Source of the DNA: Kiloniella spongiae
Lineage (GTDB): Bacteria; Pseudomonadota; Alphaproteobacteria; Kiloniellales; Kiloniellaceae
Length of the DNA: 52,049 nucleotides
Reading direction: 5' to 3'
NCBI RefSeq assembly: GCF_001026905.1
Contig: NZ_LAQL01000020.1
Location: 1 to 52,049 of the forward strand
The notes beneath the pieces are model-generated. The model ran no database searches and was not told where the DNA came from. It saw only the letters and a program-made list of their open reading frames with translations. Both the position numbers and the translations under genes were made by a program. Shown here piece by piece: positions 1 to 52,049 of this stretch (position 1 is its first letter; every line of letters begins with the position of its first letter).

Positions 1-188
1 AACGGATTAAAGGGCGCTCATCGCGAAAAATCCAGATGAAGTATCCTGAACTTGGAAAACGATATTGGGGACGACGTTTCAGGGCACGTGGGTACTTTTC
101 TACAACAACCGGCAATGTAACGGATGATGTGATACTGCAATATCTGGAGCTACACTCCTCACGTAAACCTACCGACATCAGTCGGTAG
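1..188 (+). CDS. tnpA: IS200/IS605-family transposase TnpA, C-terminal part (cut by the window edge)
   Basis: Codons run from base 3 to the TAG at 186-188 and encode about 61 residues. The text GRSSRKIQMKYPELGKRYWG followed by RARGYFSTTTGNVTDDVILQ is the recognisable C-terminal half of the small HUH (Y1) transposases of the IS200/IS605 family. The Tyr in the VILQYLE helix is at the place of the catalytic tyrosine that attacks single-stranded DNA during peel-and-paste transposition. The N-terminal half with the HUH motif lies outside the window, so intactness cannot be judged. The gene ends inside a perfect hairpin (169-188), as expected near the right end of such elements. No tnpB follows; IS3 debris comes next. 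Confidence 0.85.
   Translation, partial: RIKGRSSRKIQMKYPELGKRYWGRRFRARGYFSTTTGNVTDDVILQYLELHSSRKPTDISR
169..188 (+). repeat. Subterminal hairpin of the IS200/IS605 right end
   Basis: CTACCGAC (169-176) and GTCGGTAG (181-188) are perfect inverted repeats around a 4-base loop ATCA. The stop codon of tnpA forms the last three bases of the stem. IS200/IS605 elements carry such palindromes near their ends as TnpA recognition sites, with cleavage a short distance 3' of the right hairpin. The exact cleavage site was not identified. Confidence 0.65.
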
Positions 189-277
189 TGGTTTAGTTTT
201 ATACACTAGTTACAATCATATGTAATACTTATGGAAACACAACACCTCTGGGTAGTATAATAAGGATAGGGGGTGTT

Positions 278-439
278 ATGCAGATACGTATAAAGGCACA
301 GGTCCTAGCCACAGAATGGCTCTGGACTTACAACAACGAACGCCCCGACATGGGGATCGGCGGTATCACGCCAGCAATGAAACTAAAAATGGCTGCCTAG
401 ATTCTACTGCAGAATCCCATTAAAAATGGGGGTATTACC
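278..439 (+). pseudogene. IS3-family transposase remnant (orfB C-terminus and probable right end)
   Basis: Bases 278-400 encode 40 residues ending in TEWLWTYNNERPDMGIGGIT and PAMKLKMAA. This is the extreme C-terminus of the DDE transposase OrfB of IS3-family elements. The catalytic core is missing, so this is a decayed fragment. The stop is followed by a segment with CCCATT, a short A run and ATGGGGGTATTACC (to about 439), which resembles the right terminal repeat that usually follows this ORF. The element end is from memory and not aligned. With the neighbouring IS200 and IS630-like pieces it marks a transposon scrap heap upstream of dmdA. Confidence 0.7.
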
Positions 440-652
440 TTATGAAGAGAGAAATAATTATCGACTTTTCACACAGTCTGGGTCGAGTGCGGAAATTCAT
501 CCTTGATCGGACTCACAAATATTTTGTACTGAGCTTCATGCTGGATTTAACATTGAATAATGAAAATATGCGATATTTAGGTGTTATAAAAATCATTTCT
601 AAAAACAACTAGAATGGATTAGGTATCGTCACCTAGAATACGTGAGATACCA

Positions 653-784
653 TATCGCTTGATCTTCATTGATGGAACAACAAGAGGAAAAAATCTGACG
701 CGATTGCGTGGTCGAGGCCTTGTAGGAGATCGTGTGTTTGGTGTGGCTCTATTTGAAAATGGAATACTTGGACCTTTATCTTAA
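653..784 (+). pseudogene. Probable IS630-family transposase fragment
   Basis: An open stretch on the plus strand reads PYRLIFIDGTTRGKNLTRLR then GRGLVGDRV before a stop at 782-784. The pattern (hydrophobic strand, FID-x-T, then a TRLRGR segment and a G-x-R) matches the central DDE region of IS630-type transposases, where a DET is followed by MTRLRGR and PRGERL. No intact ORF exists on either side. Downstream bases to about 850 may be further decayed parts in another frame. The assignment rests on a short motif only and could be wrong. It lies 3' of dmdA, which is convergent with it. Confidence 0.4.
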
Positions 785-931
785 ATTTAGCCAGTGATGC
801 GTTGATTACTACGAAGGTAGTTACTGGACCAATGAGTCGGACATTGTCATAATACTCGACAATCTTTGCCTTCCACAAAAGTTCGAAAACAGCAGAAATT
901 CTGAAACAGACAGGATGTTGGCTCCTTATTC

Positions 932-2044
932 CTATAACATTGGTAAGGCAACGATCTCTCCTCTGCATATTTGATTGTCAGGCATTTCAATTTGAATATT
1001 TTGCCCAATATCCCAGTATCCACGATCAATAAAAGACAGACCAACGTTGGTTTCAAGTCTCGGTGACCAAATGCATGATGTTATCTGTCCTACTTGATGA
1101 CCTCCGACTGTGACGGGCCATGGTACAGAGCATGTTGGGGCGCGAGGACCATCAAACTGAAGGCCACGAATGCTTCGATCAACACCTTTGGCGTCAATAA
1201 CTTGCAAAGCCCTTTGACCAATAAAATCAATGCTGCCGTCGAGTGTGCAGAACTTCTCGAGGCCAAGCTCAAGAGGATTATTTTCACGAGTCATTTCATT
1301 GCCGTATGAAAAAAGTCCCCCTTCAATTCGCTCAATCAGATTGGGGCAACCTGGTGTAATGTTGAAGGTCTGGCCAGCTTCCCAGATAGTGTCCCAAAGA
1401 TCATGACCGAGTAATCCATCGTCGAGGTAAATCTCAAACCCGCCTTGCCGTGAATAGCCAGAACGCGCAATAACCTGTTGGGTACCTTTGAATTCAAAAC
1501 GTGCGTACTTAAAGAAACCTACGTCGCGAATGCCCTCACCAAACACGCTGACCATAAGATCTTCAGCTTTGGGTCCTTGAACAGCAAGCGGGGATACATC
1601 TGGTTCGGCAATTTCGACGTCCAGGTTAGCACCTATAGCTAGCCCCATTGCATAAAGCAGGACGTCGCTATCGGCAATGGAAAGCCAGAATTGATCATCT
1701 GCTATCTTGAGCATTACCGGATCGTTGATCATACCGCCTTGCTGATCGACGATTGGGATGTAGTAACAATCACCGACCTTGGCTTTTGCGATGCTGCGGG
1801 GTGTCATCGATTGAACAAGGCGCTCTGCATCTAGCCCTGTAATTTGGACTTGCCGTTGGCATGACACATCCCAAACTTGAACGTGTTCGCGTAAGTGCCA
1901 GTAATCTTCTTCGATAGTTGATTGAAAAGCCTTAGGCAAAAGCATGTGATTGACCACCGAGAAGCCCCGGACACCGACTTGTTCAACCCGATCTGTATAT
2001 GGAGTACGACGAATGCGTCGGGACATGTTGAGGCCGTCTGTCAT
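932..2044 (-). CDS. dmdA: Dimethylsulfoniopropionate (DMSP) demethylase DmdA
   Basis: A GcvT-fold, tetrahydrofolate-dependent enzyme of 370 residues that transfers a methyl group from DMSP to THF, giving methylmercaptopropionate and 5-methyl-THF in the cytoplasm. It resembles the Ruegeria and Pelagibacter DmdA along its whole length: an SRRIRRTPY start, FSVVNHMLLP, HLREHVQVWDVSCQRQVQI, CYYIPIVDQQGGMINDPV, DVSPLAVQGPKA, ARSGYSRQGGFEIY, and SYGNEMTRENNP. The usual length is about 365. The ATG at 2044 was chosen because it gives the family N-terminus and has AGGAA upstream; a longer TTG-started version (2077) adds 11 unlike residues. It is the last gene of a minus-strand unit with a transporter, an oxidase and a ThDP enzyme. 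The substrate could be a DMSP relative rather than DMSP. Confidence 0.88.
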   Translation of the reverse strand: MTDGLNMSRRIRRTPYTDRVEQVGVRGFSVVNHMLLPKAFQSTIEEDYWHLREHVQVWDVSCQRQVQITGLDAERLVQSMTPRSIAKAKVGDCYYIPIVDQQGGMINDPVMLKIADDQFWLSIADSDVLLYAMGLAIGANLDVEIAEPDVSPLAVQGPKAEDLMVSVFGEGIRDVGFFKYARFEFKGTQQVIARSGYSRQGGFEIYLDDGLLGHDLWDTIWEAGQTFNITPGCPNLIERIEGGLFSYGNEMTRENNPLELGLEKFCTLDGSIDFIGQRALQVIDAKGVDRSIRGLQFDGPRAPTCSVPWPVTVGGHQVGQITSCIWSPRLETNVGLSFIDRGYWDIGQNIQIEMPDNQICRGEIVALPML

Positions 2045-2061
2045 TTTGAGAATTCCTGTGC

Positions 2062-2409
2062 TTAGCTTGAAGCCCAAGTTGAGTAACTATTTGGACTCAA
2101 GATGATGGGCATGTGATATTTACCGTACGGATCAGGCATCCGAAATCGTAAAACAATATCAAAAATGATTTGATTATTTTCCGTTGGCAGGTTTCGGGTT
2201 AACCAATAAGGTGCCGTTGCAAAAACAAGTTCATATATCATGGCTGGATCACTATCCGCGATATCTACTTCTTGAGATAGGCGTCCAGCTGAGTCCATTC
2301 GGGTTGTAAAAAGTGGAGCTTTTTCGCCAAGGCGTGTCAGCGTTACAAGGATATCACTCGCGTGAGTGCCATCTACCCCGTTAAGTGTATGCGAACTGAT
2401 AAATGCCAT
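2062..2409 (-). CDS. Transthyretin-like / 5-hydroxyisourate hydrolase-fold protein with altered C-terminus
   Basis: 115 residues, the usual size for HIU hydrolase (transthyretin-related) proteins. The fold signatures are visible: the N-terminal ISSHTLNGVDG (His7), DSAGRLS (Arg43), the strand YELVFATAPYW, and YHMPIILSPNSYST near the end (His99). Genuine HIU hydrolases end in the tetrapeptide YRGS, whose Arg and Ser help form the active site; here the end is WASS (112-115). The N-terminal THVLD is also changed to SHTLN. His7, Arg43 and His99 remain. The ATG overlaps the stop of the ThDP gene (TAATG), so the two are translationally coupled. No other purine-degradation gene is near, so another cyclic or ester substrate, or a binding role, is more likely than hydroxyisourate. 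That is inference. Confidence 0.7.
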   Translation of the reverse strand: MAFISSHTLNGVDGTHASDILVTLTRLGEKAPLFTTRMDSAGRLSQEVDIADSDPAMIYELVFATAPYWLTRNLPTENNQIIFDIVLRFRMPDPYGKYHMPIILSPNSYSTWASS

Positions 2410-4139
2410 TATTCGATCGAAGCCTTATCTCTTTTATCAGAGGTCGCAGCAACTATCGGACTGATTACACCACGACATTTAACATTGATACATGCCGTTT
2501 TTCCACTTGCTATAGCGCGTTCCAACGCCCCTGGTAATTCAGCGCGTTTGGTGACCAGTTCGCTATGGCCGCCAAGGCCCTCGAACATGGCGTGAAAGGG
2601 AATGTCGCGGAAATCTGTGGCGTAATGCTGTCCATTATTGAAAAGTCGTTCCTGCTGCTGGCTAATACAATCAAGCCCGCCGTTGTTATCAATAACGACA
2701 ATGATTGGAATGTTTTCCTGAAAGCAAGCCTCAATTGACAAACCACCAGATAAGAACGCTCCATCGCCGGTAACCAGAACGGCCGTTTTATCTGGATTGA
2801 TATTCTTGGCTGCAAGGGCGAAAGAAACCCCAACGCCCAGTAAACTGTAGTTTCCAGGGTGTAATATGCCTCCCAGAGTGCGGCCGCGCGCAGCGGAAAT
2901 ATTAGTGGCGATCTCATTCCAAAAATGTGTATTGCCGCCGTCAAAAACCAACCAATCGTCATCTTTCATCGCAGCCTGTACATCAAGCGCTAGTTGCAGC
3001 GGATGCATTTTGCGACCTTGTGCTTCGTCCTCTGCAGTCTCGACGGCAATGTGATCTGACCATTCTTTGACCCAATCTGCACGTCGCTGTCGCTGTAGAT
3101 CCAACCAATCTTCCCAAGTTTTATCAACGCGGGTTAGAGCGTCCAGAAATGCGCCTGGATCAGATAAAAGCTGTAAATCGGCCCCAATATTGTACTCAAG
3201 TTCTTCATGGCTACCGTTGACGCAGACGAGTTTAGTATTGGATTGGATAAACGGCGGGTTGCCAAAATTCATCTGATTGTCCAGGCGACAGCCTACCATC
3301 AAAACCAGATCTGCTTCGTGAATTGCAGGCTTCGAGGGATGATATTGGTGAAAATCAGCCAAGCCCATATAAGCATCACACTTTTCACCTAACATTTTTG
3401 TGTGATATGGCACGTTGAAGATAGGCATACGAAGTTTAGTGCCTGCGGCTCCCAGCTTGGCTTCGCCGCCTGACCACCAGATGCCATGGCCTCCGATTAT
3501 AACTGGTCGTTTCGCCGCTCTGACTAATGACAAAACATCATCTAACCGTGTGGGGTCAGGCCAAGCACGGGGGGTAAGACGATCCGAACGGTCGAAAGGG
3601 CGTTCGTCGCGACCTGCCGCCTCGTCATAGGACGAGAACATGATATCAACTGGTAGTGCCAGATGCACTGGACCAGGATACCCAGTGGTAGCGGCATGCC
3701 AAGCTCGATCAACAAATTCACTTATGCGGGCGCCGTCAGTGATCTGCACAGAATATTTGGTGAGTGGGGCGGCGATGGCTACATCGTCGATCTCTTTGAA
3801 CCCGCCTGCACCTTGCCGTTTAATCGTAGAGGAGCCTGTGATGAAAATCACTGGACTACGCTCACCCCAAGCTTCCAACATGGCTGGCACTGCATTGGCA
3901 AATCCCTCGGGACCCACCAGACAAACTGATGGTTTGCGGGTGATCCGGGTATGGCCATCTGCTAGATGACCGGCGATCTGTTCGTGGGGGCAGTTGATCA
4001 CCGGCATTTCGCATTCCATGAACCCCTCAAGTGCGGGATTACAAAATCCCCCCGCCAGTGTGAAGGAATGCTCAACACCTTTTTCCTTAAGTGCCCGGGC
4101 CAATATCGCACCACCGCGAATCTTTGTTTGAATAGTCAT
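2409..4139 (-). CDS. ThDP-dependent enzyme of the acetolactate synthase / 2-oxoacid decarboxylase superfamily
   Basis: 576 residues with the three-domain layout of acetolactate synthase, oxalyl-CoA decarboxylase and sulfoacetaldehyde acetyltransferase. An N-terminal pyrimidine-binding domain has the cofactor-activating Glu53 in PHEQIAGHLADGHTR. A central domain spans roughly 190-330. The C-terminal domain holds the ThDP motif GDG (458-460) to NN (485-486). Family enzymes decarboxylate or ligate 2-oxoacids. The start ATG is preceded by AGGAGG at a good distance. The FMN 2-hydroxyacid oxidase is 30 bases upstream and the HIUase-like gene overlaps downstream. An oxidase followed by a ThDP enzyme suggests hydroxyacid to oxoacid to aldehyde or acyl product. 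The exact reaction cannot be read from the sequence. Glyoxylate carboligase is unlikely because it lacks this Glu. Confidence 0.75.
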   Translation of the reverse strand: MTIQTKIRGGAILARALKEKGVEHSFTLAGGFCNPALEGFMECEMPVINCPHEQIAGHLADGHTRITRKPSVCLVGPEGFANAVPAMLEAWGERSPVIFITGSSTIKRQGAGGFKEIDDVAIAAPLTKYSVQITDGARISEFVDRAWHAATTGYPGPVHLALPVDIMFSSYDEAAGRDERPFDRSDRLTPRAWPDPTRLDDVLSLVRAAKRPVIIGGHGIWWSGGEAKLGAAGTKLRMPIFNVPYHTKMLGEKCDAYMGLADFHQYHPSKPAIHEADLVLMVGCRLDNQMNFGNPPFIQSNTKLVCVNGSHEELEYNIGADLQLLSDPGAFLDALTRVDKTWEDWLDLQRQRRADWVKEWSDHIAVETAEDEAQGRKMHPLQLALDVQAAMKDDDWLVFDGGNTHFWNEIATNISAARGRTLGGILHPGNYSLLGVGVSFALAAKNINPDKTAVLVTGDGAFLSGGLSIEACFQENIPIIVVIDNNGGLDCISQQQERLFNNGQHYATDFRDIPFHAMFEGLGGHSELVTKRAELPGALERAIASGKTACINVKCRGVISPIVAATSDKRDKASIE

Positions 4140-4169
4140 GTGTGAATTTGCCTCCTGAGGGCGTGGAAT

Positions 4170-5369
4170 TTAACTGGTTGCGGTTTTAAGCAAGGGCTGC
4201 TGCAACTGTTCAACAGCTGAGGTGTTGTTTGATAAAATATCAGGCGAAACAGCGGTAATGTCGTTCAATCCGGTTTGAGCAAGTGTAAGGCTGGTGTCCT
4301 CGGCAAAGATCTTTATTAGAGAGTTTAGTCCTTTAGCACCATCTGCACCCATAGCAAAAAGCATGGGGCGTCCTATCATTACAAAATCTGCGCCCATTGC
4401 TAGAGCTTTGACAATGTCTTCGCCATTTCTGACACCACTGTCAAACAACAGTGGGTAATCGGCTCCAACAGCATTACGAATTTTTGGTAGAGCGTCGATG
4501 GCAGCGGGAGCACTATCAAGTTGTCGTCCACCATGGTTTGAGACGTAAATTGCATCAGCACCTGCTTGTTTAATGCGTATAGCATCTCGTGCAGATGTAA
4601 CCCCTTTTATTACCAAGTTTCCTGTCCAGGAAGCTCGTAATTTCTCTAAAAAATTCCAATTTGCGCCGGCACGACTTGCATTGCGGTCAAAGTGGGTTCC
4701 GTTTTTTCCAAGCTTAAAGTTTTTCGGAGATGGTGCACCGTGCCAAATTGATGTAAGTGACCATCTTGGATGTGTCGCAAAATCCCAAAGAAGTCTTGGG
4801 CCGAGACGAAAGGGCATCGTAAATCCGTTCCGTAGATCGCGCAGACGCCGCGATACCTGTGGTACATCTACGGTAAGAACCAAGGTCTTATAGCCTTCTG
4901 TACGGGCTCGTTCGACCAATTCGAGTGATAGTTCCATCGACCCGCCAACATAGAGCTGGAACCAGGCGTTTTCCCCAGCCCAATCCCGCATTTCTTTGAT
5001 TGTGCTTGAAGCTGCTGATGACAGACAGATCGGAATGTTATAGTTGGTCGCGGCCTGTGCCAAGGCTGAATCTGTGTCTGGCCAGGCCAGATTACACATG
5101 CCCATTGGAGCAATCCCAAATGGTAAATTATATTTTTGCCCCAGGAACGTTTTACTCAGATTTCGACGGTCAACATTTTCCATAACCCGCTGTTGTAATG
5201 TTATCTCATCAAACCTGGACTGGTTGCGGGTTGCGGCAACTTCACGACCAGAAGCGCCTTCGATAAAATCAAAGATAACTTTTGGCTGTCGTTGCCCGGC
5301 TATACGCACTGCATCTTCAGTGCAGAAGATGCGTTTACTAGCGCTAAAGGATGTGTCACTGTCGTGCAA
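4170..5369 (-). CDS. FMN-dependent 2-hydroxyacid oxidase/dehydrogenase
   Basis: Member of the glycolate oxidase / L-lactate dehydrogenase (LldD) TIM-barrel family, which oxidises 2-hydroxyacids to 2-oxoacids with FMN. Visible motifs are PFGIAPMGM, the Tyr of FQLYV, LVLTVDVPQVSRRLRDLRNG, the Lys of LVIKGV, and SNHGGRQLD with the catalytic His (279) and substrate-binding Arg, followed by DSGVRNGEDIVKALAMGAD and IGRP. Start choice: there is no ATG at the N-terminus. A TTG at 5369 has AAGGA seven bases upstream and gives 399 residues; a TTG at 5408 gives 412 but has no ribosome binding site. It lies between the transporter and the ThDP enzyme on one strand. Substrate unknown; lactate-, glycolate- or mandelate-like acids are the family range. 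Confidence 0.82.
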   Translation of the reverse strand: MHDSDTSFSASKRIFCTEDAVRIAGQRQPKVIFDFIEGASGREVAATRNQSRFDEITLQQRVMENVDRRNLSKTFLGQKYNLPFGIAPMGMCNLAWPDTDSALAQAATNYNIPICLSSAASSTIKEMRDWAGENAWFQLYVGGSMELSLELVERARTEGYKTLVLTVDVPQVSRRLRDLRNGFTMPFRLGPRLLWDFATHPRWSLTSIWHGAPSPKNFKLGKNGTHFDRNASRAGANWNFLEKLRASWTGNLVIKGVTSARDAIRIKQAGADAIYVSNHGGRQLDSAPAAIDALPKIRNAVGADYPLLFDSGVRNGEDIVKALAMGADFVMIGRPMLFAMGADGAKGLNSLIKIFAEDTSLTLAQTGLNDITAVSPDILSNNTSAVEQLQQPLLKTATS

Positions 5370-5469
5370 AATCTTATCCTTGTGATAACTCGGGTAATAC
5401 AAAAGCAATGTATCTTAAATAGATTTTTGAACTCAAATCGAAATAAGTGAGCAATTCATTCGAAAAATC

Positions 5470-5491
5470 TATGGAAACAACTTGTTCCATA
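5470..5491. promoter_or_regulatory. Inverted repeat between the ABC transporter and the oxidase genes
   Basis: TATGGAA (5470-5476) and TTCCATA (5485-5491) form a perfect 7-base inverted repeat with an 8-base spacer, and weaker symmetry extends outwards on both sides. It lies in the 186-base gap between the fused ATPase gene and the oxidase start, the only sizeable gap in the minus-strand unit. It could be an operator for an internal promoter or an mRNA hairpin. No clear -35/-10 pair was identified. Confidence 0.35.
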
Positions 5492-5555
5492 ACTTTTCCG
5501 AAAATCTAGATTAAGACGCAATCTGATTGTCTATAGTAAAGAAAGTTTTGGCTTT

Positions 5556-7610
5556 TTAAGCGCTCGCAGGCTCGATATTGATCTCTTCAAATTGCATTGA
5601 TTCCAATTGCTCAATAGCAATATGACAACAGATAGAATGGCCATTTTCTTTTTGTTGCCAAGGCGGATTTTCTGTATCGCAGATTTTTCCAAGTTTACGT
5701 GGGCAGCGCCGTTGGAAAGGGCAGCCCTGTGTAGGTGGGGCGAGTTCAACAACATCATCTGTTGTCAGTTTTGGACGAATATCTGGATCAGGTTCGAGAA
5801 CAGCGTTTAATAATACTTCGGTATAGGGGTGTGAAGGGGTAGAGTAAACGTCTGCGGCCGGTCCGATTTCGCACAACCGCCCTTGATAGAGTACAGCTAC
5901 CCGATCTGACAGTGCGCGTACGACTGCGAGATCGTGCGAGACAAATACATAAGTGGTTCCTTGCTTTTGTTTTAGCTCATTAAGCAAATTCAAAACCGCA
6001 GCTTGTACAGATACATCGAGTGCTGAGGTGACTTCGTCACACAGAATCAGATCTGGTTCCGCAGCAAAAGCGCGTGCAATAGCCACACGTTGTTTTTCAC
6101 CACCTGATAGTTGACTGGGCAGGCGATCAAGGTAATGAGCCCCAAGTCGTACGAGCTCTAATAATTCTGTGCTTCGCTCCAACAGCGCTTGACCTGTTAA
6201 ACTAAAATAGAGTTTTAGCGGTTGTTCTAGAATTTCAGCAATTGTATGACGAGGATTCAAACTGTCGTCAGGGTTTTGAAAAACAAGCTGGATCCGGCGT
6301 AGATGGTTGGGGCAGCGCTGTTCAACCTCCCGAGGGAGGTTTTCGCCGTCGCCAAACACTATGCTACCGTTTGCGGGAGGCAACAAGCCTGCCACTGTTT
6401 TTAGTATTGTGGATTTGCCACTGCCGCTTTCTCCGACCAATCCCAATGTTTCGCCCTTTGTGAGAGTAATCGATATATTGTCAACGGTTGCAGGGCTTAT
6501 ATCCTTCTTACCACATAGCCTGTTAATTAGACTCTGTTTGGAGTATCGGATCGACAAATTGTCAAGATAAATTGCTGGTTCTGCATTCGGATCAGCATTA
6601 CACACTTTTTTTCCGTCAGGTGTCATCGACAACCGGTTCGATAGATTGGCATGATGGCAGCGGACCAATGCGTTGCCGGGTCCTGAGGCAAGTGATGGAC
6701 GGGTGCTTCTGCAAATCTCACTAGCAATCCCGCAGCGTTCGACAAAGGCGCAGCCGTTGCCAGCACCACCGGGTGCAGGGGGGCGTCCTTTTAAGGCAGA
6801 GGGTAAATGTGGGTCGCTCAATTTCGGGATTGAAGCTAGCAAACCGCGTGCGTAAGGATGCGATGGTGCTTTAAGAACTTGTCGGGTTGTGCCTTCCAGT
6901 ACAACCTCACCGGCATACATGACCATTACTCGGTCACAGACCTGTGCAATCGCCCCAAGATCGTGGCTGACATAAAGCATAGCCATGCCAGTGTCGGCAG
7001 CCAAATCGCGTAGCAATTCCAGGATATGCGCTTGTGTGGTCACATCAAGGCCGGTAGTGGGTTCATCCAGCAGTAAAGCATCAGGTTCCCCAGCCAGTGC
7101 CATGGCGATGGCAACGCGCTGCTGTTGCCCCCCTGATAATTCGTGCGGAAAACGGACAACAACTGTTTCCGGATCAGGTAAACGTACTTGCGTGAGCAAC
7201 TCAAGAACCCGGCGGTGATATTGTTCTGATTTCAGCTTGCTATGAAGCCGTAGTGCCTCTGTCAGTTGTTGGCCGATGCGCAAGGTCGGTGTTAGTGATT
7301 GACCCGAATTTTGAGGAACTAGACCGAGTTTACCTCCGCGTATCTTTTCCAATTCTGTTCGCCCCAGGGTAAACATATTTTGATCTTTGAAATGACAAGT
7401 TCCTTCCAGAATACGAAGACCGCGTTTGAGATATCCCATGGCGGCTAGAGCTAAGGTGCTTTTACCAGAGCCACTTTCGCCGACGAGTCCAACGGTTTCG
7501 CCACGTTTCACCGTGAGGTTAATGTTTCTGAGAACTGGTAACGTATGCCCTGAACGCCCTGTGAAGCCAATCGAAATATCGCGAATTTCTATAATTGAAG
7601 ATTTATTCAT
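5556..7610 (-). CDS. Dpp/Opp-type ABC transporter, two fused ATPase domains (DppD-DppF-like)
   Basis: 684 residues with two complete ABC domains. Domain 1 (about 1-320) has Walker A GESGSGKST, signature LSGGQQQRVAIAMALAGEP and Walker B ALLLDEPTTGLD. Domain 2 (about 345-680) has GESGSGKST, LSGGEKQRVAIARAFAAEP and LILCDEVTSALD. Each domain ends in the Cys-containing oligopeptide/dipeptide transporter extension (for example GCAFVERC and GCPFQRRCPRK). This is the GsiA/YejF-like arrangement that energises the permeases at the inner membrane. The ATG at 7610 was chosen because it lies one base after the permease stop. Domain 2 has Glu-Val instead of Glu-Pro after the Walker B Asp, as in many DppF-like proteins. 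The substrate is set by the partner binding protein. Confidence 0.88.
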   Translation of the reverse strand: MNKSSIIEIRDISIGFTGRSGHTLPVLRNINLTVKRGETVGLVGESGSGKSTLALAAMGYLKRGLRILEGTCHFKDQNMFTLGRTELEKIRGGKLGLVPQNSGQSLTPTLRIGQQLTEALRLHSKLKSEQYHRRVLELLTQVRLPDPETVVVRFPHELSGGQQQRVAIAMALAGEPDALLLDEPTTGLDVTTQAHILELLRDLAADTGMAMLYVSHDLGAIAQVCDRVMVMYAGEVVLEGTTRQVLKAPSHPYARGLLASIPKLSDPHLPSALKGRPPAPGGAGNGCAFVERCGIASEICRSTRPSLASGPGNALVRCHHANLSNRLSMTPDGKKVCNADPNAEPAIYLDNLSIRYSKQSLINRLCGKKDISPATVDNISITLTKGETLGLVGESGSGKSTILKTVAGLLPPANGSIVFGDGENLPREVEQRCPNHLRRIQLVFQNPDDSLNPRHTIAEILEQPLKLYFSLTGQALLERSTELLELVRLGAHYLDRLPSQLSGGEKQRVAIARAFAAEPDLILCDEVTSALDVSVQAAVLNLLNELKQKQGTTYVFVSHDLAVVRALSDRVAVLYQGRLCEIGPAADVYSTPSHPYTEVLLNAVLEPDPDIRPKLTTDDVVELAPPTQGCPFQRRCPRKLGKICDTENPPWQQKENGHSICCHIAIEQLESMQFEEINIEPASA

Positions 7611-7611
7611 T

Positions 7612-8502
7612 CTACACTGTCGCTTTCTGAGCTCGATCAATACCAAGTGATTTTGCTAAGGCATCAGCTGTTAGATTGATCCCAATAATTAACGAAGACA
7701 GTGCGATGACTGGCCCAAGGACCCCCCAAGGCGCAAAGGACATGAACCCCCGTGCATCGGATATCATCAACCCCCAGTCCGGCGTTGGCGGAGAAACGCC
7801 AAAGCCAAGGAAGGAAAGTGATGAAAATGCAAGTAACATCCAGGACCAACGCATGGCGCCCTCTACCATAAGGCTATCGAGAACATTTGGTAGTAGCTCA
7901 CGTCGCATGATTGTTGCTCGACTGTTCCCTCGGGCTCGTGCAGCTGAAACAAAGTCGCGGGCCACAACGTCCTGGGTTGCCGCGCGTGCAATCCGGATAA
8001 CTGGAATGCCATAGATGAAAGCTAAGGTTGGGACGAGAACCAGAATGCTCGTACCGAAGGTCACGATCAGCAACAGCATTTTCAAAATCCATGGCAAAGA
8101 TAGAAATGCATCCACAAGACGCATCATGACCTCATCCAAGCGTCCACCGACAAGGCCAAAAAAGATGCCAACCATCCCCCCCCAGATTACTGCAACAGGT
8201 GTTGCAATTCCGGTCACTAACATCGCCTCGCGTCCGCCCTGAATTGTACGGCTAAAGACATCCCGGCCGAGGTGATCTGTGCCTAACCAATGATTAATCC
8301 CAGGGTCAGCCAGCATCATGGTCGAATTCATTTCTTTGAAGTCGTAGGGCGCTATATAAGGGCTGATCAGGGCAAGGATAATGTGGAACACAACAAGAAA
8401 CAGTCCAACGGCACCTGATGGCCGTGAAAGAACATCGCGTAATATGCTGGAAAAGTGATCCAGTGTGGAATTTTGTGGAATAGCAGTCGCGGATACAGTC
8501 AC
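7612..8502 (-). CDS. Dpp-type ABC transporter permease (DppC-like)
   Basis: 296 residues, six predicted membrane segments, with the N-terminal OppC-type leader then a BPD_transp_1 domain. Visible family features are LGTDHLGRDVFSRTIQGGRE and the EAA-type loop around SAARARGNSRATIMRRELLPN that contacts the ATPase. The start is a GTG at 8502 with AAGGA upstream; no better ATG is available in frame. It follows the DppB-like gene by five bases and precedes the fused ATPase by one base, so it is in the same operon. Confidence 0.87.
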   Translation of the reverse strand: MTVSATAIPQNSTLDHFSSILRDVLSRPSGAVGLFLVVFHIILALISPYIAPYDFKEMNSTMMLADPGINHWLGTDHLGRDVFSRTIQGGREAMLVTGIATPVAVIWGGMVGIFFGLVGGRLDEVMMRLVDAFLSLPWILKMLLLIVTFGTSILVLVPTLAFIYGIPVIRIARAATQDVVARDFVSAARARGNSRATIMRRELLPNVLDSLMVEGAMRWSWMLLAFSSLSFLGFGVSPPTPDWGLMISDARGFMSFAPWGVLGPVIALSSLIIGINLTADALAKSLGIDRAQKATV

Positions 8503-8507
8503 GGCAG

Positions 8508-9464
8508 TTACTTCCTTGTATATAGTGTCCGCAAACGCGGATTAGCAATCATTGTGAGCATGTCAGCCGAAAGGTTTACGAAGACGTAGACAGTGGCCAC
8601 AATTAGGGCGAGGGCCTGCACAACAGGAAGATCGCGATCAGATATTGAGTCAATCATCATTCGACCTAATCCAGGATAATTGAACACAACCTCAACGACA
8701 ACGACACCGCCCAAAAGCCAAGCTATGGTTAATGCAATGATGTTTATTGCAGGTAATAGTGCATTGGGTAATGCGTGTAGAAACACCATGCGCCAATATG
8801 GGACACCTTTCAGTGTGGCCATTTGAATATAATCGCTACCCATGACTTCAATAACAGAAGAGCGAACCATGCGTAGAATATGAGCGGTCATTACCATGGA
8901 AAGCACAACAACTGGCAGGATGATTTCGGGGAAAAACTCGCTAATCGGAGCACTAGCGGATGTCAGCACAATGCCGGGTAACCAGCCTAACCAAGCAGAG
9001 AAAACAAGAATTAAAACGGTTGATGAGACAAATTCAGGAATGGTCATCGCAAAAATTACTGAGGTCGATATAAGTAGATCAATTGGTTTGTCGCGCCAAA
9101 GACCGGTTACAATTCCTAGAATGATCGCTAGAGGAACACCTATAGAAAGAGCGCAAACGGCCAACAATAATGAATTACCTAAACGAGCGCCGACTAAAGA
9201 TGCAATACTATCCTTGCCGTTTGCAGATATACCGAGATCGCCCTGTAGGGCATTCCAGGCCCAATCGAAATAACGCTCAACGGCAGGCCGGTTGAGGCCA
9301 AGATCTTCGCGGCAACTTTCAAGGATTAAGCCTTTCGCTTCGCGTTCCAGAAAAGCGGTACAAGCGTCACCGGGTAAGATTTCTACACCGGCGAAGATGA
9401 TCATTGAAACGACCACTACGGTCACAAACCCTAAAAAGAGGCGTCGAAAAAGTATTTGCAACAT
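8508..9464 (-). CDS. Dpp-type ABC transporter permease (DppB-like)
   Basis: 318 residues, six membrane segments. It starts with the typical RRLFLGFVTVVVVSMIIFAG segment and contains ILPGDAC, a periplasmic stretch with LGLNRPAVERYFDWA, and the EAA loop MGSDYIQMATLKGVPYWRMV followed by FLHALPNALLPAIN. It forms the heterodimeric channel with the DppC-like protein. The gene lies 75 bases downstream of the binding-protein gene, a gap that holds a stable hairpin (9494-9526). Confidence 0.88.
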   Translation of the reverse strand: MLQILFRRLFLGFVTVVVVSMIIFAGVEILPGDACTAFLEREAKGLILESCREDLGLNRPAVERYFDWAWNALQGDLGISANGKDSIASLVGARLGNSLLLAVCALSIGVPLAIILGIVTGLWRDKPIDLLISTSVIFAMTIPEFVSSTVLILVFSAWLGWLPGIVLTSASAPISEFFPEIILPVVVLSMVMTAHILRMVRSSVIEVMGSDYIQMATLKGVPYWRMVFLHALPNALLPAINIIALTIAWLLGGVVVVEVVFNYPGLGRMMIDSISDRDLPVVQALALIVATVYVFVNLSADMLTMIANPRLRTLYTRK

Positions 9465-9493
9465 GAGAACTGCTACCTTGGAAGTATTAAGTA

Positions 9494-9526
9494 GTGCCCT
9501 GCCTACAAAGAGTAAGGGCAGGGCGC
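9494..9526 (-). promoter_or_regulatory. Intercistronic hairpin between binding protein and permease genes
   Basis: On the plus strand GTGCCCTGCC (9494-9503) pairs with GGCAGGGCGC (9517-9526) with one G-U pair and a loop of about 13 bases. No U run follows on the minus strand, so it is not a classic terminator. Hairpins at this place often stabilise the upstream binding-protein mRNA against 3' exonucleases, giving excess binding protein over permease. Similar hairpins follow the other two binding-protein genes of this window. Confidence 0.5.
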
Positions 9527-9539
9527 CGTAATCTTTTAT

Positions 9540-11021
9540 TTACTCAACAGTTATTAAGTTCCAACGCACAGCATCGTTTTTTACATTGTCCAAGTTCGAG
9601 ACGCGAGAGGACACGCCCACGAACCGGGTCACGTGATAAGGAATCAGCGTTCCTGCATTCTCCCACAGATACTCTTGAGCAGCCACATAAAGCGCGCGTC
9701 GTTTCTCAAACTCTAGTTCGCGTCGAGCATCGGACAACATTTTATCAAACACCTCATCCTTGAAATAAGATTCATTCCATTTTGCTGTGCTCAGATAAAC
9801 TTCGTGCAGAACTTGATCCGCTGGGCGTTCGTTCCAACGAGTGGCGTAGATGTCTTTCTTCATCCAAACCTCGTTCCAAAACCCGTCGGTAGGGGTTTGG
9901 ACAACATTGACCCGGATGCCAGCTTTTTCAGCTTGCGCTTGATAGGCAACAGCTAATATAGGCCAGGTCGGCTCCAGAGTTGCGACATGGACGTTGATTT
10001 CCAAACCATCGGGATATCCTGCTTCCGCTAAAAGGGCTTTTGCGCCTTCAATATTCTGTGGACAGGATATACTTGCACGATACTGATCGTTTGGTTCAAC
10101 TGGTGTATCACAAGAAACAACACCTCCACCGCCAAGAACCAAATCAACAAGAGCGCGACGATCTGCAACCAACCGCAGTGCTTTACGCACACGAGGATCG
10201 CTGTATGGTTCCACATCAGTACGGAATACCAGACCTTGCCAGTTTCCTGTGGGAATCTCTTGAATTGTAAACTTGTCGCTACCTGAGATCATAACCCTTT
10301 GTTGAGGGGTAATACCACGCTCCATATCAATCTGCCCTCCCAAGAGAGCTTGTAGTCTTGCCTGGCCATCAGGTATCGCAATGATTTCCATACGTGCGAC
10401 ACCAGGCGCACCTTCCCAATAGTTCTCATTTGCTGCAAGGATAGTGGTTCCCTCCGCATCAAATTTTTCAACTTTGAACGGCCCAGTTCCTATGCCGCTG
10501 GTTGCAATGGTATCTCCAGAATTCTCTGGGATCATCCGCAGTCGGTAATCCATAAGTTGGAGTGGCATGTCCGCGAATGGAGTGTTTAAAATGATTTTTA
10601 CCGTTTGAGCGTCAATTGCTTCAAGGGATTGGATCATTTTTACGGCTGAGCGTGCGGGTGAATCAGCCTCGGGATCCAAAACACGGTTTAGAGAGTATAA
10701 GACGTCCATTGCATCAAAGGAGCTGCCATCGTGGAATGTCACGCCTTTGCGTAACTTGAAAGTCCAAACGGTGGCATCTTCATTCGTTGACCAATCCACA
10801 GCCAAATCCGGTGATGGCTTTCCATCCAAACCTGGTCGAACCAATCGATTCATGATTTTTTCAGTGATTTGAAAGACCCGAGCGTTTGAGATTGGATCAA
10901 GGTTTGACTTTGCCCCATATCCATACTCATAAGCTTGGCGAAATGTTCCACTAGACTCTGCAAACGCAACTGATGTGGTTAGCAGGGCTGCTGCACCTAT
11001 CGCACTAATTATTTTCTTCAT
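9540..11021 (-). CDS. Periplasmic substrate-binding protein, family 5 (Dpp/Opp type)
   Basis: 493 residues, with a Sec signal peptide (MKKIISAIGAAALLTTSVAFA, then ESSG). The mature protein has the SBP_bac_5 landmarks NEDATVWTFKLRKGVTFHDG, SFDAMDVLYSLNRVLD, GTGPFKVEKFD and RVRKALRLVADRRALVDLVLGG. It captures the substrate in the periplasm and delivers it to the DppBC-like permease. ATG 11021 has GGGAGG upstream. It is the first gene of the minus-strand unit that ends in dmdA, so its ligand is probably the compound those enzymes degrade. Family 5 proteins bind peptides, opines, nickel and many small solutes, so the ligand cannot be stated. Confidence 0.88.
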   Translation of the reverse strand: MKKIISAIGAAALLTTSVAFAESSGTFRQAYEYGYGAKSNLDPISNARVFQITEKIMNRLVRPGLDGKPSPDLAVDWSTNEDATVWTFKLRKGVTFHDGSSFDAMDVLYSLNRVLDPEADSPARSAVKMIQSLEAIDAQTVKIILNTPFADMPLQLMDYRLRMIPENSGDTIATSGIGTGPFKVEKFDAEGTTILAANENYWEGAPGVARMEIIAIPDGQARLQALLGGQIDMERGITPQQRVMISGSDKFTIQEIPTGNWQGLVFRTDVEPYSDPRVRKALRLVADRRALVDLVLGGGGVVSCDTPVEPNDQYRASISCPQNIEGAKALLAEAGYPDGLEINVHVATLEPTWPILAVAYQAQAEKAGIRVNVVQTPTDGFWNEVWMKKDIYATRWNERPADQVLHEVYLSTAKWNESYFKDEVFDKMLSDARRELEFEKRRALYVAAQEYLWENAGTLIPYHVTRFVGVSSRVSNLDNVKNDAVRWNLITVE

Positions 11022-11347
11022 GATTTACCTCCCGTTGGTAAAAGTTGCCCGGTTTTTTATTGGGCTTCTTCGTGTACACGGAAAAAATCAGACTGATGTC
11101 GGGATTTAATTATCCAATTTGAACAGCGGCACTTTGACAAGTGTCATGACTGAGTCCATGTCTCCGCTTCCAGTATTCTGAGGATATTGCCTAGTGACAA
11201 ATACATATTATTACATCATTCATGCAAAAAGTGGATGAATTCGATTGTTACTTTAATTAACAGCTATGAGATTCCTTATAATATTTGGTCATAAGAAGTG
11301 CGGATTGATATTGTTCTGGTGAAGAATTTTGTGTTAAAATGAGCCGA
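11022..11347. other. Intergenic region upstream of the DmdA-type operon
   Basis: About 326 AT-rich bases between the LysR stop and the binding-protein start. I see no gene here. It must hold the promoter of the minus-strand operon unless that operon is transcribed through from lysR. No convincing -35/-10 pair could be chosen by eye. Confidence 0.5.
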
Positions 11348-12268
11348 TCAGTTGTGAAAGTTTTTCACAACTGTGATTCTTTTAGAAAGTTGGTCTGCTA
11401 GGAATTCTACAAATTCTAACGCATAACGCGACAAATGCTCTCGGCCCAACGTGACGATTGCGACATTATATGTCAAATCTTGTAAAATAGGACGGAATGC
11501 GACGCCTCCGATTCTAACAGCTTGTTCCGCGGAAAATGGATCAGCGATTGCAAGAACCCCTGTTTCTCGTACTAATGACGCCGCGGCCGGCATGTTCGTG
11601 GCAGAAAGCCTGGATGATTGTTGCAATCGTTCGGACAATTTGCTGTCGATCGACATCATGTCGTCAGGAAAAGCGCCTCCGAACGTAACAAATGTTTCTT
11701 TGCTCGCCAGCTCTTCCAGGTCAACGGGACCTGCCTTACCGATAAGTGGATGATCCTCTGGCATCAGGCAGACATAAGGAACTGTTCGCTGATATAAGGT
11801 CTCGACCCCTTCGTAAGGAGGTTGTCGCCCGACCACTCCGAGATCAAGTTGGCGCAATTGAATCGCATTTAAAATTGCGGGTGTATTGCGTGAATGAATC
11901 ATAAATCGAATATCGTCGTAACGTTTATATAACGCGTTTACGGCCTTTGGCAGTTCAAGGCTTGCGATAGACTGAATAGTTCCGATGGAAATTACACCAC
12001 CACTAGCTGTTCTGATCGAATCAGCTAAGTCCTGGAGCCTGTCGATACCAATAAACATTCCCTCAACACCATGATAAAAAGTGCTCGCTTCAATCGTGGG
12101 TGTTAGGCCCCGGCCTATCCGTAAAAATAAGGAGAATCCTACTGACCGTTCCAGATCAGCAATTAACCGGCTGACGCTGGGTTGCGAGATATGCATCATT
12201 TCGGCTGCTTCTGTGATGGACCCATATCTCATAGTTGCCCTAAAGGCTTCAAGCTGGCGTAAATTCAT
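11348..12268 (-). CDS. LysR-family transcriptional regulator
   Basis: 306 residues in the chosen frame. The winged helix-turn-helix is at the N-terminus (MNLRQLEAFRATMRYGSITE, then AAEMMHISQPSVSRLIADLE), followed by a type-2 periplasmic-binding effector domain (about 90-300). The ATG at 12268 gives the standard LysR start; in-frame starts further upstream (to 12400) add residues unlike the family. It is divergent from the acyl-CoA dehydrogenase operon (179-base gap) and lies upstream of the transporter/DmdA operon on its own strand. It is therefore the natural joint regulator of both, responding to a pathway intermediate. The gene ends within an inverted repeat. Confidence 0.87.
   Translation of the reverse strand: MNLRQLEAFRATMRYGSITEAAEMMHISQPSVSRLIADLERSVGFSLFLRIGRGLTPTIEASTFYHGVEGMFIGIDRLQDLADSIRTASGGVISIGTIQSIASLELPKAVNALYKRYDDIRFMIHSRNTPAILNAIQLRQLDLGVVGRQPPYEGVETLYQRTVPYVCLMPEDHPLIGKAGPVDLEELASKETFVTFGGAFPDDMMSIDSKLSERLQQSSRLSATNMPAAASLVRETGVLAIADPFSAEQAVRIGGVAFRPILQDLTYNVAIVTLGREHLSRYALEFVEFLADQLSKRITVVKNFHN
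11350..11372 (-). other. Perfect 10-base inverted repeat at the 3' end of lysR
   Basis: AGTTGTGAAA (11350-11359) and TTTCACAACT (11363-11372) are separated by three bases. The repeat overlaps the last codons of the regulator. As RNA it would be a strong hairpin, but it is not followed by a clear U run on the minus strand. It could be a weak terminator or stability element. Confidence 0.4.
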
Positions 12269-12446
12269 CTGGGGTACTTTCCATTCAAAACGTATCATCA
12301 AGCTTAACAGAATGCGCATCAAACTCAACCATGTAGTAAATGAATGGTGCTTACATATTTGGTTTTCGGATGAATTGCGAGTGAAATTGAATTTGTCCAC
12401 CTGATGGGATCTTAATAACTTGGTTTATGAAAGTGAGAACCGTCAA

Positions 12447-13613
12447 ATGCCCGCATTGAATTTCCCAGAGTCTGCCTGGATGAATGGCGAGTTGCGCATG
12501 TTAGAGGACATGTGCCGTAAATTTTACGAGCGTGAATGTGCCCCGCATTATGAAGAATGGGAAGCGCAAGGAGCTTTCAGTCGTGAACTTTGGGAAAAAG
12601 CGGGTGAGATGGGGTTTTTGGGGGCAGAAGTTCCTGAGGAGTTTGGAGGTTTGGGCGGCAGTTTTGCTCATGATGCAGTGATTGCTTATCAAGGCAATCT
12701 GGCGGGGATTGATGGCTGGGGCGGCGGGTTGCATAACTCAATCGTGATCCCTTACATCATTCATTATGGATCGGACGAACAAAAACACAATCTCTTACCC
12801 CGGATGATATCCGGAGAGCTGATCGGCGCGATTGCAATGACTGAGCCTGGGGCGGGATCGGATTTGCAAAACATCAGAACTACAGCGGTTAAGGATGGTA
12901 ATTTTTATAGGATTTCCGGGTCTAAGACCTTCATAACTAATGGTGCCTTGGCGAATATGATTATCGTTGCTGCCAAGACCGATCCCAAGGCTGGAGGGAA
13001 GGGAATCTCTTTATATTTGGTCGAAACTGACCAGGTCGATGGATTTCGACGGGGCCGTAATCTAGACAAACTTGGCATGAAATCAAATGACACTTCAGAG
13101 TTGTTTTTCGATGACATGCGAGTGCCTGTGTCGGCGCTTCTTGGTCAGGAAGAAGGGCAAGGTTTTGTGCAAATGATGGAGCAGTTGCCACAGGAACGAC
13201 TTCTGATCGGTGTTTATGCCGTAGCTCGAATAGAGCGAGCTCTTCGCGTTACGCTGGGTTATGTCAAGGAGCGTACAGCCTTTGGCAAAAAGATCGCGGA
13301 TTTTCAAAACACGCAGTTCGTGTTGGCTGAATGCGTAACGGAGGCGACTATTGCCAAGACTTTTCTCGATGCTTGCATCGTCGAGCATCTCGATGGACGA
13401 CTTACCACGGAAAAGGCCTCAATGGCAAAATATTGGCTGACCGACTTACAAGGGGCGATTATTGATCGTTGCCTGCAACTTTTTGGCGGTTACGGCGTTA
13501 TGGCTGAGTATCCGATAGAACGTATGTATCGTGACAATCGAATAGAACGAATTTATGCGGGTACAAACGAGATCATGAAGGTGGTTATAGCGCGTGACCT
13601 TTTAAAGGATTGA
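12447..13613 (+). CDS. Acyl-CoA dehydrogenase (long-chain/isovaleryl-type active site)
   Basis: 388 residues. FAD-dependent desaturation of an acyl-CoA to the 2-enoyl-CoA, passing electrons to ETF. Visible features are AIAMTEPGAGSDLQ, SGSKTFITNG, ERTAFGKKIADFQNTQF, QLFGGYGVMAEYPIERMYRD and IYAGTNEIMK. The catalytic base appears to be Glu250 in LPQERLLIGV, the position used by long-chain and isovaleryl-CoA dehydrogenases; the short-chain position (YEGT) is YAGT here. At 388 residues it is not the ~600-residue DmdC type used for methylmercaptopropionyl-CoA. The ATG at 12447 was chosen over a TTG at 12420. It is the first gene of the mtoX operon, divergent from lysR. Substrate not determinable. 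Confidence 0.88.
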   Translation: MPALNFPESAWMNGELRMLEDMCRKFYERECAPHYEEWEAQGAFSRELWEKAGEMGFLGAEVPEEFGGLGGSFAHDAVIAYQGNLAGIDGWGGGLHNSIVIPYIIHYGSDEQKHNLLPRMISGELIGAIAMTEPGAGSDLQNIRTTAVKDGNFYRISGSKTFITNGALANMIIVAAKTDPKAGGKGISLYLVETDQVDGFRRGRNLDKLGMKSNDTSELFFDDMRVPVSALLGQEEGQGFVQMMEQLPQERLLIGVYAVARIERALRVTLGYVKERTAFGKKIADFQNTQFVLAECVTEATIAKTFLDACIVEHLDGRLTTEKASMAKYWLTDLQGAIIDRCLQLFGGYGVMAEYPIERMYRDNRIERIYAGTNEIMKVVIARDLLKD

Positions 13614-13615
13614 TC

Positions 13616-14422
13616 ATGGATACCACAGAGATGCTACTTGAAACCCATGTCGGCAGTGTTGCCAAGTTAACAATGAATCGGCCTGGCGCACGTAACAGTC
13701 TGTCTCTGGAAATGCTGGAATGTATGTTTCGGGCAATACAGGATCTTAGCGTTAACAGCAACATACATGTTATCATACTTGCAGCCAACGGCCCTGGGTT
13801 TTGTGCAGGCCATGATCTAAAAGAACTAAAGATGATGCGTACGCAACCTGACAAAGGGCGTACATTTTATGAAGAGACGATGGACAAATGTGCGCGCCTG
13901 ATGCAGGCCATTGTTACTTGTCCAAAGCCTGTGATTGCTCAAGTTCATGGAATCGCGACTGCCGCTGGTTGTCAATTAGTGGCGAGCTGTGATCTGGCGA
14001 TCGCGACAGATACTGCCCGCTTTGCCACTCCGGGGGTGAATATAGGACTGTTTTGTTCAACACCCATGGTGGCACTTTCGCGTAATGTAGGGCGCAAATC
14101 GTCGATGAAAATGTTGTTGACCGGGGATCTGATCAGCGCGGATGAGGCACGGGCGATCGGTTTGATCAACGATATTGTTCCTGAGAACCGCCTGGCAGTG
14201 GAAACCGAGGCTTTGGCCCAACAAATCGCAGGTAAAGCCCCGACTACACTCAAAATTGGGAAAGAGGCATTTTATAAACAAATCGAAATGACGTTGTCGG
14301 AAGCCTATCATTATACTTCTGAGGTGATGGTGACCAATATGTTGGAATCCGATGCAGAGGAAGGCATCGCGGCGTTTATTGAAAAGCGCACGCCTAACTG
14401 GCAACCTCTTAAGGGAGAATGA
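13616..14422 (+). CDS. Enoyl-CoA hydratase/isomerase (crotonase, ECHDC3-like)
   Basis: 268 residues of the crotonase fold, expected to hydrate the 2-enoyl-CoA made by the preceding dehydrogenase. The oxyanion-hole motifs are PGFCAGHDLKEL and VHGIATAAGCQLVASCDLAI. The segment TPGVNIGLFCSTPMVALSRN is characteristic of the ECHDC3-like branch. In that second motif the usual catalytic Glu positions of classical hydratases are not evident, so a hydratase reaction is likely but not certain. The ATG at 13616 has AAAGGA upstream; the dehydrogenase stop is three bases before. Its own stop overlaps a possible mtoX start (ATGA). In DMSP demethylation the related DmdD or AcuH releases methanethiol from methylthioacryloyl-CoA, so this gene could play that part here; this is inference from context. 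Confidence 0.83.
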   Translation: MDTTEMLLETHVGSVAKLTMNRPGARNSLSLEMLECMFRAIQDLSVNSNIHVIILAANGPGFCAGHDLKELKMMRTQPDKGRTFYEETMDKCARLMQAIVTCPKPVIAQVHGIATAAGCQLVASCDLAIATDTARFATPGVNIGLFCSTPMVALSRNVGRKSSMKMLLTGDLISADEARAIGLINDIVPENRLAVETEALAQQIAGKAPTTLKIGKEAFYKQIEMTLSEAYHYTSEVMVTNMLESDAEEGIAAFIEKRTPNWQPLKGE

Positions 14423-14424
14423 CA

Positions 14425-15780
14425 ATGAAAGATCACTGTTGTGGGCCGGGTTATGCATCACCTGCGGAGGCCATGATGGCCCCACGGGAGAAGTTGCTTT
14501 ATACTATTGCGATTTACACAGGTACCGGTATTCAAAAGCCTGATTATCTGGCAACGATCGACAATGACCCTGACAGTCCGAGCTATTCTCAAGTTATTTC
14601 ACGTTGCGAGATGTCTGGGATTGGGGATGAATTGCATCATATGGGGTGGAATGCCTGTTCGTCGTGCTTTGACGATGCTTCAATTAGCCGAAAATATTTA
14701 CTCGTACCGGGTGTGAGGACTTCCAATATTCACGTTATTGATTGTGCCACTGATCCCCAAAACCCATCGTTATACAAAGTGATCAAGGGATCAGAGATCA
14801 AGGCGAAAACTAATCTCTCAGCACCTCACACGATCCATTGTTTGGGGGCGGAGATTATTATCTCGATGCTTGGCGATGCCAAGGGGGAGGCGCCCGGTGG
14901 ATATTTACATCTGAACAAAGACTTTGATATTATCGGTCGCTGGGAAAGCTCTATGGGTGACATCCCCTTCGGATATGATTTCTGGTATCAGCCACGCCAC
15001 AACGTAATGGTGTCGTCTGAATGGGCTGCGCCAAATACCTTCATGCCAGGCTTTGACCTTGAAGAGGTTGGTCATTTGAAATATGGACGACGCATCCATT
15101 TATGGGACTTTAAGAAGAAAGAACCCAAACAGACCTTTTATTTGGGAGAAGATGGACTGATCCCACTGGAGGTTCGCTTCCATCATAACCCCGACAGCAC
15201 GCACGGATTTTGTGGTGCAGCACTCAGCGCCAACATCATCCATTGGTGGAAGGATACTGATGGCGAATGGAAATGGGAAAAGGTTGTGGATGTGGATAAC
15301 GAGCCGCATCCTGATTGGCCTATTCCTGTACCGGGCGTGATCTCGGTAATCTTACTCTCCATGGATGATCGATTTCTTTATCTGTGTAACTGGTTGCATG
15401 GCGATATCCGACAATACGATATTTCCGATCCACATAATCCAGTATTGACTGGTCAAGTCTGGATGGGTGGACTTCTGGGGTGTGCGCCTGAGGTTAATGG
15501 TGTGAAGATCACTGGCGGACCCCAGATGATTCAACTGAGTCTCGATGGTACGCGGCTTTACGTTACAACTAGTTTGTTCAGCACTTGGGATAACCAGTTT
15601 TATCCTGAGATCCGCACCAATGGGGGCTGCATGCTGATGGTTAACTGCGATACAGAACAGGGCGGTATGAAAATTGACCCTGATTTTCTCGTTGATTTTG
15701 GCAAAGAACCCAATGGTCCGTCGCGTTGCCATGAAACCCGCTATCCTGGGGGAGACTGTACGAGCGATATCTGGATATGA
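14425..15780 (+). CDS. mtoX: Methanethiol oxidase (SBP56 / selenium-binding protein family)
   Basis: 451 residues, matching bacterial MtoX and animal SELENBP1. The copper enzyme oxidises methanethiol with O2 to formaldehyde, H2S and H2O2. Landmarks are HCCGPGYASPAEAMMAPREK at the N-terminus, DELHHMGWNACSSC (CSSC 78-81), YLLVPGVRTSNIHVID, APHTIHCLG, GYDFWYQPRHNVMVSSEWAA, RFHHNPDSTHGFCG and the C-terminal RCHETRYPGGDCTSDIWI. No signal peptide is seen, unlike the periplasmic Hyphomicrobium enzyme, so it may act in the cytoplasm. Start: an ATG at 14419 overlaps the previous stop but is only one base from AAGGGAG; the ATG at 14425 has correct spacing. Its presence inside a beta-oxidation operon points to methanethiol release by that pathway. 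Confidence 0.93.
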   Translation: MKDHCCGPGYASPAEAMMAPREKLLYTIAIYTGTGIQKPDYLATIDNDPDSPSYSQVISRCEMSGIGDELHHMGWNACSSCFDDASISRKYLLVPGVRTSNIHVIDCATDPQNPSLYKVIKGSEIKAKTNLSAPHTIHCLGAEIIISMLGDAKGEAPGGYLHLNKDFDIIGRWESSMGDIPFGYDFWYQPRHNVMVSSEWAAPNTFMPGFDLEEVGHLKYGRRIHLWDFKKKEPKQTFYLGEDGLIPLEVRFHHNPDSTHGFCGAALSANIIHWWKDTDGEWKWEKVVDVDNEPHPDWPIPVPGVISVILLSMDDRFLYLCNWLHGDIRQYDISDPHNPVLTGQVWMGGLLGCAPEVNGVKITGGPQMIQLSLDGTRLYVTTSLFSTWDNQFYPEIRTNGGCMLMVNCDTEQGGMKIDPDFLVDFGKEPNGPSRCHETRYPGGDCTSDIWI

Positions 15781-16142
15781 ATACGTACACTGTTACTATA
15801 TCCAATCGCGATAATGCGACTTATAAGGTTGCAGCACATCGACCGTTGCTGAGCTCACTTTGTGCGCAAGGTGTTGATTTGCCTTATGGCTGCAAATATG
15901 GCGGCTGCATTACCTGTGCTGGCAAGTTGATTGCAGGTAACGTTGAGCAACACCGCCAAGTGGCCCTTAATAACCGTCAACTAGAGAACGGCTACGTTAT
16001 TCTTTGCGTGGCTGTACCTATATCTGACATCACACTCGAGATCGGGGTGGAAAGTCACGATAAACTCTATCGTAATCCTTTTCTTGATCCTCTTGAACCT
16101 CATGAACTCAAGGCGAATATCGCCACACCCAAAGAGATTTGA
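15777..16142 (+). CDS. Plant-type 2Fe-2S ferredoxin
   Basis: 121 residues. Four cluster cysteines are in the plant-type pattern C39-x4-C44-x2-C47-x29-C77 (YGCKYGGCITC and VILCVAV). The ATG overlaps the mtoX stop (ATGA), so the pair is translationally coupled. It is a soluble electron carrier. A ferredoxin coupled to mtoX may donate or accept electrons for MtoX or maintain its metal site; this is inference, as characterised MtoX needs only O2. The C-terminal 30 residues are a charged tail without a recognised motif. Confidence 0.88.
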   Translation: MNTYTVTISNRDNATYKVAAHRPLLSSLCAQGVDLPYGCKYGGCITCAGKLIAGNVEQHRQVALNNRQLENGYVILCVAVPISDITLEIGVESHDKLYRNPFLDPLEPHELKANIATPKEI

Positions 16143-16143
16143 T

Positions 16144-16593
16144 ATGGACCACACACAACCTTATTCTGAAGAATATCTGCAAGATATCCTCAAATCCGTT
16201 AAAACTATCGCAATGGTGGGCGCGAGCCCTGACAAAACCAAATTCAGCTATGGTGTCCTTCGCGTGTTGGACGAAACTGGATATGACATGATCCCGGTCA
16301 ATCCACGCCCAGGCTTGAAAGAAATCCGAGGTATCAAGGTCTATCCGTCACTTGACGCTATAGGACGTCGTGTTGATATGGTTGAGGTTTTTCGTCGATC
16401 CGAAGATTTAATGGGGGTGACCACAGAGGCAATCGCTATCGGTGCCAAAGTACTTTGGGCCCAGATCGGTGTTGTCGATCACGACGCAGCCAAGTTGGCC
16501 GAAGAAGCTGGATTAAGGGTCGTTATGAATCGGTGCCCTAAAATCGAACTCTTTAGGCCATTTTGGAAACCAAAATTGCATTTAGCGATATGA
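16144..16593 (+). CDS. CoA-binding domain protein (YccU-like)
   Basis: 149 residues with a Rossmann-type CoA-binding fold: VKTIAMVGASPDKTKFSYGV, YDMIPVNPRPGLKEIRGIKV, ALWAQIGV-like strand (KVLWAQIGV), and the C-terminal VVMNRCPKIELFR, which are the hallmarks of the YccU family related to the succinyl-CoA synthetase alpha N-terminus. The biochemical role of the family is not established. The ATG at 16144 is two bases after the ferredoxin stop with AAAGAG upstream. In this operon it may bind CoA or a CoA-thioester intermediate. Confidence 0.83.
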   Translation: MDHTQPYSEEYLQDILKSVKTIAMVGASPDKTKFSYGVLRVLDETGYDMIPVNPRPGLKEIRGIKVYPSLDAIGRRVDMVEVFRRSEDLMGVTTEAIAIGAKVLWAQIGVVDHDAAKLAEEAGLRVVMNRCPKIELFRPFWKPKLHLAI

Positions 16594-16745
16594 CGGCCCA
16601 CCCATATGATCCTGCTGTTGTTCTGAAACAATGTCTCTTGATTGGTTACTGGTCGTAGCGCTGGTAAAGTTGGAATTCAAACAAAAAAGGATGCTGCTGT
16701 GGCACAGAATATTATAAAAAATCGAAAGAGATTGTTGAGGAAGCC

Positions 16746-17111
16746 ATGGTCACTGTACCCGCTGTGAGTATTGAGGAAGGGCTATCTCTTGCTGACGCTG
16801 CTGCTTATGTTTTTGTCGATTTACGAGATAGCAATGAACAGGCAAAAACGGGCCTGATTCCTGGAGCTGTGGCGTCTTCTCGCGGCATGATGGAGTTCCA
16901 TCTTGACCCTGAAAGTCCGCTACACAAGCCTGCGTTTAATCAGGATAAAACTTATATTTTTTACTGCGCTTCAGGGGGGTATTCTGCGTTTGCTGCAAAG
17001 ATTGCGATGGACATGGGTTTGTGTCCGGTCATGAACCTCACAGACGGCATGAATGCTTGGATAAAAGCGGGCGGGCCTGTTGCTCGCTCAGAACAGGACA
17101 AACTATTATGA
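16746..17111 (+). CDS. Single-domain rhodanese-like sulfurtransferase
   Basis: 121 residues. Rhodanese domain with VFVDLRDSNEQ, GLIPGAVASSRGMMEF, and the active-site loop YCASGGYS with the sulfur-accepting Cys74. It ends in DGMNAWIKAGGPV, typical of the family. It would carry persulfide sulfur, and next to MtoX, which makes H2S, it may handle sulfide or sulfane sulfur; this role is inferred. The ATG at 16746 has GAGG upstream. However, the frame stays open upstream to 16668, and its codons (KKSKEIVEEA just before the ATG) look like the usual family N-terminus without any start codon. Its stop overlaps the thiolase start (ATGA). Confidence 0.84.
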   Translation: MVTVPAVSIEEGLSLADAAAYVFVDLRDSNEQAKTGLIPGAVASSRGMMEFHLDPESPLHKPAFNQDKTYIFYCASGGYSAFAAKIAMDMGLCPVMNLTDGMNAWIKAGGPVARSEQDKLL

Positions 17112-18298
17112 AAACTGTAGTCATCGCATCTGGTGTTCGCACCGCGATAGGAACATTTGGTGGAGCACTCGCTGTAACACCTCCTTGCGAACTGGCAACC
17201 ATGGTTGCAGCCGAGGCAATCAAGCGTGCAGGGATTGATGCCTCTGGAATCGACCAGTCGGTCTTTGGTAATGTGATCCACAATGAACCGCGAGACATGT
17301 ATTTGTCGCGCGTTGCAGCAATGGGGGCAGGGGTATCGGAAACGGCCCCCGCGCTGACGTTGAACCGACTTTGTGGCAGTGGTTTACAGGCGGTAGTTAG
17401 TGGCGCGGAACAAATCATGCTGGGAAATGCTGATATTGTGCTTGCTGGAGGTGCTGAAAATATGAGCCGTGTCGGTCATATGATGAATGCCGCTCGGTTT
17501 GGTGCAAAGATGGGTGATATTACCGCCATAGATATGATGATTGGTGCGCTGACCGATCCGTTTGGTAATGGTCATATGGGGGTGACGGCCGAAAATGTTG
17601 CGGTTGCTAGCAGCATTGATAGAGATCAACAGGACGCGCTGGCTCTCGAAAGTCATCGCCGGGCCTCCGTCGCGATTGATGCGGGCCATTTTAAGGATCA
17701 AATTTTACCGATTGCCACCAAACGGGGCCGTAAAGAGGTGATGTTTGACAAGGATGAACATGTGCGAACAGATGTGACGGCAAGTGATTTGGAAAAACTG
17801 CGCCCGGCGTTTAAAAAAGATGGGTCAGTAACTGCAGGCAATGCGTCGGGTATCAACGATGGTGCTGCTGCACTTGTTCTGGCTGGCGAGGACGAGGCGT
17901 CGGCTAGGAATATGCCTAAGTTAGCTTTGATCCGTGCTTCTGCTGTTAGTGGTGTTGCGCCAGAGGTAATGGGAATGGGGCCCGTTCCTGCCGTGAAACT
18001 TGCGTTGAATCGCGCAGGATTAGATATATCTGACATGTCCTGTATCGAATCAAATGAGGCATTTGCGGCACAAGCCTGTGCGGTATCGAACGAACTGGAC
18101 TTTTCATCGGATATTACTAACCCCAATGGTGGTGCTATAGCTCTTGGCCATCCCGTCGGGGCTTCGGGCGCAATTATCCTGATCAAATTGGTTTACGAAC
18201 TTCGTCGTAGCGGAGGTCGATTTGGTTTAGCGACTATGTGTATAGGTGGTGGTCAAGGGATCGCTATGGTTATAGAAAATCCGGAGGCTATCGCATGA
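17108..18298 (+). CDS. Acetyl-CoA acetyltransferase (thiolase)
   Basis: 396 residues. It cleaves a 3-ketoacyl-CoA with CoA, or condenses two acetyl-CoA. The catalytic residues fall at Cys89 (LCGSGLQAV), His348 (LGHPVGASGA) and Cys378 (MCIGGGQG), the numbering of the classical biosynthetic-type thiolase. NEAFAAQ is also present. The ATG at 17108 overlaps the rhodanese stop; a longer GTG-started frame lies within the rhodanese gene and was rejected. It overlaps the next gene by four bases. In this operon it would complete beta-oxidation by releasing acetyl-CoA. Confidence 0.92.
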   Translation: MKTVVIASGVRTAIGTFGGALAVTPPCELATMVAAEAIKRAGIDASGIDQSVFGNVIHNEPRDMYLSRVAAMGAGVSETAPALTLNRLCGSGLQAVVSGAEQIMLGNADIVLAGGAENMSRVGHMMNAARFGAKMGDITAIDMMIGALTDPFGNGHMGVTAENVAVASSIDRDQQDALALESHRRASVAIDAGHFKDQILPIATKRGRKEVMFDKDEHVRTDVTASDLEKLRPAFKKDGSVTAGNASGINDGAAALVLAGEDEASARNMPKLALIRASAVSGVAPEVMGMGPVPAVKLALNRAGLDISDMSCIESNEAFAAQACAVSNELDFSSDITNPNGGAIALGHPVGASGAIILIKLVYELRRSGGRFGLATMCIGGGQGIAMVIENPEAIA

Positions 18299-19344
18299 CG
18301 AGCTTTACACAAGTTGCAATTATCGGAGCTGGTACTATGGGGGGCGGCATCGCAATTTCGGCGATCTGTAATGGTATAGAGGTGACGTTGATTGATACTA
18401 GTGAAGAGGCATTGTCCAGAGTGAAACAACGGGTTGCGAAATATCTTGAACGCCAAGTTGAAAAAGGCAGAATGTCTATGGAGATCGCGTCTATAGCTGG
18501 ATCTCGTTTGCATGTCTCAACCGATTTTGCCTCGGCCGCTGATGCAGATTTGGTGATCGAAGCAGTATTCGAAGATCTTGAGGTCAAGAAATCTGTTTTC
18601 TCCCAACTGGAATTGATCGTTTCCGAGGCCTGTCATTTGGCGACTAATACTAGTGGCCTGAAGGTTTCTGATATTGGACGTACACTGACCTATCCGGATC
18701 GGCTTTGCGGATTGCACTATTTTAGTCCTGCCGAGTTGAATCCAATCGTCGAAGTGGTGTTAAGCGATACTTCGCTAGATAGTACAATAGATGCTGCACT
18801 TTCCTTTTTGGAACAGTGCCGAAAAACACCAATTAAGTGCAATGATCAAAGTGGCTTCGCGCTAAATCGGTTTTTTTGCCCCTATACGAATGAAGCCGCA
18901 CGCTGTTTGGATGACGGGCTGGGTACTCCCGCTCAGATTGACGCAGTTGCAAAAGACGCTTTTGGCGTTCCAGTAGGTCCCTTCTTTGTTATGAATATCG
19001 TCAAGCCCCGCATTAATCTGGCAGCCGTTCGTAATCTTGCCCATCTGGGACCTTTTTACACTCCTGCTAACAGTTTGAGTGTCACTGGCGATGCCGACGA
19101 AAATTGGGAGATTGAGAAGAACCCGGCCGCGCTTAACCCACAATCGCACAAAGTAGTGGCTGATCGATTGAGAGGTGCAGTATTCTTTGCTGTTCAGGAA
19201 GAACTTAACGAAAATATCGCAAAACCTGAGGACATTGATCTTGGCGCACGTAGTGCATTTGGTTTTAATAAAGGGCCTGTCAAAATGATGGACGAGTTAT
19301 CAAATGAAGAGGTCGTCCGTTTGATTCGAATACCAAAGCAATAG
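18295..19344 (+). CDS. 3-hydroxyacyl-CoA dehydrogenase
   Basis: 349 residues. The NAD-binding Rossmann domain begins AIIGAGTMGGGIA. The catalytic region is ATNTSGLKVS and LHYFSPAELNPIVEVV, with the His of the His-Glu pair, followed by the C-terminal helical domain (SGFALNRFFCPYTNEAARCL, PVGPFFVMNIV). It oxidises 3-hydroxyacyl-CoA to 3-ketoacyl-CoA for the thiolase that overlaps it upstream. The ATG at 18295 has GGAGG eight bases before. It is slightly longer than Hbd/PaaH-type proteins (about 285-310) because of an extended C-terminal part. It is the last gene of the operon; a terminator element follows about 200 bases downstream. Confidence 0.9.
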   Translation: MTSFTQVAIIGAGTMGGGIAISAICNGIEVTLIDTSEEALSRVKQRVAKYLERQVEKGRMSMEIASIAGSRLHVSTDFASAADADLVIEAVFEDLEVKKSVFSQLELIVSEACHLATNTSGLKVSDIGRTLTYPDRLCGLHYFSPAELNPIVEVVLSDTSLDSTIDAALSFLEQCRKTPIKCNDQSGFALNRFFCPYTNEAARCLDDGLGTPAQIDAVAKDAFGVPVGPFFVMNIVKPRINLAAVRNLAHLGPFYTPANSLSVTGDADENWEIEKNPAALNPQSHKVVADRLRGAVFFAVQEELNENIAKPEDIDLGARSAFGFNKGPVKMMDELSNEEVVRLIRIPKQ

Positions 19345-19497
19345 CGATAGAATAAGTTAGTAAGAAAAGGCCTTCTGCGTAATAATGAGCTGAAAATTAT
19401 AAGTAACTGCATTTAATGTGAATTGAGTATGGCTTATTCCTTCGAAATCTTTTGTTTGTTGGAGTTTATTTGTAAATCTTGATATGTTACATCTCAA

Positions 19498-19607
19498 AAA
19501 GTCTGCTAAAGGTGTTGCGTGCCCTCGCAACCAATACTTATACACAAAACTCCGTAACCTTAATCGGTTACGGGGTTTTGCGGTTCTAGGTGTATTTCAC
19601 TACCTAG
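19498..19607 (+). repeat. Repeated hairpin-terminator element, copy 1
   Basis: About 110 bases nearly identical to 51438-51547. The layout is a short lead (AAAGTCTGC), a GC stem-loop GTTGCG/CGCAAC with a C-rich loop, a 20-base linker with AATACTTATACAC, a strong terminator hairpin, then GTATTTCACTACCTAG. Outside the terminator loop the two copies differ at only five positions, all transitions; within the six-base loop the sequence is exactly inverted. It lies between convergent genes (3-hydroxyacyl-CoA dehydrogenase and the FAD oxidase) in a 378-base gap where I see no gene. It looks like a small RNA or a mobile terminator module. No terminal inverted repeats were found. Confidence 0.6.
19552..19579 (+). 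terminator. Rho-independent terminator (within repeat copy 1)
   Basis: CCGTAACC (19552-19559), loop TTAATC, GGTTACGG (19566-19573), then GG and TTTT. It ends the mtoX/beta-oxidation operon. Read on the other strand the stem also works for the FAD oxidase gene, though with a poorer U run. Confidence 0.75.
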
Positions 19608-19722
19608 TGAAATCAATTACTTAATTGTGTAGGTTCAAATCAACACGTAACCAAGATTATAATATTATCAATGAAAAGCATGGATTTATAAATTTGATAC
19701 TTTAAGCGATTCAAACTTAGAG

Positions 19723-20856
19723 CTAACTTAGACGTGAGGGACCAAGATCCGAAATTCCCACGCCTGAGGAAGCAAAGTCGTCTGGTAAGCTTCCGTTATG
19801 ACAGAGGCCTGCGACAGCCCGTGCAAGGCTTGGGGCCATCATGATACCATATCCACCTTGGCCTGCATGCCAGACGAAATTGTCGACGGTTTGATCATAA
19901 CCGATTACAGGGCTTTCGTCGGATACAAAAGAACGTAATCCAGCCCAGCTGTGTTCAATTCGTCCAACCTTAATCAGCGTTTCGCGCTGGATCCAATCAG
20001 CAAGAACGGCGACGTCCATTTCATCAGGTTGTGCGTCTTGTGGGGCAGTGGGGGTTGCATCCCCTGGAGACGCCATTAGTTTGCCCGCCTCGGGTTTGAT
20101 GTAGGCGTCGCTACCTGCAAAATCCACACATGGCAACTGTGTCACGTCAATCCCGGGCAGGACATTAGCAATGATGGCATCAACAATGATCGCAGTACGG
20201 CGTTTGGCGATCAGTCCTATGGGTGTCGATTTCGCCATCTGGCCGATCTGTTCAGCCCACGCTCCTGCAGCATTGATGATGGTTTTACCCATAAACGTTG
20301 TTTTGCCAGCGCAGACTGTCCATGTGCCTTTGCTGTAAGAAAGCGCAGTTACCGGCGCGCGGAGGTTGGTGATACCCCCACGAGATTTAAATCCCTTTAG
20401 ATAAGCCTGTAACATTGATGACACATCAATATCGGTGACACCTGCTTCATAGACAGCACGAACCACGCACTCAGGCCGCAGGAACGGCACCAACTTCAAC
20501 GCCGTTTCTACCGGCATTTCTATAACCGGGTTGTTGTCTGTGGAGGCAGCCAGTACAGGATCTAGTAGCGCTTCATTACCTGGTGCCGCAACAGCCAATG
20601 CCCCTCGGGGATGTAGTAATGGATGATCTGTGAAGCCTTCGGGCGGGCAATGAAAGAAAGGCTCGCTCAGGGCGTTAATAGTACGTACCAGTGGCGTTCC
20701 GTAGTTGCGCGTAAACAAGGCCGCTGATCTGCCAGTGCTGTGATAGCCCGGTTGCGCCTCTGCCTCAGTTAATAGGACAGTGCTTTGGTCTGCAAGTTCA
20801 TAGGCGGCAGAAACACCGGCTATTCCTGCGCCAATTACGATGAAATCATAGATCAT
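19723..20856 (-). CDS. FAD-dependent oxidoreductase (DAO / glycine oxidase-like)
   Basis: 377 residues of the D-amino acid oxidase superfamily. The N-terminal dinucleotide-binding motif is VIGAGIAGVSAAYELA, followed by STGRSAALFTRNYG (isoalloxazine region). ARG-like C-terminal features are IEHSWAGLRSFVSDESPVIG and the second FAD loop WHAGQGGYGIMMAPSLARAV. Such enzymes oxidise secondary or primary amines of amino acids (glycine, sarcosine, D-amino acids, iminodiacetate-like compounds). The ATG at 20856 was preferred over a TTG at 20865. It is divergent from the RpiR regulator and probably works with the transporter and MlrC-like enzyme of that operon. The substrate is unknown. Confidence 0.83.
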   Translation of the reverse strand: MIYDFIVIGAGIAGVSAAYELADQSTVLLTEAEAQPGYHSTGRSAALFTRNYGTPLVRTINALSEPFFHCPPEGFTDHPLLHPRGALAVAAPGNEALLDPVLAASTDNNPVIEMPVETALKLVPFLRPECVVRAVYEAGVTDIDVSSMLQAYLKGFKSRGGITNLRAPVTALSYSKGTWTVCAGKTTFMGKTIINAAGAWAEQIGQMAKSTPIGLIAKRRTAIIVDAIIANVLPGIDVTQLPCVDFAGSDAYIKPEAGKLMASPGDATPTAPQDAQPDEMDVAVLADWIQRETLIKVGRIEHSWAGLRSFVSDESPVIGYDQTVDNFVWHAGQGGYGIMMAPSLARAVAGLCHNGSLPDDFASSGVGISDLGPSRLS

Positions 20857-20956
20857 GGGGCGCAACCTTTATCTTTCCATATGCTGAATGCGACGAGTTT
20901 GATCACAAGGCACTTAAAAAACTACGAATGCAAGTTTTAATAATATAATTGACTCT

Positions 20957-20974
20957 ATGTAAGTTATATTACAT
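20957..20974. promoter_or_regulatory. Candidate RpiR operator
   Basis: ATGTAA (20957-20962), six bases, TTACAT (20969-20974): a perfect inverted repeat in the 146-base region between the FAD oxidase and rpiR-type starts, about 30 bases before the regulator ATG. A TTGACT lies just upstream (20949-20954). The symmetry and place suit autoregulation and joint control of both operons; that is inference. Confidence 0.45.
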
Positions 20975-21002
20975 TGTTTGTAAAAGAACCTTGGGAGGGG
21001 TC

Positions 21003-21914
21003 ATGTCAAAACCGCTGCGACAGCGCCTTACAGAGGTCAGCGCATCTACCTTTAAGGCTGAGCGCGCATTGGCCAGTTATATGCTGGCCGAACTGGCCAC
21101 TCTACCATTTGAAACCGCCGCCAGCCTTGCTACAAAAGTATCTGTGAGCGAGCCTACGGTGGGGCGATTTTGTCGTTCCATTGGGTATGCCAGTTTTAAG
21201 GATCTCAAGGCACACCTGCGAAGCGACATGGGTGATCAACCCTGGTTGATCGGCGACAGATTACGTGACTTACAAGTCCGTAATCGTGCTGGCGAAGACC
21301 AGTTGATGCGCGGGCTTGAACTTGAAATGGCTGCACTTGTTGCAGTCTACGAAATAGCGCATTCGCCTTCATGGGCGGCGGTGGTAAAACGATTGGCCAC
21401 GGCACGTTCAGTTTTTGCTGTCGGGTTTCAGACTGAACGCGGTATGGCACAGATTTTTGTAAATCAGCTGCAATACCTCCGCGACGGGGTTGAATTACTG
21501 GACCTTGCTGGCGGTAATTTTTCTCAGGTTTTGGCGCGAAACGACAAGGATGCGGCCCTTGTGATATTTGAGGCGCGACGCTATTCGCGGTTGGCCCGTG
21601 AATTGGCAACCGAAGCAAAAGCCGCGGGCATTCCCGTCACGCTGATCACAGATCCGTTTTGCGATTGGGGGCATGAGGTCGCGGATGAGATTTTTGTGGT
21701 GCCCACACAATTTAATCTTTTTTGGGAATCCACCGCACAAATGGCGAGCCTGGCCAATCTGCTGGTCAATGGTGTGTTCATGGAATTGGGCCCGGAAGTG
21801 GAGGGGCGTATGAACAAGATCGCAGACCTTTATGGTCGTTTCACTGGTCATGTAGGGAGCGCAGAAGCAAAACCGAGCAAAGTCAAAACCACGGAGAGTA
21901 AAGACAAAAACTAA
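21003..21914 (+). CDS. RpiR/MurR-family transcriptional regulator
   Basis: 303 residues. The N-terminal HTH_6 domain (about 1-80) contains ETAASLATKVSVSEPTVGRF and CRSIGYASFKDLK. The C-terminal SIS (sugar isomerase-like) ligand domain (about 120-270) contains VFAVGFQTERGMAQIF and VTLITDPFCDWGHEVAD. Start ATG 21003 has GGGAGGGG upstream; a longer frame to 20949 is rejected. It is followed 31 bases later by the binding protein of the ABC transporter, so it is probably an operon-proximal local regulator. RpiR proteins in Alphaproteobacteria often control non-sugar uptake genes. Confidence 0.87.
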   Translation: MSKPLRQRLTEVSASTFKAERALASYMLAELATLPFETAASLATKVSVSEPTVGRFCRSIGYASFKDLKAHLRSDMGDQPWLIGDRLRDLQVRNRAGEDQLMRGLELEMAALVAVYEIAHSPSWAAVVKRLATARSVFAVGFQTERGMAQIFVNQLQYLRDGVELLDLAGGNFSQVLARNDKDAALVIFEARRYSRLARELATEAKAAGIPVTLITDPFCDWGHEVADEIFVVPTQFNLFWESTAQMASLANLLVNGVFMELGPEVEGRMNKIADLYGRFTGHVGSAEAKPSKVKTTESKDKN

Positions 21915-21945
21915 GATATTTTTCATCACAAAAAGGACGAACCCA

Positions 21946-23523
21946 ATGCGTTATGTGACCAAGACTAAATTTCTGTCAGGAACGGCGCTCATTGCAGCCG
22001 GGTTCCTGTCCTGCGCCGCGATGGCACAAGATGTTTCTATTGCCTTTTCATCGGACGAATTGGGGGCCACTTCTTACAATCCGGTGACCTCAAGTAACCT
22101 CAATTCTGCGACGGGACTAATTTATGATCGGTTGGTTGAGCAAGATGCCGACCAATCCTATCACCCTCATCTGGCCACCTCGTGGGTGGAAAGCGCCGAT
22201 GGTATGTCATGGACATTCCAACTCAAAGACGGCGTGACCTTTCACGACGGTACCGCGTTTAACGCGCAATCAGTCGCGGACTGGATCCCCGATTTTGCCG
22301 ATACTGAAAACGCCTATCTGGTAGCCGCCATTGCGTCAGTCGAAGTGATTGATGATCTGACCGTCAAATTTGTCATGTCCCGTCCCGAGCCGAATTTACT
22401 CTACAATCTGGCATCATCCTTTATGGGCATACCGGGATCGGCTTCTTATGATAGTTTGGGTGAAGACTTTGGCGTTACCGGGGCGGTTGGTACCGGCCCG
22501 TTTAAGTTGGAAAGCTTCTCAATCGGGTTAGAGACAGTTCTTGTGCGTAATGACGATTACGCCTGGGCGTCGGACCTGTCCGAAAATCAGGGGACTGCGC
22601 ATCTTGAGCGGGTTACGTTCCGCGAAATTCCAGACCAGTCCACAGCATTTTTGGAATTGAAAACGGGTGGTGTCGACTTGTTACTGGGTGTGCCGACGGA
22701 TTTTCTGCAAATTCTCAAGGCAGAAAGCAATGTATCGGTCATTCAGATGCCCGGCACTGGTATTCACTATATGCCGATCAACGTAACAGCACCGCCCTTT
22801 GACAATATCAAAGTGCGCGAGGCGACAGGGTTGGCTGTCAACCAAGAGGCAATCGTTGCATCCATCTACAACGGTGTGGGCGCTCCTGCACATAACTTCC
22901 TGATCGGATCCTTACCCGAAGCGCAAGTCGATCCTGCGCTTAATGTCAACTACGGCCCGGACAAAGCCAAAACCTTGCTGGACGAGGCAGGCTGGATGAT
23001 GGGCGAGGGCAAAGTGCGTATGAAAGATGGCGTGCCGCTAACAGTGAAACTGTTTACTCAGAACGGAACCGAGTTTACTTCGCTCACCCAGGTGGTTCAA
23101 GCGCAATTGGCCGAAATCGGGATGGAGGCGGAGATCACTGTATTCGACAGTTCGACCATCCGTGACGAGTACAAGAACAACCGCCATCAGCTTGCAGTGC
23201 GTGGGTATGATTGGAATAATTCAGATATTCTGGATTGGTTCTTTTCCGGCAAACGATTGGGATATCCCAATGTATCCATGTGGAACGATGTCGAAGGTCA
23301 ACGTCTGAATGATGTGGCAATGGAAGACAGCAAGAACTCCGATGAGCGGATTGCTAATTTCAAGGCATACCACGAATACGTTCTGTCACAGCACCTCTTT
23401 GTGCCGATCTACCAGCCGACCAAAAACATCGCCTACAACTCAGACCGGGTGAGTGTTCCCAAAATAGTGCGCGGTACTCGGTTCAGGTCACAGACTATCG
23501 TGGACATCAAAGTAACCGAATAG
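21946..23523 (+). CDS. Periplasmic substrate-binding protein, family 5 (second Dpp-type transporter)
   Basis: 525 residues. A Sec signal peptide ends near AAMAQD. SBP_bac_5 features are MSWTFQLKDGVTFHDGTAFN, VGTGPFKLESF, TVKLFTQNG and the closing segment YVLSQHLFVPIYQPTKNIAY. Its third residue group differs clearly from the binding protein at 9540-11021, so the two transporters handle different ligands. ATG 21946 follows the regulator closely (AAAAGGACGAACCC upstream). Two hairpins follow the gene before the permease. The ligand is unknown; in context it may be a peptide or amino-acid derivative used by the oxidase and the MlrC-like protein. Confidence 0.88.
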   Translation: MRYVTKTKFLSGTALIAAGFLSCAAMAQDVSIAFSSDELGATSYNPVTSSNLNSATGLIYDRLVEQDADQSYHPHLATSWVESADGMSWTFQLKDGVTFHDGTAFNAQSVADWIPDFADTENAYLVAAIASVEVIDDLTVKFVMSRPEPNLLYNLASSFMGIPGSASYDSLGEDFGVTGAVGTGPFKLESFSIGLETVLVRNDDYAWASDLSENQGTAHLERVTFREIPDQSTAFLELKTGGVDLLLGVPTDFLQILKAESNVSVIQMPGTGIHYMPINVTAPPFDNIKVREATGLAVNQEAIVASIYNGVGAPAHNFLIGSLPEAQVDPALNVNYGPDKAKTLLDEAGWMMGEGKVRMKDGVPLTVKLFTQNGTEFTSLTQVVQAQLAEIGMEAEITVFDSSTIRDEYKNNRHQLAVRGYDWNNSDILDWFFSGKRLGYPNVSMWNDVEGQRLNDVAMEDSKNSDERIANFKAYHEYVLSQHLFVPIYQPTKNIAYNSDRVSVPKIVRGTRFRSQTIVDIKVTE

Positions 23524-23541
23524 ACGATAAACATTGATCCT

Positions 23542-23589
23542 ACCCATCCCCGCTCCTGGGGGTGGGTGCCATTTGCCCCCTGAAAGGGG
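23542..23589 (+). promoter_or_regulatory. Two intercistronic hairpins; the second covers the permease ribosome binding site
   Basis: Hairpin 1: ACCCATCCCC (23542-23551) with GGGGGTGGGT (23558-23567) including one G-U pair. Hairpin 2: CCCCT (23577-23581), GAA, AGGGG (23585-23589). The AAAGGGG of hairpin 2 is the ribosome binding site of the permease starting at 23598. The first would protect the binding-protein mRNA; the second could lower permease translation. Confidence 0.45.
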
Positions 23590-23597
23590 TCACTCCA

Positions 23598-24527
23598 ATG
23601 CTTTTGCGATATATCTTCTATCGGTCGCTGATGCTGATCCCAGTATCGATTTCTATCTCGGTGGTGATCTTTTTGATCGTGCACCTGTTGCCTGGTGACC
23701 CTATTGATAATCTGATTCGCGTGGGCTCGTCCCCAGATGATCGCTTGGCTTTGATCACTAAATACGGCTTGGATCAACCCCTTTTTGTCCAATATTATCG
23801 TTGGATCAGCGCGATGTTTCAGGGTGATTTCGGGGAAGCTATTGTCCTGCGTCGGCCCGTCGCCGACCTGATTTCACAAAACCTGCCTTACAGCTTGACA
23901 CTGGGGGGACTGGCATTCGCCTTTTCCTCCATCGTGGGTATAATTCTGGGCACTATTTCTGCCACCACCCGGTCGGCCATAGTTAAACAATTCATGCGCG
24001 GCTTTATCTTGTTGGGCTCCACCGTCCCGGGGTTTTGGCTGGCATTGCTGATGATTCTTTTCTTTGCTGTGCAATTGCAGTGGTTTCCGGTTTCTGGTGC
24101 CAAGGGGTGGGACAGCCTTGTGCTTCCAGTACTGACCATTGGCTTTGGTGGCGTGGCGCTTGTGGCACGGGTCACTCGGGTGGCATTGCTGGATGTTAGA
24201 CGTGAGGATTTTGTGACGCTCTTACATGCTAAAGGTCTGTCAATGCGCACCATCTTGGTTCGCCACCTGATGCCACACGCTATGTTGCCTGTCGTGACTA
24301 TTCTGGCCTTGCGTATTGGTTGGATCTTGGGTGGAGCGGTAACAGTTGAGTTTGTCTTTGGCCGCCCCGGTCTAGGGTTGCTGTTGATCCGTGCGCTAGG
24401 ACAACGTGACTACCCCGTTGTTCAAGGTTGTTTGTTGATGCTGGCCCTTGCCGTGATGCTTGGCACCTTAATTGGTGATGTGGCACAGGCCGCGATGGAT
24501 CCCCGTATTCGGGAGGAGAAGACATGA
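23598..24527 (+). CDS. Dpp-type ABC transporter permease (DppB-like)
   Basis: 309 residues, six membrane segments. N-terminal SLMLIPVSISISVVIFLIVH then LLPGDP, the LGLDQPLFVQYYRW-like segment (YGLDQPLFVQYYRW), and EAA loop VTLLHAKGLSMRTILVRHLM. ATG 23598 was chosen; the upstream in-frame start lies inside the hairpin region. Its stop overlaps the next gene start (ATGA). It forms the channel with the following DppC-like protein. Confidence 0.88.
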   Translation: MLLRYIFYRSLMLIPVSISISVVIFLIVHLLPGDPIDNLIRVGSSPDDRLALITKYGLDQPLFVQYYRWISAMFQGDFGEAIVLRRPVADLISQNLPYSLTLGGLAFAFSSIVGIILGTISATTRSAIVKQFMRGFILLGSTVPGFWLALLMILFFAVQLQWFPVSGAKGWDSLVLPVLTIGFGGVALVARVTRVALLDVRREDFVTLLHAKGLSMRTILVRHLMPHAMLPVVTILALRIGWILGGAVTVEFVFGRPGLGLLLIRALGQRDYPVVQGCLLMLALAVMLGTLIGDVAQAAMDPRIREEKT

Positions 24528-25408
24528 CTTCCAACATAGGCACTGTCGCTCGCGCGATGACTGGTTTCGGCAACTCCGCAATCGGGAGCGCTTTTGGTTC
24601 TTGGCTTGGTAAGATTGCGGGCGGATTTTTGGTTCTGCTTGTGTTAACCGCGATCTTTGCGCCCTGGATTACACCGTTCGATTATGCGGCTCAGAACCTG
24701 ATGAACTCCAACGCAGCTCCAGGCTGGCCGCATCTGTTGGGCACTGATCAATTTGGTCGTGATGTCTTGAGCCGGGTGATTTATGGTGCGCGCACATCGC
24801 TGTCGGTGAGCGCCACGGCTATAGCCATATCCATCAGCGTCGGTATGACGCTTGGTGCTGCGGCGGGGTATTTCGGCGGCTTCTTTGAACGCGCTGTCAT
24901 GACGGTGGTGGACCTGACCTGGTCCTTCCCTGATATCTTGATTGCGCTAATTTTTGTGGCCACCATTGGTCCTGGCTTAACTTCTACGACTTTTGCTATT
25001 GCCATCGCCTATTTGGCGCAGTTCACTCGACTGACCCGGGCACAGATCGTGAGGCTGAAGCGTGAAACTTTCATCGAGGCCACTATCAATCTCGGTGCCA
25101 AGCCACGTCATATTCTTCAATATCACTTGCTTCCAAATGCCATCGCACCAGTGATCGTGGTGGGCATGCTGGCCATCGGCGACGGTATCGTGCTGGAGGC
25201 AACACTTGGCTTTTTCGGACTTGGTGCACAACCACCCACCCCCAGTTGGGGTGCGATGATGTCTAGTGGAACGGCACAACTTTTTCTATCACCCTGGGTA
25301 ATTATTTTTCCCGGTGTTGTGGTTGCTGTGACGGTGGTCGCGGTCAACCTGTTTGGCGATGAGCTAATCCGCGCGCTAAACATCCGGGACCGGATCAGGG
25401 GAGCATGA
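24524..25408 (+). CDS. Dpp-type ABC transporter permease (DppC-like)
   Basis: 294 residues with the OppC-type N-terminal segment and a BPD_transp_1 domain. Visible motifs are LLGTDQFGRDVLSRVIYGAR, the EAA-loop region EATINLGAKPRHILQYHLLP, and TLGFFGLGAQPPTPSWGAMM. ATG 24524 overlaps the DppB-like stop and has GAGGAG upstream. It overlaps the next ATPase gene by four bases, so the whole set is one tightly coupled operon. Confidence 0.89.
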   Translation: MTSNIGTVARAMTGFGNSAIGSAFGSWLGKIAGGFLVLLVLTAIFAPWITPFDYAAQNLMNSNAAPGWPHLLGTDQFGRDVLSRVIYGARTSLSVSATAIAISISVGMTLGAAAGYFGGFFERAVMTVVDLTWSFPDILIALIFVATIGPGLTSTTFAIAIAYLAQFTRLTRAQIVRLKRETFIEATINLGAKPRHILQYHLLPNAIAPVIVVGMLAIGDGIVLEATLGFFGLGAQPPTPSWGAMMSSGTAQLFLSPWVIIFPGVVVAVTVVAVNLFGDELIRALNIRDRIRGA

Positions 25409-26361
25409 GCATGCTGGAAGTTCGCGATCTTGAAGTTGCTTTTGGCCCAGTCGCGCCTCTCTCGGGTGTTAGCTTCTCGCTCGCCAAAGGCGAAAAGTTA
25501 GGCATTGTCGGCGAAAGCGGGTCCGGAAAGTCCCTGACCGCGATGAGTGTGATGGGCTTACTACCGCTCTCTGGCGGACGGATTACTGGGGGATCCATTG
25601 TATTTGATGGACAAGAACTGACTACGTTGGCAGAATCTGCGTATCGTAAGCTACGCGGCAGGCGACTGGGTCTCATCACGCAAAATCCGATGACCTCGCT
25701 TGATCCTCTGCAAAAGATCGGGCCGCAGGTTGATGCGGTGGCGGTATTGCATTTGAGTATGAATGCATCGGAGGCGCGGACCAGGACAGTTGAAATTCTT
25801 GGCACGTTGCGCATTCCCGAACCCGCACTGATCTGTGACCGCTATCCACACCAGATGTCTGGTGGTATGAAGCAGCGCATAGTCATCGCCATGGCGTTGG
25901 CCGCCGATCCGGATGTTTTGGTGGCGGACGAACCAACGACCGCACTGGATGTAACGGTACAAGCGCAGATCATCCGTCTACTCGACGATTTGGTCAAAGA
26001 ACGTGATCTGGCACTGGTATTGATCACCCATGACATGAGTGTCGTCGCACAAACCTGTGACAAGGTCGTGGTGATGTATGCGGGCCGTGCCATAGAATAC
26101 GGGCCAGTCGAGGCGATATTTGACGCCCCGCAGCACCCTTACACACAGGCGTTGATCAATTGTATTCCAAAAGGCCTGAGCACAGATGAACATCTCTCTG
26201 GTATTTCTGGTACGGTGCCAACGGTGTCGAACTATCCGAAGGGCTGCGCGTTCCATCCCCGTTGCGATCGTGCAAAAAATATCTGCACCAGCGAACGGCC
26301 GGCGTTTATCACGTATGGTAACAATGCCGCCGCCTGCCATTTTGCCGGAGATGACAGATGA
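25405..26361 (+). CDS. Dpp-type ABC transporter ATPase (DppD-like)
   Basis: 318 residues. Walker A GESGSGKSLT, signature MSGGMKQRIVIAMALAADP, Walker B VLVADEPTTALDVTVQAQ, and H-loop LVLITHDMSV. The C-terminal oligopeptide extension has GCAFHPRCDRAKNIC. The signature MSGGM is typical of DppD/OppD proteins. ATG 25405 overlaps the permease stop; an ATG at 25411 is a possible alternative. Here the two ATPases are separate genes, unlike the fused ATPase of the transporter at 5.5-11 kb. Confidence 0.9.
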   Translation: MSMLEVRDLEVAFGPVAPLSGVSFSLAKGEKLGIVGESGSGKSLTAMSVMGLLPLSGGRITGGSIVFDGQELTTLAESAYRKLRGRRLGLITQNPMTSLDPLQKIGPQVDAVAVLHLSMNASEARTRTVEILGTLRIPEPALICDRYPHQMSGGMKQRIVIAMALAADPDVLVADEPTTALDVTVQAQIIRLLDDLVKERDLALVLITHDMSVVAQTCDKVVVMYAGRAIEYGPVEAIFDAPQHPYTQALINCIPKGLSTDEHLSGISGTVPTVSNYPKGCAFHPRCDRAKNICTSERPAFITYGNNAAACHFAGDDR

Positions 26362-27311
26362 CCAACCTTTTGGAAGTTCGCAATCTATCCAAAAAATTCG
26401 TTACTCCCGGCGGCCCATTTCGCAAGGCACGCGCCATGCATGCGGTTAACGATGTGTCCTTTGACTTGGCGAAAGGACGGGTGATTGGCGTTGTTGGAGA
26501 GTCCGGATGTGGTAAGTCAACTTTGGCACGGTTGATCCTTCGGTTGATCGAGCCCAGCGCGGGCGAACTGCGATTCGAGGGTGAAGATCTTCGTGCGAAA
26601 ACGTCGTCTCAGATGCGTAAACTACGCGCCGACATGCAAATGGTGTTTCAGGATCCCTATTCTGCGATTGACCCACGCTATACTGTCGCACGTGCAGTGA
26701 TGGAACCGTTCGTGGTTCAAGGCCGCAGCCCGGAAGGTAGTGTGGATAAGGAAGTTGCATCCTTACTGACCATGGTTGGTCTTAATGCAGGCCTTGCTAG
26801 CAGCTTTCCACATCAAATATCGGGGGGACAAAAACAGCGTGTGGGTATTGCGCGCGCTCTTGCTCTGCGTCCCTCGCTTCTGGTCTTGGATGAACCCACT
26901 GCCTCGCTCGATGTCTCGGTACAGGCTCAGATCATCAGTCTGCTTGAACAACTGCGTGACGATCTGGGGCTAACCTATCTATTCATCAGCCATGATCTGA
27001 GCCTGGTACGTTATTTTTGTGATGAGATTCTTGTAATGTACCTGGGTCGTGTGGTTGAGGCACTGCCCGACACCGACTTGCCCGCGCGTCACCCCTACAC
27101 CAAAACGCTGATGGACAGCACTTTTACTCCTGACCCGAAACAGCGTCGCGTCATCGCCCCGCTGGAAGGTGAGGTCCCCAGTCCTTTCAATCTGCCGCCG
27201 GGCTGTGCCTTTGCTGATCGCTGCCCTTATACAACTGCTATTTGCCGGACCGAAACGCCGATTTTAACGTCTGGGACGACCCATCCGGTTGCCTGTCATC
27301 ACCCACTTTAA
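26358..27311 (+). CDS. Dpp-type ABC transporter ATPase (DppF-like)
   Basis: 317 residues. Walker A GESGCGKSTL, Q-loop MVFQDPYSAIDPRYTV, signature ISGGQKQRVGIARALALRP, Walker B LLVLDEPTASLDVSVQAQ, H-loop FISHDLSL. The C-terminal extension has GCAFADRCPYTTAIC. It pairs with the DppD-like subunit to form the nucleotide-binding heterodimer. The start overlaps the preceding stop (ATGA). The next gene begins 11 bases after its stop with a very strong ribosome binding site. Confidence 0.9.
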   Translation: MTNLLEVRNLSKKFVTPGGPFRKARAMHAVNDVSFDLAKGRVIGVVGESGCGKSTLARLILRLIEPSAGELRFEGEDLRAKTSSQMRKLRADMQMVFQDPYSAIDPRYTVARAVMEPFVVQGRSPEGSVDKEVASLLTMVGLNAGLASSFPHQISGGQKQRVGIARALALRPSLLVLDEPTASLDVSVQAQIISLLEQLRDDLGLTYLFISHDLSLVRYFCDEILVMYLGRVVEALPDTDLPARHPYTKTLMDSTFTPDPKQRRVIAPLEGEVPSPFNLPPGCAFADRCPYTTAICRTETPILTSGTTHPVACHHPL

Positions 27312-27322
27312 AGGAGGTTTTA

Positions 27323-28804
27323 TTGGCCGCCCAAATCCTTACCGCCGAGATTTCGCACGAGACGAACACGTTTAATATCCGCCCGACTGATATTCAGGAT
27401 TTCAAGGACAGGTATTTACTGGACGGTCCGGCAGCCTTAGCCGCCAAAAGTCAAGCCAATACCGAATTGGCAGGGGTGCTGGACACGGCCCGCTTTCATG
27501 ACTGGGATGTAACTCATGTGATCAGCGCCGCCGCGGGCCCTGGCGGGCGTGTAACCGACAAGGCTTTTGACCATCTATGCGAACCACTTATGGCCGCAGC
27601 TGAGACTGGTAAGTGGGATGGTATCTTGCTAATGCTGCACGGCGCGATGGTAACTGTGTCGCATGACGACGGTGAGGGAGAAATATTGCGCCGCCTGCGC
27701 GCGATCATCGGCCCTGATGTACCCATCGCCGTAACACTGGACCCACATGCAAATGTTAGCACAGCGATGTGCGAGCTAGCACAGATACTTGTATCCTTCA
27801 CCACCTATCCGCATGTAGATATTCGTGTGACGGGGTGTCGGACGGCAGAATTGCTGCATCGGACAATTAGCGGCGATATTCGTCCGCAGACGTTGCGCGC
27901 ACACCGCCCCATGCTAGAAGAGGCAAATGGCGGGCGAACTGATGTTGGTCCGATGATAGAACGCCAGGCAATGGCACGTGCATTTGAGGCGCGTAAAGGC
28001 GTCTATGCGGTCAGTATAAATGGTGCATTTCCCTGTGCCGATGTGGCAGAGATTGGACCAACTGTACTGGTCACCTCAGAGGTCGGATTGCAAGGGGCGC
28101 AAGATATCGGTGAAGAAATTGCCGACGATATCTGGCAGCGACGTGACGAGAAACTTAATAGCTATTTAAATGTGACCGAGGCAGCTGATCTTGCCAGTAG
28201 TTGGAAGACAGGTAGCGGACCCTTGGTCATTGCTGATTATGCCGACAATCCAGGATCGGGTGCATATGGTGATTCTACGGCTCTGCTTGGTGCAATGCTG
28301 GATGCACGGGTTACTGACGCATGCTTTGGCCCCATGATCGATGCGCAAGCGGCCGAAATGCTTCAAGATCAGGCTATTGGGTCGATCTTGAGTTTACCTT
28401 TGGGTGGCAAGACAGCCAAAGAATTTGGCGGTGGTCCAATAGATGTAACGGGCACCTTGAAATGGCGCGGGGAAGGCCTGTTTACAGGTAGCGGCCCCAT
28501 TCTGGGCGGTCAGCAGCGAAATTTTGGTGCCACAGCTGTTTTACATGTTGAGGGTATAGACATACTGATTGTCAGCGTCGCACAACAGCTTCTTGATTTA
28601 CGACAGTTCGAAGCTTTTGGAATCAATCCATCGAACCTTCGAGTTGTCGCCCTGAAATCCATGCAGCATTTCCGAGCTGCGTTTACGCCAATTGCTGGAC
28701 GGATTGTCGTATGCGACAGCGGGGCGTTATGTACAACCAATTATGCCACGATGAAGTACAACGTTGTACCTCGGCCTATACATCCACTGGATTGCGAAGA
28801 CTGA
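27323..28804 (+). CDS. MlrC-family (M81) metallopeptidase-like protein
   Basis: 493 residues similar to MlrC, the microcystin-degradation protein C family, which has an N-terminal DUF1485 domain and a C-terminal MlrC domain. Putative metal ligands are in AEISHETNTFN, LMLHGAMVT, TLDPHANVS, and FTTYPHVDI; the C-terminal domain contains DYADNPGSGAYGDSTALL and the late CDSGALCTTNY. The start is a TTG at 27323 with a near-perfect AAGGAGGT five bases upstream; this is preferred to a longer frame that overlaps the ATPase gene. Family members hydrolyse small peptides or cyclic amides. With the FAD oxidase and the Dpp transporter this suggests use of a modified peptide or amide as nutrient. Microcystin itself is not implied. 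Confidence 0.83.
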   Translation: MAAQILTAEISHETNTFNIRPTDIQDFKDRYLLDGPAALAAKSQANTELAGVLDTARFHDWDVTHVISAAAGPGGRVTDKAFDHLCEPLMAAAETGKWDGILLMLHGAMVTVSHDDGEGEILRRLRAIIGPDVPIAVTLDPHANVSTAMCELAQILVSFTTYPHVDIRVTGCRTAELLHRTISGDIRPQTLRAHRPMLEEANGGRTDVGPMIERQAMARAFEARKGVYAVSINGAFPCADVAEIGPTVLVTSEVGLQGAQDIGEEIADDIWQRRDEKLNSYLNVTEAADLASSWKTGSGPLVIADYADNPGSGAYGDSTALLGAMLDARVTDACFGPMIDAQAAEMLQDQAIGSILSLPLGGKTAKEFGGGPIDVTGTLKWRGEGLFTGSGPILGGQQRNFGATAVLHVEGIDILIVSVAQQLLDLRQFEAFGINPSNLRVVALKSMQHFRAAFTPIAGRIVVCDSGALCTTNYATMKYNVVPRPIHPLDCED

Positions 28805-28983
28805 CCTTATCGTATGTGTTTGCTTAAAAGTTATATATTCTGCCGGTGATGGAATGGTCACCTTATTACCAATCAATTTAGAGGTATAAGCAAGCTTATA
28901 CGACGAATAGCGGTCTTAATTTTTACAGAAACCTTGACATAATTCACCTGTTAACAAAAGGAATGCTCTGTAACACCTCGGTG

Positions 28984-29046
28984 GTTGCGTGCCCCCCGCA
29001 ACTTACGAAATCAACGCTTTAGACTGAAAAGTCTGAGGCGGTTTTT
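28984..29046 (+). terminator. Divergent copy 3 of the hairpin-terminator element
   Basis: GTTGCG (28984-28989), C-rich loop, CGCAAC (28997-29002) repeats the first stem-loop of the other two copies almost exactly. After a shorter linker a different terminator follows: CGCTTTAGACT (29015-29025), GAAA, AGTCTGAGGCG (29030-29040) with G-U pairs, then G and TTTTT (29042-29046). It would terminate transcription about 180-240 bases after the mlrC-like gene. The shared first stem but changed terminator stem suggests the first stem-loop is the conserved part. Confidence 0.6.
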
Positions 29047-29326
29047 GTTGTGTGGAAGCGTATAAGAAGCATGAGTAAGTAATAGGTCTTCAAGTAATTT
29101 GTGAAAGATGTAGTGCCTAATCTAAATCTTTTAGTTCAGCTCCTTTGATATCAGATCCTCTGGGAATACTTTCTGCAGGCCTTATTAATTTTTAAATGAT
29201 TTCTGCTGCTTGTGATTTGGTATCCTCCTGAGGAGAATTTTTTCCAGAATTTTATGTTCAATTTACAAGTGAGATAGATATAAATATTGACTGTATGTAA
29301 TAAATATTTCCTAATATGAATATTGA

Positions 29327-29355
29327 TTGTTGATAGTTAAGCCCTATTTTATAAT
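29327..29355 (+). promoter_or_regulatory. Likely sigma-70 promoter of fhs
   Basis: TTGTTG (29327-29332), 17-base spacer, TATAAT (29350-29355), about 50 bases before the fhs start. The -10 is perfect and the -35 matches at three to four positions. Predicted by eye only. Confidence 0.4.
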
Positions 29356-29405
29356 CAGAAAGATAATAACTTGGCTTTAATTAAAGGTTTTATAGGGGAT
29401 TAGGA

Positions 29406-31082
29406 ATGTCGTACAAAAGTGATATCGAAATTGCTCGGGAAGCTCAAAAACGCCCTATCCAAGAAATTGGTGAAAAATTGGGTATTAAAAGTGAGCATCT
29501 TTTACCCTATGGACACGATAAAGCGAAAGTAAGTCAAGAATTTATCAATTCTGTTCAAAGCAACACCAATGGTAAACTTATTCTTGTAACGGCAATTAAT
29601 CCAACACCAGCAGGAGAAGGTAAAACAACAACAACAGTTGGATTGGGCGATGGCTTGAACCGTATTGGTAAAAAAGCTGCAATATGTATCCGAGAAGCAT
29701 CTCTTGGACCATGCTTTGGTATGAAAGGCGGTGCGGCAGGGGGGGGGTATGCGCAAGTCGTTCCTATGGAAGACATGAATTTACATTTTACGGGGGATTT
29801 TCATGCAATTACCAGTGCCCACAATCTTCTAAGTGCAATGATTGATAATCATATTTACTGGGGGAATGAGTTTAAAATAGACGAACGCCGCGTAACTTGG
29901 CGCAGAGTTCTGGATATGAATGATCGGGTATTAAGAGATGTTGTGACCAGTCTTGGTGGGGTTGCAAATGGATTTCCTAGACAGACGGGGTTTGACATTA
30001 CAGTTGCATCAGAAGTCATGGCAATTCTATGCCTAGCCACTAATCTTGAAGATTTGCAGGAACGTTTAGGAAACATAATAGTCGCTTATCGAAGAGATCG
30101 AACACCAGTGTACTGTCGGGATGTAAAAGCAGACGGTGCCATGACTGTATTACTTAAAGATGCAATGCAACCAAATCTTGTTCAGACTTTAGAAAACAAT
30201 CCAGCTTTTGTCCATGGAGGACCCTTTGCCAACATTGCACATGGTTGTAACAGTGTTATTGCTACATCAACGGCTCTTAAGCTTGCAGATTATGTGGTAA
30301 CCGAGGCAGGGTTCGGTGCTGACCTTGGTGCAGAGAAATTCATGAATATCAAGTGCCGGAAAGCGGGTATTTCCCCTGATTGCGTTGTTTTGGTTGCGAC
30401 TGTTCGTGCTATGAAAATGAACGGGGGTGTTACAAAAGCTGATTTGGCGGCAGAAAATGTTGATGCAGTTAAAGAGGGATGTGCAAACCTTGGGCGTCAT
30501 ATTGGAAACCTTAAATCTTTTGATGTTCCAGTCGTCGTGGCTATTAATCACTTTGTGACAGATACTAGTGCTGAAGTTCAGGCCGTGAAAGATTACGTCG
30601 CAACACAAGGCTCTGAAGCAATTCTTTGTCGTCATTGGGAGCTAGGATCAGCAGGTGTCGAGGAATTGGCGAGACGTGTTGCTGAGATTGCTGATAGCGA
30701 TGTATCTCAATTCAGTCCACTGTATTCAGATGATTTACCTTTATTTGAAAAAATTGATGCAATAGCCAAGCGAATTTATCGTGCGGATGAAGTTATCGCA
30801 GACAAGAAAATTCGCGACCAGTTACATCAATGGGAAGAAGCTGGTTTTGGCCGCTTACCTATTTGCATGGCTAAAACACAATACAGTTTTTCTACCGATC
30901 CTAATTTAAGAGGTGCGCCAACAGGACATAGTGTTCCTGTAAGAGAGGTGAGGTTATCTGCAGGTGCTGGTTTTATCGTTGTTATTTGTGGAGAGATTAT
31001 GACAATGCCTGGCTTGCCAAGAGCACCGAGTGCCGAAGCAATAATGTTGAATGATATGGGAAATATTGAAGGATTGTTTTAA
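29406..31082 (+). CDS. fhs: Formate--tetrahydrofolate ligase
   Basis: 558 residues, the normal family length. It interconverts formate plus THF plus ATP with 10-formyl-THF. The P-loop region [20 protein letters not shown], the segments [20 protein letters not shown] and [11 protein letters not shown], and [18 protein letters not shown] are diagnostic. In methylated-amine metabolism it runs towards formate and ATP, draining C1 units that Tdm, the dimethylamine enzyme and N-methylglutamate oxidation load onto THF; an fhs gene is a common member of such clusters. ATG 29406 follows TTAGGA. No folD or other THF gene is in the window. Confidence 0.96.
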
Positions 31083-31108
31083 TTTAACGTGATTAATTCT
31101 CAAAAAAT

Positions 31109-31140
31109 AAGCGGGATTGGTTTTGACTAATCCCGCTTTG
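31109..31140. terminator. Bidirectional terminator between fhs and the DMT permease
   Basis: AAGCGGGATT (31109-31118) and AATCCCGCTT (31129-31138) form a perfect 10-base stem with T-rich flank on the plus side and A-rich flank on the left. It lies between the convergent genes fhs and the permease, about 30 bases after fhs. Confidence 0.8.
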
Positions 31141-31193
31141 ATTACGTATGGAAAATTTTATTATATGATAAGTTTTTGTTTTTTTGTACCAAA

Positions 31194-32033
31194 TTAATAC
31201 CCTAAAATACCAACCCCTACGAAAACAAGTATAACGCTAGACCATTGAGAAAGTGTCATTGTTTCTTTTAGAAATGCCCAAGCCAAAATAACAGTCAACA
31301 TACCAAAAAGAGAGGAAGTCACTGCTGCATACTCAGGGTTTGGTAATGTACCTGCTGCTGTAACTAGCCCAAGAGCAAGAGCATCAAGAATTCCCATGGA
31401 AGAAAGAATAGGGAGTTGCTTAAACTGGAAGTTCAAATTTTTCCGCATTATAAATACTAAAAATAGTATTCCAATAATAGAGGCAAAACGAGCAATTAGG
31501 ATTACGGGAATCTCTCCACCATAACGGGTGGCCGTATGTCCAGCAGCAAAGGTTGCGGCAAAGGAGAAACAGGATAAGATTGACCAAATTATCTGCTGTC
31601 TTTGAACGCTCTCTTTATTTGTCTTGTCTGATAATTTTGTTACCATAGATATGCCAATGACTATTACTAATACTGCCCCCCATTCTTGAAATGAAACAGT
31701 CTCGCCAGTTAAAGATGCCCATCCAATTGATATTATTGGATATGCCCCTATTATTGGTGCCGCGATTCGTACCGGGCCAATTGAAAAAGCTAGATACAGG
31801 CTTATTCCTCCAATTGCATAAAATAGGCCAGATGCAATGCTGAAATAATATCCAAGATCTGTCATGGCTTGCCAATCTCCCATAGTCAATGCAATGGGAG
31901 CTGTAAAAAAAGTTCCAACGATCAAAACAGTTAAAAAAGCGGTGAAAATATCTGATTTTTGGCTAATATAGCGAACGCATACATCATGTATGCCCCAAGA
32001 AAATGCAGCTAATAAACCAAGTATGAGGGACAA
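31194..32033 (-). CDS. EamA/DMT-superfamily permease
   Basis: 279 residues with about ten hydrophobic segments in two EamA repeats, for example LGLLAAFSWGIHDVCVRY at the N-terminus and LFGMLTVILAWAFLKETMTL near the end. DMT permeases export or import small metabolites; the substrate cannot be told. The start is a TTG at 32033 with AAAGG upstream; no ATG lies in a suitable position. It is convergent with fhs and divergent from the truncated hemoglobin gene, so it seems to be its own unit within the C1 block. Codon use is AT-rich as in its neighbours. Confidence 0.8.
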   Translation of the reverse strand: MSLILGLLAAFSWGIHDVCVRYISQKSDIFTAFLTVLIVGTFFTAPIALTMGDWQAMTDLGYYFSIASGLFYAIGGISLYLAFSIGPVRIAAPIIGAYPIISIGWASLTGETVSFQEWGAVLVIVIGISMVTKLSDKTNKESVQRQQIIWSILSCFSFAATFAAGHTATRYGGEIPVILIARFASIIGILFLVFIMRKNLNFQFKQLPILSSMGILDALALGLVTAAGTLPNPEYAAVTSSLFGMLTVILAWAFLKETMTLSQWSSVILVFVGVGILGY

Positions 32034-32221
32034 AGAGTTAACCTTTTTAATCGTGGTGTGTTTTTAGCTTTGATATCGACAATGAAATATAGTTAATCAA
32101 GATAGCATATTCTTTTTAATTAAAAAATATTCTTATGGTGAATATTTTTCTTGTTTTTAAGCGTACACAGTGGTGTCATTAAGTTGAGTGTTATTAATAA
32201 GATACTTAAAGGCTTAAATAC

Positions 32222-32632
32222 ATGACGAAAAAAATGATTGATCATATTGGAGGGGAAAAATTATTACGCAAATTGGTAGAGGATTTCTATGATTTAATTG
32301 AAACTATCCCTGAAGGTAAGGCTTTACGTAAATTGCATTTGCGTGGGCATGGTTTGGATCATGTTCGTACCGAACAATTTAATTTTCTGTCCGGGTTTTT
32401 GGGAGGGCGGCGATATTATGAAGAAAAGTATGGGCATATGGATATTAAGTTAATGCATGCACATATCCCCATATCTGAACAAGACGCTGAAGACTGGCTT
32501 ATGTGTATGGATTATGCCTTGGTTAAAAATAAATTAGATGGCGTTGAAATTGACAAGTTACGCAAGATTTTTCGACGCATTTGTTTGTTGTTAGTTAACG
32601 ATCTTGAGGGCTGGGGGCACCATAAAAATTAA
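32222..32632 (+). CDS. Truncated hemoglobin (group II-like)
   Basis: 136 residues with the group II pattern: IGGEKLLRKLVEDFYDLIE, LRKLHLRGHGLDHVRTEQF, FLSGFLGGRRYYEEKYGH and the proximal-His region LMHAHIPISEQDAEDWLMCM. The common GGP motif before the Tyr is GGR here. It binds O2 or NO through heme in the cytoplasm. It is a single-gene unit with a strong terminator after it. The neighbouring amine-oxidation genes include a heme-dependent, O2-using dimethylamine monooxygenase, so an O2-supply or NO-protection role is possible, though not shown. ATG 32222 has no strong ribosome binding site (TTAAAGG lies a little far upstream). Confidence 0.82.
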   Translation: MTKKMIDHIGGEKLLRKLVEDFYDLIETIPEGKALRKLHLRGHGLDHVRTEQFNFLSGFLGGRRYYEEKYGHMDIKLMHAHIPISEQDAEDWLMCMDYALVKNKLDGVEIDKLRKIFRRICLLLVNDLEGWGHHKN

Positions 32633-32686
32633 ATAATTAAAAAAAATACAAATGATTATATAAACAGTGCAGTCTTTAATTTCAGA

Positions 32687-32734
32687 AAAGCCTCCATATT
32701 CATAGTAAAGCATTATGAATATGGAGGCTTTTTT
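32687..32734. terminator. Strong bidirectional terminator between the hemoglobin gene and gmaS
   Basis: AAAAGCCTCCATATTCATA and, after a short loop, TATGAATATGGAGGCTTTTT form a stem of about 19 bases with A and T flanks on both sides. It serves the convergent truncated hemoglobin (plus) and gmaS (minus) genes. Confidence 0.88.
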
Positions 32735-32739
32735 AGTAT

Positions 32740-34056
32740 TTATACATCAAGTGTATTGTCTTTCTCCCATTTGGAAAAATGAGAGACAAAAGAGTTCCAT
32801 TCTTGATGTTTTAACTTCAGATAGGCATTTGAAAACTCTATCCCCATCATTTCTTTCAATGCTTTATCTTTATCGTATTCTCTAAGGGCATCAAGCATGT
32901 TCAAGGGTAGCTTAGGTGCATCAGTGACTTTGTGACCTTCAGCGTACATGTCAATATCCCACCGTTTTCCAGGATCAGCATTTGTACGTACACCATCTAG
33001 GCCTGCAGCTATGATTATAGCTTGTAATAAATAAGGATTTACAGCTCCGTCAGGAAGGCGAAGTTCAAATCGACCCGGACCAGGAACGCGGACCATGTGC
33101 GTCCGATTATTTCCTGTCCAAGTAACAGTATTGGGTGCCCAAGTTGCGCCGGAAATAGTTCGGGGTGCGTTTATTCGTTTGTAGCTGTTAACGGTAGGGT
33201 TTGTAATAGCTGCCAAGGCACTCGCATGTTTCATTATGCCACCAAGGAAAGCTCGACCTTTATCCGATAAACCAAGCTCTTTGTTGCTATCCGCAAAAAC
33301 GTTTGTATTTGAATCTGCACCAGGTGCATCCCAAACGGACACGTGCGCATGACAGCCATTTCCGGTAAGACCCTCTATTGGTTTGGGCATAAATGTTGCC
33401 CTGAAACCATGTTTTTCAGCCACAGATCTTGTCATGAATTTAAAGAAGCTATGCTTGTCGGCCGTAATGAGAGCATCATCAAAATCCCAATTCATTTCGA
33501 ATTGGCCGTTTGCATCTTCGTGATCGTTTTGATAGGGCCCCCATCCCATATCTAACATATAATCACAAATTTCTTTTACAACATCATATCTGCGCATAAC
33601 GGCTTGTTGATCATAACAAGGTTTTGCTGCTGTATCGAAAGGATCAGATATTTCATCTCCCTCTGGTGTTAATAGGAAAAATTCTGCTTCTATTCCCGTT
33701 TTGATGTGCATGCCTTCTTTTGCAGCCTCATCAATAAGTCGTCTGAGAACATTCCTTGGTGCCTGAGCAACATCTTGTTCTTCCATCACGCAATTTCCGG
33801 CAACCCAAGCAACTTCAGGGTTCCAAGGGAGTTGTATTACTGAAGAGGGATCAGGAACTGCTAACATATCGGGGTGAGCAGGAGTCAGGTCTAACCAAGT
33901 TGCAAAACCAGCAAATCCGGCACCATCCTTTTGCATGTCTGAGATTGCTTGTGTTGGCACCAATTTGGCTCTTTGTCCGCCAAAAAGGTCGGTAAATGAA
34001 ATCATAAAGTATTTTACATTTTTTTCTTTGGCGAAAGCAGCCAGATCTATCGTCAT
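32740..34056 (-). CDS. gmaS: Gamma-glutamylmethylamide synthetase (glutamine synthetase family)
   Basis: 438 residues. ATP-dependent ligation of methylamine to glutamate, the first step of methylamine use through N-methylglutamate. It follows the marine GmaS pattern: VKYFMISFTDLFGGQRAKLV, DGAGFAGFATW, DLTPAHPDMLAVPD, IEAEFFLLTPEG, GPYQNDHEDANGQFEMNW, GNGCHAHVSVWD and PRTISGATWAPNTVTWTGNN. ATG 34056 has AGGGAAAACGG upstream. It follows mgsC after a gap with a hairpin and ends the minus-strand amt-mgsABC-gmaS series. A plain glutamine synthetase (GlnT) is the alternative, but the mgs and dmm neighbours favour GmaS. Confidence 0.9.
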   Translation of the reverse strand: MTIDLAAFAKEKNVKYFMISFTDLFGGQRAKLVPTQAISDMQKDGAGFAGFATWLDLTPAHPDMLAVPDPSSVIQLPWNPEVAWVAGNCVMEEQDVAQAPRNVLRRLIDEAAKEGMHIKTGIEAEFFLLTPEGDEISDPFDTAAKPCYDQQAVMRRYDVVKEICDYMLDMGWGPYQNDHEDANGQFEMNWDFDDALITADKHSFFKFMTRSVAEKHGFRATFMPKPIEGLTGNGCHAHVSVWDAPGADSNTNVFADSNKELGLSDKGRAFLGGIMKHASALAAITNPTVNSYKRINAPRTISGATWAPNTVTWTGNNRTHMVRVPGPGRFELRLPDGAVNPYLLQAIIIAAGLDGVRTNADPGKRWDIDMYAEGHKVTDAPKLPLNMLDALREYDKDKALKEMMGIEFSNAYLKLKHQEWNSFVSHFSKWEKDNTLDV

Positions 34057-34095
34057 GGTCCGTTTTCCCTTTCCCTGTTGTTATAAATGTAAGTA

Positions 34096-34121
34096 GGCGC
34101 AGCTTGCGATGAAGCTGCGCC
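34096..34121 (-). other. Intercistronic hairpin between mgsC and gmaS
   Basis: GGCGCAGCTT (34096-34105), a 6-base loop, AAGCTGCGCC (34112-34121): a perfect 10-base GC-rich stem in an AT-rich region. No U run follows in the direction of transcription. It may stabilise the mgs mRNA or be a processing site that sets the ratio of gmaS to mgs. Confidence 0.5.
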
Positions 34122-34130
34122 AAAAGATTT

Positions 34131-35471
34131 TTAAAATCCTGCCTTTCCTGGATACCATTCAGTTCCGGCTAGTGGTACGCGTGCCATTGCAGCCGCTTCC
34201 ATTGTTAAAGCACAAAGGTCTTCCGGTTCTAGGTTATGCAGATGATTTTTACCGCAGGCACGGGCAATAGTTTGCGCTTCTAATGTTAACACTTTTAGAT
34301 AATTTTTTAATTTACGCCCACCTTCTACGGGGTCAAATCGCGCCATTAGTTCTGGATCTTGTGTGGTGATTCCTGCCGGGTCTTGTCCTTCGTGCCAATC
34401 GTCATAAGCGCCAGTAGTTGTGCCCAATTTTTGATATTCACTCTCCCATTTTGGATCGTTATCACCAAGAGCAATCAAAGCAGCAGTACCAATTGCAACT
34501 GCATCTGCACCGAGTGCCATTGCTTTTGCAACATCAGCACCAGAACGAATGCCTCCAGAAACGATTAGCTGAACTTCTCTATGCATTCCAAGATCTTGCA
34601 AAGCCTGAACTGCAGGACGGATACAAGCTAATGTAGGCAAGCCAACATGTTCTATAAACACATCTTGGGTAGCTGCTGTCCCGCCTTGCATTCCGTCTAA
34701 AACAACGACATCTGCACCAGCTTTAATTGCCAGAGTTGTATCAAAATAAGGGCGTGTACCACCGATTTTTACATAAATAGGTTTCTCCCAACCCGTGATC
34801 TCACGTAACTCCAAGATCTTAATTTCTAAATCATCAGGACCTGTCCAGTCCGGATGTCGGCATGCTGAACGTTGGTCTATACCCTTGGGTAAATTTCGCA
34901 TTTCAGCGACACGGTCGCTAATTTTTTGACCAAGAAGCATACCACCGCCACCTGGTTTAGCGCCTTGCCCAATGACAATTTCAATCGCATCGGCTTTTCG
35001 AAGATCATCAGGATTCATTCCATAACGAGATGGCAAATATTGATAGACGAGCTTATCTGAATGGCCTCGCTCTTCCGGGGTCATTCCTCCGTCACCTGTT
35101 GTTGTTGAGGTTCCTGCCGCAGAAGCTCCTCGGCCAAGTGCTTCTTTTGCTGGTCCTGATAAAGCGCCAAAGCTCATTCCTGCGATTGTAACCGGTGTCT
35201 CTAGTTCGATGGGTTTTTTTGCAAAACGAGTTCCTAATGTAACTTTTGTTTCACATTTCTCACGATAACCTTCGAGTGGGTACCGTGAGATTGATGCCCC
35301 TAGAAAGAGTAGGTCGTCAAAGTGTGGCACACGCCGTTTGGCACCGCCACCACGGATATCATAAATTCCAGTAGCTGCAGCTCGACGAATTTCTGCGTTA
35401 ATTGGATTTGTAAAAGTCGCAGATTGGATCGGGTCTGTACGCGGGATGGGTGTATCGTTTATATCTTTCAT
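34131..35471 (-). CDS. mgsC: N-methylglutamate synthase subunit C (FMN glutamate-synthase domain)
   Basis: 446 residues homologous to the FMN-binding central domain of glutamate synthase (also called GlxD). It makes N-methylglutamate from gamma-glutamylmethylamide and 2-oxoglutarate with MgsA and MgsB. Motifs are ETPVTIAGMSFGALS, GQGAKPGGGGMLLGQKISDR, YVKIGGTRPYFDTTLAIKAG, VVLDGMQGGTAATQDVF and IVSGGIRSGADVAKAMALGA. The ATG at 35471 is preceded by GAGGA and starts just after the mgsB stop; the longer frame to 35570 lies inside mgsB. Cysteines typical of a 3Fe-4S site are near the C-terminus (ARACGKNHLHNLEPEDLC). Confidence 0.88.
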   Translation of the reverse strand: MKDINDTPIPRTDPIQSATFTNPINAEIRRAAATGIYDIRGGGAKRRVPHFDDLLFLGASISRYPLEGYREKCETKVTLGTRFAKKPIELETPVTIAGMSFGALSGPAKEALGRGASAAGTSTTTGDGGMTPEERGHSDKLVYQYLPSRYGMNPDDLRKADAIEIVIGQGAKPGGGGMLLGQKISDRVAEMRNLPKGIDQRSACRHPDWTGPDDLEIKILELREITGWEKPIYVKIGGTRPYFDTTLAIKAGADVVVLDGMQGGTAATQDVFIEHVGLPTLACIRPAVQALQDLGMHREVQLIVSGGIRSGADVAKAMALGADAVAIGTAALIALGDNDPKWESEYQKLGTTTGAYDDWHEGQDPAGITTQDPELMARFDPVEGGRKLKNYLKVLTLEAQTIARACGKNHLHNLEPEDLCALTMEAAAMARVPLAGTEWYPGKAGF

Positions 35472-35481
35472 GACCATATCC

Positions 35482-36165
35482 TCAATAGGCTGCTGCATTA
35501 TCGACATCAAAATTATATAACTGCCGTGCAGATCCGTATCTTTTGAATTCTTCAGGTTTTGCGTCAGCACCTGACCGCATTAATAAATCATTTAAAATCT
35601 CAAGATGTTCTGGTCGCATTTCTTTTTCTATGCAATCAGCTCCCAGGCTTTTTACGGATCCACGAACAAAAAGACGCGCTTCGTAAAGACTGTCACCCAG
35701 CGCATCGCCTGCATCACCACAAACGACAAGATTACCTGATTGAGCCATAAATGCTGACATGTGCCCAATATTTCCATGAACGACAATGTCGATACCTTTC
35801 ATGGATATTCCACAACGAGATGACGCATTTCCTTTGATTACGAGTAACCCTCCATGGCCTGTCGCACCAGCATATTGACTGGCATCGCCTTCAATAACGA
35901 CAGTGCCGGACATCATGTTTTCTGCAACACCTGGACCAGCAGAACCATGAACATTAATTGTAGCCTGCTTGTTCATTCCGCCGCAGTAATAGCCTGTGGA
36001 TCCTTTGATGGTTACTTCTATTGGAGCATCCAATCCAACAGCAATAGCATGGCTACCTCTGGCATTGATAACTTCCCAAGAGGTTTGATTGGTATCATCT
36101 TTTTGCGCGTGCAATATCGAATTTAATTCTCTTAAGCTATGAGATTCTAGGTCAAATGTTTGCAT
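35482..36165 (-). CDS. mgsB: N-methylglutamate synthase subunit B (GXGXG domain)
   Basis: 227 residues of the glutamate-synthase C-terminal beta-helix (GlxC-like). The repeated Gly pattern is clear: GSTGYYCGGMNKQATINVHG, SAGPGVAENMMSGTVVIEGD, GATGHGGLLVIKGNASSRCG and NIGHMSAFMAQSGNLVVCGD. It is the structural link between the amidotransferase (MgsA) and FMN (MgsC) subunits. The ATG at 36165 follows the mgsA stop by one base; an upstream frame to 36222 lies inside mgsA. Confidence 0.87.
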   Translation of the reverse strand: MQTFDLESHSLRELNSILHAQKDDTNQTSWEVINARGSHAIAVGLDAPIEVTIKGSTGYYCGGMNKQATINVHGSAGPGVAENMMSGTVVIEGDASQYAGATGHGGLLVIKGNASSRCGISMKGIDIVVHGNIGHMSAFMAQSGNLVVCGDAGDALGDSLYEARLFVRGSVKSLGADCIEKEMRPEHLEILNDLLMRSGADAKPEEFKRYGSARQLYNFDVDNAAAY

Positions 36166-36166
36166 A

Positions 36167-37063
36167 TCAGTGATTCCAAAAATAAACGGTGGCTGGCTCT
36201 GGTTCCCATACTCTTGCGTCACTAATTCCGGGAAGGTTTACCAATGCTCTGTATTCAGATCCGAACGCGACATATTGATCTGTTTCAGCCATGACGGCTG
36301 GTTTGCAAGCTATTGGGTCTCGTACGACGCCAAAGCCGTCTTTTGTTCCAACGACAAATGTAAAAAAGCCATCCAGATCTTCTAAGCTGCTTTCCAAGGC
36401 TTCTCCTAATGAGCTTCCTTGTTGCATTTTCCATGTAAGATATGCAGCACCTACTTCGGTATCATTAAGTGTCTCAATATGAATTCCTTCGCGGATAAGT
36501 TTTCTTCGAAGGCTGTTATGATTAGAAAGTGATCCATTATGGACAAGGCATTGATCTGCGCCGGTTGAGAATGGATGCGCCCCCATCGTTGTGACCGCAG
36601 ATTCGGTTGCCATTCGAGTATGTCCAATACCATGACTGCCACTCATATTTGAAATCTCAAAGCGGTTGGCCACATCTTTTGGTAACCCGACTTCTTTGTA
36701 TATTTCAATAGAATCTCCAGCGCTCATGACGCAAATATTAGGTCGAATGTCACTTAATATTTGGCGTGCTTCAGCTATTTTAGCTGCAGGAATTTCTATA
36801 ACAGCATGTGTATCTTTTTGTCGTGTTGAGACAGTTACACCGATTGCTTCACTGAGATCAGTATCGAGTGTTGCAAAATCATCTGATGCGTTATCGGATT
36901 GTACCGTTAATTTTGCTAGTTGATTGGTGTTATTGCCATATACAGCAATACCTGCGCTGTCAGGTCCGCGATCAGTCATCGTTACCAGCATATCAGTTAG
37001 TAACGCACCTAATTCTGGTTCTAGTGACTTATCTTTTATAAATAGGCCAACGATACCGCACAT
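36167..37063 (-). CDS. mgsA: N-methylglutamate synthase subunit A (class II glutamine amidotransferase domain)
   Basis: 298 residues beginning MCGIVGLFIKD, where Cys2 is the N-terminal nucleophile after Met removal. Further Ntn motifs are MTDRGPDSAG, GIGHTRMATESAVTTMGAHP and CLVHNGSLSNHNSLRRKL. It resembles GlxB and the N-terminal domain of glutamate synthase; here it would release methylamine from gamma-glutamylmethylamide and channel it to MgsC. ATG 37063 with AAGGA upstream. It is the first of mgsABC; a terminator-like hairpin separates it from the amt unit upstream. Confidence 0.88.
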   Translation of the reverse strand: MCGIVGLFIKDKSLEPELGALLTDMLVTMTDRGPDSAGIAVYGNNTNQLAKLTVQSDNASDDFATLDTDLSEAIGVTVSTRQKDTHAVIEIPAAKIAEARQILSDIRPNICVMSAGDSIEIYKEVGLPKDVANRFEISNMSGSHGIGHTRMATESAVTTMGAHPFSTGADQCLVHNGSLSNHNSLRRKLIREGIHIETLNDTEVGAAYLTWKMQQGSSLGEALESSLEDLDGFFTFVVGTKDGFGVVRDPIACKPAVMAETDQYVAFGSEYRALVNLPGISDARVWEPEPATVYFWNH

Positions 37064-37159
37064 TGGTATTTATCCTTTTTTAGAGAGATTAGATGCAAAC
37101 GCTATCATTGAATTAAAATTAATTCAACTGAGAAGAAACATATTTTATTATTAGGAAAT

Positions 37160-37186
37160 ATGGGCGATGAATATTTCATCGCCCAT
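37160..37186. terminator. Hairpin between the amt unit and mgsA
   Basis: ATGGGCGATGAA (37160-37171), TAT, TTCATCGCCCAT (37175-37186): a perfect 12-base stem. It follows the small membrane-protein gene by 13 bases. On the minus strand only a weak ATATTT follows, so partial termination or attenuation between amt and mgsABC is likely. Confidence 0.6.
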
Positions 37187-37198
37187 AGACAGTTTTTG

Positions 37199-37414
37199 CT
37201 AATATCTCTCAAGTGCTTTAGCTATTTTTTCCTTGTCACCGATGTCTCGAACATTTTTTAAATGCTCATTTTCGCGTAGATACTGAATGCGATGCCAGCC
37301 TAACCAAAACACTACACCGACAATTGTCATGGCCACTTCCCATCCCTGAAAGGGATACACAGGGCCAACTTCAGCTAAATCGACTGCCCAACTTTCAAGA
37401 CCAATAGTTGACAT
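37199..37414 (-). CDS. Small single-pass membrane protein next to amt
   Basis: 71 residues. One hydrophobic segment (about 28-41, AMTIVGVVFWLGWH) is followed by a charged tail ending HLKNVRDIGDKEKIAKALERY. No known family was recognised. The ATG has AGGGAG upstream at good spacing, and the gene begins ten bases after amt ends, so it is real and co-transcribed. Its position suggests an accessory of the ammonium transporter or a membrane anchor; nothing in the sequence proves it. Confidence 0.72.
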   Translation of the reverse strand: MSTIGLESWAVDLAEVGPVYPFQGWEVAMTIVGVVFWLGWHRIQYLRENEHLKNVRDIGDKEKIAKALERY

Positions 37415-37424
37415 TTTTCTCTCC

Positions 37425-38783
37425 CTATTTGTTGGCTAAATAAGCCTTGTCGGCTTCTATGATCTCGCTTTTCGCATCTTCATATGTGTGATGTTCAGCA
37501 TAATCGAGTCCCTGCAATTCAACTTCTTCGGGAATTCGTAATGCTCCGGCTGCATTTTGCATTTTCGCGACAATCCAGCCCGGTAAGAAACCCAATACAA
37601 AGAACATGATGACGGCACCAAGTGTCTGACCAATAGGATTAATTGTAGCATATCCTTCGAACGGAGATGATGGTGCTCCCCAAAGAACAAATCCTGAAAT
37701 TATAAGTCCAACAACACCTGAGTAACCGTGAACAGCTACGGCCCCAACAGCATCATCAAGTTTGAAACGACGTTCGACCCAATAGTGGAGCTTGTAAACA
37801 ATGACAACGCCTATTGCGCCAATAATCATAGCCTGAATAGGGTGATAGAGATCATTCCCTGCTGATGCTGTGATTATACCCGCCAATCCGCCGGAAAAAG
37901 TCCAAAATGCATCGCCCTTTGACACGACATAAGCAGCCATCAAACCACCTGATAATGACATCAGGAAATTAAATGTAATCGCGGAAAGCGAAGTTGGTGC
38001 TAGATAAATATTTGTTGCTGTCCATGTCGTTCCGGTAATTTCTCCGCCAATGGCTTCTGGTGAAATAGCCGGTACATTGCACGCTGCATAAAATCCCCAA
38101 AACCCTGTATAAATCAGAAATATTCCAATTGTAACCATCCAAGGGTTGTGTGGAGGTATATCACGAGGTGTTCCATTTTTAGCAAATTTACCTAGTCGAG
38201 GACCTAACACCATCAAAACACCAAGTGCATAACCGCCTGCAATAGCATGAATCACGCCAGAAGCGTATGCATCGTGATACCCGAGATATTTAACCATCCA
38301 ACCTTCGTAGTGCCATCCCCAGGCTGCATCTATTATCCAGAAAACGGATCCAATTAAAACGGCATGAACCCATAAGGCACTTGAACGAATCCTTTCGATA
38401 ACTGAACCGGAAACAATAGATGCGGCAGTCCAGGAAAAAAGAAGAAAGGCGGCCCAAAAAACCCCTGTGATTCTATCACTTAGATTGGTCCCCATTGTTT
38501 CTGACCATGGTAAATTAGGGTCTCCCATTTCGTGATTAAGTCCGCCAAAAAACGGAAAGTTAGGAAAAGCCCAATATATCCACCAGCCAAAGAAAAAGAA
38601 GGTAACTGTTACCAAAGGAATGATCATAATGTTCTTCATCAATGTGTGCATGTGATTACGCCGTCGACTTACGCCGACTTCATACATACAAAACCCCACA
38701 TGAATTAAGAACATGAACACTACTGTTACCCAGTAGTAGAATTCTGTGAAAATAGTTGTTAACGCATTTAGATTTCCATCCAA
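37425..38783 (-). CDS. amt: Ammonium transporter (Amt/MEP/Rh family)
   Basis: 452 residues with about eleven membrane segments. Visible landmarks are the N-terminal FMFLIHVGFCMYEVGVSRRR, GSVIERIRSSALWVH, and the HAIAGGYALGVLMVLGPRLG and VAVHGYSGVVGLIISG regions with the pore histidines. It moves ammonium across the inner membrane, and amt genes are regular members of marine methylated-amine clusters where ammonium is released. The start is a TTG at 38783 with GGGGAG eight bases upstream; the nearby ATGs are out of frame. It is divergent from dmmD with 156 bases between. Confidence 0.92.
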   Translation of the reverse strand: MDGNLNALTTIFTEFYYWVTVVFMFLIHVGFCMYEVGVSRRRNHMHTLMKNIMIIPLVTVTFFFFGWWIYWAFPNFPFFGGLNHEMGDPNLPWSETMGTNLSDRITGVFWAAFLLFSWTAASIVSGSVIERIRSSALWVHAVLIGSVFWIIDAAWGWHYEGWMVKYLGYHDAYASGVIHAIAGGYALGVLMVLGPRLGKFAKNGTPRDIPPHNPWMVTIGIFLIYTGFWGFYAACNVPAISPEAIGGEITGTTWTATNIYLAPTSLSAITFNFLMSLSGGLMAAYVVSKGDAFWTFSGGLAGIITASAGNDLYHPIQAMIIGAIGVVIVYKLHYWVERRFKLDDAVGAVAVHGYSGVVGLIISGFVLWGAPSSPFEGYATINPIGQTLGAVIMFFVLGFLPGWIVAKMQNAAGALRIPEEVELQGLDYAEHHTYEDAKSEIIEADKAYLANK

Positions 38784-38939
38784 TTTTCAAACTCCCCATT
38801 TACTTTTTTGATTTAGAAAAGTTGCCTGGTAGTGAAATTTTTTTCTTTTAGTATTGCGTTCAAAGGGGGCATTCTGTCAACCTGTCTCTTGAAACTGATC
38901 AGAAATCGATTCTAATTATAAGGTATCAGGGAGAAGAAA

Positions 38940-40073
38940 ATGACTGCATCTTGGAGGTTTTCAACATTAGGTGATCGGCATAGGGCAATGGGTTCTCAGC
39001 TCGAAGATTGGAGTGGAATGGGAACCGCTTGGACCTATGACAAAGATCAAGAAGAAGAATATTTAGCTATTAGAACTAAGGCCGGATTCATGGATGTGTC
39101 CGGTTTAAAAAAAGTACATGTTATTGGGCCACATGCTAGTCATGTCATCGATAGAGCTACAACGCGTAATGTTGAAAAAATTAAGCCCGGTAGATCAACT
39201 TATGCCTGTATGTTAAATGACGATGGCAAATTTATTGATGATTGCGTGATTTATCGAATGGGGCCTAACAGCTTTATGGTCGTGCATGGTTCTGGGCAAG
39301 GTCATGAACAATTGACACAAGCCGCTATTGGACGAGATGTCGATATTCGATTTGATGATAATCTACACGATATCTCATTGCAGGGACCTCTTGCCGTTGA
39401 TTTTTTACAAGATTATGTCCCAGGTATTCGTGATGTTATTTACTTTAGTCATATCCATACAACGCTTTTTGACAAGCCTGTAACTATTTCTCGTACTGGA
39501 TATACCGGGGAACGAGGGTATGAAATCTTTTGTCGTGGGCAAGATGCACCTGAAATATGGGACACGTTAGTTCAAAAAGGTGCACCTATGGGTATCATTC
39601 CTACACGCTTTACAACATTGGATTGGTTGCGTGCTGAAAGCTACCTTTTATTTTTCCCTTATGATAATTCTGAAATGTATCCATTTGAAAATGAGAAACA
39701 TGGCGATACCTTATGGGAATTGGGGTTAGATTTTACAGTATCCCCAGGAAAGATCGGGTTTAAAGGTGCTGAAGAACACTATCGTCTGAAGGGCAACGAA
39801 AGATTCAAAATTTATGGTGTGAAACTCGATGGTAATGAACCTGCTGAAGAGGGAGCACCTTTGTTAAAAGATGGTCAACAAGTGGGTGTTGTAACTATCG
39901 GAATGTACTCTTCTTTAAACAAACACAATGTTGGTATCGCTCGTATGCCGGTTGATTGCGCTGTTGATGGCACAGTATTGTCGGTAAAAAATGAGAGCGG
40001 AGAAATAAGATGTATTGCCCATTCAATGCCATTTTATGATGTTGATAAAAAACGCCGTACAGCAAAAGGCTAA
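38940..40073 (+). CDS. dmmD: DmmD: GcvT-like protein of the dimethylamine monooxygenase cluster
   Basis: 377 residues of the aminomethyltransferase (GcvT) fold. Typical segments are TKAGFMDVSGLKKVHVIGPH, YACMLNDDGKFIDDCVIYRM, ISLQGPLAVDFLQD, ISRTGYTGERGYEIFCRG and the IGFKGAEE region. It probably captures formaldehyde released from dimethylamine on THF as 5,10-methylene-THF. Gene order dmmD-A-B-C is that described for marine Roseobacters. The ATG has AGGGAG upstream. It resembles DmdA (932-2044) and the Tdm C-terminal domain only in fold; the N-terminus and the THF pocket differ clearly. Confidence 0.85.
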   Translation: MTASWRFSTLGDRHRAMGSQLEDWSGMGTAWTYDKDQEEEYLAIRTKAGFMDVSGLKKVHVIGPHASHVIDRATTRNVEKIKPGRSTYACMLNDDGKFIDDCVIYRMGPNSFMVVHGSGQGHEQLTQAAIGRDVDIRFDDNLHDISLQGPLAVDFLQDYVPGIRDVIYFSHIHTTLFDKPVTISRTGYTGERGYEIFCRGQDAPEIWDTLVQKGAPMGIIPTRFTTLDWLRAESYLLFFPYDNSEMYPFENEKHGDTLWELGLDFTVSPGKIGFKGAEEHYRLKGNERFKIYGVKLDGNEPAEEGAPLLKDGQQVGVVTIGMYSSLNKHNVGIARMPVDCAVDGTVLSVKNESGEIRCIAHSMPFYDVDKKRRTAKG

Positions 40074-40159
40074 TCGAGTAGGGGGTGCATGCCACTAAAT
40101 TCTATGTGGGATGCATCCTCTATGATTAATAACTTTGTCGTTAGGGAGATGTTGATAGC

Positions 40160-40768
40160 ATGTCCAAGTTTAAATTCCCAAATTCGATTATCAGCCGTCC
40201 AGTTTATGGTGTTCTTAAGCCCAGAAATGGAAAATCACACCTAATGATTGCTGATGCAGAAGGGGCAGAAGCTCTTTTTGAAATTGCAGCGAGTAACACC
40301 GCGATTATGGCCAAGAGTCACATACTGTATTTCCCCAAAAACACAGGCCAATCTTATATTAAGAAGTTGGAAAAACTTAATGCAGCCCAACTGTATATTG
40401 GCCCTAGTTATGAAGCATCAGTTTCTCGGTTAAGGAGAGTTTTAGAGGATGCTCATGTTGGCTTGCAGGTTTATTTAACAGGAACTGAAAGTTTAATTGG
40501 CCAAGCGATGCAAGAAATTGTGGCTGCAGGAATTCCCCATACAGCAATACAAACAGAACATCGAGGGTCTGTCGCAAGACGAATGCAATGTGTTCATTGT
40601 AAAGGAATTACAGAAGATGTCGTGACTGATCCCTTTGTTTGTTCTCACTGTGGATTACATCTGTTTGTACGTGATCATTATTCACGCCGTCATGCTGCCT
40701 TTCAGGGGGTATGTGTTGATGCGGAAAATCCTGGCGATATACCTGATCCAGTGGAGCTATATTCATGA
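40160..40768 (+). CDS. dmmA: Dimethylamine monooxygenase subunit DmmA
   Basis: 202 residues. The N-terminal part contains a Rossmann-like segment (LQVYLTGTESLIGQAMQEIV). The C-terminal zinc-ribbon-like domain has C144-x2-C147 and C161-x2-C164 (MQCVHCKGI and FVCSHCGLHLFVRDHYSRR), the hallmark of the DmmA-like C-terminal domain. It is part of the complex that oxidises dimethylamine to methylamine plus formaldehyde. It overlaps dmmB by four bases. Subunit letters follow the Roseobacter gene order; naming differs between organisms. Confidence 0.85.
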   Translation: MSKFKFPNSIISRPVYGVLKPRNGKSHLMIADAEGAEALFEIAASNTAIMAKSHILYFPKNTGQSYIKKLEKLNAAQLYIGPSYEASVSRLRRVLEDAHVGLQVYLTGTESLIGQAMQEIVAAGIPHTAIQTEHRGSVARRMQCVHCKGITEDVVTDPFVCSHCGLHLFVRDHYSRRHAAFQGVCVDAENPGDIPDPVELYS

Positions 40769-41730
40769 GTGCAGGGACCAATAAGATAGCTGTAACCGTA
40801 ACTGATATCATTGAAGTAAATCAACTTGTGAAGAGGTTTAAGTTTGAACGAACAGGTGGCGGTGATTTACCTGTTTTTTCAGGAGGAGCTCATACTGTTG
40901 TAGAGATGTTGGATAAGGAAATAACGCGACTTAACCCTTATTCCATAATGTCAGATCCAATGGATCAAAATGCATATACCATATCTGTGCGGCGTGATGA
41001 TAAAGGGAGAGGTGGATCATTATTTATGCACCATCAAGTTAGAGTTGGCGATGAAATGGTGATCAGTTACCCTGTTAATCTCTTCGCACTTGATCTTAGG
41101 GCAAAAAAACATCTGATGATAGCAGGTGGTATTGGTATCACGCCTTTTCTTGCGCAAATAAAACAGCTGACGACCTTACAGTATCATTTTGAGCTTCATT
41201 ACTCTGTCAGAAATAATACGGTTGGATCTTACGTTGATGAGTTAACCAGCTTTTACCCTAAAAATACTCATATTTATTATAGCGATGACGGACAATCAAT
41301 CGATCTTGAACAATTGTTAGATGGTCAACCTTTGGGGACGCATGTCTATATTTGCGGGCCAAAAGATATGATAACATGGGTCTATGAAACCGCAGAATCA
41401 ATGGGGTGGCCACGTGAAGTTATTCATTATGAAGAGTTCTTGGCTCCACAATCCGGTAAACCTTTTGAAGTCTTATTAGAACAATCAAATAAAACAATTC
41501 AGGTAGGTGAACATCAAAGCCTTCTGGAAGCTATGGAGGCTGCGGATGTGGATGCTCCTTACTTATGTCGGGGTGGTGCCTGCGGGCAATGTGAAACTAA
41601 TGTGATCAGCTCGGAAGGGCAATTTATTCATAGAGATCACTGGTTGGATGATGAACAGAGGAAAAGCGGCAAAAAGATTATGCCATGTGTTAGTCGGTTC
41701 GAGGGTAAATCCCTTGTTTTGGATCGTTGA
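40765..41730 (+). CDS. dmmB: Dimethylamine monooxygenase reductase subunit DmmB
   Basis: 321 residues of the phthalate dioxygenase reductase type: a flavin-binding barrel (NPYSIMSDP), a nicotinamide-binding domain (LMIAGGIGITPFLAQIKQL and YICGPKDMI), and a C-terminal plant-type 2Fe-2S domain with APYLCRGGACGQCETN and a late Cys (MPCVSRF). It passes electrons from NAD(P)H to the heme subunit. The ATG overlaps the dmmA stop; its own stop is 11 bases before the dmmC start. Confidence 0.92.
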   Translation: MSAGTNKIAVTVTDIIEVNQLVKRFKFERTGGGDLPVFSGGAHTVVEMLDKEITRLNPYSIMSDPMDQNAYTISVRRDDKGRGGSLFMHHQVRVGDEMVISYPVNLFALDLRAKKHLMIAGGIGITPFLAQIKQLTTLQYHFELHYSVRNNTVGSYVDELTSFYPKNTHIYYSDDGQSIDLEQLLDGQPLGTHVYICGPKDMITWVYETAESMGWPREVIHYEEFLAPQSGKPFEVLLEQSNKTIQVGEHQSLLEAMEAADVDAPYLCRGGACGQCETNVISSEGQFIHRDHWLDDEQRKSGKKIMPCVSRFEGKSLVLDR

Positions 41731-41741
41731 GGAGAGACAAA

Positions 41742-42782
41742 ATGAGTATACAGTTTAAAAAAGAAACATTCCGTAATGACTATACTTTTAAAAACTCTCA
41801 ATGGGCGATTGACCGGTTTCCTTTTCCTTTCCATGAAGACAGTTACATGTATTCGGTAAACATGGAACAACATCAAGGCGGACCTGCTGGCTCAGTTTTT
41901 GAAAAAAGATTTGATGTTGATGAACATTATCTTGCTGAAATGGAAGACCGGGCGCTTGTATTAGCAGAAGATCCTTTGCGGTGCCAATCCTTACCACATA
42001 TGACGCTTGCTGGATGGGATTTGTTAGAATTAATTATGGTTTCTAAATCAGAAGATTATCCTGATTTATTTCAATTGCATCGCGAAGGTAATAATTGGCG
42101 TTGGATCAATAAACCCATGAAAATTGATGATCAATTTGTTTTTATGGACGAAACGACACTGCCTTATGGACCAATGGAATATATTACGCGCCAAACGCAG
42201 GGTGATTTTGCCGTTCTGGATCAAAGAGACGATAATCTCTGGATGGATGCGGGTATGGTTACAACACAGGCGGATTGGTCATTAGATTTTGATATTGGGA
42301 TGAACTTTTTTGAATGGCATGCTCCTGTGCCAAAAGCACATGAAATGGGTATATTCGTTCGTGCATTAAAATTCCTTTTAAATATTCAACAAGGTTCCCC
42401 CGCACGTCGATTGAATTGGACTATGACAGTTAATCCCTTACTGGACACCAGTCCTGAAAACTACCATAAATGGGGCGTCGAAAAGTCAACACTAACTGTA
42501 GAGAATGTTGGGGAAAAGCAACATCTACGAGTTGAACTGCAAACCTTCTTCCGATTACCACGATCGAATGCTCTGGTGTTTCCGATACGGTGTTATCTAA
42601 TCAGGTTAGAGGAATTGGTTACTGTCCCCAAATGGGGACGTCGTTTACACCGGATTATTCGTGATTTACCTGAAGAGTTGGCAACCTATAAAGGGTTTAT
42701 CAGTAACCGCCCAATGATTCAGGAATACCTTTCCGGGTTTGATGATGGACAGCCTACTTCGGATGGAATTTGGCCTGATTAA
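41742..42782 (+). CDS. dmmC: Heme-dependent oxidative N-demethylase subunit DmmC (DUF3445)
   Basis: 346 residues of the heme-dependent oxidative N-demethylase alpha-like family (DUF3445). Characteristic regions are NSQWAIDRFPFPFHEDSYMY, WDLLELIMVSKSEDYPDLFQ, RREN-like replaced by a C-terminal LNWTMTVNPLLDTSPENYHK, and VELQTFFRLPRSNALVFPIR. It is the likely catalytic O2-activating subunit. The ATG at 41742 has GAGGAG upstream; a TTG at 41727 overlapping dmmB is less likely. It closes the dmmDABC operon; a terminator hairpin follows. Confidence 0.87.
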   Translation: MSIQFKKETFRNDYTFKNSQWAIDRFPFPFHEDSYMYSVNMEQHQGGPAGSVFEKRFDVDEHYLAEMEDRALVLAEDPLRCQSLPHMTLAGWDLLELIMVSKSEDYPDLFQLHREGNNWRWINKPMKIDDQFVFMDETTLPYGPMEYITRQTQGDFAVLDQRDDNLWMDAGMVTTQADWSLDFDIGMNFFEWHAPVPKAHEMGIFVRALKFLLNIQQGSPARRLNWTMTVNPLLDTSPENYHKWGVEKSTLTVENVGEKQHLRVELQTFFRLPRSNALVFPIRCYLIRLEELVTVPKWGRRLHRIIRDLPEELATYKGFISNRPMIQEYLSGFDDGQPTSDGIWPD

Positions 42783-42807
42783 ATAATCAACGATTGATTA
42801 TTGTTAA

Positions 42808-42842
42808 CAAACGAGGGTGTTCTTATAGAATATCCTCGTTTG
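42808..42842. terminator. Terminator-like hairpin after dmmC
   Basis: A 16-base stem with two G-U pairs: CAAACGAGGGTGTTCT (42808-42823), loop TAT, AGAATATCCTCGTTTG (42827-42842). It lies between the convergent dmmC (plus) and XRE-cupin (minus) genes. The U run is poor, but on the minus strand the stem is followed by TTAACAA. Confidence 0.7.
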
Positions 42843-42864
42843 CATGAATTCTAAGTTTAATGAA

Positions 42865-43518
42865 TTATGCCTGTGAATAAGAAATAACAGACAGATAACG
42901 AGCGGGTAACTTTGTTAGAACTTCGGGGCCATGAGGTGCATCAGCATCAAAAAAGAGCGTGTCCCCTGATTTAAGCGTATAGATGTTGTTACCGTGTCTA
43001 TAGTCCACTTCACCTTCCAGCATATAAAGCATTTCTATTCCTTCGTGTTGAAAGGTTGGGAAAACATCAGATTTTTCTGTCAAAGTAATTAAATACGGTT
43101 CTACAATGACCCCACTTGCATTTGAACCAATGTGACCGAGCAAATTGTATTGATGTCCTGCTCGAGTTCCATCTCGTTCCATTTCAACACCTTCACCAGA
43201 TTTAGTGTGAACAGCGTCACGAGTTTCTTCAAATCGTCTAAAAAAAGATGTCAAAGGAACGCTTAAGACATTTGATAGTGTTTGGAGGGTTGTTAAAGAT
43301 GGCGAAGTATTTCCATTTTCAATTTTTGACAGCATGCCAATGGAAAGACCTGTTAACTTTGAAAGATCCGCAACTGTAATGCCTTTTTGACGACGGAATG
43401 CACGAACCTCACGACCAATGGCAACTTCAAGGATTTTTTCTCGCTCATCTCTGACACGATGAGGATCTTGTGATAACGCGATCGCAGGAGATTCATTTTC
43501 CAACGTTTTAGCGTTCAT
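42865..43518 (-). CDS. XRE-family regulator with cupin sensor domain
   Basis: 217 residues. N-terminal HTH (AFRRQKGITVADLSKLTGLS, then IGMLSKIENGNTSPSLTTLQ, residues about 35-90), linker, and a C-terminal cupin (HEGIEMLYMLEGEVDYRHGN, SGDTLFFDADAPHGPEVL). The ATG at 43518 with AAAGGA upstream was preferred to a start at 43545. Such HTH-cupin proteins often sense small metabolites in catabolic clusters. It lies between the dmm operon and the tmo operon and probably controls one or both. A perfect inverted repeat lies about 75 bases upstream of the start. Confidence 0.87.
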   Translation of the reverse strand: MNAKTLENESPAIALSQDPHRVRDEREKILEVAIGREVRAFRRQKGITVADLSKLTGLSIGMLSKIENGNTSPSLTTLQTLSNVLSVPLTSFFRRFEETRDAVHTKSGEGVEMERDGTRAGHQYNLLGHIGSNASGVIVEPYLITLTEKSDVFPTFQHEGIEMLYMLEGEVDYRHGNNIYTLKSGDTLFFDADAPHGPEVLTKLPARYLSVISYSQA

Positions 43519-43590
43519 TTTTATATCCTTTTTGATCTTGTTCAATTTGTAGGTGCTATCTATGAATGACAGTATAGTAATGTGCTAAAA

Positions 43591-43620
43591 TTACACTAAT
43601 TTTGTTTCTTGATAGTGTAA
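43591..43620. promoter_or_regulatory. Candidate operator of the XRE-cupin gene
   Basis: TTACACTA (43591-43598) and TAGTGTAA (43613-43620) are perfect inverted repeats with a 14-base spacer, centre to centre 22 bases. On the minus strand a TATACT-like -10 and a weak TTAGTG -35 overlap one half, so a bound regulator would block the promoter of its own gene. The prediction is by eye. Confidence 0.5.
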
Positions 43621-43658
43621 TAAATCTATTAAAATGAAAATTAGATGTTTGTACAGAA

Positions 43659-44603
43659 TCATTGATTAGTGACTTTTAAATCTCGATACCTTTTACGTTT
43701 TGCACTGATGCTCAATAACCAATTCTCAACAATTTGAGATGCAGGTACTGTAAAAGATTTTTCTGGCGATAATAAATAATATCCATGTTTCGTACGTATA
43801 TCTATTGAACCAAGTGGTCGAACTAATTTACCTTCTTCAAGTAAATGATCTACAAGATGTCCCCAGCCTAATGCTATTCCTAAGCCATCTACAGCAGCTT
43901 GGATTGAAAGAGGGTATGTGTTAAATAATGCTACTTGATGGTACTTAGTACTGCTCACCTGTTTATGAGATAACCAGGTAGCCCAATTCATCCATTCAGA
44001 ATGATTACTAGAAACATCAATAAGTGCTAATTTATTTAAATTAGATATTTTAGAAGCTTGTGGATTAGCTTTTAAAAAATCGGGTGAACAAACTGGAAAA
44101 ATCGTTTCGCCAAACAACAATTTAGCTTGATATCCAGGCCAATTGCCATCGCCTCTCAAGATGGATAAATCAACTGTTTCCGCAAGACATTCTTCGTCGC
44201 TGTCAGAAGCAACAAGCATAATTTTAAGATGTTTGTGAGCACGATTAAAAATACGTAATTTTGGCATTAGCCACAGAGAAGCAACTGAATTTGTAGCAGC
44301 AAGAGTTACTGATTGATCTTCCTCTCCTACGATTGTTTGGGCTGATACATCTCGTAAAATTTCTAAAGCAGGAGAGACTTTATCCAAAAAAGACTGTCCT
44401 TGTGACGTTAATTTTATTAATTTATGCCGCCTTAAAAAAAAAGATGTATTGTAGTGTAATTCCAATAATTTTACTTTTCTGCTAATGGCTGTTTCGCTGA
44501 TATTTAACAGTTTAGAAGCTCCCACAAAACTTTCACAGTTCGCTGTCGCCTCAAAAGCAAGTATATAATCAAGAGGGGGGAGAGGATTCTTTTTCTTTTG
44601 CAT
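43659..44603 (-). CDS. LysR-family transcriptional regulator (GcvA-like)
   Basis: 314 residues. N-terminal HTH (LPPLDYILAFEATANCESFV, then GASKLLNISETAISRKVKLL) of the GcvA-type, which starts LPPL, followed by the effector-binding domain with ATNSVASLWLMPKLRIFN and VDLSILRGDGNWPGYQ. It is divergent from tmoX and is its likely regulator. The region between them carries nested inverted repeats. ATG 44603 is the first ATG in frame. Codon use is markedly AT-rich. Confidence 0.87.
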   Translation of the reverse strand: MQKKKNPLPPLDYILAFEATANCESFVGASKLLNISETAISRKVKLLELHYNTSFFLRRHKLIKLTSQGQSFLDKVSPALEILRDVSAQTIVGEEDQSVTLAATNSVASLWLMPKLRIFNRAHKHLKIMLVASDSDEECLAETVDLSILRGDGNWPGYQAKLLFGETIFPVCSPDFLKANPQASKISNLNKLALIDVSSNHSEWMNWATWLSHKQVSSTKYHQVALFNTYPLSIQAAVDGLGIALGWGHLVDHLLEEGKLVRPLGSIDIRTKHGYYLLSPEKSFTVPASQIVENWLLSISAKRKRYRDLKVTNQ

Positions 44604-44642
44604 TGGTTATTAAATCTAACCTTATCAAAAATTACCGACTTT

Positions 44643-44756
44643 ATTGGCTCAAAGAATAACATCTTTGTGAAAGTTATAGGATTAAAAATATTGGCTATGC
44701 TTTTATTTATACACAAATAATTAACTTTGGCACTAATTTTTTGAGCCATAGCCAAT
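44643..44756. promoter_or_regulatory. Nested inverted repeats in the LysR-tmoX divergent region
   Basis: Two perfect inverted-repeat pairs share the space. ATTGGCTATG (44690-44699) pairs with CATAGCCAAT (44747-44756). GGCTCAAA (44646-44653) pairs with TTTGAGCC (44740-44747). Both right arms abut. The spacing of 40-90 bases fits looped LysR tetramer sites or a large cruciform. Their place just upstream of tmoX suggests regulatory sites; the binding protein is inferred. Confidence 0.45.
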
Positions 44757-44772
44757 TAAAAATATATGCTGA

Positions 44773-45804
<1,032 letters not shown>

Positions 45805-45850
45805 TCCCATCATCAACCTTATCGATTTTTGTCTTGCTTGGCGAACTACA

Positions 45851-45882
45851 TTCCCCTGTCATATTACAAATTGGCAGGGGAA
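45851..45882 (+). promoter_or_regulatory. Intercistronic hairpin between tmoX and tmoW
   Basis: TTCCCCTGTCA (45851-45861) pairs with TGGCAGGGGAA (45872-45882) with one G-U pair. It lies 47 bases after tmoX with no U run, so it is more likely to protect the tmoX mRNA than to terminate. Confidence 0.5.
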
Positions 45883-45905
45883 ATTATGAAAATTAGAGAT
45901 TTAGT

Positions 45906-46934
45906 ATGAACGATATAAATCCAGTTATTTCTTGCAAAAGTGTGTGGAAGCTTTTTGGTGGAAATGCTGAAAAATACCTAGCCTCAATGAAAAAGGGGCA
46001 ATCGTTCGAACAAATACGACAGGCAGGCTACATTGCTGCTGTACGCGATGTTTCTTTGGATATCGCTCGCGGTGAAATGCTCGTAATTATGGGGTTATCA
46101 GGATCTGGTAAATCGACCTTAGTTCGATGTTTATCTCGATTGATTGATATAACTGGCGGTGAAGTCAAGGTTGATGGCCAGGACATTATGGATTTGAATG
46201 AAAGAGAATTGATAGACCTTCGCCGTAAAAAAATGGGTATGGTTTTTCAAAGCTTTGGATTGCTACCACACAGAACTGTATTAGAAAATGTAGCTTTTCC
46301 GTTAGAAATGCGTGGACAAGATCGTCATGATCGACGTGAGCGCGCTATGGAAGTTATCAAATTAGTTGGCCTGGAAGGACGTGAAGAGTATTTCCCAAGA
46401 GAATTATCTGGTGGGCAACAACAAAGAGTTGGTATTGCCCGAAGTCTAGCGATTGAGCCTGATATCTGGTTTCTTGATGAACCTTTTTCCGCACTAGATC
46501 CACTAATTCGCCGTGAAATGCAGGATGAATTCCTTCGACTGCAAGAAATTCTGGGCAAAACAATTGTTTTTATCACGCATGATTTTGATGAAGCATTACG
46601 TTTGGCCGATCGTATAGCTATTATGAAAGATGGTGCTGTCGAACAATGCGATACTCCTGATAAAATCGTATTGAATCCTGCGACAGAATATGTTGCTAAA
46701 TTTACTGAAGAAATTGAGAAATCACGCGTAATTCATGCTGAGGTTTTAACTAAACCGATTAATGGATATAAATTAGAAGGGGCGTCAATTTCAGCAGATG
46801 CAACTATTTTACAGCTTTCTCGCCAACTCATAGGGGATAATAGAGATATTCTCCCGGTAACAAATAAGGATGGTGTCTTAATCGGGGGTATGAATCGCCA
46901 AGAAGCTCTCAATGTTTTATTGGGGGAGAATTAA
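45906..46934 (+). CDS. tmoW: TMAO ABC transporter ATPase TmoW
   Basis: 342 residues of the ProV/OpuAA type. N-terminal SVWKLFGGNAEKYL, Walker A MGLSGSGKSTLVRCLSR, Q-loop FQSFGLLPHRTV, signature LSGGQQQRVGIARSLA, Walker B FLDEPFSALDP, and a single C-terminal CBS-like segment (DILPVTNKDGVLIGGMNRQE). Its stop overlaps the tmoV start (TAATG). It energises TmoV. Confidence 0.92.
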   Translation: MNDINPVISCKSVWKLFGGNAEKYLASMKKGQSFEQIRQAGYIAAVRDVSLDIARGEMLVIMGLSGSGKSTLVRCLSRLIDITGGEVKVDGQDIMDLNERELIDLRRKKMGMVFQSFGLLPHRTVLENVAFPLEMRGQDRHDRRERAMEVIKLVGLEGREEYFPRELSGGQQQRVGIARSLAIEPDIWFLDEPFSALDPLIRREMQDEFLRLQEILGKTIVFITHDFDEALRLADRIAIMKDGAVEQCDTPDKIVLNPATEYVAKFTEEIEKSRVIHAEVLTKPINGYKLEGASISADATILQLSRQLIGDNRDILPVTNKDGVLIGGMNRQEALNVLLGEN

Positions 46935-48904
46935 TGGCGATTGTTGAAACGCGGCTTACTGGAAAAATAGGAAGCCTTACGCGCCTCCAAATAACGCAGT
47001 TCCTTTTTGGTTTAGCGATTATTTTTGCAATTATAAAGCCTCTGTTACCGGAGTTTCTTGTCCGAATTCCTGTTGAGATGATTTTACCCTATGATATTTG
47101 GCTGCAAACATTATTCGATTTTATTAAAGATGATCTTGGCCTTTTAACAGTAACTCGTGGGATTTCGTCTGTTTTAGAATGGTTTCTCGATATTACAGCA
47201 AACCTTCTTTACGGGAAAAGACGCTGGCCAAATATTGGCCCTGTTCCCTGGGTTGCTATAGCAGTTGTAGCAGCCGTCATAGGGTTTTGGTTAAAGGGAT
47301 GGAAAATGGCCCTCTTGGCGGGAGGGACGTTTGTTTGGGTTGCATTAATTGGGCAATGGAAATTGGCCATGCAAACAATGTCCGTTATCGCTGTTGCCGC
47401 ACCAATGGCCTTTCTTATTGGGTTGTTACTTGGGATTTGTGCATGGAAATATCCTAGATTTCAGCGCGCTATTATGCCCGTGCTGAGTATCTTACAAACC
47501 TTACCCTTTTTTACGTATCTCTTACCTGCAGTAATTTTTTTCAAAGTGGGACCTACTGCGGGGTGTATTGCGACGATTATTTATGCAATTCCTCCGATGG
47601 TTTTAATGACAACTTTGGGATTGAAAAAGGTTTCTCATGAAGTTGTTGAAGCAGGACATATGAGTGGTTCGACCAGGTGGCAAATGTTGCGGTATGTTTA
47701 TTTACCTGCAGCCCGGACAGAAATTCTTGTTGGCGTCAATCAAGTAATTATGCTGTGTCTGGCGATGGTTGTTTTGACTGCATTTATCGGGATGCCAGGT
47801 CTAGGTGCAAAATTACTGTCTTTGATGAATTCCCTGAAACTTGGCCGAAGTTTTGAAATTGGCATCACGATCGTTTTGATAGCTGTTACGCTTGATCGAT
47901 TGTCAAAGGCGTGGGTTGTCAAACAACCAGAACATTTTGAGCGTGGAACATCTTGGTTCGTGCGACACAAACTTTTAATTATTGGAATTATTGCCTTTAT
48001 CGTATCAATTATTCTCGCTCAATTTGTGCAGGTAGCAGACCATATTACCCGAAAGCAAGATCTATCAATGGGCAAGGATATTGACAATGTGATCCGGGCC
48101 ATTTTGGCCAATGATATTATTACGGGAGTAACTGATTGGTTACGTTGGTTTTTAATTACCTGGGTTTTGATTCCATTTCGAAATGCATTGTTATGGTTAC
48201 CAACGGGTAGCGTAATATTAGCAATGGCTGCGTTTGGCTATTTTGTTGGCGGTCGAAAGTCGGCTTTACTTGTTGTTATTTTCTTTGGTGTGATTGCTTT
48301 GACTGGTTGGTGGGATCGCTCAATGATCACATTATATGCCGTTATTTCAGCCGTTATACTTGCAACATTAATTGGTATTCCTTTGGGAATTGCCGCTGCG
48401 CGTAATCCCAAATGGTCTGAACCCATTCTTTTGGTTTGCGATACAGCGCAAACATTCCCAAGCTTCATTTATCTGATACCAGCAATCATGTTGTTTAGTG
48501 TAAACGATGTTGCTGTTGTCTTTGCAATATTGATCTTTGCGACAGTACCTTTGATGCGATACACGATTGAGGGTATCCGTGCTGTACCAAGTGAATTGTT
48601 GGAAGCAGCAGATATGGCTGGAGCAACCAGAAATCAAAAACTACTTAAAGTACAACTGCCTTTGGCATTACCAACTATGGCCGTTGGGTTTAATCAAGCG
48701 ATTATGTTTGCGTTTTTTATGGTAATCATTGCTGCTTTTATCGGAACACAAGATTTAGGACAAGAGTTACAAAAAACCTTGGCCGGTAACAATCTTGGGA
48801 AGAACTTTGTTTTAGGTATGTGTGTTTCTCTAATGGCTTTGGCATTCAACCATATCATTATGCGTTGGTCTAACGATCGGCGAAAAGCGCTAGGAGTTGG
48901 ATAA
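46934..48904 (+). CDS. tmoV: TMAO ABC transporter permease TmoV (two fused permease domains)
   Basis: 656 residues, twice the size of ProW-type permeases. Two BPD_transp_1 domains are visible. Domain 1 has SILQTLPFFTYLLPAVIFFK, VEAGHMSGSTRWQMLRYVYL and AFIGMPGLGAKLL; domain 2 has DTAQTFPSFIYLIPAIMLFS, LEAADMAGATRNQKLLKVQL and AFIGTQDLGQELQ. Each would supply one half of the channel, so the pore may be one polypeptide. The long fused form is that reported for TmoV. About 150 non-coding bases separate it from tdm. Confidence 0.9.
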   Translation: MAIVETRLTGKIGSLTRLQITQFLFGLAIIFAIIKPLLPEFLVRIPVEMILPYDIWLQTLFDFIKDDLGLLTVTRGISSVLEWFLDITANLLYGKRRWPNIGPVPWVAIAVVAAVIGFWLKGWKMALLAGGTFVWVALIGQWKLAMQTMSVIAVAAPMAFLIGLLLGICAWKYPRFQRAIMPVLSILQTLPFFTYLLPAVIFFKVGPTAGCIATIIYAIPPMVLMTTLGLKKVSHEVVEAGHMSGSTRWQMLRYVYLPAARTEILVGVNQVIMLCLAMVVLTAFIGMPGLGAKLLSLMNSLKLGRSFEIGITIVLIAVTLDRLSKAWVVKQPEHFERGTSWFVRHKLLIIGIIAFIVSIILAQFVQVADHITRKQDLSMGKDIDNVIRAILANDIITGVTDWLRWFLITWVLIPFRNALLWLPTGSVILAMAAFGYFVGGRKSALLVVIFFGVIALTGWWDRSMITLYAVISAVILATLIGIPLGIAAARNPKWSEPILLVCDTAQTFPSFIYLIPAIMLFSVNDVAVVFAILIFATVPLMRYTIEGIRAVPSELLEAADMAGATRNQKLLKVQLPLALPTMAVGFNQAIMFAFFMVIIAAFIGTQDLGQELQKTLAGNNLGKNFVLGMCVSLMALAFNHIIMRWSNDRRKALGVG

Positions 48905-49055
48905 ATCATATGCAGAGCCTTGAAATATATAAATTTACAAAATTTTTTATTGGGAAAAGTGAAGAGTTTAGTTCCATATTTCCTAATGGATTTGGTGTTG
49001 TTTTTTGTGGTCAAAAAAATAGATTTTATCCCTCTAGCGAAAGAAGCATTTCGCC

Positions 49056-51437
49056 ATGAATATTCAATCTGTAAAAATTAAACCTTCTTTTCCTGTGCCT
49101 TTCGAAAGAGCAGGAGTAATCGTGCCAGGATTACCTATTTTACCCCAAGGGGTAGAACGACACCCAATTCCTGGTGGGGGAAGTCGTGCATTAAAAATTT
49201 CTAAGGGTGATGAAATTACAATCCAAGATCGTGAAGGACTTCAACCTGTTGAAGTTGTTTTCTTTGCATCAGATGGTACTTCCGATGCAAGCATGATTGG
49301 AGCAAAAGGTGGGCACGATCCCAAGGGGCTTAAAGCGACTTTGTTGCATGATACTTCAGGGGCGAAAGTAATGCAAACACTTGAACTCTCTGGCTTTAAT
49401 TTGGGTAATGCGGATGGCACTTTGATCTTTGCGTCAGATTCCCATGCCGGTGATTATGAAAGTTTCTTTGCATCATGTGATGGATTGTTAATTGTTTGTG
49501 CAATTGGCAGGGCTATGGAACCATATGAGCAATGTCCTTCGACCGAGGTTGCTCTTTACATACGGCGGGCTAACCCGGGCTATCCCAAAAATATATTGCT
49601 TCCTCCTGATCCTCTAGCAGACCCATTACGAGATCTAAATATTCAACCAGGCGAAGCGAAACCTTATGTCGTGAAGGCTGGGCAGTTTATACAGGTTTTG
49701 GATGTCCAAGGGCGCGAGTGTTCGGATTTTCAGGCATTCTCTCTCAGAGCTTTAGATAAGGGAATAGAAAGAGAAATTGATCCTACAACAACTCGGTCGC
49801 TTATGGGCGCGCTTTACCCTGTGCCGGGGATTATGTCTAAATTTTTCTCTGTTGATCAAGAACCACTTGTTGAAGTTATACAAGATACTGTCGGACGACA
49901 TGATACTTTTGGATTAGCGTGTACTGCTCGTTATTACGAAGATTTGGGTTATCCGGGGCATATAAATTGTTCTGATAATATGAACAGAGAATTGTCGAGG
50001 TATAATATCCAACCAAGAGGCGGGTGGCCTGCGGTTAATTTCTTTTTTAATACGATACTTGATGAAACTAATGCCATCGGAATGGATGAACCATATTCAC
50101 GTCCGGGTGATTATATCTTGTTGCGTGCTTTAACTGACATCGTTTGTATATCGACAGCTTGTCCATGCGATATAGATCCTGCAAATGGTTGGAATCCAAC
50201 AGATATACAAGTTCGTGTTTATGATCAAAAAGAATACTTCAAGCGCTCTATTGGCTGGCGCAAAACTCCGGGGGCTGATTTGGAAGAAACAAAAAAAACT
50301 GGATTTCATGATTGCTTTGCTCGCCACACGCGCGATTTTGTTGAATATGCGGGCTATTGGTTACCTAATCAGATGACCAATCATGGAGCTATCGCTGAAT
50401 ATTGGGCTGCCCGAGAAAAAGCTGTAGTGATGGATTTATCACCTTTGAGAAAATACGAAGTAACAGGTCCCGATGCGGAAGAATTGATGCAACTTTGTGT
50501 TACCCGGAATATCAAAAAACTGGCAATTGGCAGCATTGTTTATACGGCTATGTGTTATGATCATGGTGGAATGATTGATGATGGTACTGTTTATCGCCTT
50601 GGTGAAACCAACTTTCGTTGGATTGGTGGAAATGATCAATCAGGTCTTTGGTTAAGAAAACAGGCGAAAGAACATAACTTAAATGTCTGGGTTCGTTGCT
50701 CTACGGATCAACATTGTAATATTGCAATTCAAGGACCGTTATCTCGAGATATTTTAAAACAAGTGATCTGGGCGCCTCCCCAACAGTCGACAGTCGAAGA
50801 ACTACCTTGGTTTCGTTTAACAATTGGACGTATTGGTGATTTTCATGGCCCATCTGTTGTCGTTAGCAGAACCGGATATTCAGGAGAACTTGGTTACGAG
50901 GTATTTTGCCATCCAAAGGATGCAGAACAGGTTTTTGATGCAATATGGGCCGCGGGAGAACCTTTAGGCATGATCCCTCTGGGATTATCAGCATTGGATA
51001 TGTTGCGGATTGAAGCTGGACTTATTTTTGCGGGCTCTGAATTTGATGACCAAACAGACCCTATGGAGGCAGGTATTAGTTTCACTGTACCGCTAAAATC
51101 AAAGAGCGATAATTTTATTGGGCGTTCGGCTTTGGAGCAGCGAAAAGCACATCCTCAAAAGAAGCTTATTGGTCTTGATCTAGAGGGAGGGGTCATACCT
51201 GTTCCGGGTGATTGTATTCATGTCGGCAAAGCCCAAATAGGCATTATTACATCTGCGATGAAATCTCCTATTCTTGGAAAGGTTATTGCTTTAGCCCGTG
51301 TTGATGTAATGCATTCAGAGCTAGGAACTGAACTTGAAATTGGACAATTAGATGGCGACCAGAAAAGATTAAGAGCTAAGGTGGTATCATTTCCACATTT
51401 CGACCCTCAAAAAGAAAGAGTTAAGGGGAATTATTAA
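49056..51437 (+). CDS. tdm: Trimethylamine N-oxide demethylase Tdm
   Basis: 793 residues with an N-terminal DUF1989-type zinc domain (about 1-400) and a C-terminal GcvT-like THF domain (about 410-790). It converts TMAO to dimethylamine plus formaldehyde, which the THF domain captures as 5,10-methylene-THF. Cys289, Cys305 and Cys369 lie in FGLACTARYYED, GHINCSDN and ISTACPCD, with spacings of 16 and 64, which as I recall are the spacings of the zinc ligands in the characterised Tdm. The C-terminal domain has VVSRTGYSGELGYEVFCHP. The ATG is preceded by a weak ribosome binding site. The gene is immediately followed by the repeated terminator element. Confidence 0.92.
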   Translation: MNIQSVKIKPSFPVPFERAGVIVPGLPILPQGVERHPIPGGGSRALKISKGDEITIQDREGLQPVEVVFFASDGTSDASMIGAKGGHDPKGLKATLLHDTSGAKVMQTLELSGFNLGNADGTLIFASDSHAGDYESFFASCDGLLIVCAIGRAMEPYEQCPSTEVALYIRRANPGYPKNILLPPDPLADPLRDLNIQPGEAKPYVVKAGQFIQVLDVQGRECSDFQAFSLRALDKGIEREIDPTTTRSLMGALYPVPGIMSKFFSVDQEPLVEVIQDTVGRHDTFGLACTARYYEDLGYPGHINCSDNMNRELSRYNIQPRGGWPAVNFFFNTILDETNAIGMDEPYSRPGDYILLRALTDIVCISTACPCDIDPANGWNPTDIQVRVYDQKEYFKRSIGWRKTPGADLEETKKTGFHDCFARHTRDFVEYAGYWLPNQMTNHGAIAEYWAAREKAVVMDLSPLRKYEVTGPDAEELMQLCVTRNIKKLAIGSIVYTAMCYDHGGMIDDGTVYRLGETNFRWIGGNDQSGLWLRKQAKEHNLNVWVRCSTDQHCNIAIQGPLSRDILKQVIWAPPQQSTVEELPWFRLTIGRIGDFHGPSVVVSRTGYSGELGYEVFCHPKDAEQVFDAIWAAGEPLGMIPLGLSALDMLRIEAGLIFAGSEFDDQTDPMEAGISFTVPLKSKSDNFIGRSALEQRKAHPQKKLIGLDLEGGVIPVPGDCIHVGKAQIGIITSAMKSPILGKVIALARVDVMHSELGTELEIGQLDGDQKRLRAKVVSFPHFDPQKERVKGNY

Positions 51438-51547
51438 AGAGTCTGCCAAAGGTGTTGCGTGCCCCCGCAACCAATACTTATACACAAAACCCCGTAACCG
51501 ATTAAGGTTACGGGGTTTTGCGATTCTAGGTGTATTTCACTATCTAG
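51438..51547 (+). repeat. Repeated hairpin-terminator element, copy 2
   Basis: Starts one base after the tdm stop. It matches copy 1 (19498-19607) through GTTGCG/CGCAAC (51454-51459 and 51466-51471), the AATACTTATACAC linker, the terminator and the tail to CTAG. The terminator loop is GATTAA against TTAATC in copy 1, that is, exactly inverted. The match stops at CTAG (51544-51547), where the IS5-family element begins. Confidence 0.6.
51490..51519 (+). terminator. Rho-independent terminator of tdm (within repeat copy 2)
   Basis: CCCCGTAACC (51490-51499), loop GATTAA, GGTTACGGGG (51506-51515), then TTTT. A perfect 10-base stem and the most regular terminator of the window; it ends the tmoXWV-tdm transcript about 55 bases after the stop. 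Confidence 0.85.
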
Positions 51548-52049
51548 GCTCAGGACTCATTCTTTGAGATAGAAGATAACGGCAGCAGCAATGCAAATAG
51601 CAGAGAAGAAAGTGTGCGCGCATCTGTCATATCGTGTTGCAATTCTTCTCCAATCTTTGAGTTTAGCAAACATATTTTCGACTTTATGTCTTTGTTTATA
51701 AAGCTTCTTTGAATAGCGATGTTTGGTCTTCCTATTGGAGCGCGGCGGGATACAGGGTGTTATTTTCTTTGTCCTGAGAGCTTCCCGGAACTCATCACTG
51801 TCATAGCCCCGATCCCCGATCAATCTCTTTGCTTTAGGGAGCAAGGGATAGAGAAGTTTGGCACCAATGTGATCACTGAGTTGCCCTTCACTCAAGCACA
51901 GGATAATGGGCCTGCCCTGACCATCAGTGACAGCGTGGAGCTTTGAGTTCAGCCCCCCTTTTGTTCGGCCAATACGCCGGGGAACATCCCCTTTTTTAGC
52001 AAACTGGCTGCGGTGCGGTGAGCTCTGAGGTGTGTTGCATCAATCATGA
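51548..52049 (-). mobile_element. IS5-family insertion sequence, 3' part (continues past the window)
   Basis: Begins at 51548 directly after CTAG, the preferred target of IS5-group elements, and continues to the window end with transposase homology. The CTAG is the end of the repeated element; copy 1 has TGAAATC at this place, so the insertion interrupted copy 2 or its tail. The other end and any target duplication lie outside. Confidence 0.75.
51557..52049 (-). CDS. IS5-family transposase (OrfA/OrfB, -1 frameshift, N-terminus outside the window)
   Basis: The DDE transposase is in two frames. The C-terminal frame (51557 to about 51955) carries LSDHIGAKLLYPLLPKAKRL, GDRGYDSDEF with the second Asp, and HKVENMFAKLKDWRRIATRY with the Glu. 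The upstream frame (window end to about 51950) carries MIDATHLRAHRTAASLLKKG with the first Asp and then stops at a TGA soon after the G-run. The two frames join at an A4-G6 run (complement of 51953-51962); G-GGG-GGC in the zero frame is a possible -1 slippery site, and such frameshifts are common in this family. A simple mutation is the alternative. The start codon of OrfA is outside. Confidence 0.8.

What the first reader, a model, noticed from the sequence alone, without database searches (positions are those of the whole stretch)
932..19344. LysR-centred gene block coupling DmdA, a transporter, a hydroxyacid oxidase and a methanethiol-oxidase beta-oxidation operon
Seen: two operons flank one LysR gene, one ending in dmdA, the other containing mtoX within a full beta-oxidation set. 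Known: DmdA strips a methyl from DMSP; the remaining methylthio-acid is degraded with release of methanethiol, which MtoX oxidises. Inference: the block is one regulon for a sulfonium compound. The added 2-hydroxyacid oxidase, ThDP enzyme and HIUase-like protein are not needed for DMSP, so the substrate may be a hydroxylated or chain-extended sulfonium (for example 4-dimethylsulfonio-2-hydroxybutyrate or a gonyol-type compound). This arrangement is not one I recognise as described.
Basis: partly seen in the sequence, partly recalled or inferred. Interest (0 to 1): 0.85.

Follow-up and report, generated by a model that had tools for sequence, protein, structure and literature searches.

The report
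DmdA cassette for hydroxy-acid sulfonium compounds
A conserved set of marine bacterial genes pairs a DMSP-demethylase-like enzyme with enzymes for 2-hydroxy acids and methanethiol, which suggests that part of what is counted as DMSP demethylation in the sea may be the breakdown of a different sulfur compound.

Summary
The gene block is real and conserved beyond chance. FMN 2-hydroxyacid oxidase, ThDP enzyme, HIUase-like protein and DmdA form a cassette in marine alpha- and gammaproteobacteria: of 81 loci found through the ThDP gene, 74 have the HIUase-like gene, 64 DmdA, 60 the oxidase and 47 the same LysR. In some other genomes, second-operon genes (acyl-CoA dehydrogenase, hydratase, SBP56, thiolase) adjoin cassette genes. 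A common LysR box was found at both sets of promoters. The linked DmdAs form their own clade with two diagnostic replacements (Pelagibacter Tyr32→Val, Asp250→Glu). Of 22 carrier genomes tested, 13 also hold a canonical-clade DmdA. All 25 linked copies scored pass NCBI's DMSP-demethylase cut-off. Most likely this is one regulon degrading an S-methylated sulfonium 2-hydroxy acid. 4-Dimethylsulfonio-2-hydroxybutyrate is my lead candidate, but the substrate is inferred and untested. Against it: in 5 of the 22 genomes, and in the window's own, the linked DmdA is the only copy over the cut-off. The SBP56 is not an MtoX equivalog. I found no description in the open-licence papers searched.

The parts
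932..2077 (-). DmdA-like THF methyltransferase of the ThDP-linked clade (Val42, Glu261)
   Evidence: NF009133 555 vs 410 bits; nearest PDB 3tfh Pelagibacter DmdA; separate clade; diagnostic residues
2062..2409 (-). HIUase/transthyretin-fold protein with invariant H7, H16, R43, H99 and W-x-S tail
   Evidence: PF00576; model pLDDT 93.5, best PDB matches HIUases; conservation in 79 sequences
2409..4139 (-). ThDP-dependent enzyme (2-hydroxyacyl-CoA lyase / benzaldehyde lyase / oxalyl-CoA decarboxylase-like), probable 2-oxoacid decarboxylase or lyase
   Evidence: Pfam TPP N, M, C domains; PDB ranking; no NCBIfam cut-off met among the 25 rows shown of 51
4170..5408 (-). FMN-dependent L-2-hydroxyacid oxidase/dehydrogenase
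   Evidence: PF01070 405 bits; nearest PDB L-lactate oxidase and mandelate dehydrogenase; H292, R295, G103 near-invariant in 58 sequences
5556..7646 (-). fused Dpp/Opp-type ABC ATPase
7612..8502 (-). ABC permease (DppC/NikC type)
8508..9464 (-). ABC permease (DppB/NikB type)
9540..11021 (-). ABC substrate-binding protein; 62-85% identical relatives in cassette loci
11218..11242 (-). candidate LysR box before the SBP operon, GAATTCATCCACTTTTTGCATGAAT (not significant alone)
   Evidence: PWM trained on oxidase promoters of other loci, p 0.06; shares GGATGAATT with the other promoter
11348..12400 (-). LysR-family regulator (family models begin at residue 44-45, so the true start is probably near 12271)
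   Evidence: LysR of >=40% identity in 47 of 81 cassette loci
12353..12377 (-). candidate LysR box in the LysR/ACAD promoter, CAATTCATCCGAAAACCAAATATGT
   Evidence: PWM p 0.01
12420..13613 (+). acyl-CoA dehydrogenase (397 aa, nearest 2pg0 and long-chain acyl-CoA dehydrogenase structures)
13610..14422 (+). enoyl-CoA hydratase (ECHDC3/PRK08139 type)
   Evidence: (394.7 vs cut-off 313)
14419..15780 (+). SBP56 protein, probable methanethiol oxidase below the MtoX cut-off
   Evidence: PF05694 677 bits; 155 vs 650 for MtoX; aligned to 2ece
15777..16142 (+). [2Fe-2S] ferredoxin
   Evidence: PF00111
16084..16593 (+). CoA_binding_2 protein
   Evidence: PF13380
16746..17111 (+). rhodanese
   Evidence: PF00581
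17021..18298 (+). thiolase (BktB-like)
   Evidence: PRK09051 586 vs 565 bits
18238..19344 (+). 3-hydroxyacyl-CoA dehydrogenase
   Evidence: PF02737

Best explanation
The block is one LysR-controlled catabolic pathway for an S-methylated sulfonium 2-hydroxy acid other than DMSP, with 4-dimethylsulfonio-2-hydroxybutyrate (DMSHB, an intermediate of algal and bacterial DMSP synthesis) as lead candidate. Inferred steps: (1) the Dpp-type ABC system imports the zwitterion. (2) The clade-specific DmdA moves one S-methyl to tetrahydrofolate, leaving a methylthio-2-hydroxy acid (MTHB if DMSHB). (3) The FMN enzyme oxidises it to the 2-oxo acid. (4) The ThDP enzyme, with the HIUase-fold partner, decarboxylates or cleaves it to an aldehyde or acid one carbon shorter (methional or MMPA). 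(5) After CoA activation by a ligase encoded elsewhere, the acyl-CoA dehydrogenase, hydratase, 3-hydroxyacyl-CoA dehydrogenase and thiolase release methanethiol and short acyl-CoA. (6) SBP56 oxidises methanethiol; the ferredoxin, rhodanese and CoA-binding proteins serve sulfide and thiol handling. Shown here: the genes, their conserved linkage, the separate DmdA clade with two diagnostic residues, and a shared promoter motif. Inferred: every reaction and the substrate. My probability is about 0.6 for a non-DMSP 2-hydroxy (or 2-oxo) sulfonium or S-methyl acid, and about 0.3 for DMSHB itself.
For: Cassette: 64 of 81 ThDP loci carry DmdA, 52 of 81 carry both DmdA and FMNox; in the map the usual order is FMNox-ThDP-HIU-DmdA. 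In the 7 class-sampled ThDP genomes other than the window's, HIU is beside ThDP in 7, and FMNox and DmdA in 5 (overlap with the 80 named loci not checked). Linked DmdAs form one clade: 64 rows, SH-aLRT 98, 62 of the 63 ThDP-linked rows plus 2 rows not beside ThDP, one of which lies beside SBP56 and LysR. Two residues separate the clade fully: Val in 63 of 63 letters vs Tyr in 45 of 45 rows outside clade and sister pair; Glu 64 of 64 vs Asp 45 of 45. In 7 genomes looked at later, 5 of 5 linked were Val/Glu and 2 of 2 unlinked Tyr/Asp. 13 of 22 genomes with a linked DmdA also have a canonical-clade DmdA elsewhere (30 of the 80 named loci's genomes were searched). Second-operon genes beside cassette genes: L081 HIU-thiolase 61 bp, L091 DmdA-ECH 10 bp, L105/L119 DmdA-ACAD 27 bp, L066/L067/L076/L090 SBP56 divergent from ThDP or FMNox by 51-240 bp (L105/L119 and L066/L067/L076 are close kin). 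LysR box trained on FMNox promoters (37 of 41 of these at p<=0.05): ACAD 5 of 8, LysR 28 of 47, SBP 8 of 18 at p<=0.05. Transport: ABC loci 20 of 20 have DmdA (p 0.0087), TTT-transporter loci 0 of 8 (p 7.6e-7; related loci not independent).
Against: The substrate is untested. Thiolase and 3-hydroxyacyl-CoA dehydrogenase are not needed for DMSHB. FMN enzymes of this family act on S-2-hydroxy acids, while algal MTHB/DMSHB is D (both recalled, no call). Five of 22 genomes (G146, G150, G155, G156, G170), and the window's own genome, have the linked DmdA as their only protein over the DMSP-demethylase cut-off, which is also what a plain DMSP enzyme would look like. Second-operon genes are seen in only 13 of 32 loci with >=9.9 kb on both sides. 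SBP56 with CoA_binding occurs without the ThDP gene in 3 of 6 genomes with a close SBP56. An MttB-family gene, usually a quaternary-amine enzyme, is in 19 of 81 loci. TRAP-type loci do not follow the transporter rule (13 with DmdA, 4 without). The window's SBP-promoter box alone is not significant (p 0.06), and the tested promoters come from the same loci as the training ones.
Confidence: 0.58

Rival explanations
1. The gene is an ordinary DMSP demethylase clade whose operon mates belong to an unrelated 2-hydroxyacid pathway that shares C1 or sulfur regulation.
For: Passes the NF009133 equivalog cut-off; nearest solved structure is Pelagibacter DmdA; the residues around 3TFH 193-206 are largely shared with the canonical roseobacter clade; sole over-cut-off DmdA in 5 of 22 carrier genomes and in the window's own.
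Against: Co-resident canonical-clade DmdA in 13 of 22; Tyr32Val and Asp250Glu in every clade row with a letter there; DmdA lies in the ThDP locus in 64 of 81.
Confidence: 0.2
2. Gonyol or another chain-extended 3-hydroxy sulfonium is the substrate: DmdA demethylates, then 3-hydroxyacyl-CoA dehydrogenase and thiolase cut 5-methylthio-3-oxopentanoyl-CoA to MMPA-CoA, and ACAD and ECH release MeSH.
For: Uses all four beta-oxidation enzymes; the thiolase is BktB-like and the ACAD nearest long-chain acyl-CoA dehydrogenases; marine bacteria consume gonyol by an unknown route (PMC7221440, passages).
Against: Leaves the FMN oxidase and ThDP enzyme, among the most conserved neighbours, without a role; second-operon genes are seen in only 13 of 32 long loci.
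Confidence: 0.13
3. DMSHB is the substrate but the order is reversed: the FMN and ThDP enzymes oxidatively decarboxylate DMSHB to DMSP (or its aldehyde), which DmdA then demethylates.
For: DMSHB to DMSP is an oxidative decarboxylation (PMC5395565, passages; DMSHB decarboxylase in PMC11306096, passages); all genes present.
Against: Predicts a DMSP-specific DmdA, which would not need its own clade or fixed residue changes; 4-dimethylsulfonio-2-oxobutyrate is expected to lose DMS readily (inference).
Confidence: 0.08
4. The substrate is a nitrogen compound, an N-methyl betaine 2-hydroxy acid.
For: MttB-family gene in 19 of 81 loci, all 19 with DmdA; the window continues into a methylated-amine island.
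Against: SBP56, rhodanese and, in L058 and L197, ETHE1-like genes (named by sequence reading only) point to methanethiol and sulfide; DMSP demethylase is the closest family by far (555 bits, next 175).
Confidence: 0.1

Closest known systems
DMSP demethylation pathway (DmdA-DmdB-DmdC-DmdD/AcuH)
   Same: DmdA family enzyme, acyl-CoA dehydrogenase, hydratase, methanethiol as expected product
   Different: DmdA of another clade; no CoA ligase in the block; ACAD and ECH nearest to 2pg0/long-chain acyl-CoA dehydrogenase and ECHDC3-type structures; added 2-hydroxyacid oxidase, ThDP enzyme, HIUase-like protein
MtoX methanethiol oxidase operon (mtoX-SCO1/SenC-mauG)
   Same: SBP56 family
   Different: 155 vs cut-off 650 bits; operon neighbours are ferredoxin, CoA-binding protein and rhodanese, with no SCO1 or MauG among the operon genes (known gene content from PMC5739008, passages)
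Mandelate-type pathway (FMN S-mandelate dehydrogenase, then ThDP benzoylformate decarboxylase; recalled)
   Same: S-2-hydroxyacid to 2-oxoacid to aldehyde logic
   Different: ThDP enzyme nearest 2-hydroxyacyl-CoA lyase and benzaldehyde lyase; coupled to demethylase and SBP56
DsyGD / DMSHB decarboxylase step of DMSP synthesis
   Same: possible shared compound DMSHB
   Different: DsyD is similar to a ureidoglycolate-lyase domain (PMC11306096, passages); here FMN and ThDP enzymes
5-hydroxyisourate hydrolase
   Same: fold, and invariant His-Arg-His
   Different: C-terminal YRGS tetrad (recalled) is W-x-S; extra invariant His16; the window genome has two other HIUase-like genes on C10

Membership tests
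DmdA (DMSP demethylase, NF009133) | score over curated equivalog cut-off | tested here: met
   555.3 vs 410 bits
DmdA (DMSP demethylase, NF009133) | falls in the canonical roseobacter DmdA clade | tested here: not met
   separate clade of 64 rows, SH-aLRT 98; quick tree, Pelagibacter row unresolved on a long branch, 'canonical' is my label for the clade that holds the 600-700 bit roseobacter copies
DmdA (DMSP demethylase, NF009133) | DMSP-contact Trp (W171 in PMC7487153, which I equate with 3TFH W197 by spacing) | tested here: inconclusive
   Tyr in 63 of 64 clade rows, but also in 22 of 24 canonical rows
DmdA (DMSP demethylase, NF009133) | demethylates DMSP | not testable with these tools
   needs enzyme assay
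DMSP demethylation pathway DmdBCD | CoA ligase DmdB in the operon | tested here: not met
   no ligase among window genes 932-19344; the rest of the genome was not searched for one
DMSP demethylation pathway DmdBCD | acyl-CoA dehydrogenase and crotonase are DmdC and DmdD orthologs | tested here: inconclusive
   nearest solved structures are other dehydrogenases and ECHDC3-type hydratases; no chain bears the name DmdC or DmdD in the 60 rows shown of 116 and 209, but depositors' names are generic
MtoX methanethiol oxidase | NF052453 cut-off | tested here: not met
   155.4 vs 650 bits
MtoX methanethiol oxidase | SBP56 family and conserved metal-site histidines | tested here: met
   PF05694 677 bits; HH, H and H motifs align with 2ece; ligand list from PMC5739008 passages, matched by eye
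5-hydroxyisourate hydrolase | HIUase/transthyretin fold | tested here: met
   AlphaFold model; the 24 best PDB rows are HIUases, HIUase-related proteins, allantoin synthase or a reconstructed ancestor, TMq 0.75-0.83
5-hydroxyisourate hydrolase | TIGR02962 cut-off; C-terminal YRGS (recalled) | tested here: not met
   56.5 vs 87.45 bits; W-x-S invariant
FMN-dependent 2-hydroxyacid oxidase family | PF01070 and catalytic His/Arg (roles recalled) | tested here: met
   405 bits; H292 and R295 near-invariant in 58 sequences
2-hydroxyacyl-CoA lyase / acetolactate synthase equivalogs | NCBIfam cut-off | tested here: not met
   best 254.5 vs 587; none of the 25 rows shown of 51 reaches its cut-off

The most novel reading that the evidence does not exclude
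A widespread marine clade that passes the DMSP-demethylase cut-off is in fact the first enzyme of an undescribed pathway for a 2-hydroxy sulfonium acid (DMSHB or a homologue). It would run by demethylation, FMN oxidation, ThDP decarboxylation with an HIUase-fold partner, then methanethiol release and SBP56 oxidation. In G150 (ASP10-04a), G155 (IMCC1909) and G156 (a Planktomarina MAG) it is the only over-cut-off 'dmdA' in the assembly, so gene-based estimates of DMSP demethylation in such lineages would be wrong.
Probability: 0.45. Interest if true: 0.85.

Novelty: new variant of a known kind. Interest (0 to 1): 0.68.

Why it matters
dmdA is the standard marker for DMSP demethylation in the sea. 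If a clade that passes a standard cut-off works on another algal sulfonium, then marker-based budgets mix two pathways. The unexplained bacterial use of gonyol, DMSA or related zwitterions would also gain candidate genes. Two fixed residues and the ThDP neighbour make the clade easy to separate in metagenomes.

Tried and rejected
Purine catabolism for the HIUase-like protein: rejected as main role, since the window genome has two other HIUase-like genes on C10 and the protein is tied to ThDP. Glyoxylate carboligase reading of the ThDP enzyme: the one such chain in the 60 PDB rows shown of 145 is the last of them. Trp197Tyr as the specificity marker: rejected, because 22 of 24 canonical rows also have Tyr. 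Exact 5-base palindromes for the LysR box gave words in at most 5 loci (shuffle maximum 2-3); six-mer enrichment and a PWM gave the motif. Plasmid collection: no match at E 1e-100. Literature: searches returned nothing that I recognised as describing the cassette. They searched only open-licence PMC papers; I read passages of PMC5395565, PMC11306096, PMC7221440, PMC5739008, PMC10675870, PMC7487153 and PMC13360808, and saw the others only as listings. I could not place the clade among the published dmdA clades A-E, having no reference sequences.


Full report
Anatomy. The window belongs to an unnamed 4.47 Mb genome. By equal contig lengths, two genomes of its GTDB family are Pelagibius sp. Alg239-R121 (G018, L080) and a Kiloniellaceae MAG (G010, L088), so I take it for a Kiloniella-like alphaproteobacterium (inference). 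On the minus strand a Dpp-type ABC importer is followed by FMN oxidase, ThDP enzyme, HIUase-like protein and DmdA, with gaps of -35 to 147 bp. A LysR gene separates this from the plus-strand operon acyl-CoA dehydrogenase, hydratase, SBP56, ferredoxin, CoA-binding protein, rhodanese, thiolase, 3-hydroxyacyl-CoA dehydrogenase. The 8 congeners searched lack the ThDP gene, so the block is sporadic in its genus.

Is the association real? In 143 relatives the ThDP enzyme (E<=1e-100) occurs in 4 genomes, 5 loci, each time with the HIUase-like gene. A scan of one genome for each of 84,980 species, with two peptide patterns of the ThDP alignment, found 488 relatives; only the best 80 were kept and examined, so the sample leans to close relatives. 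With L040 added, 81 loci (a few from one genome) carry, at 40% identity or more, HIU in 74, DmdA in 64, FMNox in 60, LysR in 47 and the ABC binding protein in 20. Among 53 loci with at least 4 kb on both sides the figures are HIU 50, DmdA 44, FMNox 40, LysR 36. A class sample of 387 genomes gave ThDP in 8; HIU is beside it in all 8 and DmdA in 6, and no DmdA of 59% identity or more occurred elsewhere. The two ThDP genomes without DmdA share a genus (G414, G474).

One pathway. Genes of the second operon adjoin the cassette in some genomes: HIU-thiolase-HCDH in Leisingera (L081), DmdA-ECH in L091, DmdA-ACAD in L105 and L119, and SBP56 divergent from ThDP or FMNox in L066, L067, L076 and L090. 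In G018 a ThDP-HIU operon without DmdA lies near the whole ACAD-to-HCDH operon (L039, L201). In G049 a clade DmdA lies next to LysR and SBP56 (L203). Against this, only 13 of 32 loci with long flanks show any second-operon gene. SBP56 with CoA_binding also occurs without ThDP in G044, G046 and G053 (a ferredoxin was seen in G044 and G053). The SBP56 module is therefore a partner, not a fixed member.

Regulation. A PWM trained on FMNox promoters (consensus cCAttCATAGCncTtnCGaATAGGT, with LysR-type T-N11-A spacing) was scanned over other promoters of the same loci against 100 dinucleotide shuffles each. At p<=0.05 it hit 5 of 8 ACAD, 28 of 47 LysR and 8 of 18 SBP promoters; 37 of 41 training promoters hit. 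Divergent LysR and ACAD promoters share sequence and loci are related, so these counts overstate independence. In the window the LysR/ACAD region has a site at p 0.01 and the SBP promoter one at p 0.06; both contain AATTCATCC.

DmdA. All 25 ThDP-linked copies scored (window, G010, G018 and 22 genomes) pass the DMSP-demethylase cut-off. In a tree of 112 rows, 62 of 63 ThDP-linked rows plus two others form one clade (SH-aLRT 98). The exception is a second, distant DmdA on a MAG contig labelled Sulfurimonas (L108). The copy of G156, cut short by a stop, was too short to enter the tree. The tree was a quick search, several outside rows are long, and the Pelagibacter row is unresolved. Sixteen positions differ between the linked and canonical clades at 85%; two do so fully. 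Position 32 of Pelagibacter DmdA is Tyr in 45 of 45 rows outside the clade and its sister pair and Val in 63 of 63 clade letters; position 250 is Asp 45 of 45 versus Glu 64 of 64; the two sister rows are Val/Glu. In 7 genomes looked at later, the 5 linked copies are Val/Glu and the 2 unlinked Tyr/Asp. I could not measure whether these residues line the substrate site. I searched the genomes of 30 of the 80 named loci; 22 have a linked DmdA. Of these, 13 also hold a canonical-clade copy, 4 another over-cut-off copy (G157, G158, G159, and a contig-end piece in G161), and 5 only the linked one. The window's own genome also has only the linked one. Completeness of the 30 was not given.

The other enzymes. 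The FMN enzyme is nearest L-lactate oxidase and mandelate dehydrogenase. H292, R295 and G103 are near-invariant in 58 sequences; Gly at that place is recalled from mandelate dehydrogenase and lactate monooxygenase, against Ala in oxidases. The ThDP enzyme is nearest 2-hydroxyacyl-CoA lyase, oxalyl-CoA decarboxylase and benzaldehyde lyase. The HIUase-like protein has the HIUase fold. H7, R43 and H99 are invariant in 79 sequences, with a new invariant H16 and the tail W-x-S. The acyl-CoA dehydrogenase and hydratase are nearest to 2pg0/long-chain and ECHDC3-type structures; whether they are DmdC or DmdD orthologs was not settled.

Variants that speak to chemistry. Loci with a tripartite tricarboxylate (TTT) transporter lack DmdA in 8 of 8, while ABC loci have it in 20 of 20; TRAP loci are mixed, 13 with and 4 without (TTT and TRAP identities are my reading of the sequences). 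An FAD-linked oxidase that I read as a 2-hydroxyacid dehydrogenase (5 loci) and a TauD dioxygenase (4 loci) occur only where DmdA is absent (Pfam run on one member of each). The more constant core is thus 2-hydroxyacid oxidation plus ThDP enzyme, and DmdA comes with importers suited to zwitterions (inference). This is why I favour an S-methyl 2-hydroxy acid family: DMSHB with DmdA, and already demethylated acids without it.

Literature. [quoted passage not shown] Gonyol and DMSA are consumed by marine bacteria by routes not yet recognised (PMC7221440, passages). DMSHB is known as a DMSP precursor (PMC11306096, passages). RCA genomes are credited with dmdA (PMC10675870, passages). No paper found describes this cassette (open-licence PMC only, mostly seen as listings).

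Verdict. The single-regulon idea is well supported; a non-DMSP 2-hydroxy sulfonium substrate is likely but untested; DMSHB is the best named candidate.

Noticed in passing
window 29406-51437: The window continues into a methylated-amine and C1 island: formate-THF ligase, type III glutamine synthetase, Amt-like transporter (below its cut-off), GcvT-like protein, choline/betaine-type ABC importer and TMAO demethylase (NF053776, 1202 vs 1100 bits).
   Followed up: partly
L048:13166-17533 and other cassette loci: An MttB-family gene (Pfam run on L048) is in 19 of 81 loci, all with DmdA; ketopantoate-reductase-like genes are in 16 and FAA-hydrolase-like in 10 loci, with an Ldh_2 gene in the L048 operon.
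   Followed up: partly
L072:15268-17580, L122:5791-8130, L201:12966-15260: Molybdopterin oxidoreductase (Pfam run on L072; the others by likeness; BisC-like is my reading) near ThDP or after the ACAD-to-HCDH operon, perhaps an S-oxide reductase for related substrates.
   Followed up: no
L099, L104 (SAR116): ThDP-HIU with phytanoyl-CoA-dioxygenase-family genes and a molybdopterin enzyme (Pfam run on L099), without FMNox and DmdA.
   Followed up: no
L110, L111, L122, L124: ThDP enzyme of the same family without the HIUase-like gene, DmdA or FMNox in the locus, in Granulosicoccaceae and a Chromatiales genome.
   Followed up: no
G156:C2:111921-113000: The linked DmdA of a Planktomarina MAG has an in-frame TAG in the search row; decay or assembly error not decided.
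   Followed up: no
G158:C161 and G159:C5: Oceanospirillaceae MAGs carry two further tandem DmdA-like genes in another clade.
   Followed up: no
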